From assembly GCA_032622095.1 (NCBI GenBank), contig CP136063.1:67347897-67411896 (forward strand): a DNA stretch of 64,000 nt, given 5' to 3'. The notes below the pieces were generated by a model, which was given only the letters and a program-made list of their open reading frames with translations, had not been told where the DNA came from and did no database searches. Below are positions 1 through 64,000 of the stretch, piece after piece. Made by a program: the position numbers and the translations under genes. The first letter of the stretch is position 1. Each line of letters opens with the position of its first letter. This stretch comes from Siphonodentalium dalli (lineage: Eukaryota; Mollusca; Scaphopoda; Gadilida; Siphonodentaliidae).

Positions 1-82
1 TCCAGTTGTGTGGTACCAAACATCTGGAGACACTAACTTATAATACAAAGCATGATTTTAATAAAGTACAGTATTGAGGGGG

Positions 83-480
83 TTAAGAGGGAGGTAAAGT
101 GGTAACATTTGAATGGAGAATTCAGTGTTAATTTTCGGGAAAAGATTACTCAATACTTATAAAGTGCAGAAGACCACTTTGTGTCTTGTTGGAAAGTGTG
201 AACATAAGTTTAGTGATAACACAAAGTGGATTTTTTATTTTATTTTCTGACTTTTGATGGAAATATTTGTAAACAATCATGTACTGTTGACCTACTTGCC
301 GATAATATCCAAACTGGGTTGAAAATCAATCTTCTGCTCTGCAATGTCACTAGATTAGCATTCAACCTTTTCCAATAAAATATGATATGGTCACCTACGC
401 CTTGTAAAGTTATAGTAAACTTTCCCCAAAAATTAACACTGAATTCCCCATCCAAATGTTACTACTTAACTACCTCTTAA
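83..480. mobile_element. TTAA-flanked foldback MITE (TTAA-6-like)
   Basis: Arms of about 60 bp at 83-145 and 417-480 are inverted copies of each other (both contain AATTCAGTGTTAATTTT) around a roughly 270-bp spacer. Each outer edge is a TTAA followed by GAGG-type sequence, resembling the family at 25476-25882. No coding content is seen. Autonomous partner unknown. Confidence 0.6.
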
Positions 481-637
481 TTGGGATGTAATGAAGAAAA
501 AAACCTTGGTCAAGATGCCTTGTACCATGTCATCTCCCCCAAATATCTTTCACCTCCTCCCTGGATATCTTTCCATCACTTATGACTAGAATTTGACCAT
601 TAGTGTAGCTTGTTGGCACATTCTGAACCATTTCATG

Positions 638-1053
638 GTCAACACAATCTTATCTTAAGGTCATACACCCATTAAGATAACAACAAGTCAATTAGGAAGT
701 ATATCAGTGGTAACCGGAACTCAACTTAATTTTCTTTCTGATCAATTGATATGCCCCAATCTCCAGGTTGGCCAAGTTCTCAGCCATTAAAATGTGCAGA
801 TTTGACATATAACATTTTTTCTGACTGTTTAACTGTGAGTTATTGCCCTTGGTGTTGAAAGTGTAAGTTTGTTAAAATAAACTAAACAGTGCCGGCTGTT
901 CCATATCTTTCAGCATCTGTGCAAACTGTTGATTTGAATTTCTTCCTGCTGTGGAATTCTCTTGCAAGCTGTCTGCTCTGCAAAGGAAATTATTCTAAAA
1001 ATTTGGAACTTTTCTCATGAAAAGCAAGCAAATTGACTCTGTAGCTGCTGCCT
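638..1053 (+). repeat. 416-bp segment with an inverted copy at 10441-10860
   Basis: This stretch reads base for base, with only a few differences, as the reverse complement of 10441-10860. Homology continues into the adjoining TA-MITE on the right. It is not coding in any convincing way. See the separate finding on the rearrangement. Confidence 0.85.
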
Positions 1054-1056
1054 ATA

Positions 1057-1257
1057 CGGTAATGCCCTAAATAATCAACTCCTTAACCACAGCAGAATTA
1101 TGGGTAATTTTTCAGGATTTAGTTGGAAATATTGCTTGATGCCATTCACTGAGAGCTTTCCGATGAATGCCATCAAGCCATATTTCCGACTAAATCCTGA
1201 AAAATTACCCATAATTCTGCTGTGTTTAAGGAGTCGATTATTTAGGGCATTACTGTA
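1057..1257. mobile_element. TA-MITE foldback copy
   Basis: The two halves form a long imperfect palindrome beginning GGTAATGCCCTAAATAATC and ending GATTATTTAGGGCATTACTG. The family consensus starts CAGTAATGCCCTAA and is flanked by TA, as in Tc1/mariner-derived MITEs. At least a dozen full or half copies lie in this window. It has no coding capacity. Confidence 0.8.
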
Positions 1258-1994
1258 CTTTGGATGGTAAATTCTGGTCCACACAACTTGAGCAGCGGAT
1301 TTTTCTCTGAATTTGTGTTGGCAGAAATAAAATTAATTCCTTGAAACTTGTAAAAAGTTTACAATTGACCAATATTTAAAACGATGTGGAACACTCAGAT
1401 TACACTCTACTGATGTATTCAGATGGAATAGCAAATTGTCATGCCAAAATTAGTTATTTTCACAAATTGTACATGCAAGATAGCAGAAAACAGCATCATT
1501 GTAATAAACGAATTACATGCAGTGATTATTCTTAGTGGAATCAATGCTGTGCGTTTATTACCCAATAATTCATCCCCCCAACAAATCTAGATCGAGTGTT
1601 GTTTATAAAATCCCGTAAGTGTCAATATACTAGTAATATTGTTGACTGGGAGTCGCATGTTGGAATAAATTACTGTTATATAAGAAGCAGTAATACCACA
1701 GTAGTACTAAACTAGTAGTACCACCTTGAAACAGAACCTCTGTTTTCAAAAGCATATTAGGACAAGTATGTACTATTATCCATCCCCACTCTATTTGGTC
1801 AGGTACCCATTCAACGCAACTGGTAAAGAGCAACTGTATTTCGATGAAAATATCCACCCTGCACTTATATTGCAGTCTGCACTTAAATTAATTCTGGTTT
1901 TTTCACCCTACACTTATAATAGCATACAGCCATGCACGACCAAAAACTTGTTCAATCTAAACATTTCTAATGACTTCACAATGACTTCACTTTT
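1258..1994. other. no recognised feature
   Basis: AT-rich sequence. I see no repeat shared with the rest of the window, no splice-flanked coding stretch and no RNA gene. Confidence 0.5.
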
Positions 1995-2928
1995 TATACC
2001 CCCAGCAACGAAGTTAGGGGGGGGGGGGGTATACTGGAGTCAGCTTGTCCGTCCGTGGACACAAATTTGTCCGGAATTTTTCTCAGTCGTTTTTTGATCA
2101 ATTTCCGTGAAACTTGGCACAGACATCAACCACCATGGGAACCTGTGCACCTGCGATTATGACGTCTGTCGGACTTTTTTTGGTGCAGTTATCCCCCTTT
2201 TTCGACTTCGAAATTGTTTTGCAACATGCATAATTTTGAACGAGCTTTTATTCCTACATTTTTCGGTCAATGTTTTTTAATCTTGGCACTGATATTTAGT
2301 ACCATGGAAACCTGTGCACCTGCGATTATGACGTGGGTACGACATTTTTTGTGTGGAGTTATTCCCCTTTTTCGACTTATAAATTTTTTCGCAACATGTA
2401 TACTTTTGTCCGAGCTTTTATTCCTAAATTTTTAGGTTAATTTTTTTAAAACGTGGCACAGATATTTAGTACCATGGGAACTTGTGCACCTGCGATTATG
2501 ACGTCTGTCCGTCATTTTTTGGTGCAGTTATCCCCCTTTTTCGACTTATAAATTTTTTCGCAACATGCATAATTTTGTCCAAGCTTTTATTCCTACATTT
2601 TTCGGTCAATGTTTTTTAATCTTGGCACTGATATTTAGTACCATGGAAACCTGTGCACCTGCGATTATAACGTCTGTACGACATTTTTTGTGTGGAGTTA
2701 TTCCCCTTTTTCGACTTATAAATTTTTTTGCAACATGCATAATTTTGTCCAAGCTTTTATTCCTACATTTTTCGGTCAATAGGTTTAAGATTAGGGTTAT
2801 GGTTGTACACCTGCAATGGGAACTGTTATTTTATTATTTTAACTAAATGTTTACTGACATGTGAAATATCTTAGTATTTTAAAAACAGGGTGGTATCCGT
2901 AGTCCCATTGGGACAGTCACACCTCTAG
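1995..2928 (+). mobile_element. pearl-like / Helitron-like non-autonomous element, copy 1
   Basis: The 5' end is a hairpin (TATACCCCC ... GGGGGGTATA), followed by TCCG-rich sequence at about 2048. Then come four degenerate tandem units of about 170 bp, each with TTGGCAC(A/T)GAYATTTAGTACC and GCGATTATGACGTC. The 3' end has a hairpin GTCCCATTGGGAC at 2902-2914 and then ACACCTCTAG before T. Known family fact: bivalve pearl elements combine an ACGG microsatellite (complement of the TCCG seen here) with about 160-bp tandem cores, and Helitrons end in a hairpin plus CTRR. Assignment to that class is inference. Open frames across the units are a side effect of the repeat. Confidence 0.6.
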
Positions 2929-2974
2929 TTATATGAGGACTTAGTATGAGGAAATTCAAGACGCTTTATTGCAA

Positions 2975-3140
2975 CAAAATTTATGGGGGAGGTCATATGA
3001 CAATTTCGAATAGGGATTTCCATGCAAATCTATGGAGCAACAGTTATATACAGAGTTGCACATACTTCTGAGTGTGACTTGATGTGGTATTGGTAACAAC
3101 AGGTACTAGTATTTGTCTGGCGGGTCCGCTTGGAACATTA
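2975..3140 (+). repeat. TTAA-6 family half copy
   Basis: GGGGGAGGTCA near 2975 and the following 150 bases match the reverse complement of 25730-25875, including GTGTGACTTGATGTGGTATTGG and GGCGGGTCCG. Only one arm of the foldback is present. Confidence 0.65.
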
Positions 3141-3170
3141 TGTTGGTGTATTTATTTTTCATTATTTCAG

Positions 3171-3252
3171 AAAATTCAGATTGAGTATGATGCTGAAAAA
3201 GCAATTGATGCTAAAACTGTTTGGCTTAAACATGGAACATATTTACACCAAG
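3171..3252 (+). CDS. candidate internal exon of an unidentified host gene
   Basis: An 82-base open stretch is bracketed by a good vertebrate/invertebrate-type acceptor (TTTATTTTTCATTATTTCAG just upstream) and a donor (CAAG then GTAACA). Read in phase 0 it gives 27 codons beginning KIQIEYDAEKAIDAK and ending GTYLHQ, with one base left over. The composition looks protein-like (mixed charged and aromatic residues) rather than a translated repeat. I do not recognise the protein and found no adjacent exons, so the call rests on splice signals and reading frame alone. It directly follows a TTAA-6 repeat fragment. Confidence 0.35.
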
Positions 3253-3540
3253 GTAACATGTACTTGTGCAATCTGGAGTCAATAACATGTTCTGTTCTTA
3301 GTGAAGTACATGCAGACCTACTTGGCCACACCTTATCAGTTCCTAAGTCTTATTCCATGTACCTTTGATAAACAGGTCTCACCGCTCACTGACTTGGGTG
3401 ATGAATGCTTTCTTTGTAAGCTGTTGATCTGTTTCCCAGGGAAGTCTAGTGGATGTTTGTACACATTTGTTCAAGTGGAAACATACTTGTTTAAAATCCG
3501 ACATTCCCCTCAAGAGTGTTTATGCTAAAACATGACTGAA
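3253..3540. other. no recognised feature
   Basis: Sequence after the candidate exon. Some open reading exists on the plus strand, but there are no convincing splice-bounded exons and no shared repeat. Confidence 0.4.
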
Positions 3541-3723
3541 CTCTTTTTACTTCTGACCTCCAATTGGTCTTTTTATAAACCACTTGACTTAATTGTAAAC
3601 TGTTGCCTGTATCAGTTTCTGCAGTTAATTTAGAGAGCATGTGATTTTATACCAGTTTGGTGGATCCTTGAAGTCAGACATTTTCTCCAACAGGCTTGTG
3701 GTTCAGCAAACATTTTAACTTGT

Positions 3724-4715
3724 TTAACCCTATCTATACTAAATGGACTCTCCCATTCAGTTATAAAAGTATACATTGCAATAGTCTATCATTTATTTGG
3801 AAGGGTGTCCAGAAAAAATGAGCAGATGACAGATATATGAAAAAATAATATAAACATTGTTCAATGGCCACTTTTTTTCGAAAGTGGCCACAAACAATTT
3901 CATTTGGCCAAACTTTTTTTTCATCACAAATTCAAAAGGCGCTGAAGAGATCAGCGAAATTAGCCGTTTTTTGGACACGCGGGTTTCATACTTCGGTAAA
4001 ATCATTACAGTGACAACCAAAATTTAATTTGTAAGGGGAGCGTTGGTTGAATGGTGATGGTTGTACAATGACGATTACTAATCGTCAAAACCTTAATCTC
4101 TGCACTGGTTATTTCATAATGATTATTATTTTGTTGATTAGGCAGTATGTACGATGAAGTACATAAGTTAATTGTCCTATAATACGATGTACCAGCGATG
4201 GCATGTCAGTTACCAATGTGTCACAAACTGCTTCCCATCTTATAATAACAACCGGGCTTCACACCATAAAGGTTATTAATACAACAATAGTTATACAACA
4301 CCTCACAATATAAACAACAGAACTGTTGTTTTATTTTGGCGAAAATAGCAATGACAACTAACACACCCCATTACTTGATCAGTTGGCGATCATGGTGTCA
4401 GCGACTCAACATATAGTGAGAGAGTTATATATTTAAAAAATATAATTTAGTCATCAATTGTGACCCCAGAAAATGAGGATTTAATTTGCTCAAAGTTTTT
4501 TTTAATTTGGCCACTAAAAATTTCATTTGGCCACTTTTTTGGCCAGAAGATTTTTCGGTCCAGCTCAAACTCTGAATACAAGTGCAGAAGATTTCATATT
4601 CACTGGTGGGAAATGTTCAGATAATAAGTTTTCAACAAGTAAACTATGGTTATTATCTGACCATTTTCTGAGGGAACTACTGATCAATGAGCATTTAGTA
4701 TAGAAAGGGTTCACA
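3724..4715 (+). mobile_element. TTAA-4 MITE, probably carrying an internal insertion
   Basis: Begins TTAA then CCCTATCTATACTAAATGG. It ends TTTAGTATAGAAAGGG followed by TTCA, a one-base change from TTAA. The usual family blocks are present: GTATACATTG near the left end, and ATGTTCAGATAATAAG with TTATTATCTGA near the right. The copy is much longer than others of the family; about 700 bases (3840-4560), rich in AGTGGCCA / TTTGGCCAC motifs, look inserted. Confidence 0.55.
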
Positions 4716-5061
4716 ATCTGCTCCGTCCACCTGTCTGTAAGCCAATGCATCCATAAACACAACATTGTCTGAGTCTTTATTCCTTTATTTTCTGGTCAAT
4801 TTAAACAAAACTTGGCACATATTTTTTTGGATTGTCAGGTATTGTCTGAGCTTATTATAAACCACTTGATGTTGCCTATATCAGTTACTTCAGTTAATTT
4901 TGAGAGCGTGTTTATTTTATACCAGTTACGTGTGAATTACATGCAGTGGCTGCTTGGTGAATTCCGAAGTTGGAAGTTGATCAGACTATTTTTGCAATGG
5001 GGTTGTGGTTCAGCGAAAATTTTACCCTGTTATACCGCCTCCACCTTCCAATGAAGATCAG

Positions 5062-5313
5062 TTAACCCTTTACCCAACAGAAGGGCCCTGTGCCAATGCA
5101 TTCTCTTATATATGCGAGTCGACCATAGGTCGCCTCGCATATATAAGAGAATGCATTGGCACAGGGCATAACTGTAACTATCACGATGTGGTCAAGGAGC
5201 CGGTTCCAATGATATCCATATTTGTATGGTTCTATTGAGACAGACCGAAGATATTTTAGGCTGTTGAAGCTTTATTTGGCCGGTTTTGGCCGGTTTGTTG
5301 GGTAAAGGGTTAA
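5062..5313 (+). mobile_element. TTAA-2 MITE, single-hairpin short form
   Basis: TTAA at both ends, termini CCCTTTACCCAACA and TGTTGGGTAAAGGG. Unlike other copies, which carry two hairpin modules separated by an AT-rich spacer, this one has only one (about 5087-5167). This is consistent with deletion between the two inverted hairpins. The AAGCTTTATTTGG / ACAGACCGAAGATATTTTAG segment typical of the family is intact. Confidence 0.85.
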
Positions 5314-5639
5314 GGGGGGGTTGTATTCTGAGTTCAGATTATCCGTTCCATCCATCCACCTGGGTACCAGTCTGTCCCCAGACACAACATCATCCAAATC
5401 TTGATTAGATCCTTCATTGTCTGGTCAGTATTTTAAAAATAGGCACACATGTTTTGCAAAAAACATAGTATTGTGTCAGCTTTTTTATAAATAAACCACT
5501 AGACTTAATTGTAAACTGTTGCTGGCATCATTTTCTTGAGTTAATTTAGAGAGCATGTGATTTTATACCAGTTGCACTTTACATGCAGTGGCTGTTCAGT
5601 GAATTCAGCATAGCTGTACGGGCCAGGGGGGACTGGGAA

Positions 5640-5950
5640 GGCTGCAGCCACCCCAAACATTTTGAAGCTCAAAATTTGGACAATTTTCGAACAAATTGGA
5701 GATATTTTCGGTCAAATTCAGACAATTTTCCGGCAAGTTGATTTGGTATTTCTATGGGAAATTGTGGCAAATTACAGTATTTCTGCCCGAATTATATATA
5801 TTTACGGTTGACTTTAATCTATTTTGTTATATTTATGTGTATATACAAGGTTTATTCTACAAAAATTGTGTTACAACCATGACTATATCATGTAAAAACA
5901 TTCGGCAAAAAGTCTCACCCCCTAAAAATGTTGGTGCCTGTACGGTTATG
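5640..5950 (+). repeat. dispersed repeat pair member (partner 18940-19190)
   Basis: Shared segments with 18940-19190 include GGGAAATTGTGGCAAATTAC, TCTATTTTGTTAT and TATTCTACAAAAA. Weak inverted ends (TGTACGGGCCA at 5616 and TGCCTGTACGG at 5936) hint at a DNA-transposon derivative, but this is not established. Confidence 0.45.
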
Positions 5951-6429
5951 GCACTGAATTGGGAAGTCAGACGTTTCTCCAATATGCTTGTGGTTCAGCA
6001 GAAATTTTACCTTGTTTCACCTGGTTTCCAGTCCAACACAACATGGTCTAAATCATTATTCATTTATCTTCATTTATCTTCTGTCAATATTTATAAATAT
6101 CATCTGTTTATTACTTACACACAGGCTGCAATCAATACAATCTGGTTCCGCTTTCGATGTCTGGTTCGACGTTTTGTAATTAGAAAATTTCATTTTATAT
6201 TTTAAATTTGTTGTAAATTGTGATTATCAAAAATACAATGCCCCGCACATGGTAAACAATCAGCACAAACTTTCCGAGTTTTAGAGCGCAAATCTCACAT
6301 CTTTGTATGGCGAAGATAAGAGTTAATATTTAGATGCAAATGATATTTATAGGATTTATACACATGACACAAGCTAAATCACATAATTGAATGTGAGACA
6401 ACAATTTTTACAAGTTTTTCATCAACATA

Positions 6430-7690
6430 TCTTGGATTTTACTCTTTGCATCACTAAATCCTTTGACACATCCTACAGACCACATCTCTGATCCGATCAT
6501 CACCAAACTTCATAGGGATCATCGGGGTGACCTCTAGATGGGAACGAGTCATTTTGGGGTCATTCGGCCAAAAAACATGGCCCTGGTGGCCATCTTGGAT
6601 TTCAAAATTGAATCCATTGGCGCGGGCTACAGGCCGTACTGTTTGTCTGATCATCATAAAATTTGTCATGAATGTTGACATTTACATGTAGATGGGAATG
6701 AGTCATTTTAGGATCAATCGGCCAAAAAGCATGGCCGCTGGTGGCCATCTTGGATTTTACTCTTGGCATCACTAAATCCTTTGACACATCCTACAGAACA
6801 CATCCCTGATCCGATCATCACCAAATTTCATATGGATCATTGGGGTGACCTCTAGATGGGAAACGAGTCATTTTAGGATTAATCGGCCAAACAGCATCTT
6901 GGATTTTATTCTTTGCATCACTAAATACTTTGACACACCCTACATACCACATCCCTGATCTGATCATCACCAAACTTCATGTGGATCATCGGGGTGATCT
7001 CTTGATGGGAACGAGTCATTTTGGGGTCATTCGGCAAAAAAATATGGCCATTTTGGATTTTATTCTTTCTTATGATGACTAAATATTTCTACAAAATCCA
7101 TTAGCATGGGTTATAGACCGATCTGTTTGTTTGGTCTTCATGAAATTTGTCATGGATTTTGACATTGACATGTAGATGGGAACGAGTCATTTTGGGGTCA
7201 TTCAGCAAAAAAACATGGCCGCCGGTGGCCATTTTAGAATTTACTCTTTTCATCACTAAATCCTTTGGCACACCCTACAGACCACATCCCTGATCCGATC
7301 ATTATGAAACTTGTCATGAATGTTGATATTGACATGTAGATGGGAACGAGTCATTTTGGGGGTCATTCAGCCAAAAAACATGGCCGCTGGTGGCCATCTT
7401 GGATTTCAAAATTGAATCCGTTGACGCAGGCTACAGGCAGTACTGTTTGTGTGATCTTCATAATAATTATCATGGATGTTGACATTGAGATAAATATGGG
7501 AACGAGTCATTTTAAGGTCATTCGGCCAAAAAACATGGCCACCAGCGGCCATCTTGCATTTTACTCTTAGGATCACTAAATCCTTTGACACCCCCTTTCA
7601 GACTAGATCCCTGATCTGATCATCACCAAACTTCATATTGATTATCGGGGTGACCTAGATGGGAACGCGTCATTTTGGGGTCATCCTCCA
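6430..7690 (+). repeat. tandem array of about 160-bp units
   Basis: The phrase GATGGGAACGAGTCATTTT recurs about eight times between 6535 and 7680 at spacings of roughly 150-170 bp. It alternates with ACATGGCCGCTGGTGGCCAT and CATCACTAAATCCTTTGACAC. Two unit subtypes differ in the stretch after the GGCCAT motif. The period is like the pearl-like arrays, but the sequence is unrelated and no terminal hairpins were found. Confidence 0.75.
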
Positions 7691-7996
7691 TTTACTGTCA
7701 ACCATTAAATTATTCCCCTACCTAAGTTGAGCTACAGTGTCATTGACACTTTCATTTGTGTGTTTTTGTGACGAAAAACCATTCTAACTGATGCATCAAA
7801 AATTATATTTAGTAACTTGTCTATTCTTGAGAAAGAGAACAAGACATTCGAAAACAGCGTATTTTTTGCTATAGAAGCAGACGATATAATGCCAACTCAG
7901 ACATCAAAAGCAGAACCGGATTGTATCGATTGCAGCCTGTGTTACATGGGATTCATAACCCTCTGTTGAACTGGTACTAGGAATTCATGTGCCCAT
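7691..7996. other. no recognised feature
   Basis: AT-rich interval between the 160-bp array and the piggyBac-type element. Nothing was recognised on either strand. Confidence 0.5.
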
Positions 7997-8223
7997 TTAA
8001 CCCTTTGAACCCGAGTGGCCGGAAAACCGGCCGCAGCGTGAATACCCCAGCAGCCGGTATACCGGCCGCTGGACCGGCCATATATCGACCGTCAAGTGTT
8101 TTTTGTTTACATACATCGTCGCGGTCGTCTGCTTGTCCAATAATTATGTTTTTGTTAGTGTCTTGTTGCTATTGTGTTTAAGCACACAACATAATGAATT
8201 ATGAAGCCTAAACATATTTTTTG

Positions 8224-8361
8224 GTAGACGAGGTGGTCCGGCAAATTTTGAAATCGGACGCGGAAGATTTCGATGATGATGACTACGCCATTTGTGAGTT
8301 AGAATGGGAGAATGAAAGCACAGTGACACTGGGAGAGATTCAGACGTCAGTCGCTCCATGA
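8224..8361 (+). pseudogene. piggyBac transposase N-terminal acidic fragment
   Basis: Reading GAC GAG GTG GTC gives an acid-rich stretch (DEVVRQILKSDAEDFDDDDY, then ICELEWENE), ending at a TGA. PiggyBac-type transposases characteristically start with an acidic region of this kind before the DDE domain. No intact ATG-to-domain frame is present. Identification rests on composition together with the TTAA/CCCTTT ends and the second fragment downstream. Confidence 0.55.
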
Positions 8362-8559
8362 GCGGGTGGCGTTGTTTCAAGTAGAGATACGACAAGAGAT
8401 CAATGTATGGGGTAGTTGAGGTATTGTGGAAGTGGGCGGAGCTTATGTCGAGGTAGGGGCGTGGCAGGGGGCGTGGTTTCATACCTGCAATTAGTCACGG
8501 TGATCATAATGTCCATACGTTGAAAATGGACGCAAATTCGTTTGTTATTCGTACCTTAC

Positions 8560-8715
8560 ACCGAAAGAGAAGCCGGGACCAAAGAATGTACCAACTTCAA
8601 TAAGTATGGACAGTACACCCCAAGGTGGATTACTTGAATTTATTTTGGGATGATGCACTCTGGCATTTGATTGTCAACGAGACTGACCGAAACGCTTGTC
8701 ACGTGATTTCGGAAA
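8560..8715 (+). pseudogene. piggyBac transposase domain-start fragment, frameshifted
   Basis: One frame reads KPGPKNVPTSISMDSTPQGG. After a shift of frame near 8620-8630 a second reads YLNLFWDDALWHLIVNETDR, then NA. The 'GP..VP ... F.LFF.DDL..LIV.ETNRYA' pattern is the entry to the DDE_Tnp_1_7 domain of piggyBac transposases. The catalytic aspartates further on are not found, so this is a dead remnant. Confidence 0.65.
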
Positions 8716-9369
8716 AACGTAACATGCGCCTAGGAAATGTCTAAAATGGGGCATAATACGATTGAATGCTCAGGGCAATGGTGTCATTGGATCATTTGGG
8801 GTTAGCAACCGTTGCTACCCTTAAACAAAAGTTTGGTTCACTCATCCGGCCAGATATATAACAAATTTCACAATGGGACATGGGCTGCATCGAAAACGCC
8901 ATTTCCTAGGGTTGAAATACGTCGATAAAAGCTATAATTGCATTTTATATTCAATTTCGGGTAGCTCCATAGCAACCGTTGCCAGGGAGTGATCGTGTGG
9001 CAATGTATCCCGGTCTTAAAATACTCAGTGGTCCATGGGGAACATACACGTAAAGTTTCAGATCTATGGCACCACTTAAACAGAACCCACACATTGCGCC
9101 TAAACAAAGTTTACAATAAATCAAAAATAACACTGGGAGCCCAGGGTCATGGTGTCGATCCATGTGGGGAGCCAGGATTCAAAGGGTTAAACAACAACAT
9201 TTTTTTTTTTTAGCCAAAATGACATATCTTGATGTAAGTCCCATACATCTTGATGTGTTAAAGTTATGGACATTATTTCAGCAAATATATGAAAACTACA
9301 TATTTAGTTAGTGTTAAATAACCATGACTTATATTCTTTTATTTTCGTAACAGGAATCAGGATTGTTTG

Positions 9370-9548
9370 CTGAACTTATTATCTGAACAATTTCCACCAA
9401 AGAATATGAATCCTTCTGCACTTGTATTATCTGTTCTTCAAACTGTTGTCTGATAATTGATCTTAAACAACATCCCTCTGGATGAACAATAGACCATTCC
9501 AATGTATACTTATATAACTGAATGGGAGAATCCATTCAGTATAGAAAG
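9370..9548 (-). mobile_element. TTAA-4 MITE, partial copy
   Basis: Contains GAACTTATTATCTGAACA, AGACCATTCCAATGTATA and CCATTCAGTATAGAAAGG, matching the right half of the TTAA-4 family. The final CCC/TTAA is lost (GGTACTGG follows). Confidence 0.6.
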
Positions 9549-10119
9549 GTACTGGTATTCAGGATTCATGGGGCGGGTGTAGGGGATGATGCCATCATTA
9601 ATTAAGAGTATAACATGTGTTAATATAATTCAACAAACTTGTGTATTACACACTTCAATACAGTGAGAGGTCAATGAGTTTGTGATGCAAAAATATTTCT
9701 ACATCAGACATGCAGCATATTGCATATGGCGCTGATGTTGTTCTGTTCAGGATCTCTCATTGTTTTGGCACCTCGATTCATCATTCAAATCCATTACAGA
9801 AGCTTAAATGAGACAGAACATTTCCCAATAATCTCACTTCCACAGCACCTGAAACAGCCCCAATCACATTTATCATTCCCACAATGCTTTGTTTCTGTCC
9901 AGAGTCTATTGAAAGGCTGATTTAGAGACTAGGAAAATGCAATTAGGGGCTATCTCGTCAGCCATGGAAGAGATCTCAGTGGCACAAGTGGGATGCATAA
10001 AACAGATCTCACTAATAACGCTGCATATCTCCGTCACCAATTCACTTAAACTGTCGGGGAGCTGAAACCGAGGTATGCTGCGTTTTTTATTTATGAACTA
10101 AACAAACTTCTTGTTAGGG
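9549..10119. other. no recognised feature
   Basis: No shared repeat, coding stretch or RNA gene recognised. Confidence 0.45.
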
Positions 10120-10149
10120 CCTGTTTATATCTGAGCAGGCTAGCACAAC

Positions 10150-10334
10150 CGAGCCAGCCAGCAAATAGTGTGTCGGTCATTTGCAGAATGAGATCCCCAG
10201 AGGGTGAAATTAGTGACACTATCCTGCATGGTGGCCTAGCATCACCAAATTCACCCTCTGGGAAGAACCTCATTCTGCATAAGACTCAACTGCTATGGGA
10301 GACATAGGATCAAGTTTCCCAGTTGTAGTTGGTG
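10150..10334. mobile_element. FB-B foldback MITE, partial copy
   Basis: AGTGTGTCGGTCATTTGCAG, AATGAGATCCCCAGAGGG and the inverted CACCCTCTGGGAAGAACCTC are hallmarks of the family. Most of 10206-10334 is repeated directly at 10861-10989. Confidence 0.7.
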
Positions 10335-10440
10335 ACAGCTTTCCGATGAATGGCAACAAGCCATATTTCCGACTAAATCCTGAAAAATTACCCATAATTC
10401 TGCTGTGGTTAAGTAGTCGATTATTTAGGGCATTACCATA
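10206..10440 (+). repeat. direct repeat, left copy (partner 10861-11095)
   Basis: About 230 bases, running from GAAATTAGTGACACTATCC through an FB-B piece and half a TA-MITE to TTTAGGGCATTA. They recur nearly identically at 10861-11095, flanking the inverted copy of 638-1053. Confidence 0.85.
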
Positions 10441-10860
10441 TAGGCAGCAGCTACAGAGTCAATTTGCTTGCTTTTCATGAGAAAAGTTCCAAATTTTTAG
10501 AATAATTTCCTTTGCAGAGCAGACAGCTTGCAAGAGAATTCCACAGTGGGAAGAAATTCAAATCAACAGTTTGCACAGAGGCTGAAAGATATGGAACAGC
10601 CGGCACTGTTTAGTTTATTTTAACAAACTTACACTTTCAACACCAAGGGCAATAACTCACAGTTAAACAGTCAGAAAAAATGTTATATGTCAAATCTGCA
10701 CATTTTAATGGCTGAGAACTTGGCCAACCTGGAGATTGGGGCATATCAAATGATCAGAAAGAAAATTAAGTTGAGTTCCGGTTACCACTGATATACTTCC
10801 TAATTGACTTGTTGTTATCTTAATGGGTGTATGACCTTAAGATAAGATTGTGTTGACCAT
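10441..10860 (-). repeat. inverted copy of 638-1053
   Basis: Reverse complement of 638-1053, starting GCAGCAGCTACAGAGTC and ending GTGTTGACCATGAAA. Only a handful of differences are visible. Confidence 0.85.
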
Positions 10861-11096
10861 GAAATTAGTGACACTATCCTGCATGGTGGCCTAGCATCAC
10901 CAAATTCACCTCTGGGAAGAACCTCATTCTGCATAAGACTCAACTGCTATGGGAGACATAGGATCAAGTTTCCCAGTTGTAGTTGGTGACAGCTTTCCGA
11001 TGAATGGCAACAAGCCATATTTCCGACTAAATCCTGAAAAGTTACCAATAATTCTGCTGCGGTTAAGGAGTCAATTATTTAGGGCATTTACTGTAA
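10861..11096 (+). repeat. direct repeat, right copy: FB-B piece plus half TA-MITE
   Basis: Matches 10206-10440 with a one-base deletion in the CACCCTCTGG tract and a few substitutions. The half TA-MITE runs from AGCTTTCCGATGAATGG to TTACTGTA. Confidence 0.85.
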
Positions 11097-11329
11097 ATTA
11101 GAGTTTGAGACATTGTTGTTAAATATTCTCAATCGAGACAATTTCAACTCAAGAAAAAGCTGTACAAAAACATTTTTTAAAAGTGGAAGTTCACGCTCTA
11201 AGCCACATCCGAGTGAGGGTTGAGTTGAAATTTTGTAGACAGTCACTTGCTCAATAAATAGCACGCAATGACATGTATTTATGTGTCTACATATCCGCTT
11301 GTATGTTTTTATTATTATCATATCACAAT

Positions 11330-11662
11330 TTTCAACCAACACTGGTATCATAGGAAAGACTCCCAATTTAATATTCTGACAAGTTAATAAAGCCTTGTGT
11401 GTGTTCTCAAGCCTTAAAATAGTGTGCCTGTCATTTGCAGAATGAGGTCCCCAGAGGGTGAATTTAGTGATGCTACCCCGCATAGCGGGCTAGCATCACC
11501 AAATTCACCCTCTGAGAACCTCATTCTGCTGAGGTGTAAGCAGAATGAGGTCCCCAGAGGGTAAATTTTGTGATGCTAGCCCGCTATGTGGGGTAGCATC
11601 ACTAAATTCACCCTCTGGGGACCTCATTCTGCAAATGACAGACACGCTATTTCAAGGCTTGG
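11330..11662. mobile_element. FB-B foldback MITE (double-arm) with duplicated flank
   Basis: Two back-to-back palindromes built on CAGAATGAGGTCCCCAGAGG and CACCCTCTGGGGACCTCATT, enclosed by CAAGCCTTAAAATAG and CTATTTCAAGGCTTG. The left flank 11330-11406 (GGAAAGACTCCCAATTTAAT ... AAGGCTTGAGAACAC type) also appears inverted at 33838-33930. The repeated unit is therefore larger than the foldback itself. Confidence 0.75.
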
Positions 11663-11874
11663 TGTGTTCTCAAGATAGGATGTATGCACGAATCCACGAC
11701 TATCGGCAGTAAATGATTTCTTTGTGCTCGAATCGATAGGCACCGTTCATGAATACAAAGTCAATTGGTCCATGAGCTCACTATCTGCATACTTCCGTGA
11801 AGCAAATTAATTCTGCGATGTATCGTCTGGGAAGATTTCAGCTGAAACGGATGAGAATAAATAAACTTCTAATT

Positions 11875-12155
11875 GATTCCAATGATACATCCCCGTTCAT
11901 ATCTATGTTAATTCTGATGATATACATCCTCATTCATATCTATGTTGATTTCGATGATGCATCCCTGTTCATATCTATGTTTATTCTGATGATATACATC
12001 CCCATCTAAATCTATGTTTATTCTGATGATATACATCCTCATTCATATCTATGCTGATTCCGATGATGCATCCCTGTTCATATATATTTTGAATCTGATA
12101 TACATCCCCATCTAAATCTATGTTTATTCTGATGATTCATCCCTGAAATGAAATC
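11875..12155 (+). repeat. minisatellite, about 35-bp units
   Basis: About eight imperfect units built on TTCATATCTATGTT and GATGATATACATCC. The array sits immediately left of the DIRS element. Confidence 0.75.
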
Positions 12156-12259
12156 GGGTCAATAAAGTTTATTTAAGATCATATTAAAAATCATCAACAA
12201 AATTTCAAAATTTGGACACAAGTTCAAATTTTATGAACTAACTATACTTACCTGAGATA

Positions 12260-12406
12260 TTCATGTGAATAAACTTTCAAAGCCCAAAGTTTCGCCATAT
12301 TTCGTTCCGGAATCTATTCCGGAATCGAGTTTTTAAAAAAACCGTGGCACGTGTTTCCAAAATACCACGAAATATAAATCTCATTCCCATATAGGCGTTT
12401 GACGAG
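12260..12406. repeat. DIRS left inverted terminal repeat
   Basis: Runs from TTCATGTGAATAAACTTTC through CGTTCCGGAATCTATTCCGG to GGCGTTTGACGAG. It is the inverse of 17219-17359. On the coding strand it is the 3' repeat. Each copy contains a small inner palindrome, TTCCGGAATCTATTCCGGAA. Confidence 0.9.
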
Positions 12407-12448
12407 CCCATGAGAACCCTGTCTGAGGCAGGGGAGGTTGGATGGGAG

Positions 12449-12556
12449 ATGAATATCTCAGGTAAGTATAGTTAGTTCATAAAATTTGAACTTGTGTCCA
12501 AATTTTGAAATTTCATTTCACTAACTAAGACTTACCGTTCGATATTCATGTGAATA
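12449..12556. repeat. DIRS internal complementary region
   Basis: The left half (12449-12513) is the reverse complement of the element's left edge (12200-12265), including GTATAGTTAGTTCATAAAAT. The right half (about 12510-12556) is the reverse complement of the right edge (17353-17401), including CTTACCGTTCGATATTCATG. The two halves overlap by about five bases (AAATT), matching a joined-end, circle-junction template. In the DIRS replication model this region templates completion of the unequal ends. Confidence 0.9.
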
Positions 12557-12838
12557 TTGGCAGATTCCAAAGCTCCATCTGGGGCTGCAATCGAAGGAAG
12601 GGGTTCTTCATGAGGTGGAATCATCTCCATGTTGTGTTCAGAATTTTTTATATATAGTTCACAACATCAACACTATACAAATGTACATATACACTTCTTC
12701 TGATATCCTTTCAGAAACAGGAACTTATATACATTTAACTGTTTGCTGGTAATTCTTCAGCATATATCAATTCACAGACAGCATACAATGCTACGGGAAT
12801 ACCTTTCCCATAAAAATCGCCTGTGGAAGAATGTCAAA

Positions 12839-15664
12839 TCATTGCAGGACATTCACCATCACATCCTGCAAATAAAAACGAATGAATGTAGAAGGGTGTT
12901 TCCAATCTGCACTGTCTAAAATAGATTTCATTTGTGCACCCTTAAACAAAGCCCATGATGGGCCGACGGCCCGGGTAGAGTGGCCCCGTATTGGTAACGA
13001 AGACAGTGAATGACTTGTAGGGTCATATGCCTTCTTTATTGTGTGAACAAGCCAACTGGAAATAGTTTGTGAGGAAACAGGATTATGTGGTCTATTGATG
13101 GCCAAAAACAATTGCCCCGTGCTGGAGGTAGGCGAACGCAAGGTCTCAGTACGGTTCAGATATGTAGTAATAGCCCGACATGGGTCCAAGAATTCATTTT
13201 CCGAAAAGGCTGGTATGAATATAATGGGACTAAGATGCGAAACACGATCTTGCTTAGACAGACCATGTCTGATGAAACTGACCCCGCGTGTCTGAATATT
13301 CATGGAACCCGTACCTAATTTCAAAGACTGTATATCGCTACAACGACGAAAACTAGTGATTGCAATTAGGAAAACTGTTTTCCACGTCAGATATTTCAAA
13401 GAAGCCAGTTCTATTGGCTCAAAAGGAGGTGCCTGTAGCATCGCGAGAACGGTAGGCAAATCCCAGCCTGGTACAAGCTGACGAACAGGCGGTCTAGAAT
13501 TAAAAACACCCCTGAGCACACGAATGATCTGAGGGTGTTGACCAATGGCAAAATTCTTGACAGGTGGCAACATAGCAGATAACATAGAACGGTACCCAGC
13601 GATAGTTCGATATTTCAGACCGTCGGTGAAAAGGCTCGACAGAAAATTGGCACAGTCCGTTAAAGTGGCAGTGTGGGGATCAATCGTCCTGCTATCACAC
13701 CAACATGGGTCCAACCGGTTGAACTTGCACCCGTAGTCACGTAATGTACCCTTCCGCCACGAGGCAGCGAATAACTTTCGAGAGCCTTCAGAAAATCCTG
13801 TCGCTTGGAGGCGTTTGTCGACAGACGCCAGGCAGTCAAATTGAGCATTTCCAGGTTGGGATGCAGTACCCTGTTCTGACATTGAGTCAAGAGATGGTCC
13901 AATTGTGGAAGTCGGACAGGGAAGTCGATAATGTTCTGAAGTAGCAGTGGATACCAAGATTGTTTCGGCCACATGGGAGCTATCAGTATTATCTCGCACT
14001 GACATTGTTGCAAGTGAGTCAGCATTCTGCCCAGAAGTGGGATCGGAGGGAAGGCGTAAGCAAAAAGATGATCCCAATTCAGAGTCAGAGCGTCTATCGC
14101 ATAAGCTTGTGGGTGACGTTGCCAAGAGCAAAATATTGGACACTTTTTGTTGCTGAACGTGGCAAAGAGATCCATTAAAGGATGACCCCATTTGTGAAAC
14201 AGATGCTGCAGAACAGTGTGATCGAGTTCCCATTCTGTTTCCCAAATACGATACCGGCTCAATTGATCGTCCCACGTGTTTAAGGAACCGGCAATGTGCA
14301 CTGCCTGCAACGTCATGCCTTGACTGATGGCATAATGCCACATTTCTTGTGCAAGTTGGCAGAGAGTTTGTGACCGAGTACCCCCTTGTTTGTTGACATA
14401 TTGCATGACAGTCACGTTGTCTGTTTGAATCAGTATGCTCTTGTTCAGAAGCAGAGGGGAGAAATGTTGGAGGGCTAGAAACACTGCCTTCATCTCCAGA
14501 AGATTGATGTGCAGACATGTATCTTCTAACGACCAAGTCCCTTGTACATAGCGACATTTGAAATGAGCACCCCACCCCGTCAATGAGGCATCGGTGGTGA
14601 TCATATCCAACGGAGGGACTGAAACAAGGGATCGACCCTGAGCTATGTTTGCTGCTAGTTGCCACCACTGTAAATGCGGAACCAGCAATGGAGAAAATGG
14701 GATCATCTTGTCGTACAACTGGCTTGATGGTAGCCAGTGACGCAGAAGATACAGTTGGATAGGACGCATGAATAATCTGGCGTGAGGAATCAGTTCGAGA
14801 CAAGAGGCAATCTGACCTAATAGGTGAAGAAAATCTCGTGCCGTGTTGCTCCCGGCTAGAAGGGAACGAACTGATTCCTGAAGCCCGAGAATTCGCTCCG
14901 GACACGGTGCGACAGAGCCCAAATTGAGATTGAAAAACGCCCCCAAATACACTATCGACTAGGTTGGTGTAAGATGGGATTTTGATTCGATTACCAAAAA
15001 TCCCAGAGTTGTCAGGGTTTTGAGCATCAGGGATCTGTCTTGAAGTAGACCCAGACGAGACTGATTTAAACAAAACCAATCGTCTATGTAGATTATCAGA
15101 CGTAAGCCTTGGCTTCGTAAGTAACCGGCTACTTGCAAAACTATTTTGGTGTATACCCGAGGTGCTGCTGTTTGGCCAAATACTAGTGACTTGAACTGAT
15201 AGACTTGATAGCCCTGAGTTTTTTTGCCGATGCAAAACCTCAGGTACTGGCGATGAGCCGGGTAAATGCTGACATGAAAGTATGCGTCCTGTATGTCCAC
15301 CGTAAATGCCCAATCGGCCTTTTGTACCAGTTCGAGAGTCTTTGTTACGGTATCCATTTTGAAATGCTCTTTCCGGATGTACTGATTCAGAGGTCGTAGG
15401 TTCAAGATGGGACGGAGTTGTCCGTTCTTTTTCGGAACCAAAAAGATGGTACTGTAAAAACCGCTGAGCGTTAAATGGTTCGGTACCAATTCTATGGCAT
15501 CGAGTTTTAAAAGCTTTTCTATAGCGGTGTGTAAGACGACCTGTCTTGGCGTGTTTACACGCGTGACTTTTATACCTTCGAAAGGTGGAAGTGTCAGAAA
15601 ATCTAGCTTGTAGCCCTCGGCAATGATAGAGAGGGTCCACGAATCTTGCGTTATGTGTTTCCAT
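12839..15664 (-). CDS. DIRS tyrosine recombinase ORF (941 codons open)
   Basis: The recombinase domain occupies about residues 609-941: an N-terminal SAM-like part, then the catalytic fold. The YR residues are visible: first arginine in TSFRRCSD (about 773/774), HSTR box (His 895, Arg 898), Trp 921 in the H/W position, and nucleophile Tyr 931 in FIRFYLQD. This enzyme would integrate a circular DNA intermediate without target duplication. The upstream roughly 600 codons overlap the RT/RNase H ORF in another frame and resemble no known domain, so translation may start much further in. The frame is the same as gag, whose stop lies 88 bases before this ATG. Confidence 0.85.
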   Translation of the reverse strand: METHNARFVDPLYHCRGLQARFSDTSTFRRYKSHACKHAKTGRLTHRYRKAFKTRCHRIGTEPFNAQRFLQYHLFGSEKERTTPSHLEPTTSESVHPERAFQNGYRNKDSRTGTKGRLGIYGGHTGRILSCQHLPGSSPVPEVLHRQKNSGLSSLSVQVTSIWPNSSTSGIHQNSFASSRLLTKPRLTSDNLHRRLVLFKSVSSGSTSRQIPDAQNPDNSGIFGNRIKIPSYTNLVDSVFGGVFQSQFGLCRTVSGANSRASGISSFPSSREQHGTRFSSPIRSDCLLSRTDSSRQIIHASYPTVSSASLATIKPVVRQDDPIFSIAGSAFTVVATSSKHSSGSIPCFSPSVGYDHHRCLIDGVGCSFQMSLCTRDLVVRRYMSAHQSSGDEGSVSSPPTFLPSASEQEHTDSNRQRDCHAICQQTRGYSVTNSLPTCTRNVALCHQSRHDVAGSAHCRFLKHVGRSIEPVSYLGNRMGTRSHCSAASVSQMGSSFNGSLCHVQQQKVSNILLLATSPTSLCDRRSDSELGSSFCLRLPSDPTSGQNADSLATMSVRDNTDSSHVAETILVSTATSEHYRLPCPTSTIGPSLDSMSEQGTASQPGNAQFDCLASVDKRLQATGFSEGSRKLFAASWRKGTLRDYGCKFNRLDPCWCDSRTIDPHTATLTDCANFLSSLFTDGLKYRTIAGYRSMLSAMLPPVKNFAIGQHPQIIRVLRGVFNSRPPVRQLVPGWDLPTVLAMLQAPPFEPIELASLKYLTWKTVFLIAITSFRRCSDIQSLKLGTGSMNIQTRGVSFIRHGLSKQDRVSHLSPIIFIPAFSENEFLDPCRAITTYLNRTETLRSPTSSTGQLFLAINRPHNPVSSQTISSWLVHTIKKAYDPTSHSLSSLPIRGHSTRAVGPSWALFKGAQMKSILDSADWKHPSTFIRFYLQDVMVNVLQ
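13660..14952 (-). CDS. DIRS RNase H and Dam-like methyltransferase region (downstream part of RT ORF)
   Basis: This continues the RT frame beyond an in-frame TAG at 14959-14961 and begins with the RT thumb-side YLGAFFNLN motif; the nominal first codon is GTG. The RNase H domain spans about residues 115-235, with Asp 121 (TTDAS), Glu 153 (LLEMKA), Asp 178 (QTDN) and Asp 228/229 (TWDDQLSR). Residues 260-340 (PLMDLFATFSNKK, FAYAFPPIPLL, LIAPMWPKQSWYP) match the DIRS-specific region often called a Dam-type N6 methyltransferase. It degrades the RNA template during replication; the methyltransferase role is unproven. It overlaps the YR ORF out of frame for its full length. Confidence 0.85.
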   Translation of the reverse strand: MYLGAFFNLNLGSVAPCPERILGLQESVRSLLAGSNTARDFLHLLGQIASCLELIPHARLFMRPIQLYLLRHWLPSSQLYDKMIPFSPLLVPHLQWWQLAANIAQGRSLVSVPPLDMITTDASLTGWGAHFKCRYVQGTWSLEDTCLHINLLEMKAVFLALQHFSPLLLNKSILIQTDNVTVMQYVNKQGGTRSQTLCQLAQEMWHYAISQGMTLQAVHIAGSLNTWDDQLSRYRIWETEWELDHTVLQHLFHKWGHPLMDLFATFSNKKCPIFCSWQRHPQAYAIDALTLNWDHLFAYAFPPIPLLGRMLTHLQQCQCEIILIAPMWPKQSWYPLLLQNIIDFPVRLPQLDHLLTQCQNRVLHPNLEMLNLTAWRLSTNASKRQDFLKALESYSLPRGGRVHYVTTGASSTGWTHVGVIAGRLIPTLPL

Positions 15665-16050
15665 TGAGGAAGAAATGCAAGGAAACGACCTCCGACCCGT
15701 ACATCCGGAAAGGGAATCTGAGGTATTACATTTAATAGAGTACTCACCAAGTCATTTCTTGCCAAACTTGCCAGAACTGGACTTGAAGTTGGCACCCTTC
15801 TTGGGAATTTTGTAGTTGGTAAAGCCTTTGTTCTTCTTGGCATTAGAAGTTGTTGGCTGTTGGTGGTCGTTGAAACGAAAATCAGACCGCTGCTGACCAT
15901 AGCTAGTAGAAGCACCAGCATTGACCTTCTGGTTGGAACCTCCAGCCTGGAGCTTGAACTGCTTTTTGGGTGGAGCATCCCCTGTTTGGTTGTTGGCAAA
16001 CCTTTTACCGGGATTGACAGGCTTTTCAAATACTGGCATAAGTTTGTCAA
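14959..16050 (-). CDS. DIRS reverse transcriptase, N-terminal part to in-frame stop
   Basis: 363 codons. The first about 100, which overlap the end of gag in another frame, are Ser/Thr-rich and unlike RT, so the true start may be internal or reached by frameshift or reinitiation. RT motifs: LVPKKNGQLRPILNLRPLN (fingers), VDIQDAYFHVSI with Asp 252 (motif A), FGQTAAPRVYTK (motif B), and YIDD at 321-324 (motif C, catalytic). The frame ends at TAG, then continues open in the same frame into the RNase H part. The stop is therefore a point nonsense change in this copy or a readthrough site. Confidence 0.9.
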   Translation of the reverse strand: MTNLCQYLKSLSIPVKGLPTTKQGMLHPKSSSSSRLEVPTRRSMLVLLLAMVSSGLIFVSTTTNSQQLLMPRRTKALPTTKFPRRVPTSSPVLASLARNDLVSTLLNVIPQIPFPDVRVGGRFLAFLPQWKHITQDSWTLSIIAEGYKLDFLTLPPFEGIKVTRVNTPRQVVLHTAIEKLLKLDAIELVPNHLTLSGFYSTIFLVPKKNGQLRPILNLRPLNQYIRKEHFKMDTVTKTLELVQKADWAFTVDIQDAYFHVSIYPAHRQYLRFCIGKKTQGYQVYQFKSLVFGQTAAPRVYTKIVLQVAGYLRSQGLRLIIYIDDWFCLNQSRLGLLQDRSLMLKTLTTLGFLVIESKSHLTPT

Positions 16051-17188
16051 GTGTCTTATTTCGTTCCTTACGTGATTTTAGGCACACTTGAAGTTCTGAT
16101 CCCAAAACACCATCACTGGTGAGGGGTAAGTCAGATAGTTCTTTTGAGTCGTCAAATTGCCAAAGGCCCGTATCAGTAAGGGCCGCTTGTCTGCGAACCA
16201 TATGATGAAACGACCCGGTACGACCGAACTGGTCCAGGGTCTTAGTGGTCATGGCAAAGGTATCCCTAATAAGTTTAGCGACATTTTCAATGTCCAAAGG
16301 GTCCTTCTGCACTTCCATCAGCAGCTTGGCCAGCGCCTGCTGCATGTACAATGTGACCGATATGCCCATGTGGGCTGCCGACTGACCACGGTAGGCTAAC
16401 ATCTCCATGCGTTTATACGGTTGTGTAATCAGACATTTTGCCGTCCTGGCAAATGGGTTTTTGCCATGCTTCTTTTGCAAGCATCTTCCAACAAAATCGT
16501 CCAAAGAAGGCACTTGCATGAAAGCTTCTGTTTCGTGATGAATGGGAAAGCTTTCAAAAGTTTCTTCTGCAAACGCAGTAACAGTCATAGGGTGCTCAGC
16601 CCGCCAGGATTGGTCCAGAACAGATTTTTGCGAACTTTCTAAGACCATTCCTTGTTTCCCTTCGTTTTTTTTGGTCAGAGCATCGTCACCGAAGATGTCA
16701 ATAAGTCCCTTGGCCAATAACATTGGCGCAGACTGGTATACGCTGACATTTAACACTTCACTGGTGTGGTCAGCACATGCATCCACAATTGTGTCCATGT
16801 CTGGATAATGTGAACAATCGGTCCCAAGACCAATAGATATCAAGTCATCGACATCAGATTCTGAATCAAGAGCAGCATTGTCTCTTTCCAAACGAGGGTT
16901 TGTTCGCCGACTAGGCTCCCCTCCCGAGTTCACAGCACTTTGAGACCCTGTTTTAGGCATCCCCACTGTACTCGACGGACCTGCCGTAGTGTTGCCGATA
17001 GAAGTAGCCCGACACAGAGTGAGAATGGTGTCTAGTTGACCACCAAACTCCGATCGAAAACTGTCCAGTTTTCTGTCAACTCGTGTCTCTAAAGCATTTA
17101 AGCGCGATGTTCGCCGCTTATTTTTAGCACTAGCAGGTACCTTAACTGGCGAAGTGTCTGAGGCAGAATTGCCACTAACTTCCGACAT
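15752..17188 (-). CDS. DIRS gag-like protein (ORF1)
   Basis: 478 residues from an ATG just inside the right ITR (5' on the coding strand). A helical, probably coiled-coil segment lies at residues 31-60 (NALETRVDRKLDSFRSEFGG). A central acidic and hydrophobic region is followed by a strongly basic, Lys/Asn/Ser-rich tail from about residue 395 (PPKKQFKL, KKNKGF, KIPKKG) suited to nucleic acid binding. No CCHC zinc knuckle is present, as is usual for DIRS gag proteins. Its likely role is particle assembly around element RNA. It is the first ORF and overlaps the RT ORF by about 300 bases. Confidence 0.8.
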   Translation of the reverse strand: MSEVSGNSASDTSPVKVPASAKNKRRTSRLNALETRVDRKLDSFRSEFGGQLDTILTLCRATSIGNTTAGPSSTVGMPKTGSQSAVNSGGEPSRRTNPRLERDNAALDSESDVDDLISIGLGTDCSHYPDMDTIVDACADHTSEVLNVSVYQSAPMLLAKGLIDIFGDDALTKKNEGKQGMVLESSQKSVLDQSWRAEHPMTVTAFAEETFESFPIHHETEAFMQVPSLDDFVGRCLQKKHGKNPFARTAKCLITQPYKRMEMLAYRGQSAAHMGISVTLYMQQALAKLLMEVQKDPLDIENVAKLIRDTFAMTTKTLDQFGRTGSFHHMVRRQAALTDTGLWQFDDSKELSDLPLTSDGVLGSELQVCLKSRKERNKTLDKLMPVFEKPVNPGKRFANNQTGDAPPKKQFKLQAGGSNQKVNAGASTSYGQQRSDFRFNDHQQPTTSNAKKNKGFTNYKIPKKGANFKSSSGKFGKK

Positions 17189-17218
17189 AATGTTTGAGTA
17201 AGAGAAGAGATGTCTTCA

Positions 17219-17359
17219 CTCGTCAAACGCCAATGAAAGAATGAGATTTATATTTCGTGGTATTTTGGAAACACGTGCCACGGTTTAAAAAAAAACTCGA
17301 TTCCGGAATAGATTCCGGAACGAAATATGGCGAAACTTTGGGCTTTGAAAGTTTATTCA
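17219..17359. repeat. DIRS right inverted terminal repeat
   Basis: Starts CTCGTCAAACGCC and ends AGTTTATTCACATGAA, inverse of 12260-12406. It lies directly upstream of the gag ATG on the coding strand, so it should hold the promoter. No TATA box was picked out with confidence. Confidence 0.9.
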
Positions 17360-17441
17360 CATGAATATCGAACGGTAAGTCTTAGTTAGTGAAATGAAAT
17401 TATCACAGCACAGCCAGTGGCACAGCTAATATAAAACGGTA

Positions 17442-17848
17442 TTAACTCATTACCACTCTGACCGCAGCTGACTACAACCCCCAGGTTACTTGACGTTGTG
17501 ACGTTAAAAACTCAGCACACCTTGCCACGGCGACGTAATTTACGTCCCATTTCCTCAGAGATTTTGAAGTTTTAGTCGGCTTTAGCATGTTTTTACCTTA
17601 GTTCTGTGATCGCTGTCATTCTAATATAATGTTCTGATTTGATAGAATATACTTCAACCGCATACTTCATGTAAAATAACAAAAATCATGATGATTAATG
17701 GAGAAAGCCACAAAAATTTGGTTTTTACTTTTATTAAATAAAAAGGTGTCAAAAGGTGCTTCTGAGGAAATGACGTAAAGTGACAAAATGTGCTTGTGAG
17801 GAAATGTCGTAAGGTGTCAAAAGGCGCTTCTGAGTGGTAATGAGTTAA
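17442..17848 (+). mobile_element. TTAA-5 MITE
   Basis: TTAA at both ends, with inverted termini CTCATTACCACTC and GAGTGGTAATGAG. Subterminal repeats AAGGTGTCAAAAGG / AAAGTGACAAAATG and GAGGAAATGACGTAA occur near the right end. It lies 40 bases from the DIRS element. Only one full copy was seen. Confidence 0.75.
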
Positions 17849-17875
17849 AGATAGTCAATAGTATGAAATCGACAA

Positions 17876-18022
17876 TAATGCCCTAAATAATTGACTTCTT
17901 AACCACAGCAGAATTATGGGTAATTTTTCAGGATTTAGTCGGAAATATGGCTTATTGCCATTCATCGGAAAGCTCTCAAAATTCTGCTGTGGTTAAGGAG
18001 TCAATTATTTAGTGCACTGTAC
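17876..18022. mobile_element. TA-MITE copy, right arm shortened
   Basis: AATAATGCCCTAAATAATTG and a complete left arm, then a right arm reduced to AATTCTGCTGTGGTTAAGGA and the terminus. Confidence 0.8.
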
Positions 18023-18304
18023 ATACTGTACATTTCATTTTAATCTCTAACAATGGATATAAATCATCAGGTGTCTGACCATTTTGGAAACCAATTAGTG
18101 ACTGACCCTAGACCCACCAGTAACATAGGGTGAGTGCTAATCAGCGTGCATTGTTGCACCATCATTTATGCTCTCATGCGAATACACCATTGACACGCAT
18201 TCCAGTTAACCCATTAAAAGCTGTAATAAAGCAATGCATGACGCTCGCAAGTACCATGATACATAACAGAAAAAATACAACTGCGGTATACTAAAACAGC
18301 ACCT

Positions 18305-18518
18305 ACAGTAATGCCCTAAATAATCGACTCCTTAACCACAGCAGAATTATGGGTAACTTTTCAGGATTTAGTCAGAAATATGGCTTGTTGCCATTCATCG
18401 GAAAGCTCTCACTGAGAGCTTTCCGATGAATGACAACAAGCCATATTTCTGACCAAATCCTGAAAAGTTACCCATAATTCTGCTGTGGTTAAGGAGTCGA
18501 TTATTTAGGGCATTACTG
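18305..18518. mobile_element. TA-MITE copy, complete foldback
   Basis: CAGTAATGCCCTAAATAATC to GATTATTTAGGGCATTACTG, both flanked by TA. The arms meet at GGAAAGCTCTC-ACT-GAGAGCTTTCC. Confidence 0.9.
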
Positions 18519-18714
18519 TATAACATCTATGTTGCATAATCTCTGGTTATTGCTCAGTTTGTACCATTGCAGAAGCTCATTGCCCACTTGTGTATTCATT
18601 CCTACCATTCGAACTGCGCCTCTCTGTCTGGCACATCTGCGGCAAGGCATGCTCGTCTGCCGATGTGGCAAACACAATGTTTTCTTCAATGTTTATGCAA
18701 ACCTTGAAATAACT

Positions 18715-18885
18715 GGACTGTCATGGTCATTAACAGGTTGAATCCTACCAAAAGTAATATGACAGTATGCAATAGTGACAGACCATTATTTAGTTGATGA
18801 TCATTCTCAGAAGTGCCAATGCAATCAGTAATCTGTGGAAGCATTTAAGATTAATCTAGGGACCTGAAGTCATGTGAGAATAGGG
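18715..18885 (-). repeat. dispersed repeat pair member (inverted partner 43650-43835)
   Basis: Shared with the reverse complement of 43650-43835: CTGTCATGGTCATT, AATCTGTGGAA, TTAATCTAGGGACCTGAAGT, CATGTG. Moderately diverged. Continues into the repeat starting at 18940. Confidence 0.65.
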
Positions 18886-18939
18886 GTGTACAAAAGGCCT
18901 TATAATGCGCAATTGAATTCATCAATGACCTGGAATTTT

Positions 18940-19190
18940 TTTATTGAAAGCTCAAATTCGGGATATTTTTGGTCAAATTTCAACAATTTTCGGAAATTAA
19001 ATGGTATTTCAGCTGATTTCAGGGGGAAATTGTGGCAAATTACAGTATCTTTCACATTTCTGTCCGAATTGTACATATTAGGTTAATTTGAATCTATTTT
19101 GTTATGTTTATGTGTATATGCAAGGTATATTCTACAAAAACTGTTACAACCATGAATATATCATGTAAAACAATTCAGGCAAAAAGTATC
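18940..19190 (+). repeat. dispersed repeat pair member (partner 5640-5950)
   Basis: Matches the 5.6-kb repeat at TTTTTGGTCAAATTTCAACA, TTACAGTAT-TTTCTG-CCGAATT and TTACAACCATGA-TATATCAT. Confidence 0.5.
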
Positions 19191-20230
19191 TGCCCCATCA
19201 CAACAAATTTGGCTATGTGTATACAATACAATATATATAGGCTAAAAGGTTACATGTTGATTTAAGACATCAGGTTCTTCCTGCTAGCTAAATAATTGTG
19301 CCTAGAATTGACCATGACACTAACATTAATAAAATATCAAGGGAATAACATCCTCCAAGCTATATATTCTATTATATTCTACTCATGTAGAAAATTGACC
19401 GTGTCATTTACAGTGGTACGGGCAACAGATCATGATGAATAAACATCCGCATCTGCTGTTTCTGTCCATCAGAATGAAACTGGAGGTGCAGGCATGAAGT
19501 ACATAGACAGGTGATCTCTGTACATTTATTACCATCTTGTGGCTAGGGAACCATCTTAATTGTAATTGCGGTATTTTATCCCCATAGTGATCTCATTGAT
19601 GATATTTTGGTTTGATAGACCTTTGTATATCAACCATTGGTCATTCATTACCTCTTTGAGTCTATATGTGCATGGGGAGGGTATATCTGCTTAATCTTTA
19701 GAATTTTATCCATTCTTGATCTTTTTGCTTGGTTTGATGTAGCTGGCCCATATTAATATTGTCAGTTGCTGAGTTTTTCAGTTAATTTGTGAATGGCTCC
19801 AGTATCCGTATTTAATCATGCATGCATTGACTATATATAGAGCAATTTTGTCTTATCTGAACAAAATTTTTAATCTAATCAACATATATTGATGGCTTTT
19901 CATATACATGCAGCTCTAGCAACCATGTTACATTCTGCTATGTGAACCTGGTGATTATTGATATGTACAGAGCTGTTCGCAAATCTGACAATTTTTTTTT
20001 TTTAAATTCATGTCGATAATAAAAAAACAAAATAAAACAGATTTGTAATTTGGGACTGAAAGTAGGTTTAGATTCTGATATTTTAATTTTCTGACAACTA
20101 TGTAACGGAATGTTATCTGGTTTTGGATTTCTTTGTTAAATCTCATTGAGGTCTTTATTGGTTTCACACACATGAATACCATAGGTGATGTATGTACATT
20201 TATTATCGGCTTAGGGAACCATCTTATTTT
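19191..20230. other. no recognised feature
   Basis: About 1 kb of AT-rich sequence. No coding stretch with splice sites, no shared repeat and no hairpin stood out. Confidence 0.5.
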
Positions 20231-20231
20231 C

Positions 20232-21160
20232 ATACGCCCTTTTGGAAAAAAGGTTGTATTATGTAATCATTCCATCTGTCTGTCCTTTTGTCCGTCTGTC
20301 CTTCTGTCCATCTGTCCGTTAACATTTTTGATTTCCGATCAATAACTCCAGTTTGGATTATTTTATCTGAACCAAAGTTGGTATGTGTATTTCCCAGCTA
20401 AAGATAGAGGCCAAGTTTAAATATGAGTTCCGTCCAATTATTTTACATGAGTTACGGTCCTTTTTCGACTTTTCAACTTTTGACCCATTTCATAACATTT
20501 TGGTTTCCGACCGATAACTCCAGGTTGGATTATTTTATCTGAACCAAAGCTGGTATGTGTGTTTCCCAGCTAAAACTACAGACTAGGTTCGAATATATGT
20601 TCTGTCCAATTATTTTCACATGAGTTACAGCCATTTTTCGACTTATGGCTATTAACCCTTTGAGTGCCAGGGGCCGATCTCATCGGCCCTAAACCTACAA
20701 AATAAGTCTGTTAAAGAATATAAGAATAAATTATTAAAATTGTAAAAAAACAAAAAAAATTGTTAGGCCAATGCATTCTCTTATATATGCGAGGCGACCT
20801 ATGGTCGACTCGCATATATAAGAGAATGCATTGGCACAGAGTATATGGGTTGATACAAAAATCGACCTGGCACTCAAAGGGTTAATCTCACTGGAGTTAT
20901 TCTCTAGTAAACAAATGTAATTTTTGTGACAAAGAAGTTGTCAGATTTTTTAAGCGACTTCCAAATGTTACTTTGTAACCCTCATTTTATTGAAAAGTGG
21001 AAATATTTTCATTTTTCTAGTTGGAGTTATTCTCTAATAAGCAAATGTAACTCTGTCACAATAAAAAACATGTCATATTTTTTAGACTTCCAAATGTCCA
21101 AAAATATTAAATACACATTTGTAACCGGGTTACTGGAGTTACAAGTAAACACCGGAGTTG
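20232..21160 (+). mobile_element. pearl-like element, copy 2, split by a TTAA-1 MITE
   Basis: The 5' hairpin ATACGCCCTTTTGG / AAAAAAGGTTGTAT is followed by a TCTGTCCGTC tract. Units then contain CCGA(T/C)(C/A)GATAACTCCAG, TTATTTTATCTGAACCAAAG and TGTGTTTCCCAGCTAAA. The TTAA-1 insertion at 20652-20885 interrupts it; GGAGTTATTCTCTA units resume at about 20890 and 21020. No 3' hairpin was identified, so the right border is uncertain. Confidence 0.5.
20652..20885 (+). mobile_element. TTAA-1 MITE
   Basis: TTAA plus CCCTTTGAGTGCCAGG at both ends. A GGGCCGATCTCATCGGCCC palindrome follows the left end. One hairpin module (about 20767-20836) is present, preceded by an A-rich spacer. Confidence 0.9.
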
Positions 21161-21261
21161 ATCAACACAAGAAATTAGTAGTATTAAACCCCATCAACCA
21201 GCAAATGCAAAGTATTTTGGGTTTTTTTTGCACCAAAAATTGCCATATATGAATATTAGGT

Positions 21262-21370
21262 ACAGTAATGCTCTAAGTAATCGACTTCTTAACCACAGCA
21301 GAATTATGGGTAACTTTTCAGGATTTAGTCGGAAATATGGCTTGTTGCCATTCATCGGAAAGCTCTCGGA
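21262..21370. mobile_element. TA-MITE half copy
   Basis: Starts TACAGTAATGCTCTAAGTAA and stops at the fold point GGAAAGCTCTCGG. The second arm is missing. Confidence 0.8.
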
Positions 21371-21699
21371 GACATATTTAGAAATATTAGTGAAAATATA
21401 TTTTTGATTTCAATTAAATTTTGATAAAATTCTTTGTATTTTCTATTTGTAATACTGGTTTGATGCTGAACATATCTCTCTATGATCACAAATTAATTGC
21501 CTGCCGAGATGTGGTGACGTACATCTCTCTGTGTGTGACTTGACTTAGCACCCGATCACCTCAAGGTGTCTTTTACGTCTGAGTTTCCAATCGGCTTATC
21601 ATGCGGCTGTCATGAAATATTCAAACAGATCCAATAATCACCTGATAGTTGGACACATAACCACACCAGACTCTCTTGAGCTCACCCCAGGACAAAAGT
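21371..21699. other. no recognised feature
   Basis: Spacer between two TA-MITE copies. Nothing recognised. Confidence 0.45.
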
Positions 21700-21700
21700 A

Positions 21701-21913
21701 CAGTAATGCCCTAAGTAATGGACTCCTTAACCACAGCAGAATTATGGGTAACTTTTCAGGATTTAGTCGGAAATATGGCTTGTTGCCATTCATCGGAAAG
21801 CTCTCGGGGAGAGCTTTCCCATGAATGGCAACAAGCCATATTTCCGACTAAATCCTGAAAAGTTACATATAATTCTGCTGTGGTTAAGGAGTCCATTACT
21901 TAGGGCATAACTG
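21701..21913. mobile_element. TA-MITE copy, complete foldback
   Basis: Belongs to the subfamily with AAGTAATGGACTCC in place of AAATAATCGACTCC. The complementary change is in the other arm (GGAGTCCATTACTTAGGGC), so the arms co-vary. TA flanks are present. Confidence 0.9.
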
Positions 21914-21964
21914 TATGGTTGATGTGTCGTTGTTTATTCACGCATCGTCACTCTGCATTCAAGG

Positions 21965-22378
21965 CTGGATATAGTGTGTCCAGAATGATCAGAATGAGGT
22001 CCTCAGAGGGTGAATTTAGTGACGCTACAACGCACAGAGGGCTTTCCATCACCAAATTCACCCTCTGGGAACCTCATTCTGCTTAGACCTCATCTTCTAG
22101 GAAGTATCTATTATAGTCTCAATTAATATTGTTTTTAGTTACTTTTTCCCTTCTGACCAGTTTCTATATCCCCAAATTTGCAGAAGATAAATTGCATAAT
22201 TGAGGTGACCAATGGTTGAACATCGCCAACATTAACTGGGGAACTTCAATCTGGTCCTAGGTCTCCCATATAAGTTGAGGCCTATGCAGAATGAGGTCCC
22301 CAGAGGGGATATTGTCACTAAATTCACCCTCTGGGGACCTCTTTCTGCAAATTTCTGACACACTATATCCAGGCTTGT
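21965..22378. mobile_element. FB-B long-form foldback
   Basis: Both ends carry the AATGAGGTCC / GGACCTC arms. The middle (TTGTTTTTAGTTACTTTT, TTTCTATATCCCC) matches the reverse complement of the middle of 34285-34675, showing a roughly 400-bp full-length form of the family. Outer ends: TGGATATAGTGTG and CACTATATCCAGG. Confidence 0.75.
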
Positions 22379-22433
22379 GTGCTTTATTTATGCACATTTC
22401 ATGCATTCTTGAAGTCTGTGCTGTTCATACCAT

Positions 22434-22950
22434 TGTGAGGGTCACGGTGGGTAATCACATGGTTTGGTTGTTGGTGAGTACCACGCACTCAAAATGTGCA
22501 AACGCACAAAAACATAATATACGAGGAATTGACACAAAACATAGCACTTTGACTCTTACGAGCAAATGCTAGTTTATTTTTAAAACAAGTTGATACCTTA
22601 TTTGTTCAGAAATACTCAGTAGTTTTCTATAACATTCTGACCAAAGTTTCCAGTCGGAGGTTCGTGGAATACACAAGACCATACTTCTGAGAGAATACTT
22701 CGACTGACAACTTTGGTCAGAATGTTAGCACACACAACTGTGAGTTTGGACACACATGAGGTATCGGCTTGTTTGAAAAATAGTATAACATATGCTTGTA
22801 GCTGCCAAATTAATATGTAATATATCATTATCCTAGTTTATGACTCCTTTCCTCGTTTCTGGTCGCGTTTGCGACCGTCTCGGCCATTTTGAATGCGTGG
22901 TACTCATCAACTCGAAACCATGTGATTCCCCACCATGAGGGTTTCACCTC
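22434..22950. mobile_element. foldback element with about 65-bp terminal inverted repeats
   Basis: The left arm contains GGTAATCACATGGTTTGG and GAGTACCACGCACTCAAAAT. The right arm is its inverse (ATTTTGAATGCGTGGTACTC, AAACCATGTGATTCCCC). A second, nested inverted pair lies inside: CATTCTGACCAAAGTTTCCA at 22631 and its inverse ending 22726. Single copy in the window. Confidence 0.6.
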
Positions 22951-22978
22951 CATCCCCCCCATGAATCCTGAATACATG

Positions 22979-23213
22979 TTAACCCTCAGTTATAAAAGTA
23001 TACATTGGAATGATCTACTATTCATCTAGAGGGGTGATCAGGTAATAAAAGCTGACGACAGACAGAAAAATAGATACCACAGGAGCAGAATGATCCATAT
23101 TCATGATGGGAAATGTTCAGATGATAAGTTCATGGTTGTTTGTCGAACTTATTATCTGATAATTTTCCAAGCGATAACTGCTCATCAATGATTATTTAGT
23201 ATAGAAATTGTTA
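22979..23213 (+). mobile_element. TTAA-4 MITE, internally deleted
   Basis: TTAACCCTCAGTTATAAAAG at the left has lost the CTATACTAAATGG piece of the terminus. The right end is TTTAGTATAGAAATTG then TTAA. It carries the family's ATGTTCAGATGATAAG / TTATTATCTGA inverted pair. Confidence 0.65.
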
Positions 23214-23654
23214 ATAGAGTGGGGTCAATCCTGCTTACCAGTTAAGAAAATATGGAATCCATACTTTAAAGTAATTCCACAATAATATCATAGGTTTCAC
23301 ACATTTGCTGAAGATATTTCTTTAACTTAAAAAGTGTTTGGTATTCGGTCAAATTTTACATTCAAATATTCCGCCAACTCAACAAGCGAATATTCAAATA
23401 ATATTCAATAATAGTTATGATGGCAATTATTTCAATCTGTCTTTTTGCCAAAAAATAGAGATGTTTGGAAATGTTCTCCAACGCTATTATTATATTATTT
23501 GGGACCTCACCCAAGTGTGCACATGGTTTCATGGTTTTATTGACCATTTATATAGCGATAACTGACAAGTTGACTACTGTGTGAGGTTTAGAAAATATTT
23601 AAACTGAAATTTGAAAAAAATGTGAGGAAATTATTTCCCCATCAACTGGTAACT
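23214..23654. other. no recognised feature
   Basis: AT-rich. Nothing recognised. Confidence 0.45.
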
Positions 23655-23655
23655 A

Positions 23656-23861
23656 CAGTAATGCCCTAAATAATTGACTCCTTAACCACCACAGAATTAT
23701 GGGTAATTTTTCAGGATTTAGTCGGAAATATGGCTTGTTGCCATTCATCGGAAAGCTCTCACTGAGAAATGAATGGCTACAAGCCATATTTCCGACTAAA
23801 TCCTGAAAAATTACCCATAATTCTGCTGTGGTTAAGGAGTCAATTATTTAGGGCATTACTG
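23656..23861. mobile_element. TA-MITE copy, complete foldback
   Basis: CAGTAATGCCCTAAATAATT to AATTATTTAGGGCATTACTG with TA on both sides. A few bases are missing at the fold point. Confidence 0.9.
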
Positions 23862-24109
23862 TACCATATAATGAATGATCCATAGCAGAAGCTCCTGTAG
23901 GTATCAAGATATCTTAAAATACCTATTCCTATTGCTTAAAACCTTGGTATCTGCATGCATTGATTTCCAACTGAAATTAAGCCATTGTGATTTCTATCCT
24001 TCACCAACAAAACTGATGTGATAATATAGCCTAGTGACAATAAAACAACACACCAAATATGTCTGGTTAGAAAAATTACCCCCCCCCACCTTCTCTTGAC
24101 GGACACATA

Positions 24110-24238
24110 AAAGATGAGGCCTAAGCAGAATGAGGTCCCCAGAAGGTGAGTTTAGTGATGCTAGCCCATTATGTGGGATAGCATCACATAATTCACCTTT
24201 TGGGGACCTCATTCTGCAAATGACAGGCACACTAAACT
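24110..24238. mobile_element. FB-B short foldback
   Basis: GCAGAATGAGGTCCCCAGAA and TTTTGGGGACCTCATTCTGC arms around TAGTGATGCTAGCCC / GTGGGATAGCATCAC. Confidence 0.75.
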
Positions 24239-24775
24239 CAGACTTATCTGGGTGAAGTTGTTGGTACTCTCACTTCAGAAATCAGTCAAGGTTAAATAAG
24301 GTTTATTATAAAATGGCCGAGTTATGTTTCCGTGAGGAATGCAGAGTGCACTAAAACTAGACTACCCACTGGGTAGTACCCAGTGAGTTTTGTTCTAGGA
24401 TTTATGGCGGTTTAAGCCTCAATCATTGATGCATTTGTGCAGGGAAATTAATTTCCCCAGAGTTTTGTTATACCTGACTTGATGCAAGTCACCCCTGCAA
24501 ACTGAACGTCTACCTGGTTAGATCATGCCATGAATCTATACGCTGGCTATTCCCCGTAGAGACCATATTCAACCACTTCAAAACATGGGAACTTTTTGAA
24601 GTTCTGATGGGGGAACTTGATAGCATTGAAAATATAACTCGGGTATTATATTTATTAGTTGATGCCAGTCTTTGTAAAAAGTTTGTGGATTGAAAAAGAA
24701 AGGGGTTTGGCAACGAGTAACGAACTCTTAAATCGAGTACAACTAAAAAGGAACAAAGATTCTTCGACTTGAGAC
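24239..24775. other. no recognised feature
   Basis: Contains a small inverted pair, CTACCCACTGGGTAGTACCC, near 24362-24385. Otherwise nothing recognised. Confidence 0.4.
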
Positions 24776-24776
24776 C

Positions 24777-25032
24777 ATGTCAGTGTTGCCAGTATCAACT
24801 CTGAATGGTATGTTTGCCAATCATCTACATATATTATCTGAACTTATGATAGGCATATACCGGTATAACATATGTATATTGTCATATATAATCATATACC
24901 GCCATATATCATTGTTACATAATGTACTTAACTTTGTTTCATGTAATCCGTCCATTTTGTCTTGTTATTCTGTGTTCATGTACATTTGACCATATATGGT
25001 GTAACGTACAAATAAACATGATTGATTGATTG
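24777..25032 (+). mobile_element. LINE 3' end (untranslated tail)
   Basis: TTGACCATATATGGTGTAAC ... AATAAACATGATTGATTG matches, in the opposite orientation, the 3' end of the LINE fragment at 54776-55440 (TTGACCATATTTGGTGTAAA ... AATAAATTGATTGATTG). The short tandem tail (ATTG)n is typical of CR1/L2-type LINEs. Only a 5'-truncated copy is present. Confidence 0.55.
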
Positions 25033-25475
25033 TAAACATACATTCAGATTCATAAGGATTCTGAGTCTATTGTATTCCCACTGACTTTTCATTTCTCGGA
25101 AGGCTTGCTGTATTCCCCCGAATTATGTCACATCATGCTACGTTAATCGTTTCGATTGGACCCCTTTATCTTGGTGCTGCTAATAGTGAGTTATGATTGG
25201 TGCTACTGACGTTGAATCCCAGGGTTGGGTAATTAAAACTCTACAAAAGGTCATCAGACCCAATATTTTATATGTGGGTATGTACATGTATGTAGTTTAC
25301 TCCAGACTGAGTTGATGCCTGATCCTTAATAATGTAAGGCACAGTCGGTGAAAGTCCAAGCTGGGGATTATATGAATTAGGCAACATCTGTGAGCCGATT
25401 TTGCTTTGCGTCATTTAGTTTAGAAATGGTTAAAGTGATGTGGAACACTCAGCTGGTCTGGATGAATGGGAATAC
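25033..25475. other. no recognised feature
   Basis: Nothing recognised on either strand. Confidence 0.4.
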
Positions 25476-25882
25476 TTAAGGGGGAGGTCAAGTGACCAAT
25501 TTTGAATGGGGATTTCCATGCAAATCTCCAGAGCAAAAGTTATGTATGAAGCAGTTGTTCGGGAACCAAAGCAGGCATATTATTGACAGTAATAATATTT
25601 AACTGGCAGGTGCACTAGGTAAATTATCAAATTTTGCGATAAATAAATTTTTGAGAATTTTATTCTAGAATTACATCACATGAAAAATCAATATAAAATT
25701 CACAAATAAATAGACTTGCCATTGTAATGGAACAAGTTCAAATCGGACCCGCCAGACTAATACCCATTGTTTCCAATACCACATCAAGTCACACTCAGAA
25801 GTATATGCAACTCTGTAACTTTTGCTCCACATATTTGCATGGAAATCCCCATTCAAAGTTGGTCACTTGACCTCCCCCTTAA
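25476..25882. mobile_element. TTAA-6 foldback MITE
   Basis: TTAA GGGGGAGGTCAAGTGACC at the left and its inverse at the right. Arms of about 55 bp include ATGGGGATTTCCATGCAAAT. The right-hand interior (GTCACACTCAGAAGTATATG, CGGACCCGCCAGACTAATA) recurs inverted at 2975-3140. Confidence 0.8.
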
Positions 25883-27275
25883 TATTGAAAGTAGTTTATA
25901 ATATTTTCATAAATTAGATATCAATATTAGTAGCATATCATGCATCTTCATTATTATATATAATTATATGCAATGGCTCTCATTGAAGGAATCTTTGTTT
26001 ATTTATTGGCAATTTTTTTTCGCAAATTAAGGTGCAAATGTTTACATACATGTATGTGCATAGTTCAGAAGTTGTGTTTTTTTAAATTTTACTATCAGTG
26101 TGGTGGAAATTTTTGGTAATATTAGTTAAATGCTAATTTCTTTCATTGGATAAAGTTCTGTAAATCCTCCTGTTATTGGCCTGTGAAGCATATCTTCAAT
26201 TAGTTCATCAGAGACATTTCAATTCTTTTAATTATTCATGCATGTAAGCATTGCATGCCAACATGCACTTGCTATGCTGTGATGCATATTTATGAGATTG
26301 CAGAAGTACCTGTTCTTGGTACAATGTGAAATAGGTCATGCGGAATATCTGTGGGTGTATTGGAATTGACATTATTAGTTATTTCATGAACCCCAATAAC
26401 GAGGTACTCCAGAGAGGCAAGAGCACTGGACAACAGTACCCTTCAGCAAAATGAGCATTGATCACCCCTGGTCACTCTTGTATACTAGCTGTTGTAATAC
26501 CCAGGCAATATATCAATCTAAAGATAGGCAAATGTGTGTCCAATGTGACCAAACAACTCATGATTACAGAAAAGGAGGGGGAAACAACCAAAAGATCTGT
26601 CTGTTCATGCCGAGTGGTATCAACAATATGATGACACCACCTACATTTGGCGTGGCTGGCTATAAAAGGCCATAGCCAAAAGGTGGGTTTCAGAAGCCCG
26701 TAGTACAAGCAATCAATACAACAGACTAATATAAGGCAACTGGGGTCCATGCAAGCACAAAACAGGACACTAGATTAGAACTATTTATCTCTCAAAATAA
26801 TACGGATGACACCCACAAAACTCGCTAAAGAAAACAAGGTAAGTCTTCATCGCCGGTCCAGGTGCGAAATGGGGGTGGGGGGGCTTCGCTTCTTGCTGCG
26901 GTGGCATCCTCCCCATGCACAGTAGGCAAACACTTATTGTGCATGGGCAGATAGTAATCTACTTACAAACTCACACACCCAACATACGCTCTTCAGCGGA
27001 ATTACAGCATACAAAGTGGGTTGTAGGAGAGGGCTGAGAGACCTTTCAAATCTTCCCGGGTATCATCCCAAACTCCTAACTTGTGGGTTCAGGAAATTGA
27101 GAGTTTTAGAAGAAAACGAGAAGCCGAAGTTTCTCCAGGCAACCTGTGAGTTTACTTCTTAAACTTGTGATTATAGCTGTACATGCTGAACTGTTGAGCT
27201 GATTGGATGAAAGTGAAGGTGAATAGGGGTTTTTGACTGTGATGTTAGCCACATGACAGAACTCTAGTATCACTT
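25883..27275. other. mostly no recognised feature; one diverged repeat piece
   Basis: The piece at 26060-26160 (TAATATTAGTTAAATGCTA, TTGGATAAAGT) matches 43925-44010. A small palindrome, GGCTATAAAAGGCCATAGCC, lies at 26659-26678. The rest shows no coding signal or shared repeat. Confidence 0.4.
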
Positions 27276-27518
27276 TTAACCCTTTGAGTGCCAGGTCCGA
27301 TTTTTGTATCAACCCATATACCCTGTGCCAATGCATTCTCTTATATATGCGAGTCGACCATAGGTCGCCTCGCATATATAAGAGAATGCATTGGCCTAAC
27401 AATTTTATTATTTTTTACAATTTTTTACAATTTTAATAATTTATTCTTATATTCTTTAACAGACTTATTTTGTAGGTTTAGGGCCGATGAGATCGGCCCC
27501 TGGCACTCAAAGGGTTAA
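27276..27518 (-). mobile_element. TTAA-1 MITE
   Basis: Opposite orientation to the 20.65-kb copy: the GGGCCGATGAGATCGGCCC palindrome is at the right end. TTAA at both sides. One hairpin module at about 27326-27396. Confidence 0.9.
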
Positions 27519-28046
27519 CACAAAACAAGAAATTCAATAAATTGAGGAAAAACACCCACTGTCCTGAGTGATATTCTCAAGCCATTGTAGGGTGATCCCT
27601 GAGTAAAACATTAACAGTATAAATGTCAATACAACTTCAAAAGAATGAGTATATTTTAATACCCCAGGTAATTCATCTGTCTCCATGGTACCATAAATCA
27701 TGTTCTACATAAAGGGATAGGGTAAATTTGCATGTTGGTGATTTATCAAAATCATCTCTGAGGAGACTATTAATGTCAGAAGGTGGTTACCATGGAAATC
27801 TTAATGACATTTAATTAAAATATTTATTGTTTTAGTACAAATGTATGAAATGATATCTACCTTTTATTCTTATTGGTTACATGAGTAACATGACTCACCG
27901 ATTTAAATGCAGTTATCCAAAGAATCAAGCAAGGGATAACTGATGACTCGTTTATGTATTTCCTGTTGTTTATACCTGTTTAAACCTGTTAAATGTCTAT
28001 TTTATATCATGTAAAGCACTTAGGGCTCAATACCTGGATAAGGAAT
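27519..28046. other. no recognised feature
   Basis: AT-rich spacer. Nothing recognised. Confidence 0.45.
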
Positions 28047-28047
28047 A

Positions 28048-28260
28048 CAGTAATTCCCTAAATAATTGACTCCTTAACCACAGCAGAATTATTGGTAACT
28101 TTTCAGGATTTAGTCGGAAATATGGCTTGTTTCCATTCATCGGAAAGCTCTCAGTGAGAGCTTTCCGATGAATGGCAACAAGCAATATTTCAGACTAAAT
28201 CCTGAAAAGTTACCCATAATTCTGCTGTGGTTAAGGAGTCGATTATTTAGGGCATTGCTG
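28048..28260. mobile_element. TA-MITE copy, complete foldback
   Basis: CAGTAATTCCCTAAATAATT to ATTATTTAGGGCATTGCTG, flanked by TA. Confidence 0.9.
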
Positions 28261-28620
28261 TATATAAGAATTATTATTATTATGACACGGACAGCAGAAT
28301 ATTAATTCGATAGGTAATTGGTTTAAAAAAAATAAAAATAGGGATAGATACATTTTTAATTTTTATGTACATGTGGATATATGCCATAATATAAAAACAT
28401 AGGTGCTGCCCCTTTAATCAGTAGCTCAATCATGAACACAGACATTTTACACAGTGCCCTACTATAGTACCATTCTACTGGATGCAGAAATCTGTGAATG
28501 TTGGTCATGTTGACATACCCCTTTAACTCTTATGTAGCTTATTTTACTGAAGTAACTAACATATTTCCCTGTTGAAAGTGAAATACATTAAATAATAATT
28601 TTATACAATCAAAAACTTTC

Positions 28621-29989
28621 TTTATCGGGTTTTTAGTCGAGTTTTTGGCGAGGGACGGTTGGCGGGCGGGCGGGCGGACCTAAAGAATGCCTTATAACTT
28701 TGACATTTGTGAACGGATTCAAAATAATTTTGGTATAGCAGTTGCTCCCAATGACTATTTACTGCCTGTAGAAAATGGGTCACGTCCGAACTTTTTTACA
28801 AGAGTTATCCATCTTAGATGATTTTTAGTTAAGTTTTTCACCGATAGCGCGATAACTCACGCAAATATTAACCAATTTCAACAATATTTGGTATATTAGA
28901 CTCTTGCAACAATATCTCGGACGAGTTGGAAAACCAGGTTTTTCCGAATTATTTTCGCGGAGTTATGGGCCTTAGTTTGTCTATTTTTAGCAATTTTATC
29001 ACCGATAGCGCGATAACTCGATGAAATATTAACCGATTTCAACAATATTTGGTATATGAGTCTCCTGCAACAATATCTCGGACGAGTTCAAAAACCAGAT
29101 TTGTCCAAATTTTTTTCGCAGAGTTATGGGCCTTAGTTTGTCTATTTTTTAGCAATTTTATCACCGATAGCGCGATAACTCGATGAAATATTAACCGATT
29201 TCAACAATATTTGGTATATGAGTCTCCTGCAACAATATCTCGGACGAGTTCGAAAACCAGGTTTGTCCAAATTTTTTTCGCGGAATTATGGTCCTTAGTT
29301 TGTCTATTTTTAGCAATTTTGTCACCGATAGCGCGATAACTCGATGAAATATTAACTGATTACAACAATATTTGGTATATGAGTCTCCTGCAACAATATC
29401 TCGGACGAGTTCGAAAACCAGGTTTGTCCAAATGTTTTTCGCGGAGTTATGGGTCTTAGTTTGTCTATTTTTAGCAATGTTATCACTGTTAGCGCGATAA
29501 CTCAATGAAATATTAACCGATCTCAACAATATTTGGTGTATGAGTGTCCTGCAACAATATCTCGGACGAGTTCTAAAACCAGGTTTGTCCAAATGTTTTT
29601 CTCGGAGTTATGGGTCTTAGTTTGTCTTATTTTTTAGCAATTTTATCACCATTAGCGCGATAACTCGATAAAATATTAACCGATTTAAACAATATTTGAT
29701 ATATGAGTCTCTTGCAACAATATCTCGGACGAGTTCAAAAACCTGGTTTGTCCGAATTATTTTTCAGGAGTTATGGGTCTTAGTTTGTCTATTTTAATAA
29801 CAATTTTATCACTGTTAGTGCGATAACTCAATGAAATATTAACAGATTCAATTGATATTTGGTATATAGGTCTATTGCAATAATATACCACCGTCCGACT
29901 TTTTTCCCCGAAGTTGTGCACCTTATTGGCAGAAGTTTGGTTGGACTGCCAAAAAATTGACAAAAGCATCTTAGATGCGTACCCCTTGT
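28621..29989 (+). mobile_element. pearl-like element, copy 3 (seven tandem units)
   Basis: Starts TTTATCGGGTTTTTAGTCG and a GGGC tetranucleotide tract, then seven units at a 160-164 bp period. Each has AGCGCGATAACTC, ATATTAACCGATTTCAACAA, TTTGGTATATGAGTC and ATCTCGGACGAGTT, ending in a GAGTTATGGG-CTTAG phrase. The 3' end is a hairpin GCATCTTAGATGC (29966-29978) plus GTACCCCTTG before TT. The CGATAACTC positions (28850, 29010, 29173, 29333, 29494, 29658, 29821) show the regular spacing. Confidence 0.7.
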
Positions 29990-30276
29990 TTAAAGTCTTT
30001 AATTAATAATTTATACTATATATATCCTGTCCTCAGACAGTAAGAAATTATGTGATGTCAATCATCACTGATATGAAAATAATGTGTTTGGCTAAATTGT
30101 CAAAGTTTAGATCCAAAAAGTTGAATAACTGGTGTGAATGTATCTACCACGAGGTCTCAAGCAGTCTACCTCTTCGCATGTAAAATATCAAAATAACATT
30201 GAATGTCTCCATGACACCAATAGCTTGAGGATGGGAATGATCCAACATATGGTAGATATTCAACCAGGCTGCTTAA
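29990..30276. other. no recognised feature
   Basis: Nothing recognised. Ends in TAA, one copy of the 3-bp duplication of the next element. Confidence 0.4.
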
Positions 30277-32882
30277 GGGAGCATGTCAAAACCTCTTTCG
30301 CATATGCGAAAATATTGTCGATAATGTCGAAAAAGTTTTGACGTAATTGACGTAAATGTGCAAAAACGAAATGTCGGAAATGACGAAAAATAATGCGATA
30401 ACGTCGAAAGCGACTGGCCATAAAAGTGCGATAACGTCGAAACCACAACAGACCAAAATTTCCGTAAAATGTCGAAACTTTCGACAACGCGAAAGTCGCG
30501 ACGTCGAAACATTGATCGATATTCGCAAACGATGAAAAGTTAAAACATCCATACGATGTTGTCGCACTTTATAAATCCGCGCATTTATTTTTGACTTCTG
30601 CGTAATCAGATGCCAGCTGAATTTTTATTGGCTGTCAGCCAAAGGCCATACAAACAACTCTATGCGTTTAACACACAAGTACAATGACTTGACAGTTCGA
30701 CTGTTTTGATAGCTATGAGTTCGCACAAGGCCTAATTAAACAATAGTCAACCCATTCCAAATGTGTGAAGGGGTGACATTTAGCAAAAGGCTATACAAAC
30801 ATATAGGTCTACTGACATATAATGACGTATATACCGGTCCTTCACAACTATGCGTGAACTGTGCGACAGTTTTGTTGTTGTCGTGATGTCTTCTCAATTA
30901 GTGAACAATGGTTTAACTCGTTGGACAAAAACAACACATCTGATATATAAAATTCCAAAATGAAGCGACTTGATGTCATAATATCAGTTCGATCATGGCT
31001 AGAAACAGTGATGAAATCGAATAGATCTATCGGTAGCGGACATATACGCAGTTGGGAAAATATTAGACCAGCAGTTTACACAGGTCGACAGTACGAAGAA
31101 GTTAGGGGTTTCACAACCCCAGGTATCACACATCTAACAGAAAAAAGATGAAATCACACAGAAATTTGAAACCAGCTGCACCCACCCACAACGGGAGCGA
31201 CAACGGTCCATCCACATGATCCAGCATTTGAAGCAATAGGCCCGATATAGAACAAGCCCTCATCACATTCTATCAACGCCAGACATATATAGAGCCATAC
31301 CCTCTAAGTTCATTGTTTTATAATGGTATGATATCCATATTTTTATTATTCATTCAATAAAGAATCGAGAAAAACATAACACTCAACTCCTCTGTCAGTC
31401 AATGCTACCCACAAACGAAACTAGGACTGGCCTGGGAAATTAGTGCTAAAAATAGCACAACATAACATGATTGTGCTATTCGTGGAAATTCCAAACTATT
31501 ATATAATATGTTTTGTATTAACTTAACTTTGTCGCATCTGATCGCTGATATATATTGAATAAAATGTGTAGATTTGAAATAAAAGTATAAATGTCGCCGA
31601 CGAATTAATCATGATGACGCTGCGCTTCCGATATCTAACAATGATTTCATACGTATATTGCGAAAATTAAAGCATTGTTTACGACTGTCCGACGATGCCG
31701 TAAACACCCTGATTTGCGTCCACATTAAAATATGTGTCTGGTCTAGAAAGACAGATTGAAACTGTAGAAATTAACTCTACGTGGCATACTATAAATCGGG
31801 GTTGTGGAATAATTTATTGTCGTCCACGGCTGTATTCTTTTATTCATAATAGTTCGCACAATTAAATGGTGACGGTTTACCCAAAGTGAAGACAAGTTAC
31901 ATAATCACACACAAAAACGATTTTCGAAATCAAAATTTGCATTGTTTACGGTACCACTCTGCAGTATTAATGCGACGGTGTAGCAATTATTGCTCGAGAT
32001 TTAGGGGGACTTCAACCTGTACTGTAATATGTACTGTAAACCAGTGATGCAATATCACTGCTATAAACCCACGGATTTGCGGGCACCGTGTGATATAAAA
32101 ACGTAGGAATTGATTGTGTTGGCCTATCCTATTATATAAATTGGGTCTGGGAATAATTTATTTGGGACTTTAAATAATCTTCTATTAATAATAGTTTATT
32201 ATTAAACGAAGTTTGAATTGTCCGATATTAACCAAATCGGAGATTTCAGTAGATCGGAGAAATTTACTAATAGGCCTACATTTATAAACTCCGATCAAAT
32301 CGGAAATGTTTTCATATCGGCGAATACTCCGATTAAATCATTGGAATTCTTATGATAAAAACTCCGATCTGAGAAATTTCAGCATGGACACCGACATCTT
32401 CCCGTTCGCGACACATCAGTATAAAACTGCGACTATGGAGTATTTATTGAACACAAACTGTCACTCCGATCTGAGAAATTTCAGCATGGAGATCGACATC
32501 TTCCCGTTCGCGACACATCAGTATAAAACTGCGACCATGGAGTATTTATTGAACACAAACTGTCCTGCCAATCATATCGACACAGCAGCAATATTGACGG
32601 ATTTAATGCTGCGATCTTGACGAAAACAAAACTGCGAAAATATGTCGAAACAGAACAGCGAACATTTGAGCAAAACTGCGAAACAAAACTGCGATAATTG
32701 CGAAAACATCGAACCAAGACAGCGAAAATGACGAAAAATTGACGAAAACGTACAACGTTACGGCGTGCGATAATGACGAAAAAACTCCGATAATGTAGAA
32801 AAAACGACGTCAATGACGCCACATTTTTCGCACTTTTTTCGCATTTCTTTCGCATATGCGAAAGAGGTTTTGACATGCTCCC
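30277..32882. mobile_element. 2.6-kb DNA transposon-like element with perfect 35-bp TIRs and TAA target duplication
   Basis: GGGAGCATGTCAAAACCTCT at 30277 and its exact inverse ending at 32882; the TIR identity spans 35 bp and includes the inner palindrome TTTCGCATATGCGAAA. TAA lies directly outside both ends (30274-30276 and 32883-32885), as for PIF/Harbinger insertions (TWA). Both subterminal regions (30310-30540, 32620-32850) are crowded with GCGATAA, GTCGAAA and GACGAAAA motifs, plausibly protein-binding repeats. I find no transposase inside: short open frames exist (for example 30960-31151) but resemble nothing known. The superfamily assignment is by TSD only. Confidence 0.7.
32358..32566 (+). 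repeat. two tandem 104-bp units inside the 2.6-kb element
   Basis: ACTCCGATCTGAGAAATTTC ... TTATTGAACACAAACTGTC occurs twice, with few differences, at 32358 and 32462. Confidence 0.85.
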
Positions 32883-33026
32883 TAAGCTAAACTTTAAAGT
32901 TTAAAATATTCAACACATATAAATATCAGTTTTTGAATAATTGATGACTCGAGTAGTTTTATTAAATAGAACTCTAATTTTATTGTCTATACTTGATCAG
33001 CACCCTAATATGTACCTGTTTATGGC

Positions 33027-33548
33027 GGTGTTACGGATGTATCGCAGTGATTCATGGTTATATATAGGGAGGTTTGTGGTGATTACTGGTGGCCCATGGT
33101 GTGTCGCAGTGATTCATGGTGTGTCATGGTGATTCGTGGTCATATATATAGGGAGGTTTGTGGTGATTACTGGTGGCCCATGGTGTATCGCGGTGATTCA
33201 TGGTCATATATATAGGGATGTTTGTGGTGATTACTGGTGGCCCATGGTGTATCACGGTGATTCATGGTGATTCGTGGTCATATATATAGGGAGGTTTGTG
33301 GTGATTACTGGTGGCCCATGGTGTATTGTGGTGATTCATGGTGTGTCGTGATTGTGGTCGTAAATATAGGGAGGTTTGTGGTGATTACTGGTGGCCCATG
33401 GTGTGTCGCTGTGATTCACGGTGTGTCGTGGTGATTCGTGGTCGTATATATAGGGAGATTTGTGGTGATTACTGGTGGTCCATGGTGTGTCGCGGTGATT
33501 CATGGTGTGTCGCGGTGATTCATGGTCATATATAGGGAGGTTTGGATA
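33027..33548 (+). repeat. GT-rich minisatellite, higher-order units of about 67-87 bp
   Basis: TATAGGGAGGTTTGTGGTGA followed by TTACTGGTGGCCCATGGTGT occurs about seven times, separated by variable numbers of a shorter GTGTGTCGCGGTGATTCATG motif. Long open frames in both strands are by-products. Confidence 0.85.
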
Positions 33549-33734
33549 CAAATGCAACCACTTTGATGATTACACCATAGCGCTCGCTAATCCCCATCAC
33601 TCAGGGACATAACGAAAAGAGGGGGGGTCGGGGTGTCTCACCCCCCCCAATGAGGACCATAATTTTTAATAGTTTGTTGATTACACCATAGCGCTCAATA
33701 ATCACCAAATTTACAATCTGTCTGCTCATTCAGG

Positions 33735-33930
33735 CCTAAGCATAATGAGTTCCCCAGAGGGTGAATTTGCTGTGTGTGATAGCATCACTAAATGCACCCT
33801 CTGGGGACCTCATTCTGCAAATGACAGGCACACTATTTTAAGGCTTGAGAACACACACAAGGCTTTATTAACTTGTCAGAATATTAAATTGGGAGTCTTT
33901 CCTACGATACCTGAGTGTTGGTTGACAGAC
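33735..33930. mobile_element. FB-B short foldback with duplicated flank
   Basis: GAGTTCCCCAGAGGGTGAAT and CACCCTCTGGGGACCTCATT arms. The right flank, from GGCTTGAGAACACACAC to CTACGATACC, is the inverse of 11330-11406. Confidence 0.75.
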
Positions 33931-33959
33931 ACACAATTTACAGGCTTGCTGTGAATTTT

Positions 33960-34170
33960 ATCTTCCAGAAAAAATTGCCACGGTGTTGAGTGTTTTGCTT
34001 ATCACGCACTCTTTACATACTGTAAATCACAAGTAATAACAGCCTAATTAGTTTTATCCCAGATAGAAATCGGAAACTGATGCCTTTTCCTCAACATCTC
34101 ATCACTCTAATTTAGCAATTATAGATTTCTCCATCAGACACCTGCTGTCCTCTCACGGTCTTTATACAAA
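33960..34170 (+). repeat. dispersed repeat pair member (partner 36485-36870)
   Basis: CACGCACTCTTTACATACTG, AATCGGAAACTGATGCC, CTCATC-CTCAT and GACACCTGCTGTCCTC recur in the same order and orientation at 36485-36870, where an extra roughly 150 bases separate the two blocks. Confidence 0.6.
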
Positions 34171-34284
34171 AACCCTGGGCTTCTAGTAACGAAACCTCCC
34201 AAACTGTCTGGGGATCTTCATCATCATCATGTACGTACATTAGGGATCTTTTATAGATTGAAAAACTTCTAACTTTGTCAAGCC

Positions 34285-34675
34285 TTCAGATATTGTGTCT
34301 GTCATTTGCAGAATGAGGTCCCCAGAGGGTCAATTTAGTGACGCTATCCCGTACGGTGGTCTTATTCTGCTTAGGCCTCAACTTCTATGGGAGAATTAGG
34401 ATCAGATTGAAGTTCCCCAGTTGAAGTTGGTGTATGTTCACCCATTAGTCACTTCTATTATGCATTTTGCATATTCTGCAATTTAGGGGATACATGTGTA
34501 GAAACTGAACAGAAGTAACTAAAAACAATGTAATTTTGAGACTATATAGGTGAGGCCTAGACAGAATGAGGTCCCTAGATGGTGATTTTGGTGATGCTAG
34601 TCCACTGTGCAGGGTAGCATAACTAAATTCACCTTCTGGGGACCTCATTCTGCAAATGGCATACTATTTGGCCAT
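34285..34675. mobile_element. FB-B long-form foldback
   Basis: CAGAATGAGGTCCCCAGAGG at the left and GGGGACCTCATTCTGC at the right. The middle contains AAGTAACTAAAAACAATGT, inverse of the corresponding part of 21965-22378. Confidence 0.75.
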
Positions 34676-34768
34676 CAGTCATAACAGACTATAATATGAT
34701 ACTATGCTAGACATAGTGGCATCATTTTAAAGGGAATTATTTTGCGAAGGATTGTGTAAATAATCACA

Positions 34769-34825
34769 AAACTATACATGTGTATGCCTAGTTGTCACAA
34801 AACTATACATGTATATGCCTAGTTA
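34769..34825 (+). repeat. short tandem duplication
   Basis: CACAAAACTATACATGTGTA TGCCTAGTT is repeated once with one substitution. Confidence 0.75.
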
Positions 34826-34889
34826 GGCCTAACACATGGTGATGATGCGATTGCTCGATTAATTTTGTTGGCTGTTAGACTTTGATAAT

Positions 34890-35347
34890 TATACCTCCAC
34901 TTTCGAAGTAAATGGGGGGTATACTGGATTGACTGCGTCCGTCCGTCACGCTTTCTCCCTCCGTGTGTCACGGCTTCCATCTGTCCGTCCGTCCGACCTC
35001 ATAACTCGAACAACTATGAACCGATTTCAATAATTTTTTGTATGCAATGTCCTTAGGACTGCCTCTCCGCATGATGCTAATTGCGGTTCGGTCCGACTTT
35101 TGTTTTTAAAGTTACGCCTCATTTTCGACTTATTTTGACTTAGAAAATTCTGTCCGACTTAATAACTTTAACAAATATGAACCAATTTGAATAATTTTTT
35201 CTGTACAAGCTTCTTGTGACACCATATCGGTATTATTAGTCCGAATTTTTCTTTAAAGTTAAAAATCTTTTTTGTTGGGTTTATGGATAATGCGGGTTGA
35301 ATTTGCCATGGTGGGGGTATGCTAGCACTCGAGTGCACACCTCTTGT
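34890..35347 (+). mobile_element. pearl-like element, copy 4
   Basis: The 5' hairpin TATACCTCC ... GGGGGGTATA is followed by a GTCCGTCCGTC tract. Two to three units follow with AACTATGAACCGATTTCAAT and TTATTTTGACTTAGAAAATT. The 3' hairpin GCACTCGAGTGC (35325-35336) is followed by ACACCTCTTG before TT. The termini resemble copy 1 more than copies 2 and 5. Confidence 0.65.
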
Positions 35348-36285
35348 TATGTCTATAATTATAGCCTGTGGTTTTGAAATCGGCCTTTGATAATAAAGGC
35401 CTGTCGTATAGTACTGTATATACTGTATGTAATTATACCATATATGAAGCTGCAATTTTAAAAGCCGATAATTAAGGATGTCACCTTCAGACCTAAGTTC
35501 CATTTATAAGTAGAAACCTGACAAGAAATGATGGAAGGTTAGGTGGACACGGTTCCGGTAGACCGTATATGTTATAGTAATTGAAGCTTGTCTTCATGCT
35601 ATACTCTGTGCTTATAGGTCTGGTCTAGTGAGGCAATATCAGTTGCCAAGAGACGACATGACATATTCAGTCTTCTCGGGATTCTGGCCCGACGTTTTGA
35701 TGTATGAAACATGTCATGATGTTGCAACTGGTTTTCATCAAGCTAACAAACAAAATTGATCTATTATTTATGATAAGAATTTTGTTGTGAAGTAGTCGAT
35801 TTTCTTTTCATCGCGTTGTGCAACCACTGCCCGAAGTCACATGATTTTTTCTCTTTGGGTGGTTTGACAGTCAAAATTGAAGATGAACTAGATTGGTAAA
35901 GTTCATTAGGACAACATTATGATGTCCAGTGATGGCAAAGCTGGTTTGAATCAGTTCAGATTTTTGGCAATTTGTTTGGGAGAGTGATTCACAGTGAATT
36001 GTTTTATACCAAACTCTTGAGTGGCAAGGAAAAGCGAGCGCTATATCAGTTTATTGTATGATCATAAGTTTCTTTCCCAATTCCTATGTTAAAACGTAAC
36101 GGAAAAATCGAGATATCTAACGATGTTCACCCCATTAATCAAAAAAGAGGTTAATAACAGTTCTGAGTGACGTCAGATACTTCTGGGGTTAACATAAGTT
36201 ATTATCAGACCTGAAAATAGATAGGATTTTCCAGGCGACGTTCATCGTCATAACGTCTTGTCCAATCAAATCGCGTTTCATATAA
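35348..36285. other. no recognised feature
   Basis: About 0.9 kb without shared repeats or convincing exons. Confidence 0.45.
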
Positions 36286-36287
36286 TA

Positions 36288-36436
36288 AAACAGTTATCGC
36301 ATTGTTTCTTGGTTGACACGAGGAATTGTCAGCCCTTGGATGTCAATATTCATCTCAGCCTATGGCCTTGGTGAATATTGACTTCCTCAGGTTGACAATT
36401 CCTCGTTTCAACCTCGAAACAATGCGATAACTGTAT
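36288..36436. repeat. foldback with 45-bp arms
   Basis: ACAGTTATCGCATTGTTTC and GACACGAGGAATTGTCA at the left; inverse TTGACAATTCCTCGTTTC and GAAACAATGCGATAACTGT at the right; loop of about 55 bases. Could be a small MITE. Confidence 0.65.
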
Positions 36437-36484
36437 AATGTTGTAAAATATATGGTGGCAATTTTAACCAAAGTTAGTTGGATC

Positions 36485-36870
36485 TCCCTGTGTTATGTGT
36501 TTTACGGATCACACACTCTTTACGTACTGTACTGTATCATAATATGGCTTTCGTTTACTAAAACGGCATACAATGTTGACAATATCATGCTATTTATGCA
36601 ATATTTATGATTCCTATAAGAAAATAATTTGTCTATATTTTAATATTCTGTCTGTTTATGGTGGTTTTAACCGATGAGACTATTTTAAGAGCAATACCCA
36701 TCGGAAAGGCCATTCATATCTTTAATGCCACCTTCTCCAGCCTAATCCGAGATACAAAATCAGAAACTGATGTCATTTTTCCTCATCTCTCATCCCTCAT
36801 TGAGTGAGTATAGATTTCGCTGTCCGACACCTGCCATCCTCCCACTGTCTTAACACAAACATATGGCCAC
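36485..36870 (+). repeat. dispersed repeat pair member (partner 33960-34170)
   Basis: Longer copy of the repeat described at 33960. The shared blocks are at about 36508-36535 and 36745-36850. Confidence 0.55.
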
Positions 36871-37254
36871 ATCCCTATTGATCAATCTTATTGTTCCATC
36901 CCATTGTTTTTATCTATTGGCTTCTTAGCAGGCCCTGAAGAAATTGGCTCATGGCTTATAATGATCTGCGTATCTTGGCTGGAGGTCTGCTGATGGCCGA
37001 TAACATGTTTGATCTCGTTTCGTTTATTTGGGGTTTACTGTTATTTTAGCCCTTCAGTCCATATGAGGACAAGTTCTGTGGGGGCCGCAGGGGGGGGGGA
37101 TCATTCCACTGCACGTTGAAACCACTGACCCCCATGAAGCAACTGAAAAACCTTGACCAGATACACAAAGCTGGTCCCATTGTATGAATCACAGATCCAT
37201 GCTTATCGGGACTCGAACTGGCTGAGCAACTTATAATAATGATAATAATGGTGC

Positions 37255-37653
37255 TTAACCCTTTACCCAACAGAACGGCCCTGTGCCAATGCATTCTCTT
37301 ATATATGCGAGTCGACCATAGGTCGCCTCGCATATATAAGAGAATGCATTGGCTTAACACATATTAAAAATGATAAAATTGTCAAAGAATGTAGAAAAAT
37401 ATCATAAAAATTGTTAAAAAATGTTTTTTAGGCCAATGCATTCTCTTATATATGCGAGGCAACTTATGGTCGACTCGCATATATAAGAGAATGCATTGGC
37501 ACAGGGCATAACTGTAACCATCACAATGTGGTCAATGAACCGGTTCCAATGATATCCATATTTGTATCGTGTTATTGAGACAGACCGAAGATATTTTAGG
37601 CTGTTGAAGCTTTATTTGGGCGTTTTTGGCCGCTTTGTTGGGTAAAGGGTTAA
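37255..37653 (-). mobile_element. TTAA-2 MITE
   Basis: TTAA at both ends. Terminus CCCTTTACCCAACAGAACGG at the left and TGTTGGGTAAAGGG at the right. Two hairpin modules (about 37281-37353, 37430-37507) in opposite orientation, separated by an AT-rich spacer. Confidence 0.95.
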
Positions 37654-37763
37654 AAAGTGCATATCTCCAGTACCATGAGCAGACCCAAAGCGACTCACAT
37701 TATTACTCTAGCTTTTGAGTAATGTCAAGTCCTGTGACTGCTGCCATTTTACAGGCAATTCAC

Positions 37764-38151
37764 TAGCCCTTTACCCAACAGAAGGGCCCTGTGCCAATGC
37801 ATTCTCTTATATATGCGAGTCGACCATAGGTCGCCTCGCATATATAAGAGAATGCATTGGCTTAACACATTAAAAATTATAAAATTGTTAAAGAATGTAA
37901 GAAAAAATGGTAAAAAGTGTTAAAAAAAGATTTTTTTAGGCCAATGCATTCTCTTATATATGCGAGGCGACCTATGGTCGACTCGCATATATAAGAGAAT
38001 GCATTGGCACAGGGCATAACTGTAACTATCACAATGTGGTCAAGGAGCCGGTTCCAATGATATCCATATTTGTATGGTTCTATTGAGACAGACCGAAGAT
38101 ATTTTAGGCTGTTGAAGCTTTATTTGGCCATTTTGTTGGGTAAAGGGTTAA
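37764..38151 (-). mobile_element. TTAA-2 MITE, left TTAA mutated
   Basis: The left flank reads CTAG instead of TTAA before CCCTTTACCCAACAGAAGGG; the right TTAA is intact. Two hairpin modules. Part of the GGCCGGTTTTGGCCGG tract near the right end is shortened to GGCCATTTTG. Confidence 0.9.
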
Positions 38152-38361
38152 AGCAGCTTAGGCTTTCCCAACAACCAGGTCCCTATTTCTCATCTAGGTA
38201 CGATGAAGCAAGCACAGTACAAGTGACATTGCCCGTGGGTCATAACCTTCCGCGAGATATGAAACAGCATGCGGCTCTACTGCACACACACCACTTAATC
38301 CGACCAAGCCACTGTTTGGGAGATGATAGTTCACTGGCAGTCGTGAACTCATGTCGGTGCG

Positions 38362-38849
38362 TTAACACCATTACAAGTCTGACACTCCCGGTTCATTAAC
38401 ACCATTACAAGTCTGACACTCCCGGTTCATTAACCCTTTACCCAACAAACCGGCCAAAACCGGCCAAATAAAGCTTCAACAGCCTAAAATATCTTCGGTC
38501 TGTCTCAATAGAACCATACAAATATGGATATCATTGGAATCGGCTCCTTGACCACATTGTGATAGTTACAGTTATACCCTGTGCCAATGCATTCTCTTAT
38601 ATATGCGAGTCGACCATAGGTCGCCTCGCATATATAAGAGAATGCATTGGCCTAAAAAAAATCTTTTTTTACCATTTTTTATTACATTCTTTAACAATTT
38701 TATAATTTTTAATGTGTTAAGCCAATGCATTCTCTTATATATGCGAGGCGACCTATGGTCGACTCGCATATATAAGAGAATGCATTGGCACAGGGCCCTT
38801 CTGTTGGGTAAAGGGTTAACACCATTACAAGTCAGACACTCCTGGTCCA
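38362..38849 (+). repeat. three 34-bp tandem units split by a MITE
   Basis: TTAACACCATTACAAGTCTG ACACTCCCGGTTCA occurs at 38362 and 38396. A third, slightly diverged unit resumes at 38816 after the MITE. Every unit begins with TTAA. Confidence 0.9.
38430..38819 (+). mobile_element. TTAA-2 MITE
   Basis: Inserted exactly at the TTAA that starts the third 34-bp flanking unit, giving clean target duplication. The terminus with CCGGCCAAAACCGGCC is at the left. Two hairpin modules. Confidence 0.95.
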
Positions 38850-39018
38850 TTGTTATGCTGGCCTAATGCGGGGGTGGGGGGTGGACTGTGGATGTTGATC
38901 TTTTCCTAAAATTATAGTTCCGTTTTGAGCAATGACAGAACTATTGAGGGATAAACCACAAATTCATATTGCTTCTGATATGACCCGTATAATTATATAT
39001 ACTAAATGTTATTGTTTA

Positions 39019-39468
39019 TTAACCCTTTACCCAACAAAACGGCCAAAAACCCCCAAATGAAGCTTCAACAGCCTAAAATATCTTCCGTCTGTCTCAATAA
39101 CACCATACAAATATGGATATCATTGGAACCGGTTCATTGACCACATTGTGGTGGTTACAGTTTTGCCCTGTGCCAATGCATTCTCTTATATATGCGAGTC
39201 GACCATAGGTCGCCTCGCATATATAAGAGAATGCATTGGCCTAAAAAAACACTTTTTACCATTTTTTCTTACATTCTTTAACAATTTTATAATTTTTTCT
39301 TACATTTGTTAACAATTTTTATAATATTTTTCTACATTCTTTGACAATTTTATCATTTTAATATGTCAAGCCAATGCATTCTCTTATATATGCGAGGCGA
39401 CCTATGGTCGACTCGCATATATAAGAGAATGCATTGGCACAGGGCCGTTCTGTTGGGTAAAGGGTTAA
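39019..39468 (+). mobile_element. TTAA-2 MITE, longer spacer
   Basis: TTAA flanks. The spacer between hairpins is expanded by repeats of the TTTCTTACATT(C/T)TTTAACAATTT type. It supplies the empty-site reference for the nested element at 44579. Confidence 0.95.
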
Positions 39469-39864
39469 CACAACCAACATGTCAGTATAATGCAACCAAT
39501 ACAAATATGTTAGCTGCTAAGACGCTGACTAAGATAAATCTTTGTTGGTATTTTTTAAACTCAATAATAATAAAATAATATGGGTCAAATTATGGAACTT
39601 TGAAGTCTTTTATGAATAAACGGAGGATCGAAGATACATTGAATTAATTTTCATTCTATTAGTTATAAAACTGGTTATCAACACACGAGTTGTCACCAAT
39701 TTATTTCATTTTATACTGTGCATAATCACCAAAACTGGCACCAAAGTATTTTTGTCTGAAAATATCACCTGGATAAACAGGTTTTATACATCTCTTCATA
39801 TATGAAGTATCTAATAGTATCTAATATGCTTGTAGACATATAATTCAGACATGTTTTGTATTGA
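39469..39864. other. no recognised feature
   Basis: Nothing recognised. Confidence 0.4.
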
Positions 39865-40345
39865 TCCCCAACAAACAAAGTTTGGCAGGGCATAGAGAAA
39901 TGGGTTCTGTCCATCCATCCGTATGACCGTTTAGTTGTCCATGACTGTTGAACCTCTCTGTCTCAGTCATCATAGGTCAGATTTCAATGATCTTTGGTAT
40001 GCTCATGAACCACCAAGGGGAAGGAATACCCACATAGAATGGCGTGTGTCCATTTGTTTGTTACAGAGTTATAGCCATTTAAATTGTGTGAAGATGGACG
40101 CATTTATGTAAAATTTAGATCTTATCTCATTCACTGTACAGTACTGTATATCATGTTTGAACAGAACAATATCCACGTGAAAATGGTTTTGTCGATTCAT
40201 TTCTTCTGAAATTGCACTTTGAGTGTAAAATACGTCCATCACTGTATCTCCGTCATCTTCTATCGGATGTGATTGATCTTGGGTATATTCATGAAACACA
40301 ATGGGATGAAGGATGTCCACATGCAACAGCTTTTGATCAGTCATG
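39865..40345 (+). mobile_element. degenerate pearl-like element, copy 5
   Basis: CTGTCCATCCATCCGTATG tract, then two degenerate units: GATTTCAATGATCTTTGGTA with ATGAACCACCAAGGGGAAGG, and GTGATTGATCTTGGGTATAT with ATGAAACACAATGGGATGAA. The ends are not resolved. Confidence 0.4.
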
Positions 40346-40915
40346 CAAGCCGTGTTAAGACATCTTTCGAATTAAGCCATCTCGTAATATTAATAAACCT
40401 CAGCTGGGATAATCTGGTGTGGGGTGCACTAAGTCTTCTTGAATGCTTTCTCTTCTTACATTCTAAACCTGTTTACATCCATTCTTATCAGTTGTAACCA
40501 TGGAAGGTGTTCATGCAAGATTAAGTGACAGTAAGTCTAGCTGTTGCCTGAAAAATGCATAAAGACACAAATTAGACAGAAAATAATGATGTAAGCTTGA
40601 GTGAGTCTGAAAATGTATATAAAGTGACAGTTCACAAATAGGGGGAATCCCCTTGGTATCAGGGTTGCTTGGTGTCCAGTCATTTAAAATAATCATTAGT
40701 CATCTGGGGTAAACAGGACCTATTGCACGACTCCCTATAGTTACATCTATCTTTTAAGTTGATAATAAACACTCTTTATTGCTAATTATTAGTGCCTCTT
40801 TAAATGATTTGAGGTCAACAGCACCTATCCTGTGACATTGTCCATGTCATTTTACTTCTGTGCACCAATTTCCCCCTCATATTTTCTGCATTGATAATAA
40901 ATAAACATTATACAG
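40346..40915. other. no recognised feature
   Basis: Nothing recognised. Confidence 0.45.
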
Positions 40916-40916
40916 T

Positions 40917-41924
40917 TGTCGCCCGTTGTCGAGGGAGACATTGAGATTTGTCACCCGCTCGAGAACGGAATGTCTCCCGAGGAGCAAAGCTCCGAGGGAG
41001 ACATTCCGTCCTCGAGCGGGTGACAAATCTCAATGTCTCCCGAGAAGAAGGGCAACAACTGTTTTGTTATCCGATTATACCACAGAAAACATCCTTGCCA
41101 GCCACACGCACGATGTTGCACGAGTCACGAGTGCTTTCTTTCCCGATTATGTATATTTTCAGTAACTACTTATCGTCCCATAGGATTTCTGTTCCATAAA
41201 CGATAGTCAAGCTGTTAAGCGTAATTTGATCATCCGCGTTTATTTACGATCATTTTGGCGGTCAAATCGTCAATATCGGTCCATGCAATGTAAACCAATA
41301 AGACATATAGGTATGTTCAGTCTTCTGCAATGTGGCATATTCAATGTCGTCTTGTGCCCGCAATTTACTCGCGATGTTCATTTCATAACGGTTTTCCCCG
41401 AAAGCTATTGGGAAGTTGTCAATTTCATTAATGTACATTCATATTTGTCAGTGCTCATGGCGATCCTCACATAAAATACTTCTATGAACACATTGCAGAC
41501 ATCGCGGAGGATAAGCGTACAGTACCATTCATTCGCGACAAACGTATGCATTACGTTGTCTACCAGCGAACAGTTATAACCAACCAACCTCAAGGGATCC
41601 TCTCTTTCAATCTTGCATCATAATGTCGACATGAACAAATTGAATCACCGAGATGTTTCGATGTAAAAAGTAAATAATAACGCTTGTCCGATAAAAGTAT
41701 CAACTTAAAAGTTCGAATATTAGTGTTCACTAAATATATGCAAATTAGCAAACACCACAACTGGTGTGTTTTGCGAATCCGTGGGGTATATAAGATCTAT
41801 GATTTTTTAGTACGTCGTAGTGATGTGAAATAGATGAGTTACAGCAGTGTGTGGTTGGAGATATTCTTGCAATATAACATCAGGCGGGCGACAAAAACAA
41901 TGTCTCCCGGGTCAGCGGGCGACA
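40917..41924. mobile_element. 1.0-kb CpG-rich TIR element with a terminal hairpin
   Basis: The left end TGTCGCCCG ... GGGAGACATTG ... TTTGTCACCCGC is matched, inverted, by 41880-41924 (GCGGGCGACAAA, CAATGTCTCCCGGG, CGGGCGACA). At the left the sequence folds again: 40930-40985 and 40989-41044 are inverted 55-bp arms with a 3-base loop (GGAGC AAA GCTCC). The interior is markedly richer in CG dinucleotides than its surroundings, and no transposase is recognisable. Confidence 0.55.
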
Positions 41925-42154
41925 GTGTGATTTGTCGCCCGGAACATGACAGCACATGGGCCAATCAGAAGGGTGGAAAATAGGGAGGAGGATAACAATC
42001 TTTATTGATCATCTAATTAATTAGCCACCCCTTTAAGTCGCCTCATATCCAGCTTAAAAGTACAGTTCACAAATAAGGGGAGGTCGAGGTGATAAACGTG
42101 AATTTAAGTTAAACATAGGATTCCTATTCATTACTTATCAGGGAATGTTAGATA

Positions 42155-42375
42155 TTAACCCTTTCAAGATGGGAGATGAGCTGGTGCAGCATTAAATACC
42201 TGTGCCAGTGGGAGACTTACATATAAAAGAGAATACACTGGCTTACAAGATCTAGGTAAACATTGTTAGGCCAATGCATTCTGTTATATTTGCAAGGCTC
42301 CTTATGGGAGACTCGCATATGTAAGAGAATGCATTGGCACAGGGTTTTTTTGCAAAATTTCAGGACGCTCCAGTA
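42155..42375 (-). mobile_element. TTAA-3 MITE, decayed right end
   Basis: TTAACCCTTTCAAGATGGGAG at the left, with GCTGGTGCAGCATTAAAT just inside, then a diverged hairpin module (CAAGGCTCCTTATGGGAGAC). The right end stops at AGGACGCTCC without TTAA. Confidence 0.7.
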
Positions 42376-43017
42376 CAAGTTGTAAGAGGGTGTCTGCATG
42401 ACCAGGTAACACATCATGTACGGTTAGCGAAAATCACACCTAATTTGGTATACGGATCAAGTTCAAATACGGGTTCTGTCTACATGCCCCACTCTACTCC
42501 AGAAACGGGAGTAATATGCCACGCCCTGATGGCGTGCTCTTGTATCACAAAAATGTATGGATGATAAGAGAAAGAAGAGGGAATCTGCAAAGCATATGAA
42601 AATAGGGGAAAAAAAATAATGGAACAGTGACCCAATTTTGTGCTGATACCTGATTCCACGTTCATTTGTCATAAATTTAAGGGTGGAGAGCAGTGGCCCG
42701 GAGCAGTTTTACAAAATTTGGAAAAGAATTTCGAATGTATGCACCAAAATATCTCAATTAATAAAACCCAAAAGTTGAAATTTATAATTTATAAATGAAA
42801 TCGCCGGAAAAGGAAGAGACTAAGCCAATAAGATCTTAATGATAGGTAGCATGTGGTATATAAGTTACCTTTGTTAGTGGGTGATTTAACATGGAGTGTG
42901 TAGACAGCCTCGGACCATATACATGTCAACAGGAATTACTGCAGGCTTCAATTAACATGGAAAAGAAAAAATGCTGAAAAGAATAAAAGATCGTGTATAT
43001 TTTCTTTAAATCAGGGA
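42376..43017. other. no recognised feature
   Basis: Nothing recognised. Confidence 0.45.
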
Positions 43018-43018
43018 C

Positions 43019-43131
43019 CAGGGGCGTATAGCCAGGTTTCCTTGGTAGGGGAGCCCAGGGGCATATAGCCAGGTTTCCTTGGTAGGGGAGCCCAGGGGCA
43101 TATAGCCAGGTTTCCTTGGTAGGGGAGCATA
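43019..43131 (+). repeat. three 37-bp tandem units
   Basis: GGGGCGTATAGCCAGGTTTC CTTGGTAGGGGAGCCCA repeats at 43021, 43058 and 43095. Confidence 0.9.
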
Positions 43132-43229
43132 GCCATATATTGGGGGTCCTGGCCAGTCATACACTATGACGATACAATAATATATGTGACCCGCCATATC
43201 AAATCCAGTCGGAAGTCGGGATTTTTTTT

Positions 43230-43606
43230 ACCCTGTGCCAATGCATTCTCTTATATATGCGAGTCGACCATAGGTCGTCTCGCATATATAAGAGAATGCA
43301 TTGGCTTAACACATTAAAAATTATAAAATTGTTAAAGAATGTAAGAAAAAATGTTAAAAAGTGTTAAAAAAAGATTTTTTTTAGGCCAATGCATTCTCTT
43401 ATATATGCGAGGCGACCTATGGTCGACTCGCATATATAAGAGAATGCATTGGCACAGGGCATAACTGTAACTATCACAATGTGGTCAAGGAGCCGGTTCC
43501 AATGATATCCATATTTGTATGGTTCTATTGAGACAGACCGAAGATATTTTAGGCTGTTGAAGCTTTATTTGGCCGGTTTTGGCCGGTTTGTTGGGTAAAG
43601 GGTTAA
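43230..43606 (-). mobile_element. TTAA-2 MITE, left-truncated
   Basis: Starts at CCCTGTGCCAATGC, lacking TTAACCCTTTACCCAACAG. Two hairpin modules and an intact right end with TTAA at 43603-43606. Confidence 0.9.
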
Positions 43607-43649
43607 ACCGTGTCATACTAAACATATGAACACCAACTTTTCGACCTTT

Positions 43650-43835
43650 ACTTGCACATGACTTCAGGTCCCTAGATTAATCTCAAGTGTTTCCACAGAT
43701 TACTGGTTGCTTTGGCATTTCTGTGATTGATCATAAATTAAATTATGTGACAATGACAGGTACAAAAGTATTTGAGCCTGTCATATTGATTTTGTTGGTA
43801 GGTTTTAACCTGTCAATGACCATGACAGGTGAGTT
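43650..43835 (+). repeat. dispersed repeat pair member (inverted partner 18715-18885)
   Basis: ACTTCAGGTCCCTAGATTAA, TTCCACAGATTACTG and AATGACCATGACAG are shared with the reverse complement of 18715-18885. Confidence 0.65.
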
Positions 43836-44208
43836 ATTTTAAGGCATGATCAATGGAGGAATCATAGATGTTTGTTAATCAGCGAAAATTTTCCTTGAAT
43901 TAAGGAGTAAATGATTACAATTGTACGTAGTTCAGATGTGTTTTCCGAAGTGGGGATTTTCAATAATATTAGTTGAATGCTATATTCATTCAGTGGATAA
44001 AGTACCTGGGTACTCCACTTATCAGTTTGATTCACTGACACATGTATATTATGGTCCCCATGTGGTCACCAATGACTCCTATATGTGATAAATGTATAAC
44101 ATGACACAAAGATGCCAACATTTTCCCACAGAGACGAACGAAAGGTATATTACTATATAGTTATCCGACGTTATGTGGGGGACAATGAGCCATCGGAGCT
44201 AACCTTGG

Positions 44209-45681
44209 TTAATCCTTTACCCAACAAACCGGCCAAAAACGCCCAAATAAAGCTTCAACAGCCTAAAATATCTTCGGTCTGTCTCAATAACACCATACAA
44301 ATATGGATATCATTGGAACCGGTTCATTGACCACATTGTGATGGTTACAGTTAATTTTTCTGGAAAGTGTTCAAATGTTGACACAAAGACATCTACACTT
44401 AAACCAATTCACGCGAAATGGTCTGTCTCAATAGAACCATTCAATGGTTATGCCCTGTGCCAATGCATTCTCTTATATATGCGAGTCGACCATAGGTCGC
44501 CTCGCATATATAAGAGAATGCATTGGCCTAAATTTTTTTACAATTTTATAATTTTTTCTTACATTTTTTAACAATTTTGATACGCCCTTTTGAAAAAAAG
44601 GCCGTATTATAGTATTGGTCTGTCCGTCCGGGCGTCCGTCCGTTAACCTGTTGTCCGGATGATAACTTTAGTTAGAGTGAACCAAAATTAGTAAAATTTG
44701 GTATGTGGGTTTATTAGCCGAAAAGTAAGTTCAAGTTCGAATTTGGGTTCCGCCCGCCAATTTTCACCGGAGTTATGCCCCTTATTTAACGTTTTTTGAC
44801 TTAGAAAATCCTTGAAATTTGTTGTCCGGATGATAACTTTAGTATAGTTAATCGGAATGAATCCAAATTTGGTATATTACTTTCTCCCACCAAAACACAG
44901 GTCAAGTTGGAACTTGGGTTCTGTCCGACCATTTTTGGCAGAGTTATGCCCCTTTTTCGACTCAGAAAATTCAGTTTTTCTTATGTTTTTTGGTTTCCGG
45001 ATGATAACTCGATTTTGGAATGTTTATACGCAAAACCCGTATTTTTGTGGATTACATATATCGAAATACAGCTCAAGTCCGAATTTAGTTTTAATCCGAT
45101 AATTTTTGCGAGAGTTATGGCCCCTTTTTTTTACGTAATTTGACTTAGAAAATCCATGAAATTTGTTGTCCGGATGATAACTTTAGTTAGAGTGAACCGA
45201 TTTCAATCAAATTTGGTATGTGGGTTTATTAGGAGAAAAGACAGATCAAGTTCGAATTTGGGTTCCGTCCGCCAATTTTCACCGGAGTTATGCCCCTTAT
45301 TTGACGTAATTTGACTTAGAAAATCCCTGAAATTTGTTGTCCGCATGATAACTTTACTAGAGCTTATCGGATTCAATGATAATTTGGTATATTACTTTCT
45401 CCCACCAAAACACAGGTCAAGTTCAAATTTGAGTTCCGTCCACCAATTTTTCCAGAGTTATGCCCCTTTTTTACCAGTTTCCGCCGACCCAAGAGAGGGC
45501 GTATATTGCACGCCCAACGTAGCTCTTGTTATAATATTTTTCTACATTCTTTGACAATTTTATCATTTTTAATATGTGTTAAGCCAATGCATTCTCTTAT
45601 ATATGCGAGGCGACCTATGGTCGACTCGCATATATAAGAGAATGCATTGGCACAGGGCCGTTCTGTTGGGTAAAGGGTTAA
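44209..45681 (+). mobile_element. TTAA-2 MITE interrupted by a pearl-like element
   Basis: Left TTAA then TCCTTTACCCAACA, right CCCTTTACCCAACA complement plus TTAA. First hairpin at about 44455-44527, second at about 45583-45655. A 90-base stretch (44352-44445) unlike other copies precedes the first hairpin. The spacer is split between AACAATTTT and TATAATATTTTTC by 44579-45529. Confidence 0.9.
44579..45529 (+). mobile_element. pearl-like element, copy 6, boundaries fixed by nesting
   Basis: The 5' end GATACGCCCTTTTGAAAAAA folds on GGCCGTAT, followed by a TCCGTCCG tract. Five units at 171-173 bp follow (GATAAC at 44661, 44832, 45003, 45176, 45347), each with GTTGTCCGGATGATAACTTT, TTTGGTAT(A/G)T and GAGTTATGCCCCTT. 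The 3' hairpin GGGCGT ... ACGCCC (about 45498-45515) is followed by AACGTAGCTCTTG. Comparison with 39019-39468 shows insertion between T and T with no target duplication, as for Helitron-type elements. Confidence 0.8.
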
Positions 45682-45858
45682 AAGCCACATGGTGATTCCC
45701 GCTCCAAAATACACCTAATAATATTCACTTTTGAATTTTTCCCCGCTATCAAAATAGGTCGATAAAAACCTTTCTTCACAGCTATTCTGCAACCATTATA
45801 TATCTAAGAAAGATGCATTGAAGTCATAAAAAATCTTACTTCAAATATGATTATCCAT

Positions 45859-45958
45859 ATTTGTATTCATTTAAGTTCTGGATTCAGGGACGGAATAGTC
45901 TGAGATATCCTTTTTGCTGTGATCAAATCTACGGATACGTTCCATGTGGTTACTCGTA
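45859..45958 (+). repeat. direct repeat, left copy (partner 47196-47292)
   Basis: TTCATTTAAGTTCTGGATTC ... ACGTTCCATGTGGTTACTCG recurs at 47196-47292 with a few changes. The pair brackets the Harbinger and FB-B insertions. Confidence 0.85.
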
Positions 45959-46029
45959 ACAGCACCAGAACAACTTCTTGTTAACCGCATCTATAGAAAA
46001 CAATGTTGACTCAATTACACTACACCTAA

Positions 46030-46745
46030 AGCCGCTTACACATAGGCGCGGCGCGGCCGGTGCGACCGACGCGGCCGGACGTTCGAGTTTGTGCAGTCAT
46101 GAAGCACGGGACCTTACACATTGGCGCCGCGCGGCCAATTGACGCGCGGCGACATTTTTAATGAGCGGCGCGATTATTTTCAATGGAACCGTGAGCCATT
46201 TTGCAGAGCGATCGCGCGACGAATCACTGTCAGATCAAAGCATTCCACACATATTCATCGGGTCATGTAGCACTACCTCAAATTGAAGGGAAATCCCCAA
46301 AAAATCAATTGGCTTCCGCGCCCTGTATTCGTTCTTTATATCATCTTCGATGAAGAAAAGTATCCGTGCGAACTGTTCCTTTGGCGTTCTAAAATATTGT
46401 ATAAATTTGTCCTCATCTGAATAGAGTTCACGGTATAAATTATGATTAAATACACCATGTAAATATCTCTTCTTATTAATTGGGTGTACCATAAACCTTC
46501 TATTTCTCTTCTTTTTCCGTTCTTTTTCCGTTGTCGATACAAATATGCCAGTGCTATTATAACAAGTGTGTCATCAGACACTGCCTCCGTTCTAAAATCA
46601 TGTTATGAAATACAATACTTTGGGCGTTTATAATTATTCTGCCGCTGCCATGTGAAAGCGACACACTCACGCGGCGAAGACAAAAAGTTTATTCGCTAGA
46701 TAAACGCGTCGGTCGCGCCGCACCCATGTGTAACCAGCTTTACAG
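46030..46745 (-). mobile_element. PIF/Harbinger-type element, internally deleted
   Basis: GC-rich inverted ends: CTTACACATAGGCGCGGCGC with TGCGACCGACGCG at the left and the inverse CGCGTCGGTCGCGCCGCACC, then CATGTGTAA, at the right. A transposase N-terminal remnant lies inside on the minus strand. Target duplication could not be read unambiguously. Confidence 0.65.
46235..46492 (-). pseudogene. PIF/Harbinger transposase N-terminal remnant
   Basis: Reads MVHPINKKRYLHGVF, then RELYSDEDKFIQYFRTPKEQ, then RKPIDFLGISLQF before losing similarity. The 'WVHPIN.KR..HGEF..L...L..D...F..YFRM....F' pattern is the conserved start of Harbinger transposases. In this copy the frame upstream (an Arg/Lys-rich leader, about 46500-46580) is shifted by one base. 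The DDE catalytic core is absent, so it cannot encode an active enzyme. Confidence 0.65.
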
Positions 46746-46799
46746 TGCAGTAACAAATTTTACACGAGTTGTTGCTGACACCGTGGCATGACCATGCTC

Positions 46800-47127
46800 A
46801 AGCCTTGAAATAGGGTGTCTGTCATTTGCAGAATGAGGTCCCCAGAGGGTGAATTTAGTGATGCTACCCCGCATAGCGGGCTAGCATCACCAAATTCACC
46901 CTCTGGGAACATCATTCTGCTGAGGCGTGAGCAGAATGAGGTCCCCAGAGGGTGAATTTGGTGATGCTAGCCCGCTATGCGGGGTAGCATCACTAAATTC
47001 AGAATTCAGAATGAGGTCCCCAGAGGGTGAATTTGGTGATGCTAGCCCGCTATGCGGGGTAGCATCACTAAATTCACCCTCTGGGGACCTCATTCTGCAA
47101 ATGACAGACACCCTATTTCAAGGCTTG
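46800..47127. mobile_element. FB-B foldback with one arm duplicated
   Basis: CAAGCCTTGAAATAGGGTGT at the left and its inverse at the right. The inner arm GAATGAGGTCCCCAGAGGG ... GGGGTAGCATCACTAAATTC occurs twice in direct order, at about 46934-47001 and 47008-47073. Confidence 0.85.
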
Positions 47128-47195
47128 ATCATTGTTCCTATTATTATATGACTTCAGGCAAGCTGCAAAACAGTTCAGAGCAACTTGGTACGCTA

Positions 47196-47292
47196 TTTGT
47201 ATTCATTTAAGTTCTGGATTCGGGGACGGAATAATCTGAGATATCCTTTTTGCTGTGATCAAATCTATGGATACGTTCCATGTGGTTACTCG
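47196..47292 (+). repeat. direct repeat, right copy (partner 45859-45958)
   Basis: See the left copy. Differences are single substitutions (for example GGATTCGGGGACGG against GGATTCAGGGACGG). Confidence 0.85.
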
Positions 47293-47426
47293 TTCAGCGA
47301 ACGATGCTGGTGAATAGAAATCTAAAGTTAGCAGCTCTCGGCCAAATCAGAATGCCTGTTTCAGCGAAGCAACAAATATTTGACTTGAATTACAATCCCC
47401 CAATGAACTACTCCACAAGGGTTCAA

Positions 47427-47620
47427 TAATGCCCTAAATAATCAACTCCTTAACCACAACATAATTATGGGTAATTTTTCAGGATTTAGCCGGCTTGTTG
47501 CCATTCATCGGAAAGCTCTCAGTGAGAGCTTTCCGATGAATGGCAACAAACCATATTTCCGACTAAATCCTGAAAAATTCTTCTGTGGTTAAGGAGTCGA
47601 TTATTTAAGGCATTACTGCA
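47427..47620. mobile_element. TA-MITE copy, small deletions
   Basis: AATAATGCCCTAAATAATCA to ATTATTTAAGGCATTACTG, with short deletions in each arm. Confidence 0.85.
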
Positions 47621-48647
47621 ACATATCCAGTCTTCAGAGGGTTAAATTGGAAAGAATAATATAATTTGATCATTAAATGAGATTCAGTTGGAGATTAGAT
47701 TGATAGTGCTAATAAGCCTCATAATTTCATTGGGCTCCATTAAGCATGGAATCAGTCCCCCACACCAGGCATTACTTACTCAATATTTTATTCATGTCAA
47801 TTGGAAGCTAGGAATCACTTCAACTAATTAAATACAACCACATTTTTCTGGGCTGGAATTCAAACTTCAAAGAGAATTTGTCTTGGAACCAAGCTATAAC
47901 ACAGCACAAGTTACTCTTCAGAATCTATGATCATATTAAATCATTTATTATTAGGTTTGGTCACTTTGGTTTTATATAAGACTGTCAAATTCATTATCCC
48001 CATTCTCATCTTTTTAATTCTTTAGAATGATTATAAGTTCCCTGATAAATAATATCTATGCATAGGAGAATGGAAGCCTATTTTGTACGATGACCATTTT
48101 TTGATCAATTCCTGGAAGTCTGTAATTGATTCAAAGAGAGATTGGGCTAGAATTGCTATCATACTGGGCTGAGATGAAATGAGCCTCAGCATTCACACTG
48201 TGTGACCATTTCTCAAGTATGCTGTTGGGATTATTGGTTTTTACGAATCAGGAATCAAGCTAGTCCTGTACTGTCCATTAGCCGTGTGTTGTGTTGTTAT
48301 CGCAGACGTACATTCACACTGCGATCATTACAACTACCCGTACTTTTAACACTGGAACCCACCGCCCACCTGGTGGCTTTTCTGTCATAACCAGCGGATA
48401 TACTGGGACACCTAGGTGTGGGAATTCCATTATCAGATCTATAATCGCCGGAGCCCGTGCGGAATATCGACACAGTGGACTATATCCCGCCACACGGATC
48501 TATTGATCCGGACTGGGTTGCTAAAGAAAAATTCCGTCACTTCGGATTTTATTTCTTGTACTTTTACGGAGTATTTCTATTTCTTAACTATTCTTATAAA
48601 GGTATGTGGAGCTATTAATTATAATATTATGACAGTGATTCTCTCTG
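47621..48647. other. no recognised feature
   Basis: About 1 kb. Open stretches near 48200-48500 on the plus strand lack any recognised domain or splice context. Confidence 0.45.
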
Positions 48648-49016
48648 TTAACCCTTCCATGACTGGAGCTTCCTGAAATTTTGCAAAAACCCTATGCCAA
48701 TGCAATCTCTTATACAGTAATCCCTAAATAATCAACTCCTTAACTACAGCAGAATCATGCATAATTTTTCAGGATTTAGTTAAACTCTCACTGAGAGCTT
48801 TCTGATGAATGGCAACAAGCCATATTTCCGTCTAAATCCTGAAAAATTACCCGTAATTCTGCTGTGATTAAAGAATTATAAGAGAATACTTTGGCCTAAC
48901 AATATTTACTTTGACCTTGTAAGCCAGTGCATTCTCTATGTGAGGCTCCCTTTAGAATGTGCTGGCTCATGATCTTTAATGCTGCACCAGCGCAGCTCCC
49001 ATCATGAAAGGGTTAA
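48648..49016 (+). mobile_element. TTAA-3 MITE with nested TA-MITE
   Basis: TTAACCCTTCCATGACTGGAGC at the left; GCGCAGCTCCCATCATGAAA then GGGTTAA at the right. The first hairpin's arms (ATGCAATCTCTTATA and ATAAGAGAATACTTTGG) are split by a TA-MITE at 48714-48880. Confidence 0.85.
48714..48880. mobile_element. TA-MITE copy nested in a TTAA-3 hairpin
   Basis: Starts CAGTAATCCCTAAATAATCA next to TCTTATA and ends in a diverged AATTCTGCTGTGATTAAAGA. The insertion point TA within CTTATATA fits a TA target. Confidence 0.75.
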
Positions 49017-49054
49017 TAGTTCTTTAAAAGGGGACCTAGGTAATTGAATTATTT

Positions 49055-49335
49055 TTAATTTAGGACCCATGCATTTTTATGATGAATAATTTCACATCAA
49101 ATAAACATGTGAGATTTCATTTAAGGATTAGCGGAACTCTCTTTTTCTTACATGAAATTCTCATCATATTTTGTCGCTCTCCACTGTTGAATGGAGCTAT
49201 TTGTCAAACTTAATCGTTCTCAAAATAAAATGATCACAATGGGGATCCTGGTATTAAACTAATTATTTTAAATTTAGGACCAGTGCATTTTTATAGTGAA
49301 TATTTTACACATGAAATAAACATTAATATATGAAT
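49055..49335 (+). repeat. two related units about 210 bp apart
   Basis: TTAATTTAGGACCCATGCAT TTTTATGATGAATA and TTAAATTTAGGACCAGTGCA TTTTTATAGTGAATA, each followed by ACA(T/C)-AAATAAACAT. Weak tandem duplication. Confidence 0.5.
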
Positions 49336-49384
49336 ATTTAAATAATGATAGCGATTTTATAAATTGATCAAGAGCTCTTTGGAG

Positions 49385-49592
49385 ATGATGTTTATTCCTC
49401 CAACAAATTGTTGAACTTATTATCTGAAAATTTCCCCACCAAAGAATATGAATTCTTCTGCACTTGTTATTATATTTTTGTCATACTGCCGTCTGGACAT
49501 TTTTCTTGAAAACTCCTCCAAATGAACAATAGACCATTCCAATGTATAATTTTATAACTGATGGGATAATCCATTTAGTATAGAAAGGGTTA
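49385..49592 (-). mobile_element. TTAA-4 MITE, partial
   Basis: GAACTTATTATCTGAAAATT, AGACCATTCCAATGTATAAT, TTTAGTATAGAAAGGG plus TTAA at the right end. Confidence 0.7.
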
Positions 49593-50486
49593 ACTGAATA
49601 ACTTCATTCTGTAGAGAACAGATACAATATTTGTGAAATCATGTTTGATTGAATTCCTCAGAGAAAATATATTGTTCAGGGGACGCCAATAATTACCATG
49701 AAGTTCATGAACTTTGGTAACTTCTTTGGACATAATGTAAAAAAAAAATTGCGAATTTTGTGGTCATTTTGTCATATTAATTATTTATTTTGGCCAATAT
49801 CTCTGGAGATTGAGCAGAGTATAGCTGTAAAATATGATGAATATTACATGAGTGAATTCCTAGCAAAATATTACGATTCTTTGATCCTTTAAATGACTTA
49901 TATCATTCTAGACTAACCATATATCATAGGATCTTTATCTGTGAGCCACCTCTGTTTGTTGTGATACCATCCAAGCCCATGTGTTATTGCATATCACAGC
50001 ATTTTAGCATTTAAGTGACCATCTGACACTGCAAAAATAAAGAAGTACTTTTCAGAAAATTGTCATATGTTTCATAAGGTTTCAGCAATGAGCTGGATGA
50101 ATTAACATGTGAGAAATTACCTTCATTCACCTTTTATATTCAAAATATAAATTTTCTGGGTTTAAGCGTGTATATTTACAAATAAACCAGTGAATTAGCC
50201 AGGAAAAGGTTAATTAATATGTTGAATTTTCATGCTTAAAACTATCAGAATGTTGTCTTCTAGTTGAAAAGTGGAAATTTTGAAAATTCTGAGAAAATAT
50301 TTTTCAAAAATTCAATTTAAAAACTCAATAAAAACACAACAGGTTTGAGATTCATACAGAAAATTATTCCATTTGAATTTCACTTCAAAATTTATTTGTA
50401 GCCTTCTCAGGCCTTAAGAAATTTAAGATCTTATAAAGATTTACAAATTTGAATAGTAAGCTAGATCTTATAAAGATTCACTAAAT
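49593..50486. other. no recognised feature
   Basis: AT-rich. Nothing recognised. Confidence 0.45.
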
Positions 50487-50555
50487 CCGACTAAATCCTG
50501 AAAAGTTACCCATAATTCTGCTGTGGTTATGGAGTCGATTAATTAGAGCATTGTT
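50487..50555. mobile_element. TA-MITE fragment
   Basis: CGACTAAATCCTGAAAAGTT ACCCATAATTCTGCTGTGG and the degraded terminus TTAATTAGAGCATTG. Confidence 0.75.
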
Positions 50556-50752
50556 CAGATAATAAATTCAACAATGTTTGTTAAACTTATTATCTGAACA
50601 TTTTCCTCCGATAAATAGAACTCCTTCTGCACTTGGTATTATCCGTCGTCTGCTTATTTTTCCTGAAAACCCCTCCAGACGAATAGTAGGCTATTCCAGT
50701 GTATAATTATATAACGGATTGGGACTATCCATTTTAGTATAGAAAGTGTTAA
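50556..50752 (-). mobile_element. TTAA-4 MITE, partial
   Basis: ATAATAAATTCAAC / TTATTATCTGAACATTTTCC inverted pair, CCAGTGTATAATTATATAAC, ATTTTAGTATAGAAAGTG plus TTAA. It abuts the TA-MITE fragment. Confidence 0.65.
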
Positions 50753-51117
50753 AATAGATTTTTATTTGCGCATTTCATACTGCACATTTTGAAGTGTTTG
50801 GACAGATTGTTTTATAGTGGTTAACAACCTGGGACAAAGAAAGAATTGACAACTGATACCACTCTGTGGAATATATGACTTGCAGAAATTCCTTCCAGCA
50901 GTTTACATAGAAACAATACCAGATGTGTAGAGAATTGGAGACCCACCCTGTGATATTGAGTATCATAGATTTTAGTAGAGGGAACCAATTGTTAGCATGT
51001 GTCTAAATGCTGACAGGCCAAGCATTGTTACAATGATATGTCTAAAGCTACATGCAGTCATTTATTTCAGATTTAGCCTTGAAGTTATCTTTGTAGGTTA
51101 GACATTTTAGCAGTGGT
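50753..51117. other. no recognised feature
   Basis: Nothing recognised. Confidence 0.4.
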
Positions 51118-51118
51118 G

Positions 51119-51302
51119 GCTGGATAGACTGAAGTTTGGGTGGGCACTTTACCTCATGTAAATACAACCCCTCTCTCCCAAATCATAAAACACCGGGCAT
51201 CTTACCTCGTATATATTCACCCTCCCCCAGTTTGGAGATGGGGTTGTATTTACATGAGTGAGGTAAAGTGCCCCCCTCAAACTTCAGTATCTCCAGCCAG
51301 CC
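51119..51302. repeat. foldback with about 55-bp arms
   Basis: GACTGAAGTTTGGG, GGGCACTTTACCTCATGTAA and ATACAACCCC at the left; inverse at the right, ending CAAACTTCAGTATCTCCAGC. Single copy here. Confidence 0.75.
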
Positions 51303-51749
51303 CTGAGCATCATCCGTACGAAAGCATGGACAAGTGTTTTTTTAGGTGTAAATAGATACCTTTCGCAAAATCACGAAAAAGATTAAGGATATGGACAATA
51401 TCCTGCCAGTATACCGCCAAAATTCAATCTTTACCCACAGGAGTTCTTATGTGAGATAATATATACCCCACTCAGTTTAATTATGTGCAGATGTGTCAAG
51501 GATGTGCTACCGGTCCTGCTTGGGGATGCTCTAACATTATCCCTGTGGTGTATAACACACGAATAAGAACATGGGATCTGAAATATATGTGTAACATAAT
51601 ACAGTAGGGCATATATGCCATCTCACCAATTGCCATCATAGGTAAATTGTGATGATGTCCACCTTTATACTAGGGCAATCTAGCCTATCCGTAATAGTGA
51701 TTTTACGAAAGGTCTCTATTAAACATATTTAAGAATAAACAAACTAACT
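51303..51749. other. no recognised feature
   Basis: Nothing recognised. Confidence 0.4.
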
Positions 51750-52002
51750 TTAACCCTTTTGAGTGCCAGGTCCGATTTTTGTATCAACCCATATACCCTG
51801 TGCCAATGCATTCTCTTTAATATATATGCGAGTCGACCATAGGTCGCCTCGCATATATAAGAGAATGCATTGGCCTAACTTTTTTTTCCTTTTTTTTTTC
51901 CCAATATTTTACAATTTTAATAATTTATTCTTATATTCTTTAACAGACTTATTTTGTAGGTTTCGGGCCGATGAGATCGGCCCCTGGCACTCAAAGGGTT
52001 AA
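51750..52002 (-). mobile_element. TTAA-1 MITE
   Basis: TTAA flanks. The left terminus has an extra T (CCCTTTTGAGTGCC). One hairpin module, whose left arm carries a short insertion (CTCTTTAATATATATGCGAG). Confidence 0.9.
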
Positions 52003-52675
52003 TAGCTTGTCATGATTACAATTTGCAGTGAAACGAGAAGGTGCTCAATGTTCTAAAATTATACTTGGAGGGTCAGAATCTGTTTTCGTACTATATGTGA
52101 TGTGGTGGGGTGTCGACTAGAGATCAATCGTCTAGTTGACTAGTAAATTCCCTAATCGTTTTAACACTACAGTGGAGTGTTTTCCCAATGAAATTTACCT
52201 TTTGTGCCATGATAAGGGCTAGCAACTGAAGCCTGAAACAACGATAAAGTTCAATAAAACAACTTCCATTTCCTGGGATAAAAACCTGTGCTATTGATAA
52301 AATTTCTTCCCCCAGAGGGGTGAATAAGGAAACAGGAATGGAATTTACATTTAACAGCTGGGATCCACCTTGAGGGGTCTGGACTTGTTGCATTCTCGGT
52401 TAGAATGACACGGATCTAATCCGCTGTGCAATGCTAAGTGGCCCGCCTATGTTTGTGTTCCTCCCATGGCACGACTTTCTCTGATAACATGATTGCTTCT
52501 TTGGTCTGGTATAACCATCCGGTTGCTTCCTTGCGTAACTTAACACATATCATACTGCACCTCATGCCCCCATTTCTAGGTGATTGCCCTGGTATCGTGT
52601 GGCCGACAATTGGACCATGACAGCTAACGCTCTAAACATTTGGTAAACTGGGAGATTGCGTTTGGACCAAATATT
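52003..52675. other. no recognised feature
   Basis: Open stretches exist, but no recognised domain or splice signals. Confidence 0.4.
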
Positions 52676-52925
52676 ATCTTTTTCATGACTGGAGATTCCT
52701 GAAATTTTTCGAAAACCCAGTGCCAATGCATTCTCTCATATATATGAGTCTCCCGTGAGGAGCCTTACATATATAAGAGGATACATTGGCCTAACATTAT
52801 TTACCTTGACCTTGTAAGCCCATTCTCTTATATATGTGAGGCTTTCTATGGGCGACTCCTATATATAAGAGAATGCAACTGGCACAGGATATTTAATGCT
52901 ACACCAGATTATCACTCCTGCATTG
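52676..52925 (+). mobile_element. TTAA-3 MITE, decayed ends
   Basis: TTTCATGACTGGAGATTCC, two diverged hairpin modules with inner stems CTCCCGTGAGGAG and CTTTCTATGGGCG, then TTTAATGCTACACCAG. Terminal TTAA is not preserved. Confidence 0.7.
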
Positions 52926-52940
52926 CCCAGTGAACACATC

Positions 52941-53130
52941 AACCCTTTCTATACTAAATACTTATTGATGAGTGAGTTACAAGTTGTCTTAGGAAATGTT
53001 CACATAATAAGTTCAACCTATGGTTATTATCTAACCATTTCCGGCTAATATATATGAATTATTCTGCACCTGTATTATCTGTTCGACTGTCAGTCATCCA
53101 TTCCATATAGAATAGGTAAAGGAAGATCTG
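52941..53130 (+). mobile_element. TTAA-4 MITE, short diverged copy
   Basis: AACCCTTTCTATACTAAATAC, then AATGTTCACATAATAAGTTC / GGTTATTATCTAACCATTT. Confidence 0.5.
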
Positions 53131-53225
53131 GAAAAACTTGAAAATTGCTTAGAAATGGCCTTGACCTCTGACCTGTGGGAACCATGTGCGCACATATTCT
53201 ATAAACCTAATGTACTATTGTTATA

Positions 53226-53492
53226 CCTTTCTATACTAAATGGATTCTCCCACTCATTAATAAAGGTGTACATTGGAATGGTCTATTATTCATTTGGAGG
53301 GGTTTTCAAGGAAAATAAGCAAGACGACATATATTAATACAAGTACAGACAGTCTGACAGAGTCCTATTTATTGGAGGAAAATGTTCAGATAGTATGGCC
53401 AACAAACGACTTATTGTCGTTTGTGTAACTTATTATGTGAACATTTCCTAAGGGATAATTACCAGTCAATGAGTATTTAGTATAGAAAGGGT
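53226..53492 (+). mobile_element. TTAA-4 MITE, near-complete
   Basis: ACCTTTCTATACTAAATGGA at the left and TTTAGTATAGAAAGGG then TTAT at the right. It contains GTGTACATTGGAATGGTCTA and AACGACTTATTGTCGTTTG. Confidence 0.75.
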
Positions 53493-53868
53493 TATAGACC
53501 AAAAGCCTGTGAACTTTTAGCTAGGTAAGACAATCCTCCAAATGTTAAATCTTATCTCACCAGTTTCCCAATAACCTAAACAAGAACTCCTAAATGCCAA
53601 GCCATCCAGGAACCATTAAACTAAATGTATCTTTGTGAGGCAGTGTGTTATCAGTATCCCAGGCTATATAACTCTGGATGATAGTGGATGGGAGCTGCCT
53701 CCCTGTGAAGGGCTGACACTAAAGATCACATAAATCTTTAGAAGTCTCCAAGTTATCACACCTCCACCCAATAATCACCAATTTTCTTAATGAGGTAAGG
53801 GCACCTTGTCCCTGTCAAATTATTCCCAGAAGTAGATTGAAGGGAATTATTGGTCTGCTGCAGTCTAA
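53493..53868. other. no recognised feature
   Basis: Nothing recognised. Confidence 0.4.
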
Positions 53869-54130
53869 TTAACCCTTTGAGTGCCAGGGGACGATCTCAT
53901 CGGCCCTAAACCTACAAAATAAGTCTGTTAAAGAATATAAGAATAAATTATTAAAATTGTAAAAAAAAAAAAAAAAATGTAAGGCCAATGCATTCTCTTA
54001 TATATGCGAGGCGACCATAGTTCTCTTATATATGCGAGGCGACCTATGGTCGACTCGCATATATAAGAGAATGCATTGGCACAGGGTATATGGGTTGATA
54101 CAAAAATCGACCTGGCACTCAAAGGGTTAA
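53869..54130 (+). mobile_element. TTAA-1 MITE with hairpin partially duplicated
   Basis: TTAA flanks and CCCTTTGAGTGCCAGG ends. The left hairpin arm is repeated: GCGAGGCGACCATAG then TTCTCTTATATATGCGAGG again, as if replication restarted within the stem. Confidence 0.9.
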
Positions 54131-54234
54131 GGAATTCCCCTTCCACATAATATGTCTGCCCAACTTGCATCCATACTCCATGGAAAGCAGGAAAATCAAC
54201 ATCCATTTCTTATATTTACATTCTTCTAGCAGAT

Positions 54235-54755
54235 TATCCCTTTCATGACCGGAGCAGTGCTGGTGCAGCATTAACCCTTTACCCAACAGAACGGCCCTGT
54301 GCCAATGCATTCTCTTATATATGCGAGTCGACCATAGGTCGCCTCGCATATATAAGAGAATGCATTGGCTTAACACATTAAAAATTATAAAATTGTTAAA
54401 GAATGTAAGAAAAAATGGTAAAAAGTGTTAAAAAAAGATTTTTTTTAGGCCAATGCATTCTCTTATATATGCGAGGCGACCTATGGTCGGCTCGCATATA
54501 TAAGAGAATGCATTGGCACAGGGCATAACTGTAACCATCACAATGTGGTCAATGAGCCGGTTCCAATGATATCCATATTTGTATGGTTCTATTGAGACAG
54601 ACCGAAGATATTTTAGGCTGTTGAAGCTTTATTTGGCCGGTTTTGGCCGGTTTGTTGGGTAAAGGGTTAAATATATTGTGCCAGTGTATTCTCTTAAATA
54701 TGCGAGTCTCCCATAGGGAGCCTTGAATATATAAAGAGAATGCATTTGTCTGCTG
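54235..54755 (+). mobile_element. TTAA-3 MITE interrupted by a TTAA-2 MITE
   Basis: TTATCCCTTTCATGACCGGAGC and GCTGGTGCAGCA at the left; ATATATTGTGCCAGTGTATT and the hairpin CTCCCATAGGGAG at the right. The split lies at the internal TTAA that is intact in the copy at 42155. Confidence 0.8.
54271..54670 (-). mobile_element. TTAA-2 MITE nested in TTAA-3
   Basis: TTAA at both edges. Two hairpin modules, the second with one base changed in the loop-side stem (CTATGGTCGGCTCGC). GGCCGGTTTTGGCCGG near the right end. Confidence 0.95.
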
Positions 54756-54775
54756 CAATGTCTATTAGATCAATC

Positions 54776-55440
54776 AATCAATTTATTATACTTTTACACC
54801 AAATATGGTCAAGTGTATACATACATAATAAAGAAATATAATATATAACAATGTAGTGAAATGACATGTATTTATACGATCATTTGTGGTCTTGACACAA
54901 CATGTCGCACATAATATTGTAGTTATATGTATTTGTATCGAGTTTGGTTTTATTCATATTATTGGGAATTTGCATTCGTCTGGTCGCGTATTCTGTCTAG
55001 CAGTTGGTCACTAGGTTGCTATTTTCCCTTTTTGGCAAGTCCGTGGTAGACAAAATGGGCAATTGCTTTTAGCATGTTCGGTTGTGAGCATGTCATTATT
55101 TGTTTAAATTGGGCTATTCCATCCGACTCTTGGATGTCTTTCGGTAGTTGTTTGAAGAGATCGAGATTGACGTTCGTTTGATAGTAACTAGCAATTTATA
55201 ATGAGGTGGAATTCGTCGTCTGGACAGCATTTTGTTTCCTAGGCGCTTGCCAGGATTTCTTGCCCCACCCCAATGTTGAGATACCGTCCTCGTTCGATTC
55301 CGAGGGAATGACAGCTAATCCGCAATCTCGTGAGTGATTCCCTGTGTTTCGTTATTCTGCATGTATTCAGGTAGTTCTCTAATTTGGTTGTAGTTTTAAA
55401 TTTTCTATATATTTGGAGTTTATTTCGCGGCGTTGTGCAT
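54776..55440 (-). pseudogene. LINE (CR1/L2-like) 3' end with C-terminal coding remnant
   Basis: On the minus strand about 55400-55190 reads NYLNTCRITKHRESL, then RLRISCHSLGIERGRY, a stop, then CCPDDEFHLIINC. This is the familiar LINE tail pattern RLS.H.L.IE.GRY ... C..C...DDEFH.I..C. After a frame shift, 55174-55019 reads NVNLDLFKQLPKDIQESDG and ends HFVYHGLAKKGK then TAG. The 3' tail follows to 54776, ending in (TTGA)n. One stop and one frameshift make it a dead 5'-truncated copy. Confidence 0.75.
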
Positions 55441-55579
55441 TGGTTGTTATTATTACGGGGTAGTTTCTTACGTACGTTATCGTTCCATTAGAGAGGATGT
55501 CTACAAGACATAAAAATTAGGAAAACACTAAGGTCAGGTTCCCAATTTAGAGCAGACAAATTGTTCCCCATTTTCAATG

Positions 55580-56105
55580 AAAGGAAATTTGTGGTAGAGA
55601 GAAAAATCCTGCGACTCTTTTTAAAATTATAACTAGCAAAGAATGTTTTTAAAAAGTAAACACACAATTAAAGTTAAAAGCCCAAAGGAAGGAAATTATT
55701 TAACCTTTCCATGACTGGAGCTTCCTGAAATTTTGCGAAAACCCTGGGCCAAAGCTTTCTCTTATATATGCGAGTCTCCCATAGGGAGATATGTTTAATC
55801 ATATATAAGAGAGTACATTGTCCTAACAATATTTACCTTGACCTTGTAAGCCAGTGCATTCTCTTATATATGTCAGCCTCCCTGTGGGAGACTTGCCTAT
55901 ATAGGGGAATGCACTGGAACATGATCTTTAATGCTGCACCAGCGCAGCTCCGTGATTAAAGGGTTAGGAAAGGAATTTTGTGGCAGAGAGCAAGATCCTG
56001 GAACGCTTGTTTTATTATAATGTATAACAAAGAATTTATTTTTTTAATTTAAACGCACCATAAAAAAGAATATTAAAAGCCCAAAGGACAGATGTTATTT
56101 TTTTT
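55580..56105 (+). repeat. about 125-bp direct repeat flanking a TTAA-3 MITE
   Basis: GAAAGGAAATTTGTGGTAGA ... AAAGCCCAAAGGAAGG at 55580-55700 and GAAAGGAATTTTGTGGCAGA ... AAAGCCCAAAGGACAG at 55968-56102. Confidence 0.8.
55700..55966 (+). mobile_element. TTAA-3 MITE
   Basis: TTAACCTTTCCATGACTGGAGC to GCTGCACCAGCGCAGCTCC and AAAGGG then TTAG. Hairpin inner stems CTCCCATAGGGAG and CTCCCTGTGGGAG. Confidence 0.8.
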
Positions 56106-56597
56106 AACAACATGCCAAAGGTTCAATATGATCATCATCAGTTTCAAATCACTGACCCTACAACATGCCAAGGCCATGCTACATAACTTTTCCAATGGCT
56201 TTTCAAATGACCCATGTCCATTTAAAATTACTATAAAATGGTAACATGCTGGCCATGTTGGGCTGTCACTCCACTACTCATCCCCTGTATCTGATGGTAT
56301 CATGTTGGGAACATGTGGTGGGATGGAATATAGTTCAAAGGGGGTCTGTCAGATGAAATGAGGGAATTAATGGTTGCTTTATTGTCCAATTAAAATGGTG
56401 GATGTTTAACAATGTGGAACTATTGTATGTTATGTTGCTATTATAATCCCTTCATGTTGATTATATGGACTCTAATGGTTTACAAGCATCTTCTGGGGGT
56501 AGTAATTAGGCCCTCTGAGACATCCTTCCTGCTTCTGCTTCCATTCTTCAGACTCTACATATCTTTACATGTCTGCTTTATTTTGGTGCAAATACAG
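56106..56597. other. no recognised feature
   Basis: Nothing recognised. Confidence 0.4.
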
Positions 56598-56979
56598 TTA
56601 ACCCTTTACCCAACAAACCGGCCAAAACCGGCCAAATAAAGCTTCAACAGCCTAAAATATCTTCGGTCTGTCTCAATAGAACCATACAAATATGGGTATC
56701 ATTGGAACCGGCTCCTTGACCACATTGTGATAGTTACAGTTATGCCCTGTGCCAATGCATTCTCTTATAGGTCGCCTCGCATATATAAGAGAATGCATTG
56801 GCCTAAACAAAATCTATTTTAACACTTTTTACCATTTTTTCTTACATTCTTTAACAATTTTATAATTTTTAATGTGTTAAGCCAATGCATTCTCTTATAT
56901 ATGCGAGGCGACCTATGGTCGACTCGCATATATAAGAGAATGCATTGGCACAGGGCCATTCTGTTGGATAAAGGGTTAA
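56598..56979 (+). mobile_element. TTAA-2 MITE with hairpin 1 partly deleted
   Basis: TTAA flanks. The first hairpin has lost its inner left stem (CATTCTCTTATAGGTCGCCT), and the second is intact. Confidence 0.95.
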
Positions 56980-57809
56980 AGTGACATTCCCAACTTCGAA
57001 TATGAACAATACAAGTATTGAATACGTAGCAATTGGAATTTGTTAGAGCAGTCCCAGTATATTCCTTTCAACAATGTAAGAAGAACATTTTTATGAATTT
57101 TAAACTTTAGAGTCAATGTAAATACTTCATTTCAAAATATACCTTTGTTAGTTTGGGGAAAATGCAGACAAAGTTCTGAAGAAGTTTTTTGTTTTCTGTT
57201 TTTTGTTTTTATATATATAAATTCCTCGAAATATTGCAAAAAAAATCTTAAAAATTGTTTTATGCAAAATTTACCAAAAACTGGTGAAAACCAGCAAATT
57301 TAATAGAACACCTTTATGGTTAAGGCTCCCTTCCAGTAGTTGGCTTGGAAACATGGGAAATTAAGATGGTCAAAACAATGGCGCACAGACGCACATGTCT
57401 CCTCACAGACACCAGTCACTTCATATTGTCCTTGAATGTATCTTCTTTATGTTTTTACCCATCAGCATGGGTGGCAAAAAGTTTGGTGTTAGATGCTTTT
57501 ATCTGAGCTACCCACCTATAAAGGTGTTTTGATTAGGACTTCCCAAATTGCCTCTGACAACTGATCAGATATGCTATATAAAACTAATGAGCCGGAATTG
57601 CCCCACATCTACACGCATCACCTACAAAGCTCTGAGCAATGGGTCCTGATGAAAAAAAACTGTTAAACTTTAAACACAAGTGATTTCTCTAATTGTTCAG
57701 ATATATCTCTCTTGGCAGTTGGCTTGTTAACTCATTGTCTGCCGTCTCAACGTTTCACTTGATGTGATGTCTTCACTTTCAAAATAAGATGCATAAAGTG
57801 GTTATTTTA
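56980..57809. other. no recognised feature
   Basis: About 0.8 kb. GTTAACTCATTGTCTGCC at 57728 faintly recalls the TTAA-5 end, but no partner end is seen. Confidence 0.4.
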
Positions 57810-57810
57810 T

Positions 57811-57985
57811 AAGCCCGTTTAAACAAAACGGGACATATTATGTTACTGGTCTGTCCATCTGTCTGTCTGTCCATCTGTCTGTCCATCTGTCTGTCTGTCC
57901 GTCCATTCGCTATTGGTTTCCAGATGAAAACTTTAGATATATAGTCTCAACTGATTGGAATGAAATTTGGTCATCATTCGTCTCC
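57811..57985 (+). mobile_element. pearl-like element fragment, copy 7
   Basis: The 5' hairpin AAGCCCGTTT / AAACGGGACATATT is followed by a long CTGTCTGTCCATCTGTC tract, then GATGAAAACTTTAGATATA and GAATGAAATTTGGTCATC. Truncated after part of one unit. Confidence 0.6.
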
Positions 57986-58048
57986 GGATGGCTCGACGGG
58001 ATGGTCGCATTTAATGCTAGACTGGGGACTCGTTATAGATCCTCTTTC

Positions 58049-58155
58049 TGCATTAATGCCCTAAATAATCGACTCTTTAACCACAGCAGAATTATGGGTA
58101 ACTTTTCAGGATTTAGTCGGAAATATGACTTGTTGCCATTCATCGGAAAGGGCAT
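58049..58155. mobile_element. TA-MITE half copy
   Basis: CATTAATGCCCTAAATAATC through CCATTCATCGGAAAG, then a direct jump to GGGCATTAGTGTA. Most of the second arm is deleted. Confidence 0.8.
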
Positions 58156-58248
58156 TAGTGTAACTGATGAGAGAAAGGGTTAACTTACAGACTGATATCG
58201 CCTGGAGCCCGTCAACATTGAGAGGCTATAATAGAGAATTCTTAAATT

Positions 58249-58446
58249 ACAGTAATGCCCTAAGTAATCGATCTCTTAACCAAAGCAGAATTATGAGTAA
58301 CTTTTCAGGATTTAGTCGGAAATATGGCTTGTTGCCATTCATCGGAAAGCTCTCGCCGAGCAACAAGCCATACTTCCGACTAAATCCTGAAAAGTTACCC
58401 ATAATTCTGCTTTGGTTAAGAGGTCGATTACTTAGGGCTTTACTGT
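58249..58446. mobile_element. TA-MITE copy, AAGTAATC subfamily
   Basis: CAGTAATGCCCTAAGTAATC to GATTACTTAGGGCTTTACTG with TA flanks. Confidence 0.9.
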
Positions 58447-59623
58447 ATTTATACACTTTTTGCACAGGTATCTTTTCATTCCCAAGTACAATCATCTTAC
58501 ACTGACAACTGACCGATGACTCATTCAATTTAATAGGAGTACAAATATAGAGAACACTGTAAAAGTACAGCGTGCGATATTGATATGTTCGTTACGCAGG
58601 TCTATAAAGAGTTTCGTCTTGATTGTCCAATCAATGAAATGACAAGTCGGCGCAAATGAGTGTGAAGAAAAATAGAAATAGAATCATTGATTATTGTATT
58701 ACGGAGTGAAAAGAAAAGTCGATACAGCATACGCGGTGTATTCTAATCTTCAATTAAACGCCGGATCATGTCGGTTGTGGGATCGGGTCGGCCGGGTGTG
58801 TCTTTGCAGCATAGTGGGTAGTGGATATGGCTCAATAATATGTCTGTTAGGTCAGTCGGGTGTGCTGATAATTTATACTTAAATGCCTGTATCCTGCCAA
58901 TATGTGCCTGTTACCACTCAGTGGGTGTGCTATGGTCCATCGGTAATAAGTACATCGACTGTCATCAGAACAATAATGTCATCACTCGGACTGGGGACGG
59001 GTCATATGTGCAAAAATGTGTATTCTCTTTATCGACATGCTGAGCAAGATTTACTACCGTCACTATCAGACCTGTTAAATTGATGTGAAACACAATCCAG
59101 TAGGGTGATCAAATAGAAATGGAGAATATTCTTGCTCAAAGTAGTTATTTTTTACTAATATTATATCAAAATTGACAACACGCATCATTATTCTATATAT
59201 TAATTAAATGCAGTTACATGTACTCTCGATCGCAAAATAATTTTCGTTAATTTATCGCCGATGGTTCCGTCCCGAATCAAGAAGTAAATATTTACAATTG
59301 AGCGTAGTTCGGATGACATTTTCTATGGAGTGGCACGGTTGATTTGTTTGAGATTTTCTGCAATTAGTAGAATGATGCATTCATCCAGTTTGCATAGCAC
59401 CTGAGTAATAAGTTTCTCAGTTTCACGCACCCAAACAAGTCCATAATATGCCTTTAAAGCTGTTAAATCACCAGGTTTTACAAGATTCTTGTAAATTCAT
59501 GAAAATGCTTGTGCAACACGATTCTTGATATTATCAAATTTTAATGATCACTGTAATAGCATCATGTCTATAACAGTCTGTATGTGATATGTTTCCTAAT
59601 GACGGATGATGGTGGGTCTATTT
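58447..59623. other. no recognised feature
   Basis: About 1.2 kb. Overlapping open stretches at 58694-59083 (plus strand) have no recognised domain and weak composition. Confidence 0.4.
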
Positions 59624-59788
59624 ACAGTAATGCCCTAAGTAATCGACTCTTTAACCACAGCAGAATTATGGGTAACTCCCCGAGAGCTTTCCGATGAATG
59701 GCAACAAGCCATATTTCCGACTAAATCCTGAAAAGTTACCCATAATTCTGCTGTGGTTAAAGAGTCGATTACTTAGGGCATTACTGTA
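59624..59788. mobile_element. TA-MITE copy, left arm shortened
   Basis: CAGTAATGCCCTAAGTAATC to GATTACTTAGGGCATTACTG. The left arm lacks the inner half. Confidence 0.9.
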
Positions 59789-60179
59789 CCTACAAATTTC
59801 AATTCCATTATAATAATGACTCTACAGAGAAGACATGCATACAGCGACCAGTGCAGATGCATTAACTGATTTCAATTGTTTTATTTGCTCTTATAAACCC
59901 ATATACGGTATTGTTTTGTGTTTAATAGCAGTATAGTGGTCACACTGCAATGGCAGACATGTGCATGCAGAGTAACTTCTTGGTACATGACATAAGTAAC
60001 CACTAAGTAGATTATGCATATGTTATGGATTTTAAAATTTACTATGTGTGCCTTGTGAATAAAACATAACACATGAATTCTACACACAATGCGCTCCATT
60101 TCAAACTTTCAAAATGTGTTTCATTAATTCATTTGCACACAGAAAAAAATTGTTATTCTAAAATTGCATGTAAACATCA
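59789..60179. other. no recognised feature
   Basis: Nothing recognised. Confidence 0.4.
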
Positions 60180-60586
60180 TTAACCCTTTACCCAACAAAC
60201 CGGCCAAAACCGGCCAAATAAAGCTTCAACAGCCTAAAATATCTTCGGTCTGTCTCAATAGAACCATACAAATATGCCTTTATGGATATCATTGGAACCT
60301 GCTCCTTGACCACATTGTGATAGTTACAGTTATGCCCTGTGCCAATGCATTCTCTTATATATGCGAGTCGACCATAGGTCGCCTCACATATATAAGAGAA
60401 TGCATTGGCCTAAAAAAAAATTTTTTTAACACTTTTTACCATTTTTTCTTACAATCTTTAACAATTTTATAATTTTTAATGTGTTAAGCCAATGCATTCT
60501 CTTATATATGCGAGGCGACCTATGGTCGACTCGCATATAGAAGAGAATGCATTGGCACAGGGCCCTTCTGTTGGGTAAAGGGTTAA
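60180..60586 (+). mobile_element. TTAA-2 MITE
   Basis: TTAA flanks and two hairpin modules. A short internal duplication adds AATATGCCTTTATGG before ATATCATTGG. Confidence 0.95.
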
Positions 60587-60646
60587 ATGACGTCAAATGA
60601 TATCACGAATACATTTAAGGCTCAGGGCTATATCTACGGCTCCGTA

Positions 60647-60868
60647 AATGTAGCCACGGCGGTCCGAAATACCCAAACCAACCGAAGAGAGTCCATTGAT
60701 AACTGATCCATGTAAAACAACCCTGTTAAAGGGACATAGGGCACTCGTTTATGTAAATGTAGCCACGGCGGTCCGAAATGCCCATACCAACCAAAGGGAG
60801 TCCATTGATAACTGATCCATGTAAAAAAAAACCTGTTAAAGGGACATAGGGCACTCGTTTATGTAAAT
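60647..60868 (+). repeat. two tandem units of about 113 bp
   Basis: TGTAGCCACGGCGGTCCGAA ... GGGCACTCGTTTATGTAAA occurs twice with few differences. Confidence 0.9.
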
Positions 60869-60925
60869 GCATTGTTATGTAAACATTTGTCCATTCATAT
60901 GGGAATATTTGTTATGTCAGACTTC

Positions 60926-61176
60926 TTAACCCTTTGAGTGTCAGGTCGATTTTTGTATCAACCCATATACCCTGTGCCAATGCATTCTCTTATATATGCG
61001 AGTCGACCATAGGTCGCCTCGCATATATAAGAGAATGCATTGGCCTAATAATTATTATTATTTTTTATTTTTTTTACATTTTTTACAATTTTAATAATAT
61101 ATTCTTATATTCTTTAACAGACTTATTGTGTAGGTTTAGGGCCGATGAGATCGGCCCCTGGCACTCAAAGGGTTAC
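60926..61176 (-). mobile_element. TTAA-1 MITE, right TTAA mutated
   Basis: Left TTAACCCTTTGAGTGTCAGG, right CCTGGCACTCAAAGGG then TTAC. One hairpin module. GGGCCGATGAGATCGGCCC at the right end. Confidence 0.9.
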
Positions 61177-61239
61177 TTCTTAAACATTGTTGTGTATGAT
61201 AACCAGTTACAAATAAGGCATCTTTAATCCAAGTCCATG

Positions 61240-62275
61240 TTTGTCATAGCTGCCGCAACTCGATCTCTGCTTCTCTGATGTGATTCTTGTTAAATATAGC
61301 ATTATTCCTCTTTATATAATACCTAGCTAGCCTGACTACTTTTACATGATCGGTTTTTTCCCCATCATGGCAATGACTGTCTTGCTGTCCTCTTGGCCTA
61401 TGTGTACTATTCTAGTCTATAATTGGCATGTCAGACCTTTTATCGATGGGGGATAGCCAGAGATGGAGCGAGTCCATTGATGGAATGCTTTGTCAATAAG
61501 ATGGAAACGATATCATGTGGTTGGACAGCTTAGCTATAATAACCGCCTTCCGTCCAAGATACAATGGCATCTTAATATAGAGATTGTCATCTGTCCTTTC
61601 ATGTCGACCAGGAGTTGATTGTTTTATGTTCATCTGCCTGAGACATGTTTGCACACATCATAGAACAAATCAACCTTCCTCTTATATTGGCTTATATCTC
61701 TTTCACATCTTTCCGCTCATTGTTTCATATGAAACCTATAGAAACTGGGTCTTGGTCTAAGTCTAAGAAACCTATTGAAGAGCGAGTCTGCACATACTGC
61801 ACTCGCTGTTCAATAGGGGACGAATTCCATTTGATCATGGATTGCACCAGTGTTAGCTCTTTAAGAAATAGATTTCTACCCCGCCACCTTACTGAGCAAA
61901 TAAACGTTTATAACTTCTGCTCAATTCTAACTTGAAACACAACCGATACTGTGTACACGAACAAGTTGTGTGGGTTTTTAAGATACGCCCAACAGGTCGC
62001 ATAGTTCACTCCTTTTCGAGGGTTTACCCCACAGGAATGGACTTTGCAACCATTGGTATACTATATATTATTCGGATCACCGTAGCATCACCCTACCTTA
62101 CCATCTCTAGACATATACATGCGACGACGGCAAATGTCTACAATGACTTTATTAAATTTCAATTGTTATACTACTATTTTATTTGTTTACACCACAGTGC
62201 TATCTATTATATTTGATTTGTTCGTGTATTACACATGTAATTAGAACAACAATAAAGAATCTTGAATCTTGAATG
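61240..62275 (+). pseudogene. LINE 3' end with C-terminal coding remnant
   Basis: In the frame at 61645-61935, the LINE C-terminal motif CTYCTRCSIGDEFHLIMDC is followed by SLRNRFLPRHL and a stop. A decayed frame lies upstream. The 3' untranslated part ends in AATAAAGAATCTTGAATCTT (62250-62270), the short tandem tail (TCTTGAA)n common in CR1/L2/Rex-type LINEs. It is a different family from the (TTGA)n-tailed copy at 54776 judging by the tail, and is 5'-truncated. Confidence 0.65.
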
Positions 62276-62385
62276 CAGGCATAAAGCATATCCTGTTACA
62301 TTTTTCCTTTCATTTCTAAATCAGAATGAACTCTGGCAGTCAGCTCGAAAATGCCAATGTTTGAAATCGGTTGTCTGTCTGCAAG

Positions 62386-62650
62386 TAGTGTGCTTGTCAT
62401 TTTCAGAATGAGGTTCCCATAGGGTGAATTTAGTGATGCTATCCCACAAAGTGGGCAAGCATCAGCGAATTCACCCTCTGGGGACCTCATTCTGCTTTAG
62501 GCCTCATCTTCTTGGAAACTTCAATCAGATCCTAGGTCTCCCATAGCAGTTGAGGCCTCAGCAGAATTAGGTCTGTGCGGGTTAATGTTATTAAATTCAC
62601 CCTCTGGGGACCTCATTGTGCAAATGGCAGACAACATATTTGCAGCCTTG
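62386..62650. mobile_element. FB-B foldback, diverged
   Basis: CAGAATGAGGTTCCCATAGG and GGGGACCTCATTCTGC, then a second, partly deleted set ending GGGGACCTCATTGTGC. Contains AGATCCTAGGTCTCCCATAG, seen also at 22255. Confidence 0.75.
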
Positions 62651-62714
62651 GAAATTGGCCTATTTTTCAGTTTTATCAAAGATCTGATACTATATTATAA
62701 TAAGCTCAAGACTT

Positions 62715-63067
62715 TTAACCCTTTACCCAACAAACCGGCCAAAAACGCCCAAATAAAGCTTCAACAGCCTAAAATATCTTCGGTCTGTCTCAATAACACC
62801 ATACAAATATGGATATCATTGGAACCGGTTCATTGACCACATTGTGATGGTTACAGTTATGCCCTGTGCCAATGCATTCTCTTATATATGCGAGTCGACC
62901 ATAGGTCGCCTCGCATATATAAGAGAATGCATTGGCCTTTAACAATTTTATAATTTTTAATATGTTAAGCCAATGCATTCTCTTATATATGCGAGGCGAC
63001 CTATGGTCGACTCGCATATATAAGAGAATGCATTGGCACAGGGCCGTTCTGTTGGGTAAAGGGTTAA
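62715..63067 (+). mobile_element. TTAA-2 MITE, short spacer
   Basis: TTAA flanks. Two hairpin modules separated by only about 30 bases. Confidence 0.95.
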
Positions 63068-63234
63068 TATAAAAAAAACATACGCAACTGAACAACATAT
63101 TCTAAAAATAGAAACATTCCTGTCCCAGTTGATGGGAAAAAATTAGGATATAAAATAAATTATTTCTTAGTGACATATAAAGCTCCTGTTGATTTGTCTC
63201 ACTGGCTGAAAATTATTATATTATACCCTTATAA

Positions 63235-63568
63235 TAACACCCGCTAATTAACATAAAGTTAAGTCGCAGTCTGACTTGGGTCTGATGGTTCCTTTCGTTC
63301 TCTCATACGTACTATTTCATCGAGAGAAAGGGTTATTTAATACCCGCTTATTAACATAAAGTTAAGTTGCAGTCTGATATGGGTATGATGGTCCTTACGT
63401 TCTCTCCTGCATACTATGTCATAAAGAGAAAGGGTTAGTTAACACCCGCTAATTAACATAAAGTTAAGTCTCAGCCTGACTTTGGTCTGATGGTTCATTT
63501 CGTTCTCTGCTGTGTACTATTTCATCAAGAGAAAGGGTTAGTTATACACCCGCTAATTAACGTAGAGT
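63235..63568 (+). repeat. tandem repeat, about 103-bp units, three and a fraction
   Basis: CACCCGCTAATTAACATAAA GTTAAGT ... GAGAAAGGGTTA recurs at about 63239, 63342 and 63444, with a partial unit at 63549. Confidence 0.85.
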
Positions 63569-63738
63569 TATAAATCATGTTCTCACATAATCACTGACGT
63601 ATCGTGACATTTTATTCCCCGGTGAACTCCGAGCTTAGATCTGTAACTGACGCGAGCTCCCCTCTAAATCATGGATCGCATGACGATCAGACAGTCGAGC
63701 ATTGATACTGAATAATTCAGACAGCGAGAGATTAAAAG

Positions 63739-63900
63739 ATGGCAGGAAATCCCATTTATGTACTTCCAAAAGCTATTGATTTCCTGGCGCCCCGAGGAGC
63801 GAGTGCGATCGAGATTGAATCGACGCCGAGCTGTTTGTGTGGATTTGTGGGTACTGACCTTCGGGCGGCATCTTGTTTTTGTTTATTGTTCATGGATTGA
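63739..63900 (+). CDS. possible first exon or short ORF in a CpG-richer segment
   Basis: ATG GCA GGA AAT CCC opens a 53-codon frame (MAGNPIYVLPKAIDFLAPRG ...) ending at TGA 63898-63900. The surrounding 63600-63870 has more CG dinucleotides than the rest of the right arm. A GTGGGTACTG at 63848 could be a donor site. I do not recognise the peptide, and nothing else confirms it as a gene. Confidence 0.2.
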   Translation: MAGNPIYVLPKAIDFLAPRGASAIEIESTPSCLCGFVGTDLRAASCFCLLFMD

Positions 63901-64000
63901 TCATACAATCATTTTAAGATGTGATTGAACACTTGTTCCATAACATGAAAAAGTATCGTGATGAACAATTTGAAATTGTAGACTATTGTTGGTGCCTCGC

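What the first reader, a model, noticed from the sequence alone, without database searches (positions are those of the whole stretch)
5062..63067. One hairpin module shared by three TTAA MITE families, with compensatory stem changes
TTAA-1 (5 copies), TTAA-2 (11) and TTAA-3 (5) have unrelated termini and flanks but all carry internal hairpins of the same plan: arms CCAATGCATTCTCTTATATA TGCGAG and inverse, one mismatch, a 5-bp inner stem, and loop ATA/TAT. TTAA-1 and TTAA-2 hairpins are almost identical, and TTAA-2 carries two in opposite orientation. In TTAA-3 the inner stem is CTCCC-ATA-GGGAG instead of CGACC-ATA-GGTCG: both sides changed together at two positions. The off-centre mismatch (T opposite C) is kept in nearly all TTAA-1 and TTAA-2 copies and marks orientation. 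Either the hairpin is maintained by selection (small RNA precursor, transposase or host-factor binding, replication signal), or arms are homogenised by template switching. The first would be a new kind of portable module.
Basis: partly seen in the sequence, partly recalled or inferred. Interest (0 to 1): 0.75.

Follow-up and report, generated by a model that had tools for sequence, protein, structure and literature searches.

The report
Shared hairpin in unrelated mobile DNA
A 67-base hairpin present in over a hundred thousand near-identical copies in one 2.2-billion-base genome sits inside at least four families of small jumping DNA with different ends, and its pairing seems to be preserved between families although single copies show no repair.

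Summary
The hairpin (26-bp arms, T/C mismatch, 5-bp inner stem, ATA loop) is inside T1 (5), T2 (11) and T3 (5) in the window. Genome-wide its arm has 518,193 hits against 5 for a control. T1-T3 share TTAACC(C)TTT tips, and homology runs past the hairpin.

A fourth host, T4, is not a TTAA element: GTGACCCGCC... ends, 4-bp AWWT duplications (the Sola2 pattern), same hairpin. Window 43186-43606 is a T4/T2 chimera.

The compensatory claim splits. Between family consensus sequences, changes are mostly paired (28/38, 29/37; 3/63 between the two T3 hairpins), with single-sided exceptions in T3. Within copies there is no compensation: at the one pair counted, 878 left-only, 537 right-only and 3 double changes, against 4.1 expected. 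So arm-to-arm copying does not keep that pair matched. In T1/T2/T4, no hairpin site (0/335) has a variant shared by 3 or more copies, against 34/764 elsewhere (12/515 under stricter filtering, p=0.005, mostly T2).

Best reading: a portable subterminal module of non-autonomous transposons, kept paired by selection on source copies. Its mechanism is untested, and hitchhiking is a close rival.

The parts
5062..5313 (+). T2 element with only the left hairpin (5093-5159); right hairpin and spacer deleted
20652..20885 (-). T1 element (TTAACCCTTTGAGTGCCAGG), one hairpin 20768-20834
27276..27518 (+). T1 element, hairpin 27328-27394
37255..37653 (+). T2 element (TTAACCCTTTACCCAACA), hairpins 37286-37352 and 37433-37499, opposite orientation
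37767..38151 (+). T2 element, left TTAA lost, two hairpins
38430..38819 (-). T2 element, two hairpins
39019..39468 (-). T2 element, two hairpins, longer spacer
42155..42367 (+). T3 element (TTAACCCTTTCAAGATGGGAG), old, one CTCCC-type hairpin plus remains of a second; right TTAA not found
43186..43606 (+). Chimera: T4 left end (GTGACCCGCCATATC...) joined at the hairpin to T2 right half (TTAA end)
44209..45681 (-). T2 element interrupted by about 1 kb of other DNA between its hairpins (44460-44526 and 45584-45650)
48648..49016 (+). T3 element, degraded hairpins
51750..52002 (+). T1 element, hairpin with 4-bp insertion in left arm
52680..52905 (+). T3 element, ends decayed, two hairpins
53869..54130 (-). 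T1 element; hairpin carries a 28-bp partial repeat of its own arm (template-switch-like)
54271..54670 (+). T2 element, two hairpins
54680..54749 (+). T3 fragment: one CTCCC-type hairpin
55700..55967 (+). T3 element, two diverged hairpins
56598..56979 (-). T2 element, one hairpin intact, the other with a 17-bp central deletion
60180..60586 (-). T2 element, two hairpins with single-sided private changes
60926..61176 (+). T1 element, hairpin 60977-61043
62715..63067 (-). T2 element, two hairpins, short spacer

Best explanation
The hairpin is the core of a portable subterminal module (CCCTGTGCC - 67-bp hairpin - GGCCTAA...) carried by several families of non-autonomous DNA transposons. Three have piggyBac-like TTAA ends (T1-T3) and one has Sola2-like AWWT duplications (T4). 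Shown: the sharing, the different ends and target duplications, a hairpin-joined T4/T2 chimera, consensus changes that mostly keep pairing, and unpaired decay in single copies. Inferred: the module passed between families by recombination or template switching inside this very abundant repeat, and the few source copies that spawn new insertions are under selection to keep it. Most likely (inference) it acts in cis for mobility, as a palindromic binding site or extruded hairpin for a factor that more than one transposase pathway can use.
For: Four hosts, one hairpin: T1, T2 and T4 consensus hairpins are identical over 67 bp while outer flanks are unrelated. 17 of 22 T4 copies have identical 4-bp flanks, all 17 fitting AWWT; two of the 22 are duplicates of others. 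Twenty arm places, picked from the 100 printed to lie away from listed T1 and T2 ends, all fall in elements of these families or pieces of them. Of 20 loci chosen by the T4 end (of 100 printed), all 20 stretches hold at least one full hairpin, though in L161 it belongs to a second T4 piece. Against 41,009 exact T2 left ends, two core-less joins (gap up to 10 bp) exist. Chimera at 43186-43606. Consensus level: T3 and T1/T2/T4 hairpins differ only at 28/38 and 29/37, both sides. The two T3 hairpins differ in a paired way at 3/63: A-T left (A 15 of 15, T 12 of 15), G-C right (G 8 of 11, C 10 of 11). Chance of two Watson-Crick double changes from four random stem changes: 9e-5. Copies: T2 low-frequency substitution rate 0.84% in hairpins against 0.94% elsewhere (p=0.57), but 0 of 335 T1/T2/T4 hairpin sites have a variant shared by 3 or more copies against 34 of 764 other sites.
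Against: The constraint signal shrinks after removing two duplicate loci and AT-rich sites: 0/335 against 12/515, p=0.005, 11 of the 12 from T2; T1 and T4 alone are not significant there. With variants shared by 2 or more copies the hairpins have 4 sites. The paired consensus changes amount to two or three events; 28-29/37-38 may be one. T3 has shared single-sided variants: position 60 G to A in 8 of 15 left hairpins, and sites 10, 27, 30 and 31 vary in 20% or more of 28 T3-type hairpins. Recent spread of one hairpin version could give the identity of T1, T2 and T4 without function. No autonomous partner carrying the hairpin was found: 25 piggyBac loci, from 128 domain matches, were inspected; none has T1-T3 ends, and three have only one weak arm-like hit with 7 errors. 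T4's transposase was not sought; 'Sola2-like' rests on the duplication pattern.
Confidence: 0.46

Rival explanations
1. Passive hitchhiking: one AT-rich, palindromic internal stretch spread by recombination into several MITE families shortly before their bursts. It is uniform because the bursts are young, and it has no function.
For: T1, T2 and T4 copies are young (117 CGACC-type hairpins hold 41 single-sided stem changes, one double and 6 changes at mismatch or loop). The homology extends beyond the hairpin into AT-rich DNA. Hairpins mutate about as freely as flanks in T2 copies. The constraint signal weakens to p=0.005 under stricter filtering. T3 hairpins carry shared single-sided variants.
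Against: T2 has shared variants at 11 of 136 right-flank sites but at none of 134 hairpin sites, p=8e-4. The T3 hairpin consensus, from copies averaging 9.7% divergence (26 hairpins), equals the young one at 63 of 67 sites, and the four differences are paired. Two different transposon types picked it up.
Confidence: 0.38
2. Arm-to-arm template switching (quasi-palindrome correction) keeps the arms matched, as proposed for RNA hairpins by Monttinen and Loytynoja (PMC8794818; abstract and one results section seen).
For: Template-switch-like footprints occur inside some hairpins: window 53869-54130, L117, L042. The hairpin is long and strongly folding (-50.9 kcal/mol, z -13.9).
Against: Pair 30/36 genome-wide: 878 left-only, 537 right-only, 3 double, 114,866 unchanged; expected doubles by independence 4.1. 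In the sample, no complementary double beside 41 single-sided stem changes. The T/C mismatch persists in 138 of 145 hairpins.
Confidence: 0.07
3. Small-RNA precursor: transcripts of the element fold into a pre-miRNA-like hairpin that is processed, as in Made1/mir-548 (PMC1784062, passages seen).
For: Both strands fold into one stable 67-nt hairpin. The single-sided T3 variant at position 60 would be a G-U wobble on the other strand. Many Rfam miRNA models match T2 copies with low E-values (down to 1.8e-19, MIR841), though all are below the curated gathering scores.
Against: The Rfam matches are to many different miRNA models and lie under gathering, as long inverted repeats would give; only 36600-46200 was searched. 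No expression data. It gives no obvious reason why the transposon itself would be selected to keep the hairpin.
Confidence: 0.08

Closest known systems
piggyBac-type MITEs (TTAA)
   Same: T1-T3 have TTAA at their ends, CC-starting termini and no room for a transposase; the genome has many open piggyBac transposase frames.
   Different: None of 25 inspected transposase loci carries T1-T3 ends or a clear hairpin; the subterminal hairpin pair is not a piggyBac hallmark that I know of (recall).
Sola2-type elements (AWWT 4-bp duplications; passages of PMC3627910)
   Same: T4 duplications are ATAT, AAAT, ATTT and AATT; ATAT, AAAT and ATTT are the ones that paper lists for Sola2 chimeras.
   Different: No Sola2 transposase was linked to T4; T4 has an outer inverted repeat of about 45 bp followed by the hairpin.
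REPINs of bacteria (passages of PMC3116915)
   Same: Two palindromic units in opposite orientation forming one mobile unit with a less conserved spacer; that paper reports compensatory changes and selection at the level of the element.
   Different: REPINs are tied to tyrosine transposases (RAYTs) in bacteria and are the element itself; here the hairpins sit inside elements with target duplications, in a multi-gigabase genome.
Made1 MITE / mir-548 (passages of PMC1784062)
   Same: Palindromic MITE sequence that would fold as a pre-miRNA-sized hairpin.
   Different: Made1's palindrome is its own terminal repeats; here the palindrome is internal and shared by families with different ends. No small RNA shown.

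Membership tests
MITE (non-autonomous DNA transposon) | Short, terminal inverted repeats, target duplications, high copy number | tested here: met
   T2 41,009 exact left ends, T1 4,924, T4 26,886 end hits; T4 duplications in 17 of 22; T1 and T2 bounded by TTAA in most window copies
MITE (non-autonomous DNA transposon) | No transposase of its own | tested here: met
   Copies of about 200-500 bp; two T1 forms (L009, L010) whose right end lies outside the fetched stretch are not judged
piggyBac superfamily (T1-T3) | TTAA target duplication, ends starting CCY | tested here: met
   T3 ends are often decayed
piggyBac superfamily (T1-T3) | Mobilised by a piggyBac transposase with matching ends | tested here: inconclusive
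   25 transposase loci inspected out of 128 domain matches; none with T1-T3 ends
Sola2 superfamily (T4) | 4-bp AT-rich (AWWT) duplication | tested here: met
   against passages
Sola2 superfamily (T4) | Sola2 transposase with matching ends | not tested
   no search made for it
RNA hairpin under base-pair selection | Compensatory changes between families | tested here: inconclusive
   Three paired sites in two blocks; single-sided shared variants in T3 at 60 and, less often, at 10, 27, 30, 31
RNA hairpin under base-pair selection | Compensation within copies above chance | tested here: not met
   3 doubles against 4.1 expected at pair 30/36; no complementary double beside 41 singles in 117 hairpins; T3 type 22 doubles against 16.9 by shuffle, P=0.05
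miRNA precursor | Processed small RNA | not testable with these tools
   no RNA data
REPIN | Association with a RAYT transposase | not tested
   analogy only

The most novel reading that the evidence does not exclude
A DNA hairpin acts as a general mobility or amplification enhancer. Any small element that captures it, whatever its transposase (TTAA piggyBac type or AWWT Sola2 type), spreads better, so the module moves between transposon families as a selfish part within selfish DNA and is kept paired by selection on source copies.
Probability: 0.22. Interest if true: 0.82.

Novelty: new variant of a known kind. Interest (0 to 1): 0.55.

Why it matters
If the hairpin is selected, it would be a cis-acting part shared by transposons that probably do not share a transposase. 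That would say something general about what limits MITE bursts (chromatin access, replication timing, host factor). The genome also offers a natural test of template-switch maintenance of palindromes with over 110,000 near-identical copies. At the one stem pair counted, that test came out negative.

Tried and rejected
Rejected: arm-to-arm homogenisation in copies, at the pair counted. Rejected: hairpin confined to TTAA elements. Rejected: T1 and T2 unrelated outside the hairpin. Not supported: core as a nested insertion with its own target duplication. Flanks of CCCTGTGCC...GGCACAGGG differ between hosts and show no common duplication by eye (TA in T1 and T4, not in T2 or T3), and the two core-less T2 joins look like internal deletions. 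Led nowhere: autonomous partner among 25 piggyBac transposase loci; a 4.6-kb T4-T4 interval that turned out to hold two separate T4 elements; Rfam. Weakened on re-test: the shared-variant contrast (p 4.6e-6 to 0.005). Dropped: an early impression of an amplified one-hairpin T2 subfamily; the two copies kept different hairpins.

Rows left out before counts; 7 of 124 CGACC-type and 14 of 40 CTCCC-type hairpins, for indels or more than 12 changes; it covers loci L009-L148 and the window, not L149-L170., T2: of 40 loci, four without a found right end and L068, leaving 35; window T2 copies not used., T1: of 20 loci L009, L010, L015 and L020 were left out, 4 of the 5 window copies added (53869-54130 left out), giving 20., T4: pairs of ends 300-560 bp apart only, 22 copies; one search drops two duplicates (L149, L155), leaving 20. 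Samples: T1 20 of 100 printed places, T2 40 of 100, T4 20 of 100 plus copies met elsewhere, all from contig C1; T3 30 of 100 printed (C1-C9) and 10 of 100 printed (C1). Five of the 22 T4 copies came through arm hits and so are biased towards intact arms; some of the 20 T4 places were picked because two ends lay close together.

Literature: of the 10 paper searches, those aimed at MITE hairpin modules or shared interiors listed 12, 1, 2 and 0 papers, none of whose titles or abstract starts reports one. Passages were seen of PMC5199201, PMC10294476, PMC3627910, PMC3116915 and PMC1784062; abstract, introduction start and one results section of PMC8794818. The rest are listings.
Full report
WHAT IS THERE. 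The arm CCAATGCATTCTCTTATATA has 64 hits in the window with up to 3 mismatches, against 0.00 in shuffles. In the whole genome (2.227 Gb in 9 contigs; organism not named) it has 259,481 + 258,712 hits with up to 2 mismatches, against 2 + 3 for the reversed control. The central 33 bp of the T1/T2 hairpin occurs exactly 114,866 times. The T3-type centre (39 bp, up to 3 mismatches) occurs 36,610 times. As RNA the T1/T2 hairpin folds at -50.9 kcal/mol, z about -13.9 on either strand.

THE THREE TTAA FAMILIES. T1 starts TTAACCCTTTGAGTGCCAGG, T2 TTAACCCTTTACCCAACA, T3 TTAACC(C)TTTC(C)ATGA.... All share TTAACC(C)TTT, so they are not unrelated at the tip. Counts of left ends: T2 41,009 exact, T1 4,924 at up to 2 mismatches, T3 1,264 at up to 3 mismatches with a pattern that turned out not to be the commonest T3 form. 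T1 carries one hairpin. T2 and T3 carry two in opposite orientation, because the core is itself an inverted repeat: CCCTGTGCC-hairpin-GGC(C/T)TAA ... hairpin-GGCACAGGG. T1, T2 and T4 also share an AT-rich stretch next to the hairpin. T1 exists in longer forms: with T4-like interior (L009, L010, right end not in the fetched stretch) and with other DNA (L125, L127).

A FOURTH HOST. Twenty loci (L109-L128) were taken from the 100 arm places printed, picked to lie away from listed T1 and T2 ends, so their proportions are not a census. Twelve are TTAA-type elements or pieces of them; eight are whole copies or pieces of a different element, T4, two of them (L119, L122) assigned by their interior alone. 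T4 ends in GTGACCCGCCATATCAAATCCAGTCGTAAGTCGGGAT and has 26,886 end hits at up to 3 mismatches. Its flanking 4 bp are identical on both sides in 17 of 22 copies, and all 17 fit AWWT. A published passage gives AWWT (ATAT, AAAT, ATTT) for Sola2 elements (PMC3627910). I call T4 Sola2-like on that ground only. Of 20 loci chosen by the T4 end, all 20 stretches hold at least one full hairpin; in L161 it belongs to a second T4 piece. T1, T2 and T4 consensus hairpins are identical. Window 43186-43606 has a T4 left end and a T2 right half joined at the hairpin, one direct case of hairpin-centred exchange between families.

COMPENSATION TESTED. Copy level: in 117 indel-free CGACC-type hairpins there are 41 single-sided stem substitutions, no complementary double and one non-complementary double. 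In 26 CTCCC-type hairpins there are 118 single-sided changes and 22 double-sided ones (15 complementary, 10 of these the 3/63 difference between the two T3 hairpins); shuffles give 16.9, P=0.05. Genome level, pair 30/36: C to T on the left only 878, G to A on the right only 537, both 3. With 114,866 unchanged copies independence predicts 4.1 doubles; the 95% upper bound on doubles is about 0.6% of hairpins mutated at that pair. So copies neither compensate nor are repaired arm-to-arm at this pair. Only this pair, and only this transition, was counted genome-wide.

FAMILY LEVEL. T3 and T1/T2/T4 consensus hairpins differ at 4 of 67 positions, all in two adjacent pairs and on both sides. The two hairpins of T3 differ at pair 3/63 in a paired way, A-T against G-C. 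Against this, T3 has shared single-sided variants: position 60 G to A in 8 of 15 left hairpins, and sites 10, 27, 30 and 31 vary in 20% or more of 28 hairpins, beside the CpG sites 22/23 and 43/44. The T/C mismatch is kept in both types. Two double changes out of four random stem changes would both be complementary by chance about 9e-5 of the time, but 28-29/37-38 may be one event.

CONSTRAINT. T2 copies mutate in the hairpins (0.84%) as in the rest (0.94%, p=0.57). T4: 1.63 against 2.12% (p=0.11). T1: 0.78 against 1.66% (p=0.026, with poly-T alignment noise in the rest). Variants shared by 3 or more copies: 0 of 335 hairpin sites against 34 of 764 others (p=4.6e-6). After dropping two duplicate T4 loci and AT-rich neighbourhoods: 0 of 335 against 12 of 515 (p=0.005), 11 of the 12 from T2; T1 and T4 alone are not significant. 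With variants shared by 2 or more copies the hairpins have 4 of 335 sites. So the contrast rests mostly on T2. The T3 hairpins were not put through this test. Core-less T2 joins number two in the genome, within the 10-bp gap searched.

MECHANISM. Shown: shared module, two target-duplication types, one hairpin-joined chimera, unpaired decay in copies, mostly paired changes between consensus sequences. Inferred: exchange by recombination or template switching in the repeat; selection on source copies; a cis role in mobility. T1-T3 and T4 should need different transposases, so a shared factor or a DNA-structure effect is more likely than one transposase's own site; this is inference. Rivals are hitchhiking (0.38), small RNA (0.08) and arm copying (0.07).

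KNOWN RELATIVES. By anatomy these are MITEs: piggyBac-like (T1-T3) and Sola2-like (T4). No autonomous partner was found in 25 piggyBac transposase loci out of 128 domain matches, each fetched with limited flanks. In plan the paired, inverted palindromes resemble bacterial REPINs (PMC3116915, passages), without any claim of kinship. Hence 'new variant of a known kind'.

Noticed in passing
window 53869-54130; L117:758-844; L042: Hairpins with inserted pieces of their own arms, like template-switch footprints: they lengthen or break the palindrome rather than correct it.
   Followed up: partly
L161 around position 190; L024-L026; window 56598-56979: Central deletions of the hairpin that leave a shorter palindrome or one arm; each is different in this sample.
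   Followed up: no
L165:60-620: A T4 copy inserted inside the arm of a T3 hairpin, with ATAT on the left and ATAC on the right.
   Followed up: no
T4 interior, e.g. L121 and L152: The T4 interior holds a further inverted repeat (ACCCTGCAGGGAGCCCCACAC...GTCTGGGGCTCTGTATGGGT), possibly a third nested element; L159 has two interiors in opposite orientation.
   Followed up: partly
G000 C1:735000-920000: T2 ends and hairpins recur at about 14.6-kb and 11.2-kb spacing, so they seem to be amplified inside large tandem arrays.
   Followed up: no
L111: A T3-like left end with a CGACC-type hairpin and a T2-like spacer of tandem repeats about 30 bp long, another mixed combination.
   Followed up: no
G000, PF13843: 128 piggyBac transposase domain matches (a lower bound), many in open frames of 500-700 codons, suggesting recent activity of several lineages.
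   Followed up: partly
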